Assembly: GCA_025617375.2 (NCBI GenBank)
Contig: JAMYGW020000004.1
Coordinates: 1,550,001 to 1,614,000 of the forward strand
Length of the DNA stretch: 64,000 bases
Source of the DNA: Acarospora socialis
Lineage: Eukaryota > Ascomycota > Lecanoromycetes > Acarosporales > Acarosporaceae
Direction of reading: 5' to 3'
The notes under the pieces were generated by a model that saw only the letters and a list, made by a program, of their open reading frames with translations, was not told the DNA's origin and ran no database searches. Position numbers and translations under genes: made by a program. Below, in pieces: positions 1-64,000 of the stretch. Every line of letters begins with the position of its first letter. Positions within the stretch are counted from its first letter, which is position 1.

Positions 1-785
1 TGATGATGATTCTCGACAATCATCGAAATAGCAATCAATTTGCTACTCTTCTGGGTACGCGGATGTACAATGTTTTCACTGTCCAATATAGGTATCTAAA
101 TCTCTAAAATTATAGTCCAGCTCGAGCTCGTTCATGTTATATTCTATATTTTCACTCAAGTGCTGTGATCATCAATTGAGGGTAACGCATTCCCCCCCGT
201 CGAGGCGTGTGTGCACGGACCTTTCCAAATAGCTGCTTCGAGGGCAGGACAACATCTTCCACCATCTCTGTCTTACAATTGATTACCCATTTCACCATGA
301 TGTAGAACACTGTGGAGATATCTGAGGGCGGCGCATACTGACAGTTCTTTAGACATTTACTGCTCTAAAACTGAGCCTGACGGAACTCGAGGACCGGAGG
401 CCACGGCAAAGAGATTCACGTTCTTTTCCTTCGTATAATCACTATCCATTTCCTCAACACATCACGATATGATGATGTAGATTCACTATTGTCATTGTTT
501 GTTAGTCTGTTATGAAGTAAACAAAGCTACTCAAATGGCAATACAGCCACCACAATCCTTCGAACCTTTCGGACATTTCCTACTCTTATCTTGTGACACC
601 CTCCTTCATGCAGTTCGAGAGTGAGATCATCTCACAAGGCTGCAGTCATTTTCGTTCCAACTTTTGAGCATCGATCCTTGTCTCCAACTCTCTGTAACGA
701 CTTCCTTCCACGATCTACTGCGAGCAGTGTTCATTCTCGTGTTTTTACTCCTTATCAGAGACTATCACAGAAGATCGAACAAGAC
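1..785. other. Upstream intergenic region
   Basis: I see no gene here. Open frames are short and start only at non-ATG codons, for example a GTG at 621 that runs into the next gene. The stretch presumably holds the promoter and 5' leader of the gene starting at 786. A pyrimidine-rich segment around 540-720 is typical of fungal leaders. No tRNA or repeat was recognised. Confidence 0.5.
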
Positions 786-1825
786 ATGACTCCATCAAAA
801 GAAAAGAAAGCGCTTCCCACCTCCGCTTCCAACACGACTGTCGTCCCAGACCAACCAACTACCTACCCACAATGGCAAATCGCTCTTCAGCAGGTCAAAG
901 TCCTGTACCTTAAGCGCCAATACAAGCAATGTGCATCCCGCTGCATTCAGCTCTTGACCAGCGACAACAAAAAAGTAAAATTTACTTTTCCAAACTGACC
1001 TTGCCCTATCCTCAAACTAACAACGTCGCGTCCCAGATTCTCCCCTTGCACGAGACCTTCCTCTACTTCTACACCGCCCTCTGCTACGAGGCCCTCGCTC
1101 GCTCAACCCACAACCTCTCCGCCGCCAAACTAACCACGCTCCATCTCGCGCGCGAGTCGTACGAAGCGGCCGCCGTATGCCTACCGCGACCCGCCCATCT
1201 CCCAGCCACTGACGACGACGACGACGACGAAGAAGAAGGCGACTCCAGCACGCCCCTTTTCTCCGACAGCGCGTCATCCACGTCCTCGTACTCAGACACG
1301 AGCTCCGACACCCCTGACAACGACGACGAGCGTCCAACCTCCCCCCACACCGCCAGCCCCACCCCCTCTCGCTCGCCTTCGTCTTCCTCCTCTCTCCGCA
1401 CCGACAAGCTCAAACCCTCCCCGCTCCGCATCCGCAAGAAAGCCGTCCACTTCCCTCCCACTCCCACTCCCACTCCCACTCCCGCTTCACCCCCTTCTCG
1501 CCCGCAGCTGACGCTCTTCTCGCCGCAACGCGCACACACCGCTTACGGCTACAACACGCTCCTCATCTCCTTCGCCACGATGCTGCAGTCGCACGTCCAC
1601 GCCGTCGACACGCTACTGCAGAATACCAGCGCGGCGCAGGCTCGTGGGCGTCATAGTGGCGCGTACTCTGATGGCGGGAGTGGAGGTGGGAACGGAGATG
1701 GAGGCGGGGAAGACGAGGAGCGGCGAGCGAGGGTTGAGAGGTTGAGGATTACGGGGTGGAAGAGGGAGAGGTTCGTGCCGAAACGGTATGAGGAGTTGTG
1801 TGCGAGGGCTTTGGCGGAGTTGTGA
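786..1825 (+). CDS. Conserved fungal TPR-like protein with acidic/Ser-rich linker
   Basis: Two exons, 786-974 and 1037-1825, give 325 residues. The intron is 62 bp, with a GTAAAAT donor, a CTAAC branch site and a CCAG acceptor. The ATG at 786 is the first in frame. Residues about 25-110 are helical and TPR-like (ALQQVKVLYLKRQYKQCASR, then FLYFYTALCYEAL and ARESYEAAAVCL). They are followed by an Asp/Glu run, a long Ser/Thr/Pro linker with a PTPTPTP tract encoded by a hexanucleotide repeat, a second helical segment (SFATMLQSHVHAVDTLLQ) and a Gly/Asp-rich stretch before a basic C-terminus. No catalytic motif is visible. The function is unknown; a scaffold role is only inferred from the TPR-like helices. 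It converges with the kinase gene on the minus strand. Confidence 0.72.
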
Positions 1826-2454
1826 GATGAGAGGAGATGAGGAGAAATGAAACGAGAAGAGAACACGGTCGAGGCTGGAGATGGTGGTTACTAGGGGTGA
1901 CTTACTGAAGCCGCCTGTTGGTTGATGGAGTTAACTTGGATGCTCGGCATTGGCTGGATGGCGGGCACGACTACGAGATGCTACGATAATGGATGAGATA
2001 CGCTTGGATGGGTGGGCATCCCTTGATTTCTGTCTACATGCTGGAGGTGTCTGTCTCTGCCGACTTACCGGATTTGCTTGATTGGATTCGATATGGACGA
2101 GACGCAGTGGTTTCTCTTCTGTATCTTGGCCTGACTTGCACTCAATGTGATGCACTTTACAACTGTACTGCTCAAGGCGTAGCGCTGGATGACCTTTTTC
2201 GCATACGTGCACAAGATTTCGGTACTTTCACTGTACATCATTTCTGTTTTACTAAGGATGTAATAGGAGTACCTAGGGTAGAGTAATCACAAATGCCGTT
2301 CACAACGTTGGCTAGCACGCCCGTGTCCATCGACCGAATTTCCATGAAAAGACCATTCATAACCGGGTATCGCCGTAAGAGCAAGGAAAGGTATGCACAG
2401 ACTCGCAAGAGGAGACCGAGCCAGAACGAAGGAAGAAACCGGGGTTTATCTTTC
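1826..2454. other. Convergent intergenic region
   Basis: This spacer lies between the 3' ends of the TPR-like gene and the kinase gene. Open frames here are short and lack family resemblance, so I call no gene. It should contain both 3' UTRs. Confidence 0.5.
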
Positions 2455-4098
2455 TCACGGCTCACTCTTGCTCTGCCTCTTCGCCTTCTCCGTCGCGCTC
2501 TTCTCCACCTTCGCCCGCTCCTCCTTCTCCTTGACCTCCCGGACCTTCGCAAGCACCACTTCCCTGAAAATCGCCCCTCTCGCGATCCGGCTCAGCGACT
2601 TCTTCGGGCTCTCGCTCGTCACCAGGCCCTTTTGCGTAGGCCCTACCCTGCCCGCCAGCGCCTGCCCCGCGGCTTCCCCGCTGTTGGCCGGCACATCCGC
2701 CTCACCTGGCACGTCCTCCTCCTCGTCCTCCTGCATCTTCAGCGCCTCGATGCGGTTCGCAAGCTTGACGAGCTCGATGCCGCGGCGCAGGCGGGCCTTG
2801 GCCATGTAGGCGCGGATCTCGGGGAGAAGGTTGTGGTCTGTGGCGGTGCTGCCGCTGAGCCAGACGTGCTGGAGGGCTTGGTCGGCGGTGACGCGGTTGG
2901 CCGGGTCGGGCTGCAGGAGGCCGGTGATGAAATTCTTGGCGTCTTTACTGACGTCTTTCCAGTAGCGCTCGTGGAAGACGATGCGCCCGCTCTTGCACTC
3001 TTCGATCAGGTCGGCGAGCCCTTCGCTGCGGAAGGGCGAGTAGCCGCAGAGGAGCGTGTAGGTGATCACCCCGAGCGACCACATGTCGACGGGTTTTCCG
3101 TGGCCTTGTTTGAGCATTACTTCGGGCGCGGCGTAACCAAAGGAGCCGGCCATCGTTTTGAGGACCCGTTCGTTCGAGTCGAGCATTTTGGCGATGCCGA
3201 AGTCGGCGAGAACGAGGGTGGATTGCGGGTCATGGGTCAGGTATAGGAGGTTCTCGGGTTTCAGGTCTAGGAGGTAGTCAGTATGTGCAAGGTTGATGAT
3301 GGAGTTTTGCATACCTCGGTGGACTACGTTGTTCTGGTGTAGATAGCTGACGGCTTCAAGCACCTGTTTGATGGTTTGCGAGGCATCCTTTTCTGTGAAT
3401 TTGCCGTACTCGCAGATTCTGTCAAACAGCTCGCCGCCGGTGGCAAGTTGGGTGACGATGTAGTACTTGTCCTAGTGAGGATGTGAGCCCCGACAGCCGC
3501 AATACAGGAAGGGTGCACGGAAGACATACTCTTGACTCAAACCAGTCGTGGAAGCGCACGATGTGTGGGTGCTTCAGCCGTTGCAGCATCTGCAGCTCAT
3601 CGTACACCATCTGCTCGTTGCCCTTGACATTCTTCTTCAGGATGATCTTGACGGCAACCTTGCCGGTTGGACAATTGGCTTCCCGCACGACGCCATAGGT
3701 TCCTGCTCCCAAGGTCCTTCCGAATTTATACTGTGACCTGCCACGTCGATCAGCTCTTGGTGTTAACTGGTACGAGCAGTATGTAGAGACACACTTCTTG
3801 TCATAGCTCTGTGGCTGCCCGTGCAGCTTGTTCATCATATTCGAGACTATCACAAAAGCATACGCGTTAGCAAATTCGTCCTATGGTATGAAGCGATAGG
3901 AGAGTTGAAGCTTGGAGACTCTCGCACCATGTGCCTGTGCATGTGAATGCCGCAGGGGAGACGAACAAGCTCCATTAGTGATTCGGCGCACGACAGACAT
4001 TGTAGTAATAGGAATAGAGCTATAAATAAAACAGTGCGATAAAATAGGTAGATGAGGGTGAGATTGTTTAAAAGATTTTGTTTAGACTCACAACTCAT
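2455..4098 (-). CDS. Calcium/calmodulin-dependent protein kinase (CaMKI-like)
   Basis: Five exons read from high to low coordinate: 4092-4098, 3795-3846, 3530-3737, 3315-3471, 2455-3266. They give 411 residues, normal for fungal CMKs. The first exon is only 7 nt (ATG AGT T); joined to the next it restores the family start [20 protein letters not shown]. The glycine loop GAGTYG lies near residue 30, the VAVKII lysine near 50, HRDLKPEN near 140-147, DFG at 163-165, a T-loop Thr near 180 (KTMAGS) and APE at 188-190. After the kinase domain comes the fungal CMK tail [20 protein letters not shown] and NRIEALK, the likely autoinhibitory and calmodulin-binding segment, then an acidic and basic C-terminus. 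It would respond to calcium-calmodulin and possibly to an upstream CaMKK. The first intron (3847-4091) is long at 245 bp. Confidence 0.9.
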
Positions 4099-4856
4099 GG
4101 TGGGAGATGTCTCTTCCGCCCAACGCTCCTTCCACGTTTTCGAGACCTGATCAGGAACCTTCAAGGATTCCCAACGTCACCGCGGCGAGACGCTGCCGAG
4201 TCAATGAAGGAGAGTAGTTACTATAAGGGGGAGAGGTTTCAGCTGGAACTGACTTCAAGGCTGCGTTGCCAACAAGCTCTAAGCCTGAGGATTCACTGCG
4301 CAGCGTAATTGTGACGGTGTAGGGCAGGGTCAATGCCACCTGTTCATGTGGAGTATCTCAGTCTTCTAGAGTGGTCTGATCTCCACTTGGATATAACTTC
4401 AGATGTTCTGATCCTGAGACAACAGCCAAGGGCGTCCATCAACACTTTCAGCTACACTCAACACAACAATGTGTGAGCAGGGATCTAACCGCGCAGGGTG
4501 GGACGTCTCGCCTGTTCGGGTGCACCCCCGCCATTTATAAGCTAAACTTACCTGAATATTAGGCGCCGATCTTGACACGGCAGGCCTACGCTAAGAAGTA
4601 TCCAGGGTCTGCAGCAGACAGGTTTCATAACACAGCTACAAAGTGGAGTACCTCGAGTACCTACCTAGTACGCATAGGTAGGGTACTGGTACTTGTACCT
4701 AAGTGCCCAGCAAGTCAGGACGTCATGGTGCTACGCCATATAAGTATGAGTGGGCACCGCTTGCTCCCAGACCAATGTGCAACGATCTCCTCTGATAATT
4801 CAATCCGCTCAACGCTTCCTATCTAAGTCAAATACAGTACCCTACAAGCGTTCAAC
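4099..4856. other. Divergent intergenic region with a GTACCT/AGGTAC cluster
   Basis: This is the 5' region shared by the kinase (-) and the small membrane-protein gene (+). About 4,640-4,710 holds a dense run of TACCT, AGGTA and GTAC words on both strands, giving short palindromes. Its role is unknown. No gene is called. Confidence 0.45.
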
Positions 4857-5193
4857 ATGGGTGTCCGCCTCTCTGTCATAGTCGCCGTTGTCGCCATAGC
4901 CTTAGGTGCTGCATGGGTCGGTGGATATCTGGATGCTTACCAAGCCAAGGCACAAGAGATGATCCTTAACATGATGGGAGAGAACAAGGCTTCCTATGGC
5001 CTCAAGAGTAGAGCTCCCGAAAACGTTAAGTGGATCGCGTCGCTGATGTGGCGTAGGTAATCTCAAGACCAAGGTTACAGGCGACAAAGATCTCAATGAG
5101 CTCCAAGACAACGTGGCTGAAGGAGTTGGAGGTCTGGTGGGCAAAGGTGGGCCAGGTGAAGGTGTTGGGTCGAGCGTGAGCCAAGGGCTTTGA
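4857..5193 (+). CDS. Small single-pass membrane protein, Gly-rich tail
   Basis: Two exons, 4857-5007 and 5057-5193, give 95 residues. The 49-bp intron starts GTAGAG and ends GCGTAG; splicing changes a dead-end frame into one that ends at TGA 5191. Residues 5-25 (LSVIVAVVAIALGAAWVGGY) form one hydrophobic segment at the N-terminus, either a signal anchor or an uncleaved signal. A short charged part follows (KAQEMILNMMGENKASYGLK), then KVTGDKDLNELQDNVAEG and a Gly/Val/Ser tail (VGGLVGKGGPGEGVGSSVSQ). I do not recognise a family. The tail resembles in style the Gly-rich protein at 22,296. A role at the ER or mitochondrial membrane would be a guess. Confidence 0.65.
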
Positions 5194-5756
5194 GGTGGAG
5201 ACTGGAGCGTGGTGATACTGAGCGGTATTTGTGCCAAAGGATATCGTCCGAATCCAAACGGTCAATCGTAGCTCAAAGGTTTGAAGTGGTTTGGATGGCG
5301 AAGTAGGGCCTTCTAAAGGGCTTGATGGTGGTGTTGTTTCTGTAGGGAAAAGCTCTAGCAAAGCAAATCTAAAAGTGCCTTGATTTTGGTCCAGATGTCA
5401 TATGTCGTGCACGGTCCAACAACCGTTGCCAAGCCTTACAGTATCGATTGGCCCTCCTCACAACAACAGCTGCTCTACGGCTGATTACACAGGAAATTTC
5501 ACGAGAGAGGAGTCCAGCTAGATTCTATCTTATGAGCAATGCATCCTTGCTAGTAATGCTACCTATACTTTTATAGTTTGATTCACAGCTCTAGAGACCG
5601 ATTTTTTAGGCTGCAGCTCGTCCAAGCTACAGCCTTCTGTCTCCCGCACGTACAACACGTTCCCTCGTCCGCTCTCACAATACCCAAGTCTGTTGTACGC
5701 AGTAGAGTTACAGTGTTTCCGCAGCCTTGCCACCGAGTCCGGGGCGAATGGCCAGT
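5194..5756. other. Intergenic region
   Basis: Spacer between the small membrane-protein gene and the E2 gene. It contains no convincing coding region; minus-strand open frames overlapping it are shadows or low-complexity. It should hold the E2 promoter. Confidence 0.45.
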
Positions 5757-6414
5757 ATGTTCGCCAGCAAGCGATTAGGAAAGGTACTGCAGACAACCTC
5801 ATCTCTTCGACGAGCCGCCTGCTGAACAGCTATCTAGGAACTCGCCAAAGTAACCACTCACTTCACCCGAACATTTGTTCTTCGTTCAGAGATGTAGCTC
5901 TATCTTACTCAGTCGCACAGATCCAGGAACACCTCCCCCAAGGCATCAGCCTCGTTTCTGCCGACGACTTCAAAGAGTGGAAGCTAGACATCCAGGTCCT
6001 AGACGACAACCCTCTGTACCGCGACCAGACCTACCGCCTACAATTCAGGTTCTCCAATAATTACCCCATCGGTACACCCTCCCCAACCATTCGGGTCCCC
6101 AAATGCAGTACAAACCCGCCTTACTAACCACTTCACGTCCCATAGAAGCCCCCGAGGTAACCTTCCAGCGAACGACCGACCGGCCTATACCAATCCATCC
6201 CCACATCTACTCCAACGGAATCATCTGCCTCGATCTGCTAGGTAGTCAGGGATGGAGTCCGGTCCAGAACGTCGAGAGCGTCTGCATGAGCATACAGAGC
6301 ATGTTGACGGGCAATACGAAGAACGAGAGACCGCCTGGGGACGAGGACTTCGTGAGGAGGAACACGCAGCGGCCGAGGGATATTAGGTTTTTTTATGATG
6401 ATAACACGGTGTGA
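5757..6414 (+). CDS. Ubiquitin-conjugating enzyme E2, UBE2W-like, with a 12-nt microexon
   Basis: Four exons, 5757-5783, 5838-5849, 5921-6071 and 6146-6414, give 152 residues, the size of UBE2W. The second exon is 12 nt and encodes ELAK; with it the N-terminus reads MFASKRLGKELAKIQEHLPQ, a normal E2 first helix. Without it no clean junction was found. The UBC fold follows: LDDNPLYRDQTYRLQFRFSN, NYPIEAPEVTF, HPHIYSNGIICLDLL with the catalytic Cys at residue 91, GWSPVQNVESVCMSIQSML, and a C-terminal FFYDDNTV like the end of UBE2W. E2s of this type accept ubiquitin from E1 and can modify protein N-termini; that specificity is inferred from the family. The splice joins all keep frame (459 nt in total). 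Confidence 0.9.
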
Positions 6415-6993
6415 GGGGGTTTGGGATACGTTGGCGTGTATGGCGTTTATGGTTTACTGGGATGATATAGGAGGTGTTATGTGGTATGAGGACGGGATTT
6501 ATCATATTGAACGAATGATTGACAGCGATTATGTCCTCCATTTCAATTAAAGGTTGCAGTCGAAGTCAGCCAGACCCTGGAAGACCGAGGTTCTGCTCAG
6601 CAGTCTATTCATATCTCTAGGGTCAAGCCTTCGCTCGTCCCGACGACTGCATCAACAAACTCAGATAGGTCCCTGTCAAGGAACAAAGGCCAGACTCCAC
6701 ACCCAGGTATTCAGTCACTTGCACCTGTTGATGACCCTCGCTGTCGCCTTCCAGAGCACACGTTCTAAGATCTTATCAACTGAACAAGCGAAGCTGTTGG
6801 CTCTTCTTGCCAGACACATTCTTTCGCATCTTCCTTTTAATATCAACCTACCCATTCTCCTTGCCATTGTCAACAACATATGTTTCCTCCGTCCACGTTA
6901 GCAGTGACGAGTTTTAGAGGGCAATAGAGTTGTTATAGGTCCTGATGGATGGGCGTCTGCGAGATGACATAGACCCTGTTCTTGTCAGTGTCG

Positions 6994-8864
6994 TCAACCT
7001 GTTGGGACTGCCGATATACCAACAGACGTCAAAGGTGGTAGAGCATCGGATGATTCGAGGAAAGGTATGGAGGGCCGTGATGGGACGATAGCCAATTGCT
7101 GTGGTGCATCATGTTCCTCCGGAGGTGCTTCTTCATTATCCGGATCGGCCTGAGTCACCGGGTAATGGATACGAGTCTCGATTTTTAATAAGACGCCTTG
7201 CCGTAGTCTTGCTAATCTGTTGTTAAGATTCGTATCCGGTACGGTTTCCATCTCTCATGCGATCTATTTGCTCTTACTGACCAGTTATCTCTATTCCTTT
7301 GAGTAAAGATATTGCAGCTGATCCTTTCGGAACACAGGATGTTTGCGCGGCAGATGCTGGGAAGTCTTTCCTCGCTTCCAGACTGCTCATCTGTGCAGCC
7401 CAGGTAGCCAAATAAGTGGGCAGTATAGCTTTTATAGATATCAGGGTGTCAAACATATATACCCGGCTTCTGCAACAGAGTCACCGTCTTGGAAAACTGA
7501 TCATGTTTGTCAACATCTCTGGACAATCAAGTCTTGAAAAGTACTTTTCAGCATGATTGTATGACTCACATCCTTCACCATGACAGCAAATTCACCCTGT
7601 TCCTGAGCAGCCAAAAGAATATCCTGTTGTTCCTGGTCAAGACTTTGTCCCGCTATTTGACTTTTCTGAGCTGGCTCTCGAGCATGCGGAACAGTCCCTG
7701 GGATTGTCGATAGTACCTCCTCTTGTCATAGCTTGAGCTGTTTGAATTCTTTCACATTGTAATCATCAAAATGTTTGAGGAAGCTGACTTGATCAGATTA
7801 TCTTCTCTTGAAACTTAGAACATATACGCCTGACTTCTTCTGTGAGCCCACAGTCTGGAAAAATCTGTTGTGTTCTTCAATCTTTTCAGGATGTGTGACT
7901 TGTGATAAAATATCGTCTTTGGTCACAGGAAACAGCATTTGTAAGGCAAGGGAAGGATTTTTGGACTCAAGCAGTGACTCACTGTTGCTTGTGTCAAGAA
8001 GGTGCAACCGAATCTCAATCTTGACAGCTATTTCGTCAGAAGTGATACTCTTCAATTCGTCTTGAATCATGCTCCGATTACAATCAAATAGTTAGATTGT
8101 AAGTTTCCACTCCTGGTTTGAACTGAAAGCCAAGAGCTTCAGCTCAATAGCTGTCTGACGCTGTCTTTGAACTGATACAGACTGAATTGCTGAGCCTTTG
8201 TTGCTGATTTCCAGTCATCGGACGCACGCAATTTCTTCAAAGCAACGTGCTTTGCGTTCCGATCTGCTCGTTCGATTTGCCTTGTTGTGGGATCGTTGAG
8301 TAGTGCTTGTCGTCGCTCTCTGGCCTGGGTTGTTGCAGGATTTGTACTATACTCGGATGGTGTCTTAGTCGGAGCAAAACTTTTATCCACCAATGGACGA
8401 CCTCTTGTCCCGGTAAGATCTCTCTTTACAAGCTGTGATGCACTTGACAAAGATTAGATCTTCTTTATCGATGTACCCTCATTGAGAGCCACAATGACCT
8501 GATCTTTTCCTCGTCGCTTTCAGATTATGGTAATAGTTTGAGGGACAAAGTCCTGCCAGAGCCTGTGCAGAAGGGCTTGGTGAGGTAGTGTGAATCAGCC
8601 AGCAGAGTGTATCTGATATGAAGTCTTGCTGAGTTGATCTAAACTTTGATGTTTCAATTTTGAGGTGAATCTTGTCTGTCGCATGGTCGGTGTAGTGCAG
8701 TGCGAAAAGTACTTCAAGAGGTTGAAGACACAGTTGTACTGTCCTAGACAACTCTCGGGGTATTGTGATGATAATTTTGGTGTGGAGATAGTGATATTTG
8801 CGAGGCTGGGCAGTTGGGATGGCTGATTCAACTCATCTGTGGACATGTTGCCCACCAGAGGCAC
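6994..8864 (-). pseudogene. Fragments of an unrecognised, apparently duplicated gene family
   Basis: Minus-strand open segments at about 8,479-8,751, 8,139-8,450, 7,798-8,070 and 6,994-7,251 look protein-like but do not join into one clean model. Three carry a shared short motif: HLKIETSKF, AVKIEIRLH and LLKIETRIH. Two carry a second shared motif: FFQTVGSQKKSGVYVL and, near 7,440-7,500, a diverged version around AGYIC. This suggests repeated duplication of one unit followed by decay. It could also be a spliced gene with introns I failed to place. I do not recognise the family and assign no function. The segment at 8,150-8,430 has a relative in the AT-rich block. Confidence 0.4.
8150..8430 (-). 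repeat. Unmutated relative of the decayed segment at 53,775-54,045
   Basis: Within an open frame of 103 residues (8,139-8,450, with TQARERRQALLNDPTTRQIE and DRNAKHVALKKLRASDDW), about 280 bp align with 53,775-54,045 with few gaps. Almost all differences are C to T or G to A, in the direction of the AT-rich copy. The encoded segment is basic and helical; I do not recognise it. It is either a mobile-element part or a host gene family with one copy trapped in heterochromatin. Confidence 0.7.
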
Positions 8865-9834
8865 CTCGACTGAACATCAGCTGTTGATTAACTTCTTAGC
8901 TTTCCTCCGTCCTTAAATGCAGTATGAAGTATATTGCTTGAAACGTGTAAAACACCCATTCTTAAGTGAGATAATATCAATAAAGACTAGAAGTCTACGC
9001 TTCTTTTTGTGGACAACGTGACGTATGAGAACGCAAAGAAGGTATCGAAGCTTTGAAGAGCTTTAGATGAGATGACGGAGTTCTTCCCTTTGGTTTCAGG
9101 CTCCGAGTCAGTTGGAAAGAGTGTCTTGTCAATCCACTGAAGCTACTCCTTCCTGCGGTATCGAAATGTCTCGCTCTGGTGAGTCCGAGCCCAATCCTGC
9201 GGAGCTATCCACGTTGGTGTGAGATTGAGAAGAACCTCTGAGAAGTCTCAAGCGAGGCTTCACTGAGTTCTTGTGAGTCGTGTCTAGTCTTAAGAAAGGA
9301 CTTCATCACATGCTGTCCAGCATGTCCTCATGGCTGCGTTTCTAGGCTCCATATGTGTAGCCCTACGCCAGGGCTTTAATGAAGCAGGACCAAGCTTCTC
9401 TTGAGGAGTCAAGGTTGTTGTCACAATTATGGAAGAAGAGAGCAATCGTGAGAAAACTTTGAGTAGCTCGTGGTAGATTCTCTTTCCTATTGTCTGTGAA
9501 TGAATGTTTAGCGTTCCTTGGCAGACAAAGCAGAGGTACATTTCGGCAGTCATCTTGCACCCCAGACCCTACAGAGCGGAATAGCTCCATTGGAAGAAAC
9601 ATTGTATACTTGAAGTATTACCATCTATTCGTGCGTTGAGCTCAGTACTCAAAGACCTGGCGGGAGGCTGTGTTTCAGTCAGCCTTGCCGGGTCAACTCC
9701 CCACGATATGGGAGTACGAGTACATTTCAGCCCCGTCCCACTTGCATATATTACACGATTTCTATCGGTGTGTGTCGACAAATTGTTGTTGCATTTACTT
9801 GTTCATTGTCTGCTTCTCACCATTCCTGATTAAC

Positions 9835-12800
9835 ATGGACCCGTTGTCGGTCGCCTCCGCCATTGCTGGCCTTATCACACTGAGTGGGAAAGTGATAGAG
9901 CAGGGTTATAGTTTTCTTCGGACAGTGGATGGTGCGCCTCGCTCTTTACGCGCTCTTTTTTCTGAGACTGCAGCAATCAATACAGTTCTGGATCAAATAC
10001 AGGCCTTGGTGGCTGACTCGGCAACTTCCAACAATCATTCCGAAAGTTCATCAAATCCGGCCTTAGAAGGACTTGTGCGGCTCAATGCTATTAGTGACTG
10101 CGAAAACTTGCTAAAGAGCATCAATGGCGCCCTCACTAAGTACCACCAAGTGGACGGGGAGAAGGTCAAGAATGCAGGAAAAAGGGTCCTCTGGTCTTTC
10201 CAGGAGCGGGAGGTGAAGGAGATGTTGGCAAGGCTCAGTTCGCTACGAGAGATATTTACCACTGCTCTGTCTGTCGACACTGCGTAAGCTTGATTCATAG
10301 ATACTCCCACAGCTTTTCCACTCAATGACTGGTTCGGTCAACAGAGGTACCATACAACGAATTGAAAAGCGAGTAGGCGATATTGCAACAGACAATGAAG
10401 GTTTGCATGGACTCGTCGCTTGGTGCGCTGCAGTGTTGCAACACTCATTAAATTGAACAGATGCAAAGCGTCGTCGGATCCTCCTAGATCAGAAGGTTGA
10501 CGATATCCGGGACAGCCATTCGAGAGCCCGGAAGGAGGCCGACGAGAAGCATAGAGGTACGGCTCTGTGAGACTCCATTCTTAGTGCCGCTGACAATAGT
10601 ACAAAGCGAAGCGACGTGAGAAAATCCTACAGTGGCTGTCTCCAGGAAATTTCGACTCGAACAGGCAGCGTGATATTCGACAGAAGAGGGCTGTAGGCAG
10701 CGGAGCATGGTTCTTTTCAACCCAAGAGTGGAATCAATGGATTTCAAGGGAAAGCAAGCTATTCTGGTGCCGAGGCAATGGTAGGTACATGGGCTCATTA
10801 TAACTCAATCGGGGCTAACTTGTTTTACAACCTCAGCCGGAACTGGGAAGACTGTACTCATGTGATTTGTTCTTGTTTCTTACGGACCTCTGAGCGTTGG
10901 ATTGATTGAACAGCCCAGTAACATTTCGCGAGTGCTATAGGTCTACAATCCGAGACTATCTGGAAGAGAATCGCTCTATTAGCGGTGCCGGAATCGCACA
11001 TATATACTTCGATTACAACGACATAGAGAATCAAACCCTTCAAAGGGTTCTTGCCCGCATTCTGAAGCAGCTGGCGAGCCAACAAACTCAGCTGCATCAC
11101 CAGATTGAGACCCTCTATGAGAGTAGCTCGAAAGACCTGCCGAGCGCAGATGACCTACGGGCCAGCATTCTCATACTGGTCCACGAGTTTCAGCATGTCT
11201 ACATGCTATTTGACGCTCTAGATGAGTGCGTTGAAGGCACAGGCAATAAACACATCGGTGCTGCCCTCAATTACTTAGGACAACAGTCGGATTCCATACA
11301 GTTCTTGGTCACCAGCCGACCACATCTGGTCTCTCTTGGGCTATATTCCGGGTCTGTCATTAGATTCGAACTTTCCGCAGATGCTGGCGATATTGCGCTG
11401 CTCGTGAGGACCAGACTTAAGGAAGACAAGAATATGAGCCCCGAGTTTGTGGGAGAGGTTCTGGGAAGGTTGTCCACAGCCGCTCAAGGAATGTAAGCGC
11501 CTACAACTTTTAAAATTAGCCTATGATACAGTATTGAGCCTTGCTGACGGAAAATAAGGATGTTATTCGTGTCTTTCCAGTTAGATTACATCATGAAACA
11601 GCCAAACAACCGGAAGAAACGGGAGGCGTTGAAGACCATTCCCACGGACTTGAACAAGGTCTATGACAGAGCCATTGCCACAATCAATGATCAGAATGAT
11701 AGCTGTCGGGAGCTGGCCTTCCGAACTTTATCATGGGTCAAGTATGCTTTTAGACCTTTGAAGGTGAAAGAACTTCAAGAGGCCGTTGCCATTGAAGAGG
11801 GGGACACAAGACTAGACCAAGATGCAATAACAAGTGCTGATATCTTGGTAGAGGTATGTGCAGGGTTAGTCGTGATAGACCAGGCCAATGGCACATTTCG
11901 TTTATCACATTTCACTGTTGAGGAGTATCTCAGTGACATGTTCCAACACGATCTGAATTCAGAAAGACGAGTCGGAGAAGCTTTAGTCACTTACTTGTCG
12001 TTTGACTGGTTCGACAAAGACAGCCCAACCTGCCCGACTGAATTCGCACTTAAGGAGCGCTTAGAAAGGTACCACCTGCTGGAGTTCGCTGCCAAGAACT
12101 GGCCACTTTTTCTGAGCGGTTATCTATGTAACTGCGGAAACAGCTTGTGCGATGAGCTTCTAGAAAAAGTGGAACACCTGCTGGAGTCTGGGCCACGTGT
12201 GAAGGCTATGATTCAAGTGGTCCTAGGTGGAACAGAACATACTACGTATGGCTATTGCTTCAAACCCGACTCACCATTCAATCGGTTACATGCTGCCGCT
12301 ATTTGGGGACTAGGTGCCCTGATAGAAAGATATCTTGATGGGAACGAAACCAATTTGAATGATCTTGACGACCGCGGTCGAACCCCCTTGTCCTGGGCAG
12401 CAGAATATGGATGGGACAAAGTTGTCAAGCTGTTCATTTCCATGGAGGACGTGGAAGTCGATGCAGTCGACCAAGCCGGCCGCTCGGCCCTGTGGTGGGC
12501 TGCAAGGAGAAATCAGGTGCAGTGCCTGCGCCTATTAGAGAAGGCAAACCATGACTTGAGAGACCTCAACCAAAGAACCCCGTTGCTGCGAGCGGCTATG
12601 AAGGGTGCTGAAGATTGCATAGAAGCGCTCCTTGAGTGGCCAGACGTGGATCCCACTTCGGTGGACAGACAAGGTCGGACCCCGCTTTGGTGGGCATGCA
12701 GAAACGGGAGGACCGAAGCTGTCAGACTTTTACTCTGTTCAAACCGCGTGGCTCCGGATGTGGAAGATGAATTTGGCCAGACGCCACTCATGCGGGCCTG

Positions 12801-13128
12801 CATAAGAGGTATAGAGTCCATTGTGAAGATGCTGCTGGAGAGGGGTGTAAATATCAACCACCGAGATGGCCAGGGAATGACCGCTCTAAGCTGGGTTGCA
12901 CGGGCCGCTTGGAGTGGAAGCGGCCATGAGATGGTGGCGGTCATGCTGTTAGAGTTGGATGGCATCGATGTTACTTCAGCAGACAGCAATGGCCGCACTG
13001 CGCTCATGTGGGCTGAGAAGAAAGGTAACGAAGAAATCGCGCGGCTGATAAGGCCACGAATGTCAACCATTGTTGTCGTACAAACATTTCAGGCCAACCA
13101 GAGCACCGAGGGAAGCGAAGGATCTTAG
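9835..13128 (+). CDS. NLR-like STAND protein: fungal N-terminal domain, NACHT, ankyrin repeats
   Basis: Seven exons: 9835-10283, 10345-10400, 10461-10556, 10607-10780, 10837-10861, 10914-11492, 11559-13128. They give 982 residues. The N-terminus (MDPLSVASAIAGLITLSGKV) is the helical domain common on fungal STAND proteins; a charged coiled-coil follows. The 25-nt exon carries the P-loop AGTGKT (about residues 259-264). Walker B is YMLFDALDE at about 363-371, and TSRPH fits the sensor region. A winged-helix-like part holds VKYAFRPLKVKELQEA. Residues about 700-968 hold seven ankyrin-type repeats (GRTPLSWAAEYG, GRTPLWWACRNG, GQTPLMRACIRG, GRTALMWAEKKG). Such proteins act as NTP-driven switches in non-self recognition and heterokaryon incompatibility; that role is inferred. 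The gene looks intact. Confidence 0.88.
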
Positions 13129-14130
13129 TTCCTGCCAAAACTCCTGAGCTCTGGACGTCGAACAGATCCTTTACTGCATCTTCGGATTCGACTGTTATCA
13201 ATTGATAGAGACTTGAGGAGGATATGCGATAGCTGCCCGGACAGGACCGTCGGTATAGATTACAATGAGATCGACTCGAATCTACCTGACGGCTAGGCTC
13301 AGTTGGACAACAAGTCCGTCTCTCCGCTGGCAACACTTCAAGTCCAACACATCATTGAGAGCTGTGCGGGACTACTCTTGAGATACCGCACCAACAATAA
13401 CTCCACTACACCCGAAAGCGCTTTCCCCGACGGAGGAAGCCAATTCTCCCGTCTCAATCAAAAATGCCGAAGCTGGGGGTCAGCGACTTATCTCGTATTA
13501 TCCGATCAGGCCATTCTACGCATGATATCCTCACCAAATCTCAGCAATATTAACCTGTTCGATGAAACTGAAAACATTATAATCTACATATTGCGCTCTC
13601 TATCACACCAGGTGTGAATAGTCTATTATATATTATGCTACAGGGCAAAAGTTCATTGGCTATTGCATTTGATATACCAGTCAGGTTTTATAGTCATAGA
13701 TGACATGAATCTAGAATGAACCTAGGCCTGGATCCCATATGTGCCCTAGGCGTGGGTTTGGCCATGTATCAAGATCTGAATTAGGCCTGAATCAAGGTGC
13801 AAATAGGGTATTGAGACCTGGAGATAGGCACAAACGTGGGTGCTCATTTGTGGGCTGTAGCAGGAGTCTGTCTACTGAAGTCCACTCCTGGTGGTTGTTA
13901 TGCGTCTGCAGGAACCAGTCCAATTTAAATCGAGGTAAGCTTAACGAAAGAGGTGGTTGGAAGTTGATACGCTAAGGTAGTGACGCGCAGGAATTAGTCA
14001 TCCTGCATTGCATTCACACCGCACTTTCTGATAAAAGTTTCTCAACCACGACGATTAGAGTGTTCTAGGTAATGCTGGCCATCTTGACGGTGACAACATG
14101 CCAGTCTCATGACAACGTCTCGCCGTCATC
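13129..14130. other. Intergenic region with short degenerate AGGCCTGRAT-like repeats
   Basis: No gene is called; the open frame at 13,303-13,617 has no family features. Around 13,715-13,860 words such as CTAGGCCTGGAT, TTAGGCCTGAAT, CTAGGCGTGGGT and CACAAACGTGGGTG recur, like a decayed minisatellite. The last part should be the RRN3 promoter. Confidence 0.4.
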
Positions 14131-16209
14131 ATGGTCTCTATCACGCCTTCTGCGCTTGGGACAATAAGCATTACACCTTTACCAGCCTCAAAATCGCTCT
14201 CCGGCCGCCCCACCTCGATTAGAAAACGCGATAGCACCCACTTGGACCTCGCAGATGATGCTATACCGTCCAGTTCAGGCAAACGACCGAAAGTCAAATT
14301 TGACACCGATGTCGAAGTGCAGGTTATGGAAGAATGGGAGAAGGACCCGGGATTGATCCGAGAAGAAGTCCGCCGTGCGGTTGCCCTACACGCGCGTGGG
14401 GAAAATGCCGGCTATGATCGGGTCAAGGAGATTTTTACGATAGAGCCAACTTCTGAGGATGCGCCGAGCCCTACGACGATAAAGAACTATATGCTTGCGC
14501 TGCTGGGCAATGTCGCGTCATTGAACAAGTCATGTTCTGGTCTGGTGCATGCCGTGTTGGAAAGCCAGTGGCTTGGAAGAGATGAAGGCTACCTTGCACT
14601 TTATATCCGGTTTCTGGGCGCGCTGTCCTCTGCGCAGGGTGGTTTTGTAGGAACAGTGCTGAGAACGTTGGTTGAGAATTTCAACCATGGTACGCATTCT
14701 TACCACCTTCAATGTAGGACGGATCCTAACCGCCCCGCAGTGCCACTGTCAAGCGGCCAGTTACCAAACTATCCTTCACTGAACCGCACTCAACTCTACG
14801 CCCGTGTACATACTGCCTTGAAATATTTGCTCCAGCTTATACCGTCAGCAAGCGGATTGGTTTCGCCTATCCTCGCAGCAGCTTTCCCGCCCTCCACCGA
14901 TTCCACGAAAACACACGTCACTTACGTGCAAAACCTCCTAAAGATAATGGAGTATGCGCCAGAACTACGGTCAGATATTCTAGTCCTGGTCACTGAGAGG
15001 CTTGTCAAGATCGACATCCAAGTACAGGAAGACCTAGAGAACCTGGAAGAGGAGGTTGACGAAGGGCTAGTCGAAGACGTCTCCAAGCCCAGAACCCCAC
15101 ATGAGAGCTTAGATGATATAGATGGTGAAGAGGAAGAGGAAGATGACGAGTCAATCATCAGCGACGATGATCTAGATGAAGAGGCCCAACGCAAGAAAGA
15201 AGTCAAATCAAACTTTGAGAAGGTGGATTCCATTCTTGACATACTCTTCGCCTACTATCAACCTTTCTTCACGTCACGGAAGTTAGATGAGAAAGAGACT
15301 ACAATCGAACTACTGCTATCACACTTTGCCACCATAATCCTACCAACTTACCACTCTCGATATACTCAGTTCCTGCTCTTCCACTTTGCACAAACCACTC
15401 CGGCCTTGGTCGATCAATTCGCCGGCACTTGCGCCGCCACAGCGTTCGATAAATCCCAGCCAGCAATTATCAGACGGTCGGCTGCAGCTTACCTCGGGAG
15501 CTTCGTCGCACGAGGCAAACATGTCCCCTCTGAGATCGTCCAAGAAGTTTTCGACCATATCGGCGACCAACTCCATAGTCTCTTAGCCGAATACGAACCG
15601 ACCTGTCGAGGTCCCGACCTGCGACGATACGCAACCTTCTACGCTTCAGTGCAAACCCTTCTCTACATTTTCTGCTTTCGATGGCGGGATCTTACCGTGG
15701 ACTCCGACTCATACATCGATTCCGACGACGAGGACACTGCCGCCGCTTTCGAAGAAAAGCCGCCAACCTGGGCCGCCGGCGTCAAGGAAACCCTCCACCG
15801 AACCATACACTCACCCCTCAACCCGCTTAAAATCTGCTCGCCCGCCATCGTCGCCGAATTCGCCAACATCGCGCACCGCCACGGCCTCATGTACGTCTAC
15901 TCGCGCATCGAGACCAACAAGCGACTGCGTCTCTCGCATTTCACGGCGTCGTCGTCCGATCGCACCCTCAGCCGTGAGACGGCTCTGAGCGCCAAGAACG
16001 ATGAGAGCTACTATCAGCTCGATGCCTACTTTCCTTTCGACCCTTATCAACTTCCCCGAAGCAAGAAGTGGATCGAGGGCGATTATGTGGAGTGGGAAGG
16101 CACTCCGGAAGAGGAGGGGAACGGTAATGTCAGCGATTCGGACTCGGAAGAGGATGCGGAGAGCGATATTGAGGAGGATCAAGGTACTGGTACAGGGGAA
16201 AGTGACTGA
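14131..16209 (+). CDS. RRN3: RNA polymerase I-specific transcription initiation factor RRN3
   Basis: The frame is open throughout (692 codons), but 14,690-14,740 looks like a 51-nt intron that is open in frame: donor GTACGC, branch CCTAAC, acceptor CGCAG. Removing it turns the region into ENFNHVPLSSGQLPNYPSL, as expected for the family, and gives about 675 residues. Diagnostic segments are TALKYLLQLIPSASG, DSILDILFAYYQPFF, RRSAAAYLGSFVARGKHVPS and RYATFYASVQTLLYIFCFRW, all from the HEAT-like RRN3 fold. An acidic insert lies near residues 315-350 and an acidic tail ends the protein. RRN3 bridges RNA polymerase I to the core factor at the rDNA promoter in the nucleolus. Regulation by phosphorylation is known in the family and not visible here. 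Confidence 0.93.
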   Translation: MVSITPSALGTISITPLPASKSLSGRPTSIRKRDSTHLDLADDAIPSSSGKRPKVKFDTDVEVQVMEEWEKDPGLIREEVRRAVALHARGENAGYDRVKEIFTIEPTSEDAPSPTTIKNYMLALLGNVASLNKSCSGLVHAVLESQWLGRDEGYLALYIRFLGALSSAQGGFVGTVLRTLVENFNHGTHSYHLQCRTDPNRPAVPLSSGQLPNYPSLNRTQLYARVHTALKYLLQLIPSASGLVSPILAAAFPPSTDSTKTHVTYVQNLLKIMEYAPELRSDILVLVTERLVKIDIQVQEDLENLEEEVDEGLVEDVSKPRTPHESLDDIDGEEEEEDDESIISDDDLDEEAQRKKEVKSNFEKVDSILDILFAYYQPFFTSRKLDEKETTIELLLSHFATIILPTYHSRYTQFLLFHFAQTTPALVDQFAGTCAATAFDKSQPAIIRRSAAAYLGSFVARGKHVPSEIVQEVFDHIGDQLHSLLAEYEPTCRGPDLRRYATFYASVQTLLYIFCFRWRDLTVDSDSYIDSDDEDTAAAFEEKPPTWAAGVKETLHRTIHSPLNPLKICSPAIVAEFANIAHRHGLMYVYSRIETNKRLRLSHFTASSSDRTLSRETALSAKNDESYYQLDAYFPFDPYQLPRSKKWIEGDYVEWEGTPEEEGNGNVSDSDSEEDAESDIEEDQGTGTGESD

Positions 16210-16760
16210 AATGTTCCGCCGTCGCCGTCTTTGGGCGTGATGAAATCGCATTGTACGCGTCATAGCCTTTGCTTGTGAGCGTGGGCGCTGTGCGGGTTGC
16301 ATAGGATAGGACACGGGGAGCGGGATGGAAAAGTATCGATCAGTCACTCGCTCGAGCATTTAGAGTAGCGGGCGTGAGTGCCCCTTAAGAGTTCATGTAG
16401 AAATAATCGAAATATGTGCAGTAATTGTCTCAAGAGTAGCCAGTCATATTATCTTCCTGGTGATGTTCAATTCAGTTCACTTCCATTCACAACTGTCATT
16501 AACTACACTAAACTAAACTGGCGCACAGAGGGTGCCCCAACGCTGTTCTTCCCTCGCACAACACACGAAGCACCGAGCACAGGACGCCACACGCAATAGT
16601 ACAACGCCGATTCCTCGAGGGCATCACTCCTCGGGAACGGCCAACACATACCCACGCCGAAAACACCAGCGCCCCCCTCTCCCACCTCCACTCTCCCCTT
16701 CTCCACCACCGCCCCTCTGGCCCTCCCCCCAGAACCCCCACAGCCACACCCACCAACGAC
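16210..16760. other. Convergent intergenic region, C-rich near 16.7 kb
   Basis: Spacer between the 3' ends of RRN3 (+) and the Ste20-type kinase (-). The part near 16,660-16,760 is strongly strand-asymmetric (C- and A-rich on the plus strand), continuing into the kinase 3' end. No gene is seen. Confidence 0.45.
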
Positions 16761-19700
16761 CTACTCGTCGTTCTCATCCTCCCCCTCCCCCCCTTCCCCC
16801 TCCTCCTCCACCGCCTCCCCCTCCCCCGCCAACGCCTGCCCCAGCACGGCGAGGCCCTTCTTCCAGTCCGTGACGAGGCGGCGCAGCTCGGCCTCGACCA
16901 CCTCCGGCGGGGCGCCCTCCGCCATCGCCTCCGCCGAAGGTGGGATCGGCTCCGGGAAGTCGACGACTACACGCCGACCCCGGCCCCGACCACCGCGTCG
17001 CCCGCCACGGACTCCCCCAGTCCCTCCCGCTCCCGCTCCCCCACGCCGCACGCCCCCCACGCGAGCCGCCGCCGCCGCCGCCGCCACCCCACGTCCCCGA
17101 CGCCCGACGCCACGGCTCCCCTCCCCGTCGTCCTCCGCGCCGCCGCCGCCGAGAGTTTGCAGCCCCCGGTTAAGGGGGTGCTCCTCGTCGTCGAAGCGGA
17201 CGGGGAGGCCGAAGGGGTAGGGTCCCGGGCGGTCGGCGGGCGCCGGGTTCTTGTCTGGGTCGTACTTGTCCCAGACGGCCTGGTTCTTGGCGAAGGCCGG
17301 CATTGTCATGACGTGGGAGGCGGCGAACTTGGCGTGGCCGGCCTCGTCGAGCGAAGTTTGGAGGCTCGTCATCGCATGAGCCTTGGCCCGCCGCAGCTCG
17401 CGGCGGCGGGCGACCCGCTCCATCGGGTCGGCGAGCCCCTCTACCTCGTCGAGGTAGGCGTTGATATGGGCGTCGTCGGCCGCCTTGTCGACGGCGAAAT
17501 CGAACTTGAACGGGTCGTAGTCCGCGTCGGAGGTGGCGGAGTTGGCGGTGGAGGGGCGTGGGAGGTCGTCGTAGTGTGGTGCTCCGTTGTCGTGCTTGGC
17601 TGCGGAGTGAGGGTCGTCGACGTGGCTTGTGGCAGTGAATGGGCTAATGTTGTCGGCGATGGTGAGCCTCTCGAGATTGCTGGTGCCTGCCAGGGTAGCG
17701 AGATCGCCAACAGGAGCTGTTGCTGTTTGCTTGAGAGTAGGACGAGAAAGGTTCGCAGCGTCGGTAGTAGGCTCGGGCATCATGGTCGGGAACTTCCAGT
17801 CTTGAGTTGCACGACGGTTGTGTTTGTCTTCGGTTTCGCGTTCGGATGAAAAGGTAGGGAACTTCCAGTCCTTGGTGGCTCGACGCTCAGTCTTGTCATC
17901 GGCATCGGTTTGGTACGCGGTGCTAAGTGTCCAGTCCTGAGTATGGCGACGCTCGGTTTCGTTATCAGAGGTAGCGTAAGTATCACTTGAGCTAGGAAAT
18001 TTCCAGTCTTTGATTTCCTGACCTGTTTCGGTGAGTCCGCCGTATGGCATGCCTGCGTGTTCATCTTCTTCCTCGTAGTCCTTGAATAAACGGTTGCGAC
18101 GACTAGCTTTGATGGTGGGAACGTTGCCAAGGTCGATGTTTGGAGTAGTTTCGTAAAGGGAAGGATCAAACTCGCCGAGATCGATTTGAGTGTAGCGTGC
18201 AGAAGAGCGGTCGGTGTCGCTGCGAAGTGGGAGATCAGAAAGGGAGCGATCAAGTGTCGGCTGTCTCGCCTTCGCTTCGATGAAGTCGTCTTTGACAATA
18301 TACTCGTAAGGAGCTTTATTCTCGTCGAAAAGGCCTTGCATGGCTTTCTCACCACGCTTGATACGTTCCTCGTTGTCAGCTTTCTCCTCAGGAGACATGG
18401 TCTTAGCTGGTTGATTGGTGTCGGACATGCTGATCGAAGCTGAAGTCTGCTTTTGTGGAGTCGAAAAAGGATCGTAAGGAGGAGATGAAAGATACTCAGA
18501 GTTGTCTTGAACGGTGTAAGAAGCAAGTGTAGACTCAGAAGTAGCGGTGGAAGCGGAAGTGGAAGTAAGATTTGTTGTAACTTCGTTCTGATTGTGGGTT
18601 GTGGACGGAGCGAATTGTTGTTCGAAATTTGCTGTTGTGCTAAAGTTCCAGGAGTCGTTATTGCCTAGGGTTTCAGGAAACTCGGCCCCTGCTGCACCAC
18701 CCGCAACGAAGAGTGATTGACGTTGTCCTCCAGCTTGCTCCCACCGGTAATACGTCGTGATTAATTCTGTCAACGAGTTGGTTGGATACTTCTTTCCTGA
18801 GTTTAGGATGTAGGGTTGTTTTAGGACAGCTTCCATAGATGGGCGATCATTCGGACGCCCTTCCAACACGAAAGCCACTAGGTCACGTAAACCTTGCGAG
18901 AAATCTCCGCCTTCGAGTCTAGGTTCTTTACGAAGCTTCGCTCCAAGCGGACGACCTGGTTGAACACCCACGTTCGGCGGCATGCCAGTTGCGACTTCAT
19001 ACAGAGTACAGCCGTACGCCCACACGTCAATCTAAGGCGGTCAGTTCCACCTCTGGCATCTCAATCATAAACTCGAACATTGTGTCACTAACCTCAGTTC
19101 CATAGTTCACCCCTTCCGGTGGTGCTTGTTTGTGCATCTCGGGAGGCATCCAATAAGGGGTACCAATGATAGTGCTCCTCTTATCCGCCTTGGTCTGCAA
19201 CACGCCTGCTATCCCAAAGTCACATAGCTGGAGTCGACCGTCCTCAGAGATCAGCACGTTCGCCGCTATGTTACACGTCCAAGATCAGCCTTCTATCTCC
19301 TACTGCGTTGCAGAGCGATCCTGGCTCGGTTCTACGTGTCTTGTTCTTCCCTTTGCTCACCTTTCACATCTCTATGGATTATGTCCGCTTCATGGACCGC
19401 TTTCAGAGCTTCTGCAAGTTCCCGAGCAATTGGTACGATGTACTTCTCCTCAAGCTTGTCTCCTGTTGCACGCATCTGTACAGTGTCAGTTGGCACTGGT
19501 CTCATTCATTATCAGAAGGCATCTGCATGCTGGTACTTGATATGGGCCTAGAACATCACAAGATGCAGAGCGAGAGTTTAGGCTAACTATTACAGCAGAG
19601 GTACTATACAAGAGGCTTCTTAAAGAAGCTTGGAACGCCTCAACATGTAAAAAGAGGTGATGGTCTGAGGCACCCCAGGAAGTGACGGAGAAATCTCAAA

Positions 19701-20924
19701 AGCAGGCAACGCGGCCTGGTGCAGAACAGCAGTCCGAAGGCTTGAGAAGAAATCAGCGGCTTGTTGCAGGAGAAGAGCATGTAAATGCAAGAAATTCCAT
19801 CGATTCTTGGAGCAAAATCTGAGAATCAGAAATCTACTTACCAAAGTACGGACACTACCACCCGGACAATATTCGGAGACAATCCAGAGCTGGCTGTGGA
19901 TAGAGAAAGCATCATAGATGACGTTGACATTCTTGGCTCGGCTCTCTTTGAGTTGTTGCAACACCTTGATCTCATGGATGAAGTCTTTGAGGTTCTCGTC
20001 TTTCTCGCGGGCGTTGACACGGTAATCGGTGGAATCGACGTCGACGACTTTGAGTGCTACGATCTCCTTGGTCTCGGTATGTCGACTGGGAGAACAGAAT
20101 GTCAGCTTGTGGTTTCAACCGGGCATGAAGAGTAGGCGGAGTATGTGCTAAGATTAGAAGAGGTGATCAGAGTAGGGATGAAGCTCAAGACAACCGCCAT
20201 GTCCATTTAGGAAGTTCAAGGGCGAAGCTGAAGAATGAGAGAGGGAAGATGCTTATCTAGGGGTGTGACACGTGGAAAGATGATGAAGTAGAGGCGAGAG
20301 GCAGAGATGACAAGCTCACGACCGTACAAGATGTCTCGAAATGAGATGGGAGATGTATAACACGTACCTCTTGAAGACTCTACCGTACGCTCCCTTACCG
20401 ATAAGCTCCAAGAACTCGTACTTCGGAATCTCGAGGCCGTTTCTCTTGAGCTTCTCGTGAACTGCCGTCTCTTGCTGCTTGGCAATCTTGACGGCTTCGG
20501 CCTTCTGCTTGGTCTTCCGAGAGCTGTCCATAGCGGAGGAAGGGTCAAGAAAGCTAGGGTTGCTGCCAGACTCTGACATGGTGCCAGAATCTGCGAGATC
20601 GAGACCTTCTTGTTTACGTTCCGATTCAGGTTCCGGCTCAGGTTCAGGTTCAGGTTCAGGCTCCGGCTCCGGCTCCGGCTCAGGTTCTGGTGCAGAGTCA
20701 GGTCCAGGTCCACTAAATCGTTGGAACCGATCTTCAGTAAAATCATCGTCCGTGATGAGATGCAGCTCTATAGGAGACGACAACTGAGCGTCAGGGGTGA
20801 CAGGGGTGTTAGGTGGGTTGCCATGAGGTTCAAGGCGAAGACTGAGGCCATACTCGCTCAGTGACCTGATGATCTCCTCAGGAGAGCCACGTTGACGCGA
20901 CCCGTTGAGCGGATAATAGCTCAT
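16761..20924 (-). CDS. Ste20/germinal-centre-type protein kinase with long C-terminal region
   Basis: Exons from the 5' end: 20368-20924, 19842-20085, 19361-19475, 19093-19265, 16761-19031, giving 1,119 residues. The start is the ATG at 20,924 (MSYYPLNGSRQRGSP). An N-terminal disordered part contains a Glu-Pro repeat. The kinase domain spans roughly residues 165-440: GKGAYGRVF, VALKVVDVDS, EYCPGGSVRTL, HRDVKAANVL, CDFGIAGV, GTPYWMPPE and IDVWAYGCTLYE, which is the GCK signature. The C-terminal 650 residues include four copies of a DWKFP-type motif (about 705-780), a Gly/Arg-rich segment and an acidic end. The family acts in septation, polarity and hyphal growth; it could be the MST-1/Sid1-type kinase, but I cannot decide which. 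Two introns are long (366 and 282 bp); the exon junctions keep frame. Confidence 0.87.
20626..20692. repeat. Hexanucleotide microsatellite coding for Glu-Pro repeats
   Basis: About ten copies of a six-base unit (GGTTCA/GGCTCC variants on the plus strand) lie inside exon 1 of the Ste20-type kinase. They encode an alternating Glu-Pro tract of about 20 residues. Length is likely to vary between strains; this is an inference from repeat structure. Confidence 0.85.
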
Positions 20925-22295
20925 GTTGACGAAGTGCAGTGTTGAAACGAAAGAAAACGTGGAAGAAGTGGTTGGGGTTGAGGTAGAAGTTGAGGTTTGA
21001 AAGTGGAAAAGGCGTGTCACTTACGGGGCGTTCAAAGATTTGTGGGATCTCGCGTTAGGGTAGCTTGTTGCGTATCACGCTCTTGTTGCTGAAGAGCTGC
21101 GTTGCCTAGCCCTCCCTCATGATTCTTCGCCCCCTACCCAACCCACTTCCACAACCGCAACGACAACGCTCTCCTCACGAAAGCACTCTCATCCGGCTGT
21201 TCTCTATATCTGCGTCTTCCTTTGCTCTTGCTTTGAAAAATTCTATTGCACGTCTTCCTCGAGAAGTTTTAAGACATCAAGGTCACGGAGTTCGAGTGCG
21301 TCTACAATCATCAATTGACAGGATCGACGCATTAAAGCTTGAAACTAGCTGAAAGCTTGGACCTTTGGCTGCAGAAGCGACGGCTATCACTACCTTGCCA
21401 ATCTTAGCTGCCGTATGGCGTAACGTTACCGGCCCGCGATATTCGGGGTGTCAAAGTGGGATAGACGCCAGCAACCGCCACAACCGCCGGGTCTACAGCA
21501 GCGACAGGGCTGACCGTTACCTCGGAAGACGGCAGGTGGCAGGGGAATCAGGCTATATAAGGGAAGAAGGCAGGTACACGGTGATAGTGGGAGTTAGGCA
21601 CCGGTACCACCTAGAGAATTTGTGGAGTGCTGTGCGCCTCTCGGTTAAGCGAAGAAGATCCACCGCCGACGCCACAAGGAACAACAACATCGTATACAGT
21701 TCAGGCTCTACCACTAAATCCCTCTAGATTTGGTCACCATCTTACAACGCTCCACGCAGCAAGGAGATATAGAAGACATGAACCCGACAGAGAATGTCGC
21801 TGCCCTTAAAGCAGAGCCTAAGTGGGGTGGGCAGTAAGCGAAAAGTCCCCAAAGAGGGAAACTGTCTGCATATGACAGGTACGAGTACCTTGCGATACAG
21901 GTCTTGTTATGCCCATCTTCAACCCCCTGTTGAAATCTTACAGGGTACTTTCCTGTCTTTGATTCGACGCCAACTTACAATCAAGCACCTAGTATAGTGG
22001 AGCTGAAACGTTATAAATACTGTTGGGTTCATGTTGACAGGGCACGTGCATGCACAGACAGGCAAGGGAGCCTCGTGATTGTTTTGCTTTGACGTCAGCG
22101 ACTCTGTAAATATCCTGCAATACCAGCCCTTTGTCCAGAGACCTACAAATACTTCTGCAACCTCCAATAAGTTATACAAACAAAGTCTCTCAAAGAGTCT
22201 GCATACAACATTCGCATTATCATCTCACTCCGAGCCAACCGAGTAAGCTCACTCTGCTGGCAGGGACAGCTACAAACTCATCCCAGCTTAGCATC
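20925..22295. other. Divergent intergenic region
   Basis: A 1.37-kb spacer separates the kinase start (-) from the small Gly-rich gene (+). Open frames at 21,119-21,809 lack family features. A TATAAATA-like word at about 22,010 lies some 285 bp upstream of the Gly-rich gene. No other feature is supported. Confidence 0.45.
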
Positions 22296-22601
22296 ATGTC
22301 TTCCGAAAACAAGACCTCTTCCAGCACCGACTCGCAAGCTGAAAATCCCGGCCTCCTCGGCGGCGTCAGTGGCCTCGTCGGTGGGCTTACGCAAACCGTG
22401 GGCGGCGCCGCAGGTGGGCTGGTGGGAACGCTCGGCGAGACCGTGGGCACCGTGGGAAAGGGGGTGGGAAACACGGTGGGGGATGTGTCTAAGGGAGTGG
22501 GTGAAACAACGAAGAGCGCTGGTGGGATGGTGCAGGATAGTACGGGGAAGATCGGGGCGGATATGAAGAGTGATGAGAAGGTGGGCGAACGGACGTCTTA
22601 G
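22296..22601 (+). CDS. Small Gly/Val-repeat hydrophilic protein
   Basis: A single exon of 101 codons begins at the ATG at 22,296 (MSSENKTSSSTDSQAENPGL) and stops at 22,599. The middle is a run of about seven short units of the form VGG.VG or G..VG (LVGGLTQTVGGAAGGLVGTL, ETVGTVGKGVGNTVGDVSKG), then a polar tail (DSTGKIGADMKSDEKVGERT). There is no signal peptide or membrane helix. Repeats of this amphipathic kind recall LEA-like or stress-related small fungal proteins, but I do not assign a family. A long leader with no in-frame ATG precedes it. Confidence 0.65.
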   Translation: MSSENKTSSSTDSQAENPGLLGGVSGLVGGLTQTVGGAAGGLVGTLGETVGTVGKGVGNTVGDVSKGVGETTKSAGGMVQDSTGKIGADMKSDEKVGERTS

Positions 22602-23245
22602 GGTGTTGGGAGCGACTGAGGAGCGGATTTGGCATGGGTAGCTCTGTTAGGGCTGTCTTTCTATACCACTATCGCTATTTCGCTGCTAGGAACTTCTCGC
22701 TTCAGGACTGCAAAAATACCCAAGGTATATTCTATGGTAGATTGGTATGTGCATGTGCTTCAGCTTAAAGGACTGGAGGCCTTGAGCGGGATTGCGTCCT
22801 CTCAAGATTGTAAGTACCGTTGTATCGTTGGCGCATGTGTTGAATAGGTATCTCCCATATCTTAAGCATCCTGTTTGGGCCAAGCTCTCTGGTGGAATTC
22901 ACCTCTGGGTTTGTAGCTCTCTGACACCGGAAGCTGCCTCACCCAATGGTCAATGTCCAAGGGTGGTATAACGAATCTAAATTGCACATCAGTTATTACT
23001 CTCCACAAGTCGATCCCACCAAGAGAGAACACTCACTAACTGGACCAGGAGCTGTTCTGTCATTCCATCGCAACTCTAGTGACGAGTGACTCCCCTCCTA
23101 ACGTGTGGGTCATAGACATGCCGAGAACGTGATGGTCTCAACGTTTATAATCTAGCGTTTGACCTCCCTCCCACCAACCATCATACTTGAGCACATTCCC
23201 GGATTTTCGATATATGTCCGCCCGGCCGTGGTCCCAAGAGGTATC
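22602..23245. other. Convergent intergenic region
   Basis: Spacer between the Gly-rich gene (+) and the TEL2 stop codon (-). No coding region, RNA gene or repeat was recognised. Confidence 0.45.
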
Positions 23246-26200
23246 CTAGAAGTCAAATATGTCCCCGAGCAGTAATCTCTGATGTTTCTCCACCACTTCC
23301 CGTGTTCTAACTAGAACACTAGCCGCCAACATACGGACCCTTTCTCCCTCGTCATCACCACCCCGAGCTCTTTCGAACACCAGCTGAGCCCAGTCTTGAG
23401 TTTCCAGCAGCTCTTTCGAATGATCTTGGGCTATGCTTCTCTTGTCCTCGTTGACCTCGAGTATGGTGAGGAAGGAGAAGAGCAATGCCTCCAAGACAGT
23501 ACTGTCATCTGCAGAAGTGGAACGCAAGGACAACAGTAGATCCCAGAACTCGGAGGTCATTTGCGGTAGGGATAATGTGGAGGTGCCGGACGCGTGAAGA
23601 ATGAGCGATAAGGATTTGAGATAGGCTGTCAGAAGGATTGGAGAGAACTGGACGCTTCGAGTGCCGCTACTGGCTTGTTAGGGTTATTACCCTTTCCTAC
23701 GAGAGAGACGAACACTTACTACGCTTGTAAATGGATCCACCACCTCCCTGTGAGCGGGAAGAAGAAGGCTTCTGCCACGAGCTTGGCGAGTTCATTAGGC
23801 ACGACTTTTTTGCGTTTTTTCTCTACCTCCAACCTAGACGAGAATGTCCGCACTTTTAGAGCATTGGGTCCTGAGAGCTTGTCTGCGGCTTCGACGGCCA
23901 TTGGCTGTATCATAAGCTTCTCCAAGTCCTTCACTGTTCTATCCACCGGCGAAGCTACTGCTGTGTAAGCTTTGTGGAGCTTATCAGGAAGCATCTTTGA
24001 AGGGAAATGGTTCTCAGACATGGGGTTCGCCCCAGTAAGCGCCGCGTCGTGCTCTTTGAGCCCCGCCAATTCCCGAGCACCCATACCCAGTGTAGTCAGG
24101 AGAGAGGCACGTTGAGCCAAGGAATAATCACCCTCAAAGAATGTCTTTGCAAACCATTGGCCCATCTGCAAAGGCTGAGCCACTAAAATAGCGATCATGC
24201 CCTGTAGTCGCAGCTCTTGAAAGTTCTCCATCTCAAATTTATCACCCAATCCTACAAGAAGTTTGGCAAGCTCTTCGACATTCTCAGAGACCTCTGTTCC
24301 AAAGCTAGCTTTTCGCCGGATCAGAGGCGCGGCATTCAGAAGTGCGAGTCTCTGACGATCGTAGTTATCTGTATCACGGAGCCCAGCAACAAGATCAAGT
24401 ACATAACTGTTCAGTAGTCAGCCTGCAGGCTTAAATTCGAAATTGTCGTGGACACCTACACGGGAGCTGTAGGCTTGTTTCGTTGCACCAAAGTTGGATC
24501 TTCATCTTCGTCTTCCGCATCTGAGTCGGGCTTCTCATATGCGACCAGGTCGTCAACCTCCATATCATCGTCCTCGTCGACCTCTTCAATCGAGACGACT
24601 TTAGATGTCACCGCTGAAGCCGCGGGTTTCTCGACCACGCCTATCTTATGGGGTTTCTTCTTCGGTATCGTACCCAACGCCGTCGCAGGTGTGAGATGCT
24701 CCGAGCGAGCCATCTTCAAATCCTCGACAGAACCAATGCTGTCACAAACCTTGGTCAAGCCTCTATACCAACCGGCATCCAGACTATTCATTTCGTCGAC
24801 ATCGAACTTCATCTTCTTATCTGGGGAGTCAACGAGATCGGAAATAGCCACGCCTGTAATCATCCCGAGAAAACGTGCTCGTGGCGACGAAGCTGCGAGG
24901 CGATGAGAAATGGCGTTGAGGTAGACGCTCGATCGAGCTAGGGTAGAGACATATCCCCGGTTGGAGCGATGAACGTAACCAGCCGTAAGGAGGAGAATCC
25001 GGGTAATAGCTAGAAAAGCAGTTTAGCACTAGTAGCAAGAAATAAGTTTTCAAGGCTATGAACCTTCTTGGTGCAAGATTGGGGTATGTTTGATATATAG
25101 TTCGTCACCGAAGGTCCGCATGCTTTTCTCTAATACCATCTGCAAAGCCTCTGGGATTGTGTTAGTAGGTATGGGCTAGCGCAGTCCATAAAAACATGCT
25201 CCATACCTAAATCGCTAGACAGAGCAGCAAGGGCTGCCCTACAAACCCTAACGTCTTGACCTATGCCGCCTCCAGAAGCGCCAGTCAACCATGCGACGAG
25301 GGCATCTGTTAGGTCACTCGAGTCTTTGATAACCCCAGTAATCAGAGCAGCGCCCCTACTGATTGCCGGATTTGCTTTCGAATCCCCACCGTCGCTTGGT
25401 GGCTCCTTCATATGCATAACATTCTTTAGCATGGTACGTAGAATAGAGTACAAGAAAATTTTCCGCTGGTGGGCAAGGAAATGGCTCAGTAAGGCGCGTA
25501 GCTGGGCCCAATGGTCGACCTCTGCAAGTAGCATTCCGGAATAGACTACTTCTATGATACTATCTGCATCGACCTTGAGTAATAGAACAGCTTTGGAAGA
25601 GAAAGAACGTACCGGTATAGCCGAGACTGTACGACTTTGTCAAAAGCTGCGCCAATGATGCCCAGCGTTCTTCATCCTCGTCACCGGTCATAGATACCAA
25701 ATAGCCTATGTTGTGACCAAGCCATACCGAGTACTTTTTGCTGCTCGCTATCCAGATGTCTTCCTCTATTCTGTCACTTTTTCCTCGGAGGATATCACTT
25801 GCCTCAGCTGACATAGACGGTATCTTCCCACTGGCAAGGATAGACGTTAATTCCTTCCACAGCAGCGTCCTCTGTACGGGCTTAAGGGCCGGGTTGTTGA
25901 CATCATTCCAAATGTGTGTAAGAAAACCTTCTGACACGAGCATCTTCCCTAAAATGTCAAGCAGAGACTTGAGATGCAGGGGGAGCCCTAAACTCGCGGT
26001 TTTGCCCCCGCCATCTCGAGACGCAGTAATCAAGGACCGAAACTGAGCAAGAACAGCACCCAACCCTGCGACGCTACGCAGACATGTAACTAGTGACTGT
26101 TGTTGCCAGCCACGCTCTGAAGTTTGCCCCGTCTGCGGCGTATTACCTTCGTCATCGATAGAGGCCCAATAATCCGGAATGATTGTGTTAACCAGGACAT

Positions 26201-26456
26201 TGATCAACAAGGCTGCCTTGGGTCCAGGAAGCTTGATACTGAAATTGATATGTTCCCGTTCAAGATACTGAAGAGCTCTACCTAATTGCGGTTTGTCTGG
26301 CTTTGAGCGTAATGCTTCCAGAGCTTCATCAGGCGTGTTGATGGTGTGAACTGGGGCTTGATGTTCAGTTGCCTTCCTCTGTTCTGGCACTATATCTGCA
26401 TGTTCATCATGTGATAATATTGGCCTAGTCTTTACAGCCGTCAGAAAATCTCCCAT
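23246..26456 (-). CDS. TEL2: Telomere length regulation protein TEL2 (TELO2 homologue)
   Basis: Six exons from the 5' end: 25613-26456, 25207-25563, 25064-25150, 24460-25009, 23720-24406, 23246-23666. They give 981 residues. Introns are 49-56 bp. Joined segments are typical of TEL2: AITRILLLTAGYVHRSNRGY, LNAISHRLAASSPRARFLGM, MITGVAISDLVD, YVLDLVAGLRDTDNYDRQRL, LRLQGMIAILVAQPLQMGQW, QRASLLTTLGMGARELAGL, PLTGRWWIHLQAYGTRSVQF. The protein is an all-helical solenoid. An acidic central segment near codon 570 matches the CK2-type site that recruits the R2TP co-chaperone in other species. TEL2 with TTI1/TTI2 stabilises PIKK kinases (TOR, ATM, ATR). The start lies 167 bp from that of UBA3. Confidence 0.92.
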
Positions 26457-26623
26457 CACGCTGTAGGGACGTGCTTCGATAACCTATTCATGTCGGCTGT
26501 GCTGGTAGCTGATCCTCACGCTGCGCGCTTGTGATAGCGGCAAATCTGGTCTTATCGCGGTTATCTTCAAGACAATCAGCGCCAAACCACTTCGTCACTT
26601 ATCACCATTACTTCTAGTCCCGC
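26457..26623. promoter_or_regulatory. Bidirectional promoter between TEL2 and UBA3
   Basis: The two start codons face away from each other across 167 bp, so both promoters must overlap. The spacer is neither AT-rich nor repetitive. No specific factor site is claimed. Confidence 0.6.
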
Positions 26624-28178
26624 ATGGCTGTGGATACCTCAATCATGACAAATGGAACCGTTTCAGCTCGTGCAAGATGGTATGCTAATTCAGATAGCCT
26701 TGTAACGTCATTAACACCGTCTAGGAAATATCTGGACAATATCCTAACGCGCCGTGGACCGTTCACTGACGAGGAATGGGTGCCCGGAGAGGAGACTATC
26801 ACAAGTCTAGAACAGTCAAAGGTGCTGTGAGTGTCACAAGCCTGGCGGAACATGGTAGGGCTGTTTTTGACTTAGCCCAGGGTCATGTCAGTATACAGTC
26901 CTTATAGCTGGTGTACTTTCATTTACACTCTGCAGAGGAGCTGGCGGGCTGGGATGTGAGATTCTCAAGAACTTAGCCCTCTCTGGGTTCAAAGACATCC
27001 ACGTAATCGACATGGGTACTAGTCAAGCTCAGTATCTCCACCAAACTCGGCTTATGTTGCACAGACACGATTGACGTCTCAAACCTGAACCGTCAGTTCC
27101 TATTCCGGCACTCGGATGTAGGGAAGTCCAAAGCTGAAGTCGCTGCTGCCTTCGTCGAGAGTAGATTGAAAGGAGTCAAGATCACGCCTTACAATGGGAA
27201 GATCCAAGACAAGGATGAGGACTACTACATGCAGTTCAAAATGGTAGTGTGTGGGCTTGACAGTGTGGAGGCTCGTCGATGGATCAATGCTACGCTTGTA
27301 GGGATGGTGGATGAGGACAATTTCGAGTCTTTGAAGCCACTGATTGATGGTGGTACGGAGGGTATGTTCATGGAGTCACTCCGGCCCACTGGTCTCAGTC
27401 TTAACTCGATGGCGTGCGTCTAGGTTTCAAGGGCCAGTCCAGAGTTATCCTACCGACAATGACCTCCTGCATTGAATGTCAACTAGACATGCACGCCCCT
27501 CGCGCGGCTGTGCCGCTTTGCACTTTGGCTACAATTCCTCGGCAACCTCAACACTGCATTGAGTGGGCTCACATCATAGCCTGGGAAGAAGAGCGCAAAG
27601 ACATGACGCTCGACACGGACGATCCTGAGCACATCACCTGGCTTTACCAGAAAGCTTTAGCGCGCGCGAAGGAGTTCAACATACCAGGGGTTACATATTC
27701 CATGACTCAGGGAGTAGTCAAAAATATCATACCAGCCATTGCATCAACGAATGCTATCATCGCTGCCAGTTGCTGCAACGAAGCATTCAAGATCGCAACC
27801 AGCTGCAATCCATACCTGGAGAACTACATGATGTATAGTGGCGACGATAGCGTCTACACTTATACCTTTACCCACGAGAGAAAAGACGACTGCCCTGTTT
27901 GCGGAAACCTGGCGAAAGCTCTGGAGGTAGACCCCAAAATGACGCTTCAACAATTCATCGAGAGCCTTGGCGAGCGGGCCGAGGCACAGTTGAAGAAACC
28001 AACGCTTAGGACGGAAAAGACGTCGCTATACTACCAGTCACCTCCGTCGTTGGAGGAGAAGACAAGGCCCAACCTGTCAAAGAAGCTGTCGGAGCTTGTT
28101 TCAGATGGAGAGGAAGTTGCTGTTTCCGATCCAGCCTTCCAGATCAACTTCAAGTTCAAGCTCTTGTCCAAGTCGTAA
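26624..28178 (+). CDS. UBA3: NEDD8-activating enzyme E1 catalytic subunit UBA3, with a 6-nt microexon
   Basis: Five exons: 26624-26826, 26881-26886, 26936-27015, 27065-27361, 27424-28178, giving 446 residues. The 6-nt exon GGTCAT restores [20 protein letters not shown]; skipping it removes two residues of the Rossmann strand just before the ATP loop GAGGLG (71-76). [17 protein letters not shown] binds ATP-Mg. Cys pairs TSCIEC (211, 214) and CPVC (about 353-356) form the zinc site. The catalytic Cys is residue 228 in [20 protein letters not shown]-terminal ubiquitin-fold-like part follows. UBA3 pairs with ULA1/APPBP1, adenylates NEDD8 and passes it to UBC12, controlling cullin-RING ligases. 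Confidence 0.95.
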
Positions 28179-28419
28179 TCGGTTATACTGAACAAGGAAA
28201 GGTCCGCATGCTGTGTGCAAAGAACCGGGGATTGCATAGCGTATGGGCGTTATCACTCAGGAATTAGATATGGGACTGGTTCGTGCAGAGAACTGAATTG
28301 ATAATTGAGCCACGGTCTCTGACCGCGAGGAGCAGCGCTGAGCCTCCAATCTCCTATCCTTTAAACGCCGTGCAATGCAGCCGCTTATGCAATTGAATTA
28401 ACCCGCCAGCCCGCGTCCA

Positions 28420-29651
28420 TCACCTCATCATATTTTCTAAGCTTCTCTTCAACTTCGCGCACTTGGCTTTCAAGAGTCTTACGCTTTCCAGAAACAGCAG
28501 GTCGCTGTCGAATTGTCCTGTGCTCTCCACGCTAAAGATGAAATGATCCCTCACTCTACCTAGCTTGACCTTACCTTCGAACTCCTCATGCCTCAAGCAT
28601 TCCCTGCTGACAGTGTCTCTGAATGTATCCTTTACTACCGCCTTCTTTTGCCCTTCGTGCCCTTCAAAATCACTGCCTTCCTTGCTCGCTTCCTCGGCCG
28701 TAATGTCTTCCAGGCCGATCACACCTTTCGGAAAACACCGTGCGAATTTGCGTGCATCATCTCCAATGATAGGTTTCGTAAGCGTGATGGTAGGTAGAAG
28801 TCGATATGATGCCGTTGCTACCGGCGAGAACTTCGCATGGTCTGCCCCTATACCTTTGTGGCAATGCATCTCCATATCGATGCACTGACCAGGCCGAAGC
28901 TTGGCGAGTAAAATATCTGGGTTGACCGGCCTGACGCTGCCATGTGGAGCAGGAAAGAATTGCTCTTGTCGCCCTGCAGGGTGAAACTCTAAGGAGGAAC
29001 CATAAACATGTGCGTTGTGGTAAAGCTTTGTAGGGTCCGTCTCATTCTTCGCCGCCTTCTCATTTCTCATGCATTCTACTTTCAGCTTCAAGACCAAGGT
29101 GTTGTAGTCGGCTGGGTCGCTGGCATCGGGGTCCTCCTCCGTAGCCCTCTTGAACGACTTCAGCCAGTTGAAACCCTCCACGCTGCCTTTCAGTGGAACC
29201 AAGCCTAACCTGTGTGCGAGTACTTCGTCCTGAATGATGGAGGTGTTGTTCCATACGTAGACGGTCTCGATGGCGACGGTGGGGATCTCGGCGATGAGTA
29301 TGCGGCGAAAGGCGTTCGCAATGGAAGCGTCTATGCCGATGAGGGAGAAGCAACAGTCAAATTGTTCGTTTTTATGGAATTGTACTTGTAGGTTCTATAG
29401 AGCCGGATTAGCTCAGATATATCAGAGTTGAAAGACTGGAGCACCGTACCTCTCTGAACTCTCTCAGGCTCCATTCGTGATTTTCCCCAGGGTAGTGGCC
29501 GGGGAAGTCAGTTGAAGTAACGTGTGTGACCGTTTCTGCGTTCACACCAACGATCTACTTCGTGGTTAGCCAAGAACTGGGAGCAATCGAAGTAGGAGCT
29601 CCATACCTTCCGACGATCAAGCTCTGCCTGTGAAACAGCCTCCGGAGCCAT
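28420..29651 (-). CDS. RPC40: DNA-directed RNA polymerases I and III subunit AC40 (RPAC1)
   Basis: Three exons from the 5' end: 29607-29651, 29450-29554, 28420-29394, giving 374 residues. Introns are 52 and 55 bp. The start MAPEAVSQAELDRRK runs into VGVNAETVTHVTSTDFPGHY. The alpha-like dimerisation motif is FSLIGIDASIANAFRRILIA followed by EIPTVAIETVYVWNNTSIIQ and DEVLAHRLGLVPLKG. A later block (HCHKGIGADHAKFSPVATAS) is also diagnostic. AC40 pairs with AC19 to nucleate assembly of RNA polymerases I and III, like the two alpha subunits of bacteria. It is convergent with UBA3 and divergent from NUO49. Confidence 0.95.
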
Positions 29652-29885
29652 ATTAATTACGGGCTGTTGGTGGTTCGTATCAATACCATTTCATGGGCCA
29701 CCCAGCGCAAGAAGCTCGAAATCGTCTAGCGCGGACGCTATTTAGGCGGATCATCGACCTCATCGTTCCGCTAGTGCGGCGAATGATCCTACACCCCTCT
29801 CCATCTCAACGCATTACCCTCCGCTGCCGGTTTGATCTCTGGTCAAGCCATAAGGCACCTCCTACGGTGGAAGTTGTCTGCCACA
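29652..29885. promoter_or_regulatory. Bidirectional promoter between RPC40 and NUO49
   Basis: A 234-bp spacer lies between two divergent starts, so the promoters must share it. No particular element is identified. Confidence 0.55.
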
Positions 29886-31347
29886 ATGGCACCCACCTTC
29901 GCTCGCGTAGCCGGCCACAGCTCGAGGCGAATCCTCTCTCGGGCCGCCGTACCACGCACATCTCTACCTCTCCCACTTACGCGCTCAATTACGTGCTCAT
30001 TACCTCGTCGCTATGCCGAGGCCTACGAAGGCACGAAGCTCATGCCGATGGACGAGCGTTTCGGTCATCCCATAGAAGACAGCGACCCTCAGCAGGCTAA
30101 GCCGGGTGAAGGAACGGAGAGTAGGAAGATCCGCCACTATACTGTGAATTTCGGTCCACAACATCCGGCCGCACACGGGGTGCTCCGGTTGATCTTGGAG
30201 TTGAATGGAGAAGAAGTTGTGCGAGCGGATCCGCACGTTGGGTTACTCCATCGAGGGACGGAAAAGTTGATTGAGTACAAGACGTACCTGCAGGCATTAC
30301 CTTACTTCGATCGCTTGGACTACGTATCAATGATGACGAACGAGCAATGCTTTTCGTTGGCGACGGAGAAGCTGCTGAATATCGAGGTACCGGAAAGAGC
30401 GAAGTGGATCAGGACTCTATTTGCGGAAATCACAAGGGTCTTGAATCATTTGATGTCCATTTTATCACATGCTATGGATGTTGGTGCTCTTACGCCGTTT
30501 CTGTGGGGTTTTGAAGAGAGAGAGAAGTTGATGGTATGGACCGACGGACTGGATCTAGGAAGTGTCCCACAACTGACCTTTGCTATAGGAATTCTACGAG
30601 CGTGTCTCCGGCGCCCGTCTCCACGCTGCGTATGTCCGACCCGGTGGCGTGTCCCAAGATCTCCCTCTCGGACTTCTGGACGATATTTACCAGTGGGCCA
30701 CACAGTTCGGCGACCGTATCGACGAAACCGAAGAATTACTCACTGATAACCGGATCTGGAAGGGTCGAACCCAGGGCGTTGGTGTCGTTTCCGCCGCGGA
30801 TGCTCTCAACTACTCCTTCACTGGCGTCATGCTTCGTGGTTCCGGCGTGCCTTGGGATGTACGCAAGAGCCAGCCATACGACGCCTACGATCAAGTCGAG
30901 TTTGACGTGCCCGTCGGCGTCCACGGAGACTGCTACGACCGGTACCTCTGCCGCATGGAAGAATTCCGCCAATCCCTCCGCATCATCCATCAATGTCTCA
31001 ACAAGATGCCTCCCGGCCCCGTCAAGGTCGAAGATAACAAGATAATGCCACCATCACGCGCCGCCATGAAGGAAAACATGGAAGCTCTCATTCACCACTT
31101 CCTACTCTACTCCAAGGGCTATGCGGTTCCCCCAGGAGAGACATACTCCGCAATCGAGGCGCCGAAGGGAGAGATGGCTGTCTTCTTGGTCAGTGATGGC
31201 AGCGAGAGGCCGTACCGTTGCAAGATCCGCGCCCCCGGTTTCGCCCATCTTAGCTGCATGGACCAGATCTCCAGGGGCCACCTCCTCGCCGATGTCGTCG
31301 CTATAATCGGCACAATGGATCTAGTCTTCGGGGAGGTGGATAGATAG
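29886..31347 (+). CDS. nuo-49: Mitochondrial complex I 49 kDa subunit (NUO49/NDUFS2)
   Basis: Two exons, 29886-30533 and 30589-31347, give 468 residues. The 55-bp intron has donor GTATGG and acceptor CTATAG and joins EKLM to EFYERVSG. The first 40 residues are basic, Ser/Arg-rich and lack acidic residues ([20 protein letters not shown]), a mitochondrial presequence. The core then shows [58 protein letters not shown] (quinone-site His and Tyr region), [20 protein letters not shown] and the C-terminal [14 protein letters not shown]. It forms the ubiquinone pocket with the PSST subunit. It is the last gene before the AT-rich block, only about 290 bp away. Confidence 0.96.
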
Positions 31348-31639
31348 CGACGGCATGTGTATAGAAGGCGTTTTGCAGATGAATTTGATTTGAAACTGTT
31401 GAAGCCGTAAATATTTCCATCCAGTTGCAACTCGATATGCACTATTTTTAGCTGACTCGGCTAAAGTGGCGCTAGTGCACGGGCCACAGCAACCTTAAAA
31501 CTCTAGAGCACGGGCCATACCTCCCTTATGAATGTAGGTAAGATTACCAGCTGCTACACAGTACAGTGCTATACATTAATGCGTGCGGAAACCTTGTGGG
31601 GGAACCCTCACCACTTTTATTTTCAGATATGACCTTCCA
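31348..31639. other. Transition from gene-rich to AT-rich DNA
   Basis: The 3' flank of the complex I gene. Balanced sequence with CC, GG and CG words (for example GTGGGGGAACCCTCACC at about 31,600) runs to roughly 31,640. It then gives way within tens of bases to DNA in which these words almost vanish. Confidence 0.7.
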
Positions 31640-32110
31640 CCATAGAATCACAATCACACATGCAGATTTTGCACTGCAAATTCAGGATCTAATAGAACTT
31701 GAGAGTGTGTAGTAATTGCTCAACTTTTGTAGTGCATAGTCAAACAAGATTTTGAGGCTTTATGCTGATATATGAGAGTGTAATATATTTTGTAATTTTT
31801 GAATTGAAATTACAACATGTAATTTATTCTCAAAAATCTTCATCTGTCAAACCTCTGCATGTTGAGATCAATCTATAATATTGATACTTATCTATCTAGA
31901 TAAATTATGATGTTGATTGTTAAGAAAATTATTAAACTATGTATAGTTAAGTGACAGTATGAGTAAAACAGCACTAAGAAAAATACATAATTGATACTTT
32001 TCAGAGACAGATGCTATCAGTTAAAAACTTTGTCTTAATTTGTGCTGTTTAATTAACAATAATGTAAATATTCAATCTGTATAAGAATACTGTCACTTAA
32101 CTGTAAAAAG
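31640..32110. other. AT-rich stretch, no recognised element
   Basis: First 470 bp of the AT-rich block. I recognise no element or open frame here. Confidence 0.5.
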
Positions 32111-32302
32111 TAGTGTGACTGCACAGGTCAGTATTTTTGACTTGTTTGACTCAGAACTAAATCATTTTGTGACAATAAATTACACACTTTGGTAATTTAT
32201 GTTTAGGGCAATCAGAAAATGATAAATTACATGTAGTCTATGTAATTTATTTTTTTATTACAGAAAATACACAGATTAATACTGATCTGTATGATCACTC
32301 TA
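32111..32302. mobile_element. hAT-like MITE, copy 1 (192 bp)
   Basis: The termini are inverted: TAGTGTGACTGC on the left and, read from the other strand, TAGAGTGATCAT on the right. About 24 bp pair with mismatches, ending in GTCAGTATT on both arms. The body matches 56,181-56,372 nearly base for base and has exactly the same length. Flanking 8-mers do not match here, so any target duplication is lost. Confidence 0.75.
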
Positions 32303-32379
32303 TACTGAAGAAACAAGATCAATTGATATAAATAATAACATATTAGTTGTGTACTTAAGTCAGTCATCTAAGCAAGTCA

Positions 32380-33990
32380 CTTTACTGTTTGTTCTATTTA
32401 TTTTGTCATCATTGTTGTTATACATTCATCATGATCTCAGATCTATTCACTAAGTCAATTTCTGACATCTTTACTTGCTATATCTTAACTTTAACTGACT
32501 TAAACAATGATCTGTCAGTGTTTCTTTGTGAAATTGCTTAAATTTATGATTTATCTCAATTTACACTACAACATCATTAAAAAGAATGACAATCTGCAGA
32601 GATCTTTCATACACATCATCAATGACTGTTATTTCATGAGAAAAATGTTTCAATTAGATAAATTGATATTATAACAGTTTAAGAATAGTTTTCATGAATA
32701 AAGTAACTTAAAACTATAATAAAGCATCTTATGAAGATCAAAGAAGATCTGAAGTCTATAGAACAGCATTGATATAAGATTTTTCTGAAACAACATTCAG
32801 AATTTAAAAGTAAATATAGTAGAAATTTCAATCAGAACAGAAAGAATGCTGAAAATCTGAATTTTATTAAGAAATGATTTACTTTATACAACTTCACTTA
32901 AATTCAGTATGAAATAACTGATTATGACATTTACAACATGAACAAGAAAAAGTTTGCAATAAGCATTGCTAACAGTGTAAAAGTTCTAGTACAATGCTCT
33001 GAAGTACAGACTTTTAATATTTAGATTGATAATCAGAATTGAGTGTCTGTGATTGAGTATGTAAGATTCACTGATGATATTCTTTCATTCTACATTATTT
33101 TTCAGAATAAACAAATACAAAAAATCTGACTGAATTCTGTTCAGAATGAATGAATTACTTTATAGATTAATGACAATGAATGAACAACAAATGTAATAGA
33201 ATATCAGTGATTAAAGATCTTTGATCATCATATTCTATCTTAACTTCAAGATACACACTGACTTCTTTTACTGAACAGTCATGAAAGTTATGTCTTAATT
33301 AACTTTATTGAGTACTATTATGATCACAACATCATTGCTCTGTGTCTTTCTTCTTATTTGACACACTTATTACAATTTTTAAATATTGAAATCTTTGAAC
33401 TCTTGAGCAAGATCTACAAGAAATGTGTTTATACTCACTCACATTACAAAATTGTGACTATCAACAAGCTGAACTTTCTATTCTATTATCAGCAAGTTAA
33501 AATTGAAGAACTTTTCAAACAGAACATTCTCAGTGCATAATAATTCACTGATCTTGTTTCTTACAACTTTGACATCATTACTTTGAAACTTTCTCATTCA
33601 AAGACTTCTCTCTATATCACATTTACCAATAAGAATGAAGTTCAGATCAACATTTCTGTCATATTTTATACTGTTACTTGAATCAACAAGATTGTTGATG
33701 TCATTCTATCAGATATAACATCATTATTGCATGCATGTGTTTTAAATCTTAAGAACACAGTTCTGACAACTATTGCAGATAGAATAATTCTATAGTAAAC
33801 TAATCAAAAACTGCTGAATAAGCAGCAGCAGCAGTGATGAAAGAAGTAGTCATGAAAAACTATTGAAAAAGCTTAAGTTCTAACTGTCAACAAAGATAGA
33901 GCTATAGTGCAGAAGAAAAAAAATAAGAAGAAGAAAATGAATTAAAAGATAAAAAGATATCATGCATTGAGAAGTAAGATTGAATTTGCA
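32380..33990 (+). mobile_element. Fot1/pogo-like DNA transposon remnant
   Basis: An open segment at 33,358-33,540 (with THLLQFLNIEIFELLSKIYK and TINKLNFLFYYQQ) matches the C-terminal part of the DDE transposase of Fot1/pogo elements, where the usual pattern is THLLQPLDVG.F followed by an aromatic-rich helix. Sequence upstream from about 32,400 and downstream to about 33,990 has the same character but is full of stop codons, consistent with C-to-T mutation. No terminal inverted repeats were located, so the ends are approximate. Confidence 0.6.
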
Positions 33991-34278
33991 AAGTTAGTTT
34001 ACAAGAAATTGATTATGAAATACTCAGTCTTCATGTAATTAGTTATTTTAGACAACATCTAAGATGAGTGAATTAGACAATAGTGAGATGACTCACTTAG
34101 GTGACTGACTCAAGTACACAACTAATATATTATGATGAAGTAACACAACTGAATGCATTAAATGCATTATGAAAGTCAGTTATTATAAACTTCACTATGA
34201 AGCTATTATCAGTGAAGAACTCAGCATAAAAAATAAAATTCAACAATATATTAACAATAATAAACAAATTAATCAAGT

Positions 34279-34483
34279 TGTCAGAAGTGCAATACTCACA
34301 ATAAGAAGTTAAGTTCTCAGTAGAGATCTATTGAGCTCAATATCATATAGTATTTAGTATGTGAATTGAAGTTGTGACTATCAATATCAAGTGTATAAGT
34401 GTAAGTTAATTGTTATTCTACTCTAGCTACTGTGCAAAAGTTATATAAGATTTAAGCAAATAGACTAGAATATGATTATAACA
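34279..34483 (+). mobile_element. Solo LTR (205 bp) with perfect 5-bp target duplication
   Basis: Begins TGTCAGAAGTGC and ends GATTATAACA, so the ends are TG...CA. It is flanked by CAAGT at 34,274-34,278 and at 34,484-34,488. The same 205-bp unit occurs inverted at 36,676-36,880. No internal retroelement sequence accompanies it, as expected when two LTRs recombine and leave one. Confidence 0.85.
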
Positions 34484-34726
34484 CAAGTATATAATGTTTA
34501 TTTCATTCAAGAAAATCACATCAGCATTAATATTAATATACACTGTACTGCAAGAATTAATTAACAATTATAAACTATTTAAAAAAGTTTATCACTGATA
34601 GAAATATGCTGTTTATAAACAAATTTTAAAAATTATTCACAGCAGAACTTAAAATAAAGCATAAAATGTCAACAGTATATTATTCACAAACAGATAAACA
34701 GAATGAATAAATGAATCAGATAGTGC

Positions 34727-35015
34727 TAGGGTGGCTGTTGGGTTGGGTTGGGCCAGACATTCTTGACCTGACCCGTTGTGTAATAATGCGTAATTTTAAT
34801 TGTTTACAGTGTAATTTTGAAGATTATTTGTAATTTATGAAGCGCTCAAAAAACGCTACAAACTGACTCAAAAATCACAAAATCTCGATCGCTTTCAGTC
34901 TCAATGCACTGCTTTGAAGTTTTGAAATTTTTGATGGGGTAACTGCTATACTGGTCAGAACAGGCAGTAAAGGCAACCTCAAGGCACCACAACCACTGAC
35001 TTGGCAGCCACCCTA
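34727..35015. mobile_element. Unmutated hAT-type MITE (289 bp) with perfect 8-bp target duplication
   Basis: The perfect 11-bp terminal inverted repeat TAGGGTGGCTG/CAGCCACCCTA is flanked on both sides by GATAGTGC (34,719-34,726 and 35,016-35,023). The 8-bp duplication and the TAGGG terminus fit the hAT superfamily. Unlike everything around it, the element keeps CC, GG and CG words (for example GGGTTGGGCC, CTCGATCGC). It has no coding capacity. It must have arrived after the surrounding DNA was mutated, or been spared. Confidence 0.93.
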
Positions 35016-35105
35016 GATAGTGCAAATATACTTAAGATACTATGTCAATGAAAATTAAAATAATTAAGTATAACTATTGTCAATGACACAGTTTGCATAC
35101 AATAA

Positions 35106-35475
35106 TAGAGTGATCATCAAGATTTTTTGAAGTTGGTTTTTCACTTATTTCACATGACTTGTTAGTCATGCTTTGCCATAGTGACAAATACATCTCAATT
35201 TCTGCAAAATTTGAAAAAATTTTTGATCACATGCATTGAGCTTGAAAGCAATTCATTTTTTGTGATTTTTTTTTTGTTTTGTAAAGAATTGTGAAACCTT
35301 TCAAATGATGTAAAAATTATCAAAATTACTCTAAAAACAAAGAAAATTATTATAAATATGATCTGAGTTAATCTGACTCAACTTAGTTCTGTTGTTAAGT
35401 TGAGTCTGAATAGTTATTAGATAAACTGAGTCAGATTTTAAAATCTGAGTCTGACTCAACTCAACAGTCACTCTA
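35106..35475. mobile_element. Mutated hAT-like MITE (370 bp)
   Basis: Terminal inverted repeats TAGAGTGATC and (other strand) TAGAGTGACTG are flanked by TACAATAA and TATAATAA, an 8-bp duplication with one C/T difference. The right half holds an inverted pair of GACTCAACTCAAC-like words. It probably belongs to the same superfamily as the unmutated element just upstream; TAGAGTGACTG equals that TIR with one G-to-A change. Confidence 0.75.
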
Positions 35476-35483
35476 TATAATAA

Positions 35484-36640
35484 CACAAGAAATAAGATTA
35501 CAGAAGAAATATCTTTCTATATAAATTATGACTACAATTTAAAGATATAATAAGATTCACAAATACACAAATCATCAAAGTCAGAAAGCAATGCTGAATA
35601 TTGCTCAACTAAAAAAACTGTACTGAGATTTAACAAAATAAATTGAACAACAAATAAGATAAGCAACAAAGACAAAACTAATTGAAGAAAAAAAAAAATA
35701 TACTTAAAAATGAACAACATACATATCAGAGAAAAAAACAAAAAATAAAAAAATAAAAACATTGAATCTTTCAGAATCAAGAGAAACATCAAAGAATTAA
35801 GTTATGAATTAAACTTATTCAAAAAAATGAAAATACACTCAGTATTTCACACATTCATGCTACAACACTGCAATCAGTTTATATCACTTCAAATTATCAA
35901 AACATCTGTCAAACTCAATAAAGAATATAAAATCAAAAACATTTTAAAAAAGAGAATGATTAGAGAAAAAGTTCACTATTTTGTAAAATGAAAAGATTAT
36001 AATATCTTGAAAAAATACATGAAAATTTAAGCAAAATTTACTCAACTATGTGAGAACAGTTCAGCAGTTTGAGAAAAGAACTCAGAGTTGAGAAAGAAAT
36101 TAAAACTCATTGACTTCAGCAAAGAATCAAGATTGAAAGAATTGAAGACAGTTTTCTCATTTTTCATATCATTATTATTATCATTAAGCTCAAAAACAAC
36201 ACAACAAACTTTAACATCTGCTCAAAATGTTTTATCATCTTAAAAAAACAAAAAAATTTTACATTAAGCTGAGAGAACAGAGCAACTTGTTTGAAAAAAC
36301 ATTTAATTTACTTTTTACATTCATTCAGAGTCATCTCAAGCTGAAACTTAAACTAAAAATAAATACAGTTAACAAGTTCAGAAACATTAAAACACAAAAA
36401 TGATCATGATAGATACATTTGAAATACTTATTATAATTTGTTATAATAATACAAAAAACAAAATAACTATAACAATAATTACAGATGATAAAAGTCACAA
36501 GATCAAAAATCAATATGATCTTTGTAAAACAAAGATGATTTTGATGTTTCTAAAAAGATATGATAATGAAAACAATTAATGTGAACATACTCATTTATAT
36601 AAACTCTAGAGAACTAGCATCTGAAGAGTGAAAAATGATG
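35484..36640. other. AT-rich repeat DNA, no element assigned
   Basis: No ends, motifs or long frames allow assignment. A Lys/Glu-rich flavour on the plus strand near 35,900-36,150 may be the remains of a coding region; this is weak. Confidence 0.4.
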
Positions 36641-36675
36641 TTATGATTATATTTTGTAAGAAAAAAACTCATAAA

Positions 36676-36880
36676 TGTTATGATTATACTTTAGTCTATT
36701 CACTTAGACTCTATATAACTTTCACACATAGCTCAGAGTAGAATAACAACAGACTTACACATATACACTTGACTTAGATAGTCATAACTCTAACTTACAT
36801 ACTATTTACTATATGGCATTGAGCTCAATAGATCTCTACTGAGAACTTAACTTCTTATTGTGAGTATTGCACTTCTGACA
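36676..36880 (-). mobile_element. Solo LTR (205 bp), inverted copy, perfect 5-bp target duplication
   Basis: On the plus strand it starts TGTTATGATTATAC and ends CACTTCTGACA. It is flanked by ATAAA at 36,671-36,675 and 36,881-36,885. Read from the minus strand it matches the LTR at 34,279; the first 60 or so bases are identical and the rest diverges mainly by transitions. A partial extra copy of one end lies just upstream, near 36,630-36,660. Confidence 0.85.
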
Positions 36881-36889
36881 ATAAATTTA

Positions 36890-37980
36890 AGCTTAAGAGT
36901 TTATTCAAAGTACACATATAAAAAACTAACTAAACAGCAATTACATAACAGTGCAACAGAAGCACTGAGTTAAGAGTGATTTTTATGAGCAATAAATTCA
37001 TTAAAAAGTCTATTAAATCTATAGTGCAATGATGTGCAAAGTATGCACAGCAATTTCACAGTATATAGTAGAATTAATTTTCTTCTAAAATCAAACATAC
37101 TCAACTTTTAGTTATCATCTAAGAGTTAAAATTCAGAGTTTATTGTATCATATAAATTGTTATATTAACAAGCACAAACTCTTAGTTTTAATATTCAAGA
37201 AATCTCAGATTAAAATATAACAGTAAGTGAGACTGAATCAGATAAAGATTTTAAAGTTGTTATGATTGTTTTTTTTAACTGAATTAAATTGAACTGAATT
37301 GATTAAATTATAACTTTACATAAAACATCTACACACTGAAGATCAATTTACAGATTAGTCTTTACTTTCTTAACAATTTTTTCAATCAGCACATTGACTT
37401 TGTTTCTGCTCTGTAAAGTTGATTTTAAATATTTGTTATAATTAAAAAGAAATAAGTATTTCAGTTTTAACAATACAATTTTGAATCTACATAATAAATA
37501 CTTTGATTTCAATATTTAATTTGTGAATTATAACTACATAATTAACAAAATAATTAAAATTCAGAATGATCTTATTGCAAAATAATATTAAGTATGAAAA
37601 TATATTCATCTGATACTGAAAGTAAATTATGCAATAGTGATTATAATAATTGAAAATGATTAGAAATCTTTGTGTATAAATTACTGTGAATTTTTGAAGC
37701 AAAAGAGTCATGTATAATTGATGAGTTATTTCTTCATTGTTAACACACTTATTAAAGTAAATAATAAAGCACAGTCATAACACTATGCATTAGTAAGTGT
37801 AGTTAAGTAAGAGTCTATAAATATAAAAATTTTTTACATAAAAAACTCTTCAAAAATTAATCTTAATATCAATAAAGATATATTGTGTTGCTTTGTTGAG
37901 AAGTGTAGTGTTTTAGCTGTTATTATTGTTTTAGTTTAATTTTAGTGTCAAGAGTTATCTACTCTCACTATATTCTTTAT
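36890..37980. other. AT-rich repeat DNA, no element assigned
   Basis: I see no recognisable element here. Short open frames such as 37,487-37,711 (-) are compositional. Confidence 0.4.
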
Positions 37981-37984
37981 GATA

Positions 37985-39200
37985 GAATTGATCTCTATAA
38001 CTTATATTGATTATGATCAAAATAATTTATTTATGTTGACTGCAGTTAATTTCACCAGTATATGTTCACTAAATAAACAGTATAACACAAATATTCTTTA
38101 AATCTTGTTGAAATCATTGATGTTGTTGTTATTAAACTAAACACTGTGTGCATTTTCTATGTAATAAGACTCACTAAGTGAGAAGCTAAACTCAATTTTC
38201 AACACACTCTCTGAGTCTAAATGTCATCACTGTTGTTGCTGAAAGAGATAAAAAAGATAAAAAACAAACTAATAATAATCTTGTTAATATATCATCTATT
38301 AGTGTCTGTTCATCAGTATATTGTTTGTCAGTGTTATTTACTAGAATATATTTTTCAGCATCATTCATCACATCATTCACTAGTATCTGTTCACTGCATC
38401 ATTCACTGATCAAAAAGTATGTGTTACAGTTTTAATGAGACTTACATGAACTTTTGTAAGATGTCACTGTCTTAGTAAAACTTATGTGAACTTTTGAGTA
38501 TCTAAAAAGATCTTGACTGATGTGTTTGTTCTTATTCTGTTTTGTAACATTTTGTTGAGTTAAGAACAACAAGATTTGTTTTGTTTTGTAACTGTAATTA
38601 AGTTAAGAACAATGAAATTTATTCTGTTTTGTAACTGTAGATATGTCAAGAGCAGTAAGGCAGTGAGATGAAAGAATGTCAAAATATGTGTTACAGTCTT
38701 GACAAAACTTACATAAACTTTTGTAAAGAGAAGAATATCAACAATATATATGTCTGAATAGATCTTAACTTTGTGACTTTACTATGTAGAAACTTCTGTG
38801 TCTGACTGCAAAACTGTCATGTTTTTGCATCTAGAATAACAATAGCAAAATAGATAAAATGATAGTTAGAGCATCTTGTAGTCTTGAATGATAGAATTTA
38901 TTGTAGTTTATTAATGAAACAACAAACAAGCTAATTTTAATGTGAATTACACAGAATCTGAGCTCATAATCTGTTGAAATTGTTAATGTTGTTGTTATTA
39001 AACTAAACACTGTGTGCATTTTCTATGTAATAAGACTAACTAAGTGAGCAGCTAGACTCAATTTTCAACAAATCTTATTGAAAGAAATAGAATACTTGTG
39101 CTATATCATTTATCTAGTGAATATATATCATTAAAATTAACTGCAGTCAACTTGAATTGATTATTTAAACTATAATCAACATGTATAATATATTATTATT
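37985..39200. repeat. Palindromic repeat whose two arms flank the TRIM-like element
   Basis: The left arm (about 37,985-38,100) read from the minus strand and the right arm (about 39,076-39,200) read from the plus strand share the same order of words: AAGAATA.TTGTG, TTTAGTGAA, AAATTAACTGCAGTCAAC, ATAATCAA. The arms are about 115 bp. The 38,106-39,070 element sits exactly between them, so it landed in the loop of an older hairpin-like repeat. A single related arm lies at 42,075-42,170. Confidence 0.7.
38106..39070. mobile_element. TRIM-like non-coding LTR element (965 bp) with perfect target duplication
   Basis: Two direct 99-bp terminal repeats (38,106-38,204 and 38,972-39,070) begin TGTTGAAAT and end ATTTTCAACA, differing at about six positions. 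The element is flanked by AATCT at 38,101-38,105 and 39,071-39,075. The 767-bp interior shows no retroelement protein domain but has internal repeats of about 45 bp (TTCTGTTTTGTAAC... GTTAAGAACAA). Size and structure fit a terminal-repeat retrotransposon in miniature. Orientation is unresolved. Confidence 0.82.
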
Positions 39201-39216
39201 ATTATTATTATTATTA
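39190..39216. repeat. (TTA)n microsatellite
   Basis: About nine copies of a TTA/ATT triplet at the end of the right palindrome arm. Confidence 0.9.
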
Positions 39217-39449
39217 TCTTTACACTAAGCTAGCTGTGCTAAGTAGAACTTCTCTATAGTTTATATTTTAGAAAATCTTACAATAATGAAAATCTAAGCT
39301 TATAATGTTCTTTGTATGAAAGTAGATTAAATGTAAAGATTTAATTAATAAGACAAAAAAATGAATAGTTTCATCTTCAGTCATAAAGAACACTGATTAT
39401 AAATCAGAATTAATTTAAATGATTATTATACACAATTTATTTAACAGTC

Positions 39450-42050
39450 TCATGAGTCAGCTTCTTGACAAATAGTAATTGTATAAAGTTTTTTTTTTTC
39501 TTTCTTGAATAATAAGCAGCTGTGAATTTTTCTGTTTTCATAAATTAGCAGTATATATTGAGAAGTCTTGACTTTCTTGTTACATAAACAGTCAGTTGAA
39601 GAAATTTCAGTAATCTTAATCTTATGAAGAAAATAATTATAATTTATGTATCTTATACAAAATTAAATTAGTTCAAAACTTTTTGTCTTTCTCAGTCTCT
39701 GATGAAGTTGAAAAACTTTTTTGAAGAATAATTTGTAATTTAATTTCATCTTTTAATCTTCTTTCTCTGATCAGTGTTATATTATCTTTGAGTTTAAGTA
39801 TTTTGTACAATCTTCTCTAAACTGATTTCTTCAATCTGTTCTGCAAAGAAGTAAGTAACTGTTGCAGTTGTCATGAATTGATGAACTTTTTGCTTGATTT
39901 TTTTTCTGATAAGACTGCAGATTTTATTTTTCATCTTTATAAAGACTGTACTCTTTGTATAAACAGTATAGATTCACACTTTTTTATTCAGATATAAATT
40001 CAGAGAAGAGATGTAGATTTTAGTTTTTAAGATACTGATTGAAATGACTCAATAAGTATTGACAATTATATGAAGACATTTAAACTAAGAAATCTTAATT
40101 GCATAAGTAACTTTACATATCTAATGATTCTTGACAGATGTGTGTCAAATATATGTTTTATAAATTATTGCTGATCAAATAATGATTGTGTAGATCTGTC
40201 AGAATTATATGAAGAAAACTTTTTAAATAAATGTTATTATTCTAATCAGTACTTTTGTCTGTTTGATCATCTTGTTTTGAAGAATCTTGATATGTGTGAT
40301 TCATTTGAGTTTAAAATTAAATCATATTTTTAAAACTCTAACATTTGAAAAAAAACACAATTCATTATTCTGAATTCATACAGCTGTCTGCATGTTGAAT
40401 TTGATTTTAACTCTGTAGAATTGAATTATTTTGTATTTGTGTAAAGTAAATTTAACTTTATAATGTATAACTCAGCTTCTATATTTCTGATGAATTCTTT
40501 TCAGTTTGATATAATTAATCTCAGTGAACAGTTCATACAAAAGAATGTTGACATCATCAACAAAATTAATTGCTAAAATTTCTTCTTTTAATCTGTTACA
40601 TCACTTCAGTAAATCTGCATTGTAAAATAAAAAGAAAATAAATAATAAAAAAGAGTTCTGTAAAATTTCTGTCTTCATAGAAAAGTAGCTTGTTTCTTAT
40701 TCTTGTATGAATTAAGAAAATTGTTTGATTGTAAAGAAAATTCTGAATTTATTATATAACTCAATAAAATATTTATCTTTTTCACAAGTTGTTCAGAAGT
40801 TAAGTTAAATTCATTGTGTTAAAGATTTTTGTCATATTTATTGATAAAAAAATGACAACATATTTTTTACTATCTCATATTGTACAAATCTGACTTATCA
40901 ACAGATTCAGAACTGTTTCTGTAAATTATTCTGCTTTATATTTCATTTAACTTTTAAATAAAAAATTGTTCTCTTCTGCAGTTTACTTAATTTATATAAT
41001 TAACAAAGTTTTTATAAATTTTTTCACTGTGTTTAGCAGAGCAATTAATTTTCATAATTTAACTTTCTTATAAATTTACTTTTCTAACTTGCATATCACT
41101 ATTGTACATGTTTTCTTATATTTTTCAAAAAGAAAGCTGAGCTTTCAGCTTGTATTAATGAGATTGATTATTGTTTAAATAAACTTAAACTTCATTGCTT
41201 TAAAAAAGCAGTATGAGATGCTGTTTAATTCTGATATATTGTGAGATGTTTTTGTACAAAGTACTGTGATAATTTTTTCTGCATTGATTGAGTCAGAAAT
41301 GAATATAAATTGAGTGAAGATTTTCAAATTAATATAACTATCTTTCTATAAAGATCAAAGAACTTCTGTATTTGTGATATTCTGAAGATTGATTGTCATT
41401 TTAGAATAAAATCTTTTTTTAAAAATTTCTGCTTTCTTTTTCAGAGTGTGTGCTTCTTTATGTATCATACAAATTGAAAAAATAGTTGCTGCAGAGTTAG
41501 AATTTTCTTTTTTCATTTTAATTAAAACTCAAAGTTCATTTCTCTCTGCTGTCTTACTGATCACATTTTGAAAATGTATGATTTTTGCTTTTGCAATCAG
41601 ATTTTTCTTAATTTTGTCTTTTATCTTGACTAACATTCATACTTCTTTCATACAAAATCTTCAGACTTGTTATCTTGTTTTTTTTCTTGTTTAATTGTCT
41701 CTTTAATTGTATCTGTTCATCAGACTTCTTCTTTGTTTAAGAATTTGTATATAAGTACTGAGATATTGATTAATAACTCAATAAAGTTGACAAGATACTC
41801 TATATATTGTATGATTTCAGTTTTTATTAACAGATTTTAATTTATCTGAAGATGCTGAGTTTCAATCAGTATAATTTTTTAATTTATCTTCTTTCAGTAT
41901 CTCATCTTATTTTGATTAAGTTGTACAATTTTAAAATTAAATATCACTGAGATTAAAAGATGATCAGAATTATAATTTATACTCTTTATAATAAAATATT
42001 CTTTCAGTTAATCTGTAAGAATTCAGCTGACAAAGATTAAATTTATTGTG
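39450..42050 (-). mobile_element. Tad-like LINE (non-LTR retrotransposon) remnant
   Basis: On the minus strand, codons for FVDDVN lie at 40,547-40,564, the reverse-transcriptase catalytic box in the form used by fungal Tad-clade LINEs. Downstream come KRIHQ and, near 40,380-40,460, segments resembling the AP.KYE.IHF stretch that follows this box in that clade. Stop codons are frequent throughout. Upstream (higher coordinates to about 42,000) should be the endonuclease part and downstream (to about 39,500) RNase H, but I did not recognise their motifs. Ends are approximate. Confidence 0.6.
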
Positions 42051-42074
42051 CTTGTTAAATTTATTGTAAGATAT

Positions 42075-42170
42075 AAAGAATACTCATACTGTACTGTTGA
42101 CTAACTGTTTATTTAGTGAAATGTACATCATTAACTTGATTGTAATCAACATAAGTTGTAAAGATTATTT
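42075..42170 (+). repeat. Third copy of the palindrome-arm repeat
   Basis: Carries the words AGAATACTCATACTG, GTTTATTTAGTGAA and TGTAATCAACATAAGTT, matching the arms beside the TRIM-like element, here as a single arm. Confidence 0.55.
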
Positions 42171-42329
42171 ATTTACATACTCTGTCATGCAGACTATATG
42201 AGTAATGAGTAATCTTTGACATTACTTTCAACTAAGACTATGAAAGCAGTTAGAACATCACATTTCTTAATACTTTCACTCAATGATACTGCATCTATTG
42301 ACTTTCACTAACAGTAAGTTTCAGTTGTT

Positions 42330-43870
42330 CAATAAAGCACTTAAAGATTTATTTAAATAAAAACTAAATTAGTTTATCTGTCATCATGTCTTGACTGAAT
42401 ACAAAGTTTACATCAATCTGATTTTGCTTGTGCAAATCATGAATATGATGATAAACAATGTTAATGTGTTTTGATTGTTCATATATATATACATTTTTAA
42501 TCAAAATCAAAACAGTCTGATTATCTTTCTTGAGCTGAAGAAATGAGACTGCTTAATAAGTTTCATTTTTTTTGATGCTTACATGATATGAATTGTCTTC
42601 AAAATACTTACTCATATTTATATCTTGCAGCATCTGTGTAAGTCAAACTTCAATCTTTGTACATATTGACATAATTATGTTTTCAGTTTCTGTAATTAAG
42701 ATGACAATAGACTTTTGTTTTTGATTTGTTTATGACACTGATTCATTTTCAAACATGTACATATATTTTAAAATTAACTTTCAATCTTGCTTATCTGACA
42801 CATAGTTAAAGTTAAAGTATTCAAGCATGACTTGACTCTCACTGAGTCTGTACACAATGTTAAAATTAATAATTAATTTTACATATCACAGTAATTTCTT
42901 AAATACATGTTCATAATGCTTTACAGAATCACTAAAATATTGACTTAGTTAATTTAGAATAAAGATAATGTTTAATTGAATATGAATTGCTGCATACATC
43001 AGACTTTCAATTGCATGTTGATACTGTCTTTAATTTATTCTTTGATTAGCTAAACTGATGAGACAAAAAATATTATATTTATTGAATAAAATTGTTGTGA
43101 TCTTGTGTTTGTCAAACTGCATATAAAGACTTTTTAGCATCTTATTTACATAGTGAATCTGATTTAAACATAGAGTTTTTCTCTTGTGATCATATGTGAC
43201 TTGTATGTTAAGAATTTTCTGTGTTTTTCTTAAATTCTTAATTTTAAATATCTTAACAAAAACTTTCTTAAATTAAAAAACATGTATCAGATTTGCTAAA
43301 ACTACAATTATATTGTTTACATAGAGAAGCAGCATGATTCTTTTGATGCTGTTAATGAAAAGATATAAATTGATGTTGCTTTAATGAAAGTTTAACTTGT
43401 GCAAATTAAAGATGCATCATTTATGTCAGTCTTGCATAACTTACTTCAAATTATAAAAACTACACAGTATACACAGTGCACAGTCAGATACAACTTAAAC
43501 TTCAGAAAAAATTATTATGTAGATGATTTTCTTAAAAAGAATTTTGTGAAGATGTTGTTAATATCTATTTAATGATATTTAAGATTCTTAAGAACAATGA
43601 TGACAAAAAAAATTTAAAAAGTATTGAACTTAACTGTATATGCAAAGATGTTCTCATAATTAATGTTATACATTTGTAAGAAATCTCTCATCACAATTTT
43701 TGTTTTAAATTTGTTCAAAAATTCATCAGTATTCAGCTTAAGTTTCAATATTCACTTGCTGATCACTATATTTGTGTTCTTTGATGACACAATTTTTTTT
43801 ATGTTTTATTGACTATCAAAGTCATCAACTCTGCACAAATAGCATTCTTTTACATCTTTTTTCAAACTGA
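42330..43870 (-). mobile_element. Copia-type pol remnant
   Basis: Minus-strand sequence resembles the Copia reverse transcriptase and following RNase H region; the catalytic-box region lies near 43,310-43,350 and the downstream block near 42,960-43,030. It is fragmentary with many breaks, and no matching LTR pair was found around it. I treat it as an old fossil copy, different from the element at 56,485. Confidence 0.7.
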
Positions 43871-43984
43871 GTCTCTTACTACTTCAGTATAAATAACAGA
43901 TGTGAGAATGTCAGATTTAATATTCTCAGTGTTTTTCTTATTATTTGTGATAAACACTGTGAATATCAACATAATTCATAAAGT

Positions 43985-44125
43985 AACTATTGAATCAAAC
44001 TGATTTTGACTCAATCTAACTCAACTTTAACTCAATTCACAGATCAGATCAGAAATCTTGATCTGTAAATTAGATTAAAATTAGTCTAATTGCTTTAATT
44101 TGATCTGTGAGTCAATCTGAGTTAA
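43985..44125. repeat. AT-rich palindromic repeat, MITE-like remnant
   Basis: Inverted words ACAGATCAGATCAGA and TTTGATCTGTGAG plus GACTCAATCTAACTCAAC recall the right half of the MITE at 35,106. No target duplication was identified. Confidence 0.4.
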
Positions 44126-44129
44126 TCAT

Positions 44130-44895
44130 GTGATATATACTTTGTGTATATTCATCATATATGACATATAAAATCTCATAAAGCATCATGTTTAGTATAT
44201 AATATTTTATATGCTATGTAGAGCATATTTCTAACAATTATTTTTAATAATTAAACATGATAACATGATAAATTAATAACTCTACTACTAGCTTAAACTA
44301 TTTTATTGTTTTACATCTTGCATCAATTCAAAAGATGTCAGATGATCATAAAATTTTCACACAAAAGTCATATTTTTTATTTGAATAATAATCTACTTAA
44401 CATGTATAACACAAAAATTTATATCTATTGATTGAATCAGAAGACTGATTATTAAGAGAACTTAATAATTAAGTTTTATCTTCAAAATAAATCATCAAAA
44501 AGATCTCAGCAGTCTTTTGTAGAGCTTGTATGATATTTTTTTGTCAGTAAACATGATTAAAATGTATTTAACTGTTATTTATACAGATTGTTCTGATCAG
44601 TTAAGTAAAAAGTTAACTTAAAATCAACAGATCTGTGAACTTCTGATAGTGATGTATTTCTTGTAGAGTAATTTTTGTGTGTAAGTGTGTTAAAACTAAG
44701 TATTAAAATGTTAAAGTAATTGTACTTACTACTCAACTTTGTGCATCTTTTTTGTCTAGTCATTGTGTTTAAATAAATTGAAGAGAACAAAAAGCTGTTT
44801 TCTTAATTTGTACTGTGTGATGAAGAAAACTGAGAAATACATATTACTGCATTTTGAGCAGCAAAACATATTAGCATTTCAGTCAACAGACAATT
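44130..44895. other. AT-rich repeat DNA, no element assigned
   Basis: No element ends or motifs were recognised. Confidence 0.4.
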
Positions 44896-44899
44896 TGTC

Positions 44900-46440
44900 T
44901 TTTATTGCAACTTAAGCATTATTTAATTTCTCACAAGTTCTCAAATACTATACTCTATCATCTCATGTTTCATAGACTTCTAAATTCATTGAATATTGTG
45001 TAACAATTTGTAAAATGTTGACAAACAAAAAGTGTCAAATCAAGAAGACTGAATCAATATTTTTAACACATTTTTCTAATAAACTTCAAGCTGACTCTTC
45101 ACTTTCAGAAAGAGAATGATGAGAATGACAGCATTACAAATTGAATTTGAAAATGAAAAAAAAAAAAATTATGAAATTGATATACTCAAGAAATCAGATT
45201 AAGCAATAAAATCTGACTTCAGCACATCTCATAAATCAGAAAATAATTATTTAAAATACTGCAATATGAAATCAGATTGCATTTAATGCAAAAATTTGTT
45301 CTTTATGTTCAAATGTTGTAATTAAGTTTTCAAATACAATCAAAACATAAAGTTCTATACTTTTAAGAAGTTCAGAAAGAATAAAAAGTATATTAATGCT
45401 GATAAGAATATCAGAATGCAGATGAAGACTGATGTTATTGAAAATCTTAAGAAGTGATGATATAGAGCAAAATAAAGTAATATAATTTTACTATTTCATG
45501 CACAACACATACTGATGAAGTTAGCTGCATGACTTAAGAAAGAAATTCAATATATTAAACATAAAATTTAACTCAAAGCAGAGCTCAAAGATCTGAAGAA
45601 TGAGAAGAAACATTTTAAAATTGTTATAACAAACAAAAATATCAAGTCAAAAAAGAAAATCTTATCTTCAGATGTAAATAGCAAAGCATAATAATAAAAT
45701 AATATATTAAAACAATGCATTAAAACTAATATCTGCTTATAAATTCATTCATAACTTGAGAATCTGATGAGTTGAAATCTTAATTTGATCATTTGTTCAT
45801 GAAAAAGAATTGAGTATTTAGTGAGTCAACAAAGTCTTGAGATTGTGAGCAATTTTAATTCTCAAGCTTATATAAAACAATTTTGACAGCAGATCATAAA
45901 TCTGAAAAATATCAAGAATATAAATATTGAGTAAGTGTTTTAATGAAACTTTCTAACAAGCATAAACACTTACTGTCTTGTTCAGCTATACAATTTCAGC
46001 TTTAGTTATCATTAAGAATCTGATTGAACAAAACTTTGATTGTAATCTTAAAACTGTGAAGAGTATTTAAATTTTTTTATCAGATAATGAAATAAATAAT
46101 GAAGCTTTAAACAGTAAGAAGAATGATAATTGAATTATGAATTTAAACAAGAAGAAAAAGAAAAAGATTGAGTATTCAAATGATTTATCTTTGTATTTGT
46201 TTGATGAAGATGATGATGAGAGTTGTGAAATTTAATAAAGATGATGATGAGAGTTGTAAATTCAATGAAGATAATAATGAGAATTGTAAGTTCAATGAAG
46301 ATGATGAAAATCATAATGAAGATGATGATAAAGAGAATGATATTGATTAAACTGATAAATATAATTAAGATTATGTTACAGAGAGTGATGAAAAATATAT
46401 TGAACTTAATGTACATCACAGATCAGTATTTTTTTCTGTA
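44900..46440 (+). mobile_element. Unclassified gene-like remnant, copy 1
   Basis: Shares ordered similarity with 47,830-49,362, clearest at 45,740-45,960, including ATTTTGACAGCAGAT and a following GTAAGT...ACTTACT stretch that looks like an intron edge. After it comes an acidic repeat-coding stretch. I do not recognise the family. It is heavily decayed. Confidence 0.5.
46202..46330 (+). repeat. Minisatellite coding for acidic repeats
   Basis: Three to four tandem units of about 33-36 bp (GATGATGATGAGAGTTGTAA and variants) read DDDESCKFNE, DNNENCKFNE and DDENHNEDDD in one plus-strand frame. It lies inside the unclassified remnant. Confidence 0.75.
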
Positions 46441-47825
46441 AGTTCAGTGAACTTTTCTTTTTAACATATCATTTTAATACTTTATGTGTTTTTCAGCTGT
46501 CTAGAAGATCAGAAAAGCAAAAGTTGTTAATGTTAATTTTAATGAATTGAAAATGAAAAAATTAAAAGTCAATAAACTCAGTTTGCTTACTAGTGTCTAC
46601 AATTTCTTTAGATTTCAAGATAAACTTATTACTTTGCTGTGATAAAAGCATACTATGTAATATTTGAATTTGATCTCAAAGTTATTTCTTATTTGCAAAC
46701 TACAAACTTAACTACATCACATATTTTAATTTAATGTGTAAACTCTGATGAAGTAACATTATAAGATGAGAGTTGCTTGTAAAATCACTCAATTAAGATC
46801 ATATTCTTGACTTAAATCATAATACACTTAATATAAATAGCACAAAGATTGATATCTAGTAGTTATTAAAATTTTGTATTGAAGAAGTTTCAAATAATCA
46901 CATTATATTTTTCAAATATACTATCAAGAATTTCTTCACAGTCTTCTGCAACACTTATAAGACACTTATTTGTTAGTAAATATCTGAAATCTGTAACTGC
47001 TCATTGAAGAGACAAATTTGTTGAGTAACTCTTGAAAAAAAAAGTTTTGATATTAATAAATTGACAGTCTTCTAATATTGTCAAATTTCTTTCAGAGTGA
47101 TTATTAATTAAGAATATGTTAAATAAAACTGTTAGAATTAAAGAAGATCTCATGAAAATAATATATACTGTTCAGCTTAACATGTCTTTTGATGATTATC
47201 TTTGCTGACTGTTGTGCTGATTGTTGAGTTATTGTAGATTTTGATGTCTTTGATGACTACTTTTTTTTTGAAAGTGTAGCTGATAAAATATTTACTGATT
47301 GTGAATCTGATACAGATTGAATATTTGTTGTTTATAAATCTACAGTTATTTGAGTGTTCATTATATCTGATGCAGTGAATTTATACTTTGTGACTGTTTT
47401 GAGCTTAAGTGTAAAATTGAGCTTGAACTTGAGCACAGACTTGAACTTAATGAATATTTTCTTCTTTTTTCTTTTTAGCTTTTTAGACATCATCATTCTA
47501 GATGTTGACTGTTAAAACTGTACATTAAAAACAAAATATTTTGAACTTGTATCTGTTGCTTGATGTGTTGATGTGTGGTAGTGTTGTGATTTGTGATATA
47601 ATAATGTTATTGATGTAAAGTTGAGATTATATTGTTCTGTTTAACATTCACATTAATATATTGAGTGAATTTGATTGAAATAAACAAATATTGTAGTCAA
47701 ACAACAGTACATGCATGTATCTTTCATAATGATTCATCTTTCAAACAACAAACTCTTCAACAAATCAGTATCTTCTTTCAGCACAACAAAAATAATTTAA
47801 TACAAAAACTTGTGCATTAAAATAG
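46441..47825. other. AT-rich repeat DNA, no element assigned
   Basis: No recognisable ends, motifs or frames. Confidence 0.4.
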
Positions 47826-47829
47826 AGCA

Positions 47830-49362
47830 TTAAATTTAAGATGAATAAAAAGAAAGTTAAAATGACTGAAACTGCAAATAAATTAAACAAAAAATCATCA
47901 CTATTCTTTACTTCTGTTACTAAATTAAAACATAATTAATTAATTATTGATCAGATCTTGCAGCAGAAACATTCAATAAAGAAGAAATTTAAATTGAAGA
48001 ATTGACTGATATTATAACACTCTCTATATTCATAGTTTTGAACACATTTTTTTTAAATTCTTGAACATGTCACTGACTAATATACTGTATAGTCAGTTAA
48101 AGATTTTAATATTGCAGCAACAACAATTAGAATTTTGCAGAAATGCAAAGATTAATTATTTACATTAAGAATGTCAGAATAAAACATTGAGTTTAATATA
48201 AAATTAGTGTATAGAAGAAGCAAAATTATTTTTAATATTCATATATTATTGTTGCATACATCTATCAAAAAAATCTTTCTTCTAAATCTCAAGCTATTAA
48301 ACAAGCAAAAAAACATGATTGTAACATTAAGCATCATAAGATTCAGAAACTGAGAAGATTAATAAAATAATTTGAAATAAATCAAAATACACATGAAACA
48401 TTAAAAACAGATGCAGTAAAAACTTTAATGAAATCTTGTTTTCATAAAAAACAGAGTGATATGATAATCAGTTATTTAATTAAATGTTATTAACAGTCAG
48501 CAATGAAATGATTTAAAGAACAGATGAATCATACTGAAAATAAAAACAAAGTACAATAGAAACTTATCAATGCATTTTATGTTAAAGAAAACTTAAAGAT
48601 CACAGAAAAAATAAAAATAAAGTAGATACAGAAGATTGATGTGTTTAAAGAAATAAATAATTGATGATGTCTGTTAAAATTGAGTATTAGAATTAACTGA
48701 TATATATAGACTCATTTTTAAATTGATTAAGTTACAGCATAAAATCTTAATCTTTTCATTCAATGCTAAAAGCAAATTAAGTTCATGACTGAACAGCAAA
48801 ATTTTGAATTAGTTAAGAATTCTGATTCTTAAGTAAATATATAAGAATTTTGACAGCAGATTAAAAAATCAGTTAATATCAGAAATATAAAAGTAAAGTA
48901 AGTAATTTAATGATATATTTTAACAATATAAAGTACTTACTACTACACATAACTATGTTATTTCTGTCATCACTACTTCTACTATTTTTGAAGATGTTTG
49001 AACTGTAGATGTAATAATTTTTAATAATGTAAAATAAGTTACAACTGAAGATATGACAATCTTTTTGTCTGAAGATGAAAGTAAGAAGTTGTTTAACATT
49101 GAAAAGTTGAATAATTTTATAATCAATGATAAAAAAAAAGTCTCTAAGTGCTGCTAAGCTCTCTGATGATTTATTGCTAAATTTTAAGATTGAAAGTGAA
49201 AAAAAAATTAATATCAGTGATGAAAAAAATGAAACAAATGATGATTTAATGCAAATAAAATGTTCTTCATCACAAATGTATCTTAATTATTTACTGATAT
49301 TAGCAACAGAAGAACAATGTGAAATGATTTTATTGTGTAAATTTAATGTATATACATTTTGA
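47830..49362 (+). mobile_element. Unclassified gene-like remnant, copy 2
   Basis: Second copy of the family at 44,900-46,440; clearest at 48,690-48,945. It also ends in a Lys/Asp/Glu-rich open stretch (49,126-49,362). Family unknown. Confidence 0.5.
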
Positions 49363-52300
49363 CTTATTATTTACATCTTGTCATAACATGATGCTTAGTG
49401 TTGTACAATGAGTCAATAACAACAGCTTAGTGAGAAAACTATATTAATAACAATATTGCTACTGTAATTATTGAACTTTCTTTTCTTTTTAAAGTGTAAA
49501 CTTAAGCAATATATTACTTATACAATGCTGCACTTCAGTACTGAGTTTTCTTTCTACAAGATTCATCATGTATATTAATGAGAGAAATTCAAATGCATTA
49601 ATCAAAAATAAATGCAAAGATGACACAAGTTTATCATGAATTACATCATATATATTAAAAATAATTGTTAAAATTCTGCTTACAAACAAGATCATTTTCT
49701 GACTTATAATTCATTAAAGTCACTTTCTTTATCTAATCTGTTTTGAGAATTCTGTTGTATTGCTTTAAATTTTTGAAATATTATTGTTAATTTAATTAAA
49801 TTGAGCAGTTAATCTTACAGTATATTTAGCATTAATGAATATGTTTGAAAAAGAACAAATTCTCATAATGACTTAAAAAATAATTGATTTGCAGATGCTG
49901 AAACAGTAATAATAGAATTTGAGATAGTAGATTGATTAATATTTATGACTGTTGTAATGATAAAGAATTTAATATTGATTGATTAAATCTCTGATAATGA
50001 CTACATGATGATGACATTAATATTTGTATTGAACAAATCATCATTCTTTAAGTCAAAGTTTATTTTAATGTTTTTTTTTAATGTTTTATGTGTTTTCTCT
50101 TCATGAAAATTGCTCAGACATTTATTAGATGCATTATTATTGTCTGAGATGATAATGATAAATAAATACTCTTTATTCTTTAACAGTTCATCAGTTAATA
50201 ATACTTCAAAATTAAAATCATAAGCAGTATCAATCTTGCTGATTGTGTCTGAATTGACTGCATATTTATATGAGTGAAAATCATGATGCTTAATAAGCAT
50301 AATATGCTGAATTATCTCAGCATTGAGTTGATTTTGTTAGTAATGACACATATTGCAAATTATATTAAAAAAATACTCAATATTCACTTCTGCAACAGAT
50401 ATAGCAAGTATATTTTTGATAAATTGAATTATGACAAACTTAATTTTTTCTTATAATTTTCATTCATCTAGAATGTTAAGATCTTTCATAAATGCAGTTT
50501 GCAGTCATGTTGTAACTTTGAATGCAGTTATTTTCAGCATTTTCTCACTGAACTGCTATTATAGTCAAATGACAGATTCAAGACTAAGATGTGCAGTCTT
50601 GATTGTTGAAACATTTGAATGTGTAACTAATTGAATTTCAAATTATTGATAATATCTTTTGTGATATGATTTGAACTTACATTCATAATATTTTTAATAT
50701 TTCAGTTTTTATGCTGAACTCTTAATATTAAAGTGCTGTTAGTAACTGAACATTAAATTCAAGCATTAAAAAGAAGCTACACATCTGATAAATACTGAGT
50801 TTAATGTTTGAATTTAAAACACTATTAAGATTGTATAATGTGTTTTATTTATCAGTAGTCTTGTTATAATACTGAGAAAGCTTGTTTGTAACATCTTTAA
50901 TTGTATCATTTAATTGAGATGTAAATGACAATTCACAGATACTCACTTTTATTCATTGATCTTTAAGATGATCAAACAAATCATTGTAGACATATCATAT
51001 TTTGTTAATGATCAGTTCAGCAGTAAAATCAAGTATATTAATTAAAGTTTTAAATGACTTCAGAAGCTTAACAATGTATTTAATTTGTTTTCATTTTTTA
51101 TAAAAGATCTTCAGCATACTCATTAATTTGTTTTGAACAAAAATTTATTTTTTAAACTCATTTTTGTATTTAAGTGCTCACATTAACATATCATGAGTTG
51201 AGTTTCAGTGTGTTTTGACATCTTGAATTATCTCAACAACTTTGATAAAAGTCACATTTTGTAATTACTTGAACTACTTGAGTCTCTGAGAAATGCAATT
51301 GATGATAATAGTAAGTGTTTGAATCTGTAATAATTTTATTCAGTATGTTAAATATTTTTGTTAAAATAGAACATATCTTTTTCAATGTGTTATTAAACAA
51401 GATAGAATTTACTGATATAATAATGAGAATTGTAGAGTTAAAAATTTCAGTAATTTCTTCATTGAATATCTCTGTTTTGAGTTTCTTAAGCAGCTTGTTC
51501 ATTGTTAATTAAATAATGTATATTATACAATTCACTGTGTTTTTTTGATAGTCTCAATTCATGTTTTATCATTTCAGTAATTTACTAAGATGTTTATGAA
51601 AAATTTAATTATTGTATGCATTGTTTGCTATAATGACAGAAAGTTTTGTCTTTAACTTTCATGATTTAAAAACATCAATCACATAATTAATTAAGTTTTC
51701 ATCAGTATGCACTTCTTTTAGTCTCTTGAAGTTAAGAAGAACTTTATGATAATTTCAGTTTTCATTGATAAAATAATCAGTAATTTTTATAAAAACAAAA
51801 TTATTTGAACTGATTCAACAATTCAGAACTATGAAAACTTTAATTTGAGATTTAAGTTTTTCAAAAGTGAATACACACACTTTTTCATATTGTTTCTTCA
51901 AAAGATTTTCAATCTTTGTGCAGTCAGAAATTTTTGTATCTGAATAAAGCATCTCAATAAGTCTTTTAAAGTGAAAATGTTTTACTGATCAAAAAAATCA
52001 GTTGAGTACAAAAATGATTGTAAGCAGTTACTGCTTGAATACTTCAACTATAAATAATGATATCTTTGTAGAGATTGTAACAGAACTTTAGTGATATGAG
52101 TGTTAGAAATTAGCATTAAAAAAATGAAGTAATTGACTGATCTGTTTATCAAATGCTAAAATTAAATTATTTTGCTGTTTATCTTGCAGCTGCTGCACAC
52201 TTTAATATGTTTTATGATTCAGATGTCTTTTCATCAAACTAATTTCTTCATTTATTATAATGAAATATATCATCAGAATTTCACATCTTTTGTAGAACAT

Positions 52301-52835
52301 CTTGAGTTTTTCATTAATGACAGACACAATTAGTTCAAAGATGAATTATATTTTAAAAATTTATACAGTGTTATTTTACAAAAGTAATTTCTTTTGATTG
52401 ATTTCAGATAGATGCTTGATAGCTTAGTGTGTTGTTTTTCATTAATTTTAAAATTTTTCACTGATATCTGAATCATAATGTAAGAATTTTGCTTTTGAAG
52501 ATTGAATTAAACATATAAATGAAGTTGCTGTGTGAGAAAAACAAGTAATACTGTTGTGCATGAAATTTCAGCTTTTACTAAGCTTACTGAGTTACTAACT
52601 TAATTCAATCTCTTCTTCATATGATATAGAGCTCTGTGAAATCATAATTTCTTAAAATGTAAATATAAATATTACAGAATAATTATTCAACTAAATTATC
52701 ATATAATCTGATCAGAGTGATAGCATTTTAATAATTATTTTTAACACTACAAACACTAAATCAATCAAGCTAATTACAGTATTACTGATCAATAAAATGT
52801 AATATTTCATTGAGCTGACTCTTTAAGTTAATTAT
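49363..52835. other. AT-rich repeat DNA, mostly unassigned
   Basis: Several minus-strand open stretches (50,001-50,300 and 51,233-51,502) are polar but match nothing I recognise. They may be parts of the same unclassified family in opposite orientation. Confidence 0.35.
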
Positions 52836-52839
52836 TAAT

Positions 52840-54870
52840 TCTCTTTTACATAATCATCAATGTCAACTTCTTTTGTTTTCTCATTTTCATGCTTTCTTCA
52901 ACTAATTTTAATCTCATCTTTTTGTTTGCTTTTTCATTCACATCATTGTTAATGACTTCATCTTCATTGAGATTATCTTTCTGATATTTATCTTCACTGC
53001 TGAAACTTAAAATCAAAAAGTACAATATTTCAATCTCTGAAGTATCTGTCAAAGAATTAACAAGAAAATTGTTTACTGAGATTGTTCTGTTAGACTATTC
53101 ATCATTATTTAGTTTTATATGAATTTGTAATTTTACAATGACATTTTTTTTCTCTTTGTTCACTTGTTTTATGATAGATGACAAAACATAATTATAAACA
53201 TATCAGTTTTGTTGACACTGAGATCTGATGCATTAAAAAAATATATTAAAACAATATGATATGTGTCTGATTCTTACTCATGCTCTTTACACTCAATATG
53301 TTTTGAGTTTTCAATCTGCAATTGAAATCTTTTCATTGTCTTCTTTAAATTCTTATCTTCAACTGTTTTCAAGAATTTTTCTTTATACAAATTGATTATG
53401 TGTTCTTGATGCTTGATAATCACTGTGAAATTATTAACTTATATCTTTTCAAACTTGCTTATAATGTCTTCAGATTTAATTTGCAACAATATATTAATTT
53501 AGATGAAGTAAGAATCAGTATTGAAACAATTTTGTTGAATTCTTCAATTATTCATTAAACATAAACTTTCTTAAACAGAATTACACAATTTTCTTTCTTC
53601 TGAACTTCAGTCTGTCTCTGTAATTAATGTGTTTTAATTTTAATTTAATTAATAAGAAATTTCTTTATAAGCATATCAAAATATGAGTGTTAAAATCAAC
53701 TGTTAAAATTCAGAAATCATTTACTAAAAATGTTGAGATTATAATGTTCAGTTTTCAATGTATTGACAGTGTCATCTTTCAGAATTTTTTGCTGAGTCTT
53801 TGTTGCTGATTTTCAGTCATTGAATGCACATAATTTCTTTAAAACAATATGTTTTACATTTCAATCTGCTGTGTCTGCTCATTCAATTTGTCTTATTGTG
53901 AAATCATTGAATAATGCTTATTGTCACTTTTTAATCTGAATTGTTGCAGAATTTGTACTATACTCAAATGATGTTTTACTTAAAGTAAAATTTAAATTCA
54001 TCAATGAATGATCTCTTGTCTCAATAATACAACAATTTTACAGTCATTCTTCAATTAATGAGAAGTCTTCAACTTCAGAAAATAATGATGATGTAAAGTT
54101 TCTTTTAACTTGTTGCTTCTTTTTCTTTGCTGAGAATTTGAAACTAATATACTTTCATTTTGTCTGCTTAAATTGATGAGTCTTTGATAATGAGTTATGA
54201 GAACTTTATATTTTGTTCATTAATATAATAATTAAACTAACATTAAATTATTGCATTAAAACACATCTTTGCATCAATTTCTCTCATATTGTTGTTGTTC
54301 ATATCACTTTTATAAGAAGATGACTCAGTTTTATAACTATCAGTATGTCAACATCAATTCAGTTTTAAAATGATGTATTAAAACACATATTTGCATTGCT
54401 GCTCTTTTCAGCATTATTATTTTCATCATTGTTATTCTCAATAGTATTCTTCTCAACATTATTTCTCTCATTATCATCTTTCTCAGAATCATTCTTAACA
54501 ACATCATCAATGATAACAACACTTTTCATATTCAATCTCATCACAGTGTTCTTGAAAGATAACTCAAGCTGTAACAATAATCAGTATATCATCATTTAAG
54601 TGTTAAAACAAAACATTAAAACATACAATTACATTGCTTTCTGAGTTATCTGCTTCATCAATGAAATTATTGTGTTTTAATTGATCAGACATGAAGATCT
54701 TAAAGTGCAGTTGTGTATTAAGTATCTTGATTTTTGTCAGCACTAAGATCATTGTTAAAATTAATCATTAAACTATACACTGCTTGCATGTCTGAATTTA
54801 TGATGTCATCACTATTGATTTGAACTGATATAAATTGCAGAAGTGAAAAAATGATATGTAAACAAAGTTG
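52840..54870 (-). mobile_element. Unclassified remnant with several intron-like interruptions
   Basis: Minus-strand open stretches at 52,846-53,052 and 54,365-54,577 are acidic and Asn/Lys-rich. They are separated by segments with GTATGT or GTAAGA starts, TTTTAAT in the middle and CAG ends, repeated near 53,230-53,290, 54,240-54,300, 54,365-54,400 and 54,570-54,640. It includes the relative of 8,150-8,430. Multiple short introns are unusual for common transposons, so a decayed host-type gene family is possible. Confidence 0.45.
53775..54045 (-). repeat. Mutated relative of the segment at 8,150-8,430
   Basis: Aligns with the unmutated segment, for example TTTGTACTATACTCAAATGA here against TTTGTACTATACTCGGATGG there. 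In about 180 bp all 12 CpG sites and all CpC/GpG sites of the other copy are changed, against about a fifth of CpA/TpG sites. Confidence 0.8.
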
Positions 54871-55970
54871 AGAGAGAAGAAATGAGAGATGAGATGAATA
54901 AACTGTTGTTATTGTTTAATATTCACTGATCACATCTCAGATATAAACAGAACAGCATAATAAAATAATTACAATTATACAATTACAATCACAATCAAAA
55001 CAGACAGCATCATACAACATTGTTATTAAGACTATATCTATGATCAATTTTACAAGATTTTCATTGTACTCATCATAAAGTAAGTGAGCAATCATTCTTT
55101 TTAATGCTCAGTTCTAACAATTATATAATTTTGTGAGATGACATAAACAAAAGTTACATTCAAATCTATCAAGATACTGAAGAAATCTTCTATTATCTCA
55201 GTTCAGAAGAAGTTGAAGTATATTTAATATATTAAATCACTTATCAAATACAACAATGATGTTGAAGCATACAATCAACACAAAAAACAGATCAAAACAA
55301 AGAAAAAGAAGTTTCAAAAGTTTAAATTAATTAAATTAACTTTTGTTGTGAAGTCAGAAGATATGTCATAATTTATTTTTAATTTAATACTCAAATTTAA
55401 TACTCAAGATTTAAAGTGCATCATGCAAGAGATAAAACACTATTAAAAGTTCACAGCATCATTAATTTCAGCACATTCTTTTCAAAAACTCATCAAGAAA
55501 ATTGAGCAAAATTATGAGCAGAACTATAAATAATAACAAAATACAGTTAATACATTGTAAAAGATTACAGAGACATATATTGTTACATTTTTTGAGAGTA
55601 TGCAATCAAGATATTATACATCAAATCTCAACTGACATCAAGTTCAGATATCAATCTGATCTGTATTTATATTAATTGTGTCATGATACAGATGAAGAAT
55701 ATGAAATTAATTAAAACATATATGATTAAGTAAAGTTTATATGTTAAGCAATACTTAGTTTTACAACAGTAATGCTATCAGTAGATTATCTGTAGCTAGA
55801 TAATGAAGATTATGTGTACTCTTTGTTTAAGACTTTTTTCTAACATATCTTTTTAACACATTTTTCTAACACATCACTCAAACAATTATGATTCTATGCA
55901 CAACTATAACTAAGTAATATAGAGTCTTAATAATTAATCTTTTAACAAATATAGAACTAGTGCAGAATTA
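54871..55970. other. AT-rich repeat DNA, no element assigned
   Basis: A Lys/Gln-rich plus-strand flavour near 55,250-55,400 hints at former coding sequence. No assignment. Confidence 0.35.
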
Positions 55971-55974
55971 TCAA

Positions 55975-56100
55975 GAAAAATTTAACTTAACTCTGATCTG
56001 ATTTGCAGATCAGATCAGATTAGAATTTTGAGTTTAACTTAACTTATAAATTAAATCAAATCAAAGATTTTTGATCTGATCTGACTCAATGATTACTTTA
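55975..56100. repeat. Palindromic AT-rich repeat
   Basis: Centre at about 56,010 with CTGATCTGATTTGCAGATCA and a second inverted pair of AACTTAACT words. Similar to 43,985-44,125; probably a MITE fragment. Confidence 0.45.
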
Positions 56101-56180
56101 GTTTTCACTCAGAAAAACTGCAATCAAAGATTTATTCTCATGAAGAAATGACTGATAAATAAAGATCTATGATTCATTTT

Positions 56181-56372
56181 TAGTGTGGCTGCAAAGATCA
56201 GTATTTTTGACTTGTTTGACTTGAAACTAAATCATTTTGAAACAATAAATTACACACTTTGGTAATTTATGTTTAGAGCAACCAGAAAATGATAAATTAC
56301 ATAGATTATATGTAATTTATTTTTTTATTACAGAAGATGCACAGATTAATACTGACTTAAGTGATCACTCTA
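56181..56372. mobile_element. hAT-like MITE, copy 2 (192 bp)
   Basis: Terminal repeats TAGTGTGGCTGC and (other strand) TAGAGTGATCAC. Flanked by TTCATTTT and TTCATTAT, an 8-bp duplication with one mismatch. Same length and body as 32,111-32,302. It lies 112 bp upstream of the Copia element. Confidence 0.8.
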
Positions 56373-56484
56373 TTCATTATCAAGATCTTTACAGTTAACA
56401 TATTTGTCAGCAACTTCTTCTTTTCTTTAAATAATCTTAACTTTAAAAGTTAGAAAACTGATGTCAAAACTTTGTACTAACTTA

Positions 56485-59400
56485 TGTCAGAAATTCAGAT
56501 CTTATTTGATAGAAATTTTCATAAAGTTTTAGATTATATTCTTCAGTAATCTATTTGAACTTAGTGGTGCACATAACATATCATGTAAATTAATTCTAGA
56601 TACTCTAGATAATAATAACAACTAATACTACTTACATGTTTTAATCATCAAAACTGACAGATTATGAGTTCAACTTATGTGTAAAGTACTCAAACAGTGA
56701 AAAAAAATCTTGTTGTCATCAACATACAGAATTGCTGTCAATATTTTAAGAGAAAGTGTGAACTCAACATAAAGATGAGTACTTAGCTGTTTAAAGTGAT
56801 ATGAATATTCATGCAATATTTACACAGATAAGAATTGAAATAATAATCTCATGAACACAGAAATCACATTTAAAATCAAAAGATTTGTCTGAAAACACAA
56901 CAGTTTTCAACTTTAATGATATTGTCATACAACTTAAACACAATATCATCTTCAGATCTTTTCTTTTTACAAATTGTGAAGTTGAAAGACTTGACAAACT
57001 ATTCAGTCTAAAAGACATTGATCAAATACATCTTGATTAGCTTTGAACTGTGAAATATAGTCAATGAAATGAAAACAAAGCTGAAATTAATGATAATAAC
57101 ATCAGTTTTAACAGCAACAACCTCAGACACTATAATGTCTGTGATGATATAAACTGTAATTTTCAATTCAATTTATATTGACTGAGTCAATAAAAACAAC
57201 AAGATCATCATCATCATCATTCTCAATATTATCTTTGAAGTGACAAACATCATAAATGACATAAGAACTGCAAAAGAAATGTGAAAGTTTCTATATTTGA
57301 TTTATACTTCTCATGAATTTAATCTTCAGTATATTCTCTTTATTGATTTCTATGATCTCTGTCTAAATCAATTTGCATTAATCAATAATTATATTTTCAA
57401 ATATAAGAAGCTTCTGATCAAAATTGCAGCATTTGATTTAATTATTGATGAAATCTTGAAGATCATTCTCTTTCTCATCAATCTAGAATTCTTCTACAAT
57501 CAATGAATGATAGTAAAATGTTTTATTGTTTAAATCACACTTTCTTTGTTCAACAATCTAATTGCAAAGCTTATCAACAAAGAACAGCTCAAAGAAGAAA
57601 ATAAGAATTTAACTTTAATGAAAAAGTTTAAAGAAAAAAATAAAAATAAAAACAAGAAGAAAAATAAAAGATTAAAGAATAAGAAGAAGAATGCTGAAAA
57701 GAACAAAGAAAAAAACAAAAAGTACATACACTATAATAAGAAAGTTCATGCAGAACAGAACTGCTGACATAAATACTTTGATAAGATATGAATAAAATTA
57801 AAAAAAAAACAGAAAGTCAATAAGAAGAAAGACTTAAACAAAGAATGTAGTTTCAACAAAGACTTGCTTGTTCTAACAACAATCATCATCTTTTTTGTCA
57901 TCAATGAATTGTTATGATTAGCTGATTTCACAGTTACACAGCATATATGCTGTGATCATTTCACATTTAAAACAATTGAAATACTTCAAAACAGATTTAC
58001 TATACAAAAAGTAACTAAATTAATGAATATTCAGAACATCAAAATCATCAAATTACATCTGAAATGTGAAGATAGTAGTAAACATTGATAAATCATCTTA
58101 ATAAATATTTATTTCATGTCAGACATTGATCTCAATCTCTTCTCTATAGAAATGACTGAATAGAAAAATATAATAATCAAAATTCAAAATGAAATACTAC
58201 ATCTAAAGAACAAAACAGAAGAAACAGTTAAATATACATTTTACTTAAAGAAGTTGTATTATCTACAGACTTTAACAGCTAAGTATATTTCTTTTAAACA
58301 AGAGACATTATTAGTTATTGATAACAATAAGATATTACAAATCACATAACATTGTTACTTTGAACATCTAAAAGACTCAAATCTCAAGTGTATGTTTAAG
58401 AACTCAGACATCAACAATATTAATTTACATAAGTTTGTAAATAAATTATCTCATTTATGCAATATCTGTTTGATAACAAATCAGAAATGATAGCTGTTCA
58501 AACTTTTTCAATGATGAGTTACTGAAGTGATTACACTTGTTTATATTGATGTTGTTAATCTCATTACATCAAAAGCATTTGATAAATCAGTGTAATATAT
58601 AGTCTTTATAAATAACTATTCTCACTGATAATACATTTACAACATAAAGATCAAAGATCAGATCAAAGATAAAATTGTATGCTTTGTTAATATGATTTAT
58701 ACATAAATTCATAAAACTGTTAAATGCATATGAATTGACAATGATAAGAAGTTTGAGAATCAAGCTCTTATTGACTGACTATGAAACAACAGTATAAATT
58801 ATGAAACTATCATTTCTTATAAATCAAAACAAAACAGTGTCACTGAGCAAAGCAATGATTTACTGACTAAAAAGACTAAAATCATGATAATTAACAGTAA
58901 AATATTACACAACTTGTGATCAGAGACAGTCAAGACTGTCTTTTATTTACTGAATTAACTATCAATTTCAGCAACAAAGAATGATAAAGTTTCACTTTAG
59001 CTACTCTACAAATCACTTAATGATAATGATATAATTAACTCAATCAATCTTAAACATGTACAATTCTTCAGATGCATCACATATGTGTATATTTTTAAAG
59101 AAAAATGACATCAAAATGTCAAATTCAAAACACAGAGCAATAAAAACATACTGATAAATTATAAAAAATGCAATCAGTATAGAATCTGATTGTTAAAGAA
59201 AGAAAAAAAAAGTAGAGTGATTAAAGTTCAAGACATTTAATTTGATGAAGAATTCAGAATTTATAACTTGAATATGAATTTTAAATTACTCAATGCTTTT
59301 AACTCTGAATCTCATGTATCACAAACTGATGATTTTGACTCTAAAAACTCAATAAATAATGCAATGAGTACAGAGCAAAAAAACATAAGCAATAGTACTT

Positions 59401-61748
59401 TACACTTATTCTGTACATATCATTCTCTCATGCATTAATTATAAGCTTTTTATTTTATGTACTAATCACAAGCTTTTCATCTTGCACATCAAACACAAGT
59501 ACTGTTGATACTGATGCATTTATTTTTTATGTTCAACATGAAAAGTTTCTTATCTTTATACAAATCATTATACACATCTTCAAACAAAACATCTCAATCA
59601 GAAAAGTATAACAGAGAGTTTAAAAATGAGATAAAAAGCAAGAAGAAGAACATAATGAAGCAATAATCATTAATTGATGTATCAATACTGTCAAGATACT
59701 CAGACAGAGAACAAAAAAAGTTTTTAAAATTCAGTCTTAAGATTATTGTTGTTTTGTCTACTGTTTATGATGTGTTTCTTGATGCTGCTGCTGTCAACAT
59801 TATGAAAGAACATGAATTTAAAGTTTAATCAGATAACAAACTCAGCACTTATTACAAAACTGTTGCAAGCTTCAGTTTTAAGCACTGAAAATAGACTATG
59901 AATGATGAGATTAAGTTCTTGAAAACTAATTTAACATAAAATTTAATGATACTATCTTCAGATTACTGCACTCTACATAAAAAGTAAGTTTATCATTATA
60001 AAGATAATTTTAACAGCACAATTATACAGCATAAAACATAATGAGTTGTCAAAGACTTTAAGCAATATTTCAGCATCAACTACAACAAAATATTCATCAC
60101 TATCATTAAGTTCATGATCTACAAGATCATCTTTGTCATCACTGCATATTATGACTATGAGTTAAAACAAATAAATGTCAAAATGATGTTCTTGCACAGT
60201 GATTTGAAAAAGATGATGTATATAATACAATTCACTGAATATAAAAAGATAAAAAAAAGATGTGCAGACTAAAGAAAGTCTTATATGAACTAAAATAGTT
60301 TTCTTATCTATAATATGAAATCATGCACAAGTTTCTTGCTGACAACAACTATATATGTCTTCACACAGATAATAGTGTATTTCTAATCAGCAATCTTATT
60401 ATTACTGTCTACATTGACAATATTTTGATGAATAAATTAAAAAAGAAAGTAAATTACAATCTGAAGATCAAACTGAGCAATCAGTTTAAAATAACAAACT
60501 GTAAAGCATGCAGACACTACTTAAATATGCAGATAATGCACAATAAAATCTGCTTAATTCTCACTTTGTCACAGAAAATTTATCTTAAGAAAATACTTAT
60601 CAAATTCAGTTTCAACAACACAAAATCAGTTCTGATTTCTATGAATTTTGATGTACATTTAATACAGATTAAAAAACTCTTTATTTTACAGTTAATATAG
60701 TGATATCAGTGAGCTATAAACTTTCTCATGTACATAATTACTCAGATGTGTTTCAGCATCATTTTTATGATATTGATATTCAGTCAGTTTTTGCACAATC
60801 TCAATGAGATGCATTGAAAGATCTTGAAGTGAGTGTTTCACTACATATGTGACACTTTCAACATCATTATCAAATACAAATTGAACTCAGATCATCTTCA
60901 ACTTCTAAAGTATTTGAACTCAGACTGAGACAAAGATCTTGAAAAAAATGAAAAAAAAAGAAAAAAAAAAAAAATTTACAATTAACTATGTATTTCAGCT
61001 GACAAATGAGTCAGTTTTTTAATGTTTAAGACATTGAAAAAAACAGTTACTCTGTTTTTATGAAGACAGAATACATGACTGTGACAAAAACAATTAAAAA
61101 AGCTGTTTGAATATAAAGACTATTATAAGAGATAAAACTTAAAGAGTTTAATACAGTGTTTATTTGAATAAATAATACAAGAGCTATAATCTTAATCAAG
61201 AATTCTGAGTTTCACACTCATACAAAGTACATTAACATATGTCATCATTATATACAGAAAGTCAAATCACAAAATCTTATTCATTTTAATTATGTTCTCA
61301 TCAGCAACATAATCATCAACAAACTTACTAAATCACTTTCTATCATCAAATTCACATACTTTATTGATTTTATCAGTCTTATCTGTCACTAAAGACTCTG
61401 TAATCTATATGAAAGAATATTGAGTCATTATTTAATGAACTTCAATAAAGTATATTCAAATCACATCAGAGTCAATCAGATCTTTGCAGTAAACTGAGTG
61501 ATTTATTATAAAAATTCATTCTTTTTTACTCTTCTAACTCATCTTACTGTTACTGAAGTAATTTGAGAAAATGTATCAGAAATTTAAATCTTATCTGATA
61601 GAGATTCTCATAAAGTTTTAAATTACATTCTTCAGTAATCTATTTGAACTTAGTGATACACATCACATATTATGTAAATTAATTCTAGATACTTGAGATA
61701 ATAATGACAACTAATATTACTTATATGCTTTGATCTTCAAGACTGACA
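56485..61748 (+). mobile_element. Copia-family LTR retrotransposon, full-span fossil (about 5.26 kb)
   Basis: LTRs lie at 56,485-56,659 and 61,572-61,748 (175 and 177 bp). The 5' LTR starts TGTCAG and ends CTGACA, an inverted six-base terminus; the 3' LTR keeps the end CTGACA. The target duplication ACTTA is perfect at 56,480-56,484 and 61,749-61,753. Between them, in Copia order, are a gag-like Lys-rich part (about 57,290-57,770), protease (about 57,920), the integrase zinc region and core (about 58,340-59,100), reverse transcriptase (about 59,720-60,700) and RNase H (to about 61,350). It spans end to end but is broken by very many mutations in every domain. The LTRs differ at many sites, mostly transitions, so they cannot date it simply. 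Confidence 0.92.
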
Positions 61749-61753
61749 ACTTA

Positions 61754-63356
61754 TTATTTATATTAGTATAAATGATCAAGAATATTTAACAGATAAAATA
61801 AATATAAAGAAAGTTTGAGATACTCTGAGATTCAAGTACAAGAAGAAGCTGCAGATTATTGAAAAATAATATTTGATGAAGTTTGTTAAATATAAGATGT
61901 CAGTGAACATATTTATTAATGAAATGTGAATTCATCTTAGTAAACTCAACAGAAAGATTGCTACAACTTAGTCTGATATAACTAATTTATTCAAACTGAA
62001 GTAGCAATTTTAGATATTACTTCAGACACTGTTAAAAAACTATATAGTGATTTGTGACACAATTAACATTCAAAATATCTCAAATGTCAAAAGAAATCTA
62101 CAGAAACTTCAAAAGAAAAAAACACAACTAAAAACTGCAAAGACTGTTATGTGAACAGATCAATATAAAGAATAATGAAATTTAACACACTTATATATTT
62201 ATGATGTGAGATATCATTATTGAAGATCTTTAAGCTCTGATGACAGTTGTTTTCTTTATTAAAAGTAATTTAAGTGTTTTTTATGCAGTAACACTCATCA
62301 TATATAAGACTGCAAATATCTTTTTACTGTTCACAAGTATGAGACTAGTCTTGACAGCTACATGACTGTAAACTTCATAGATTGAGATGCATAAATAGAA
62401 TTGTCACTAGTTTTTACAAAAAAAAAAGTGTGTTCTTTTATTTCTTTGCAAAGACTGACTTACTAAGCATACTAATTATGCAAGATCTTGCAAGAGAGTT
62501 CTAGCTCTTCACAAATCAAAGTGAGCTTACAACAAGATCATTGAGTAAAGAAGTTACTGACTTAATCATGATTAAGTCATTTATGAAGTCAGATAAGTTG
62601 ACTGCAGTTATGTCACATTATAATAAGTCAAGATTTAAGTTCAAATGCAAGAAAAACAAACATAAAACTTTTGATACTGAGATCAAGAAAGACAGCAATT
62701 TATTATTATTGAAATCTGAAGTGAAGAAGAAAATTAATGATGAGATTACTGTTTTATTTAAAGAAACTGTTCATAAGATGTTCAATTTTAAATAAGTTGT
62801 TGATTTTAAATCTTTATTATACATAATTAATTAACTTTAACTCTTCAGTGACTCTTTAATATGCATAAGATGTTGATGAATTAAAGTTGAAAAAAAAGAA
62901 CTACACTTTTATTACTGTGAAGTAACAGTCATATAAAATAAATTGAAAAACTTTGTTGATCTAAGTTTCACACTTTATATATCTAAGCTTGAAGTCAATC
63001 TTCTGTCAGAAAAATGAATGTGTAAAATGAAGTTGTATAATCATTTTGATTAATACAGTCTCTATATGTAAAATAAGTATGATAGAATTATGACAAAAAG
63101 TGTTTGAGTAAAAAGATGTTTATATAGTTAAACACATTGCAAAGAATCTAAATGAATTCATTTTAATGTCTGTTATACATGTAATGTTTTCACAAAAGAT
63201 TTCTCTTGTATTAGAACTAAGAGTTTTGACTTATTGATATAAAGATTCTCAGACACAGTTGTCAAGTATAATTCTTAGATTGTTATTTAAGTTGTACATG
63301 ATTATTTTCATAGAAAAAACAATTCTACTATATACTAGAAACTTAATGTTCTTATA
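61754..63356. other. AT-rich repeat DNA, no element assigned
   Basis: A Lys-rich open stretch at 62,541-62,795 has no recognised motif. No element ends were seen. Confidence 0.4.
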
Positions 63357-63472
63357 TGTTGAGTTGATCTTTCAATTAATCAATTCATTAAGTTGATTAC
63401 TCAATCTGTTGAGTTATCAAGCCATTATGTAACTTGTTCTTGACAAGCAAACTGTCAAACACTCACTCAACA
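63357..63472. mobile_element. LTR-like unit (116 bp)
   Basis: Begins TGTTGAGT and ends ACTCAACA, a perfect eight-base inverted terminus of TG...CA type. Flanking bases TATA and TACA agree except for one C/T difference. It may be a solo LTR or one end of an element that continues past the window. Confidence 0.45.
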
Positions 63473-64000
63473 TACAAGTCAATCTGCATCTTATCTCTCT
63501 GAGTATAACTATAACAATATACACTTCATTTGATTCAGAAAATTGTTTTTTCAGTTACAGTGAATATAAATTCACAAATTGTTCAAGATAACTGCTGTCA
63601 ACTTCAATATTAAGTTAATTACAATTAATATGAGTCACAAGACAATAAGATTAAAATCTACAAACTGTAACATCAGTAATTTGTTCATCTCAGTTCTGCA
63701 AAGCTCTGCAATCTTTATAAAATTATAATTTTTGAAAAGTTAATTTTCATTATTGAGAACAAAAAAAACATATGTAAAATCTGTGTCATTATTAAGTTTG
63801 TTAATCAGTGAAAACATATTGTGAATGAGTAAAAGATCAATATTCTTACTTTAATTTTCATTAATATATGTGATTCTCTGCTCTTGTCATTTACTGAATA
63901 TTAGTATTTTTTGAAAATTGTAAACAATTACTCATAAAAGATATAAACAATACTGCTGAAACAACATAACAGTGTTTTACAGAAACTGCAAGAGTAATAA
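63473..64000. other. AT-rich repeat DNA at window edge
   Basis: Nothing recognised; the AT-rich block continues past the end. Confidence 0.45.

Follow-up and report, generated by a model that had tools for sequence, protein, structure and literature searches.

RIP of Neurospora crassa changes C to T on both strands of repeats, leaves AT-rich relics of transposons and spares gene-bearing DNA, and all of these features, together with RID-like and DIM-2-like genes, are shared by the genome described here. The order of targets quoted for N. crassa is CpA>CpT>CpG>CpC, and a survey in PLoS Biology that covered 1,239 species concludes that RIP-like defences have a CpA preference in common. CpG is targeted, as at the present locus, in the passages on Microbotryum, Tuber and Rhizoctonia, and together with CpA in that on Aspergillus; the passages on Microbotryum, Tuber and Aspergillus do not name CpC as favoured, unlike what is found here. 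For Rhizoctonia solani the authors stress CpG, while the table quoted gives a CpC change per 214 bp against a CpG change per 370 bp, uncorrected for the number of sites, and according to the same account genes are mutated too, unlike the gene-bearing DNA sampled in this study. The RIP described for Trichoderma reesei shares a raised CpG preference, but has CpC as its least favoured context in the passage concerned. Targeting of CpG with CpC has a precedent in Coccidioides, for which one sentence of a review reports repeat-induced mutation especially at these two dinucleotides.

Results

The window is the whole 64,000-nucleotide stretch of Acarospora socialis DNA that was analysed (contig JAMYGW020000004.1, positions 1,550,001 to 1,614,000). 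The features first needed are as follows.

29832 to 31347, forward strand: gene-bearing flank (complex I 49-kDa subunit), dinucleotide counts normal, stopping some 300 bp short of the block
31642 to 64000, no strand: AT-rich block with 0 CpG and nearly without CpC and GpG (the MITE apart) by dinucleotide counts, running past the window
34719 to 34726, no strand: left 8-bp target-site duplication of the MITE, GATAGTGC, read from the sequence
34727 to 35015, no strand: little-mutated 289-bp MITE with TIR TAGGGTGGCTG / CAGCCACCCTA, read from the sequence
35016 to 35023, no strand: right 8-bp target-site duplication of the MITE, GATAGTGC, read from the sequence

The dinucleotides of the block (31640-64000, GC 25%) were counted and compared with expectation. 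The counts bore out the preliminary description, which had reported CpG, CpC and GpG as almost absent, with 6 CG (observed/expected 0.01), 19 CC (0.04) and 31 GG (0.06). The flank at 1-31639 was ordinary (GC 51%; CG 0.89, CC 0.94 and CA 1.07), and the left edge of the block lies at about 31641. All 6 CG and 27 of the 50 CC and GG of the block fall within the MITE, so that the remaining 32.07 kb or so holds 0 CG and 23 CC or GG; there is likewise 0 CG from 36001 to 64000. CpA and TpG had been described as kept, which holds for their odds (CA 2270, 1.45; TG 2236, 1.52) but not fully for their mutation: CpA is hit at about 0.19 per site in saturated copies, and the high odds are partly arithmetic, because where C or G cannot follow a C, A or T has to. 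No match at gathering score was obtained with Rfam in the window, and no tRNA was found there by ARAGORN.

The depleted state extends past the window into the next 8 kb, and all six 1-kb samples from C4:1,630,001-1,681,000 were in it. Altogether 20 such samples were classed, 9 as depleted and 11 as normal; seven of the ten placed beside the block (C4:1.63-1.75 Mb) were depleted, against two of the ten placed elsewhere. The gene flank and the 11 normal samples indicated that non-repeated DNA is largely spared and that the edges are sharp, gene-bearing DNA being taken as single-copy. The mutator affects dispersed repeats and not the gene-bearing DNA sampled.

All five stretches of the block that were queried have copies elsewhere in the genome. 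Repeats of the block are listed below.

31562 to 31850, no strand: short dispersed repeat straddling the block's left boundary, with about 80 unmutated bp at its start; best other match 74% identity
33000 to 34127, no strand: dispersed repeat with copies on contigs C8, C1, C7, C13 and others, from genome matches
34485 to 34749, forward strand: gypsy-like retrotransposon polyprotein remnant left of the MITE, the alignment overrunning the MITE edge (tblastn with the L015 read-through, E 8e-19)
35020 to 35574, forward strand: sequence like the gypsy-like polyprotein remnant continued, right of the MITE (tblastn with the L015 read-through, E 9e-5 and 2e-4)
38106 to 39070, no strand: dispersed repeat, several copies, from genome matches
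39191 to 40000, no strand: dispersed repeat, tens of copies, from genome matches
46000 to 50000, no strand: 4-kb repeat, of which six further copies span the whole query and a seventh most of it, from genome matches
51000 to 56000, no strand: 5-kb repeat, at least six near-complete copies on other contigs, from genome matches

The seven other loci of the 4-kb repeat (query 46000 to 50000) each lack CpG and contain no more than one CpC. Transitions of C:G to T:A are the main class of change in the repeated DNA of the LINE, MITE and 4-kb families, and in the last of these transitions outnumbered transversions by 440-469 to 6-9 in three pairs among six copies, and by 565:61 and 625:67 in two pairs that include the window copy.

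The target context was tabulated from alignments to less mutated copies. The set of 12 young LINE copies was drawn from 19 loci after divergence had been seen in L024, L028, L029 and L031-L034, which were left out. The distinct sites changed from C to T were 46/195 at CpC and 3/14 at CpG, against 2/639 at CpA and 2/491 at CpT (CpC and CpG versus CpA and CpT, p=2.8e-37, some mutated sites being common to several copies and thus not all independent events). The mutator has been recently active, since LINE copies at least 99.5% identical carry its changes. A single RIP pass leaves strand runs of changes; no consistent ones were found in the young LINE copies, which have few changes each. Over all 19 loci the counts were CC 258/3693, CG 23/262, CA 118/12109 and CT 97/9296, of which 60 CA and 47 CT hits come from L028, a locus that is partly another sequence. 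This locus was rejected as an independent LINE lineage, being 83% identical as a whole but 99.7% in its RT part. In 16 LINE RT fragments compared with L017 (13 new ones and 3 from the 19 loci, with L081 dropped as an unrelated element of 45% identity), CC was changed at 157/627 sites and CA at 26/2096.

The gypsy fragments gave the same context, with 0 CpG remaining in all eight mutated copies and CpC remaining in part, which gives an order of CpG and then CpC; the in-frame stops of these copies are 22 TGA and 1 TAA. The MITE family has ten genome matches, window copy included. Four of them (L007, L008, L009 and L011) carry heavy mutation and three (L006, L010 and the window copy) little; the other three, L012-L014, are either truncated or divergent. 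From L006 to L007 the C to T changes were CC 15/23, CG 6/12, CA 1/43 and CT 0/28 with 0 transversions. The MITE in the block went in after the surrounding sequence had been mutated, as it contains 6 CG and 27 CC and GG, against 0 CG and 4 CC and GG in 1520 bp of flanks.

The changes are therefore mostly C to T, on one strand or the other, and strike a C followed on its 3' side by G or C, and the RIP-like target proposed in the preliminary description agrees with the three families having a less mutated copy (LINE, MITE and gypsy). The alignments show a rate order of CpG first and CpC second, with CpT and CpA about 20-75 times slower than CpC in the LINE comparisons. CpA and TpG are not as depleted as CpC and CpG, and CpA is not the main target, as the young LINE copies indicate. 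CpA is disfavoured rather than immune, the per-site level of about 19% in saturated copies standing beside about 0.23 for CpT. Decay with CpG as sole target, of the Masc2 type known from basidiomycetes, was rejected because CpC is mutated in the LINE, gypsy and MITE families; the same families show the CpG and CpC pattern of Coccidioides.

The genome carries RID-like, DIM-2-like and DNMT5-like genes, the first two of which the preliminary description had suggested looking for. The RID/Masc1-type gene has its methyltransferase domain split over L002/L004, which we take to be RID from its motifs, and the third gene is presumably DNMT5-like. The standard RIP indices were negative (composite value) at all 20 repeat loci tested. 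For the block, TpA/ApT was 0.80 and (CpA+TpG)/(ApC+GpT) was 1.42, outside the cut-offs of > 1.1 and < 0.75, quoted from PMC6714961, for canonical CpA RIP as in Neurospora and Leptosphaeria.

Discussion

The block is very probably an accumulation of repeats, including remnants of transposons, near-saturated by a RIP-type, repeat-targeted C-to-T mutator that prefers C before G or C, and RIP with a shifted preference is the most likely explanation. The mutator would be meiotic RIP, in which a RID-type methyltransferase, perhaps with DIM-2, would do the mutating, and the DNA-recognition part of the enzyme may favour a target followed by G or C. The preliminary description is thereby supported as to the process and its target, and the altered specificity of RID or DIM-2 that it proposed is a candidate cause. 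The order CpG>CpC>>CpT, CpA is nearly the reverse of that quoted for N. crassa, and the indices are of opposite sign. The preliminary description called strong CpC targeting with CpG unusual; the Coccidioides review shows that it is not unprecedented.

It is also conceivable, though rather unlikely, that two processes overlap, CpG being lost from transposons when methylation of the DNMT5-like or DIM-2 kind is followed by slow deamination, and CpC by RIP. Such a division would suit the gypsy copies, where CpG is fully gone and CpC only partly, the LINE lineage, which is without CpG yet retains CpC, and the presence of the presumed DNMT5-like gene. A passage of a review ties DNMT5 to CG methylation. 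Against this, coding constraint by itself accounts for the LINE pattern, as synonymous changes can remove CpG but CC or GG is unavoidable in codons for Pro, Gly and Trp, and the youngest LINE copies show both contexts mutated together, albeit with just 3 CpG sites.

General cytosine methylation of heterochromatin followed by deamination, without recognition of homology, is improbable. The same state runs unbroken through 40 kb or more, as expected of heterochromatin, but near-total saturation argues otherwise, and so does the excess of transitions in the 4-kb family, about 50-77:1 in three of five pairs and about 9:1 in the two that include the window copy. The little-mutated MITE within the block also stands against it, though youth alone could account for that, and to our knowledge CpC is no common methylation target.

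A compositional accident, foreign AT-rich DNA or a sequencing artefact is very improbable: a few C/T differences among young copies could arise where modified C is miscalled, but the block matches dispersed repeats of its own genome, the same spectrum is seen in LINE, gypsy and MITE families, and a GpC of normal frequency (545, observed/expected 1.08) beside depleted CpC led to rejection of the accident. Deamination of CC in single-stranded intermediates by an APOBEC3G-like enzyme was rejected as extremely improbable, for although APOBEC3G targets CC it deaminates the 3' C, whereas here the 5' C changes (in the 19 LINE loci ACC 77/1514, GCC 46/529 and TCC 100/1139 are raised, and CCA 27/2217 and CCT 11/948 are at background), and both CpG and the MITE, a DNA transposon family, are mutated as well.

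A genome in which the order is nearly reversed provides a natural contrast by which to look for the part of RID or DIM-2 that sets dinucleotide preference. Surveys use CpA-based indices, and as these were negative on every repeat locus tested, fungi with a CpG/CpC preference could be scored as lacking RIP.

The LINE family may persist under the mutator by having lost most targets removable without protein change. In the open-frame LINE, 51% of third-position C stand before A, 37% before T, 8.5% before C and 1.6% before G, so the synonymous sites mirror the specificity of the mutator. Whether the element has actually been recoded by RIP is close to evenly balanced: it would have kept an open multi-domain frame while losing most synonymously removable targets, its codon choices recording the mutator specificity and letting it go on copying itself while an active CpG/CpC mutator destroys other elements. 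If true, this would be a case of codon adaptation by a transposon to a mutational defence.

Evasion of the mutator by short MITEs was ruled out, as four of the ten matches are heavily mutated. The matches of the mutated copies span 211-265 bp and lie within larger mutated stretches. A length limit of 400 bp is quoted for N. crassa RIP; the mutated matches fall below it, so either the limit differs here or the MITEs were hit within larger repeats.

Composition and extent of the AT-rich block

The genome searched comprised 31.1 Mb in 38 contigs, with the window at C4:1,550,001-1,614,000; a complex I 49-kDa subunit and fungal-type DNA methyltransferases are among the products it encodes. Dinucleotide counts were ordinary for window positions 1-31639 (GC 51%; observed/expected CpG 0.89, CpC 0.94, CpA 1.07). 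The block at 31640-64000 had GC 25%, with observed/expected CpG 0.01, CpC 0.04 and GpG 0.06 and with CpA 1.45, TpG 1.52 and GpC 1.08. One 289-bp transposon contains all six CpG and 27 of the 50 CpC/GpG of the block; the CpG and CpC loss noticed in the preliminary description was therefore confirmed and is stronger than a reader could see, no CpG being left in about 32 kb outside this insert. The mutated state continues in the 8 kb directly past the window and in 6/6 sampled 1-kb pieces beyond it up to C4:1,681,000. Further on, the sample at 1,690,001 was normal and that at 1,700,001 mutated once more. The 1-kb samples totalled 20, with 9 mutated and 11 normal (2/10 mutated among those not beside the block). 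The mutated region could be a centromere or some other heterochromatic region.

All five block stretches used as queries matched elsewhere in the same genome. The repeats located were as follows.

31562-31850, repeat with genome matches elsewhere
33000-34127, repeat with genome matches elsewhere
34485-34749 and 35020-35574, gypsy-like retrotransposon polyprotein remnants with a MITE between them
38106-39070 and 39191-40000, repeats with genome matches elsewhere
46000-50000, repeat with genome matches elsewhere (4-kb family)
51000-56000, repeat with genome matches elsewhere

The MITE ends in a terminal inverted repeat of 11 bp and is flanked by a perfect target duplication whose length, 8 bp, suggests the hAT superfamily. 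It retains the CpG and CpC that its surroundings have lost and was thus inserted later. A truncated copy (C12:1,437,469-1,437,752) directly abuts TTAGGG repeats near a contig end, an arrangement that could result from telomere addition within the MITE. The edge repeat is unmutated in its outermost 80 bp (31562-31641), though this part too is repeated elsewhere in the genome. Over 36001-64000, CAG/CTG stands at 1.43 and CTA/TAG at 0.60 times first-order expectation; the CAG/CTG excess may arise because CCG would become CTG if its second C were the first to change.

Sequence context of the C-to-T changes

The suggestion that the preferred target is C before G or C was borne out by comparing LINE, MITE and gypsy copies with less mutated copies or with the column majority of an alignment.

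Table. C-to-T changes by following base (order: CpC; CpG; CpA; CpT)
MITE copy L007 against little-mutated L006: 15/23; 6/12; 1/43; 0/28
Four mutated MITE copies, pooled: 66/92; 25/48; 14/172; 13/112
Gypsy reverse transcriptase (RT) fragments, rates, two least mutated as references against 8 others: 0.45-0.77; 0.38-0.53; 0.10-0.24; 0.18-0.35
19 LINE loci, cells against column majority: 258/3693; 23/262; 118/12109; 97/9296
12 youngest LINE copies, distinct sites: 46/195; 3/14; 2/639; 2/491
16 LINE RT fragments against LINE reference copy L017: 157/627; 13/62; 26/2096; 11/1447

The L006 and L007 comparison gave two T-to-C changes and no transversions. The gypsy pairs carried 25-41 T-to-C changes and 24-48 transversions each, showing that these copies have diverged as well. 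CpG was tallied on both strands, so that a rate of 0.5 represents saturation, and none was left in 8/8 gypsy fragments compared. The 19 LINE loci, each with an RT match, were aligned in a single orientation; L028, partly another sequence, supplies about half of their CpA and CpT changes. The per-site rate was about 75 times greater at CpC than at CpA in the 12 youngest copies, and about 20-fold greater in the 16 fragments (13 new and 3 from the 19-locus set, the unrelated fragment L081 being omitted). L081 (C16:102,853-103,620) encodes a reverse transcriptase with low GC and, unlike the other aligned repeats, CpC at 1.58 observed/expected; it is perhaps an organelle or intron element.

The base preceding C matters little in the 19 LINE loci (1.5-2.1% overall; within CpC, 5.1% after A up to 8.8% after T). 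C with C before and A or T after stays at the background level, hence the changing base is the 5' C of CpC.

The 4-kb family has no little-mutated copy and thus gave no direct read-out of contexts. Its six best copies are free of CpG and keep no more than one CpC in about 7 kb apiece. Three of the pairs tabulated showed 440-469 transitions and 6-9 transversions; two that include the window copy gave 565:61 and 625:67. Mutated C amounted to about 0.19 per site before unchanging A and 0.23 before T in the six copies, which makes CpA and CpT slow targets and not excluded ones; the proposal that CpA is kept holds in this sense and fails as full sparing.

Two rDNA places (C18 and C28) share 98.7% identity across 2190 bp, the differences being 3 mismatches and 25 gaps; they are free of C-to-T decay or else are assembly variants.

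Passages of PMC5496416 and PMC10170752 give the order CpA>CpT>CpG>CpC for N. crassa and one ending with CpC for T. reesei. PMC4352252 describes CpA, CpT and CpG signatures across ten genomes, and PMC12543289 (1,239 species) concludes on CpA preference. The Rhizoctonia solani study (PMC4014442) places its emphasis on CpG, though its table shows CpC changes as more frequent per base than CpG changes. Joint CpC and CpG targeting, earlier called unusual, is not unprecedented, as one sentence of a Coccidioides review (PMC9409882) records repeat-induced mutation especially at CpG and CpC, without rates. A phrase-based literature search for CpG+CpC or CpC-to-TpC RIP returned no paper, a weak result as PMC9409882, which contains the CpG and CpC wording, escaped it.

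Coding capacity of the LINE family

A domain scan of L017 found endonuclease, reverse transcriptase and RNase H domains within one open frame. Among the first 16 loci (L016-L031), 15 have 576-1329 stop-free codons in the matched part and the other has 380. Loci L016-L034 (on C1, C4, C5, C6, C8, C10 and C14) have long open frames nearly without CpG, the remaining CpC standing chiefly where the protein requires it; many copies are grouped on C1:2.65-2.80 Mb, C10 and C14.

L017 has GC of about 0.36 (observed/expected CpG 0.05, CpC 0.80), and its 1251 codons include no NCG, with AGA encoding 39/45 Arg. Its synonymous sites follow the same ranking as the mutation process: the share of C among third-position C+T was 107/211 with A as the next base, 49/131 with T, 9/106 with C and 2/123 with G. 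At codon boundaries CpC numbered 9 against 36.0 (sd 4.4) expected from codon shuffling, and GpG 30 against 38.3 (sd 3.5); in GpG the changing second G is the next codon's first base and rarely silent. The CpC-type targets left were silent in 14/190 cases against 253/983 in four host frames (p=2e-9; odds 0.23); CpA and CpT targets show the same tendency to a smaller degree (odds 0.63 and 0.55), and CpG targets, of which 12 are retained, are too few for this comparison. In young copies 50/53 distinct C-to-T changes were protein-altering or stop-making, as would be expected after the loss of silent targets. The codon pattern, in one family of one genome and with a contribution from general AT bias, suggests that purifying selection has long acted on the LINE in the presence of this mutation process. 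LINE copies are still mutated at CpC, one at 23/40 sites, so the family is hardened and not immune.

DNA methyltransferase genes and proposed mechanism

A methyltransferase-domain search of the genome gave four matches in three places. The best solved match of L001 (E 1e-191) was 9bap, described only as DNA cytosine methyltransferase; we take 9bap to be Neurospora DIM-2, which is the basis for calling L001 DIM-2, and a BAH stretch in L001 scores slightly under the family cut-off. L002/L004 form a methyltransferase in two pieces, the frame break between them being taken as a putative intron; from its motifs it is presumably RID, a name absent among the 36 solved chains that it matched. L003, whose match covers the methyltransferase part only, is presumed DNMT5-like from its motifs. 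The genome was thus shown to carry predicted RID-like, DIM-2-like and DNMT5-like genes. Both types proposed earlier, RID and DIM-2, are represented among these predicted genes.

Repeats would be recognised first, as the confinement of mutation to repeats suggests. C before G or C would then be modified and changed to T, the base change and its context being observed and the chemistry presumed. Successive passages would remove CpG first, CpC next, and CpT and CpA slowly, an order read from repeat copies at different stages of mutation. In our judgement the chances are even that the RID-like protein acts alone; its action with, or through, DIM-2 is a lesser though serious possibility, and some other enzyme is improbable.

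RIP indices

With cut-offs of 1.1 for TpA/ApT, 0.75 for substrate and 0 for composite, the block gave 0.80, 1.42 and -0.62. The composite was negative in 20/20 repeat-derived loci (-0.52 to -0.95), two being copies of the window itself and some taking in normal flanks, and also in the gene flank (-0.38). Standard RIP indices would miss the mutation of this block.
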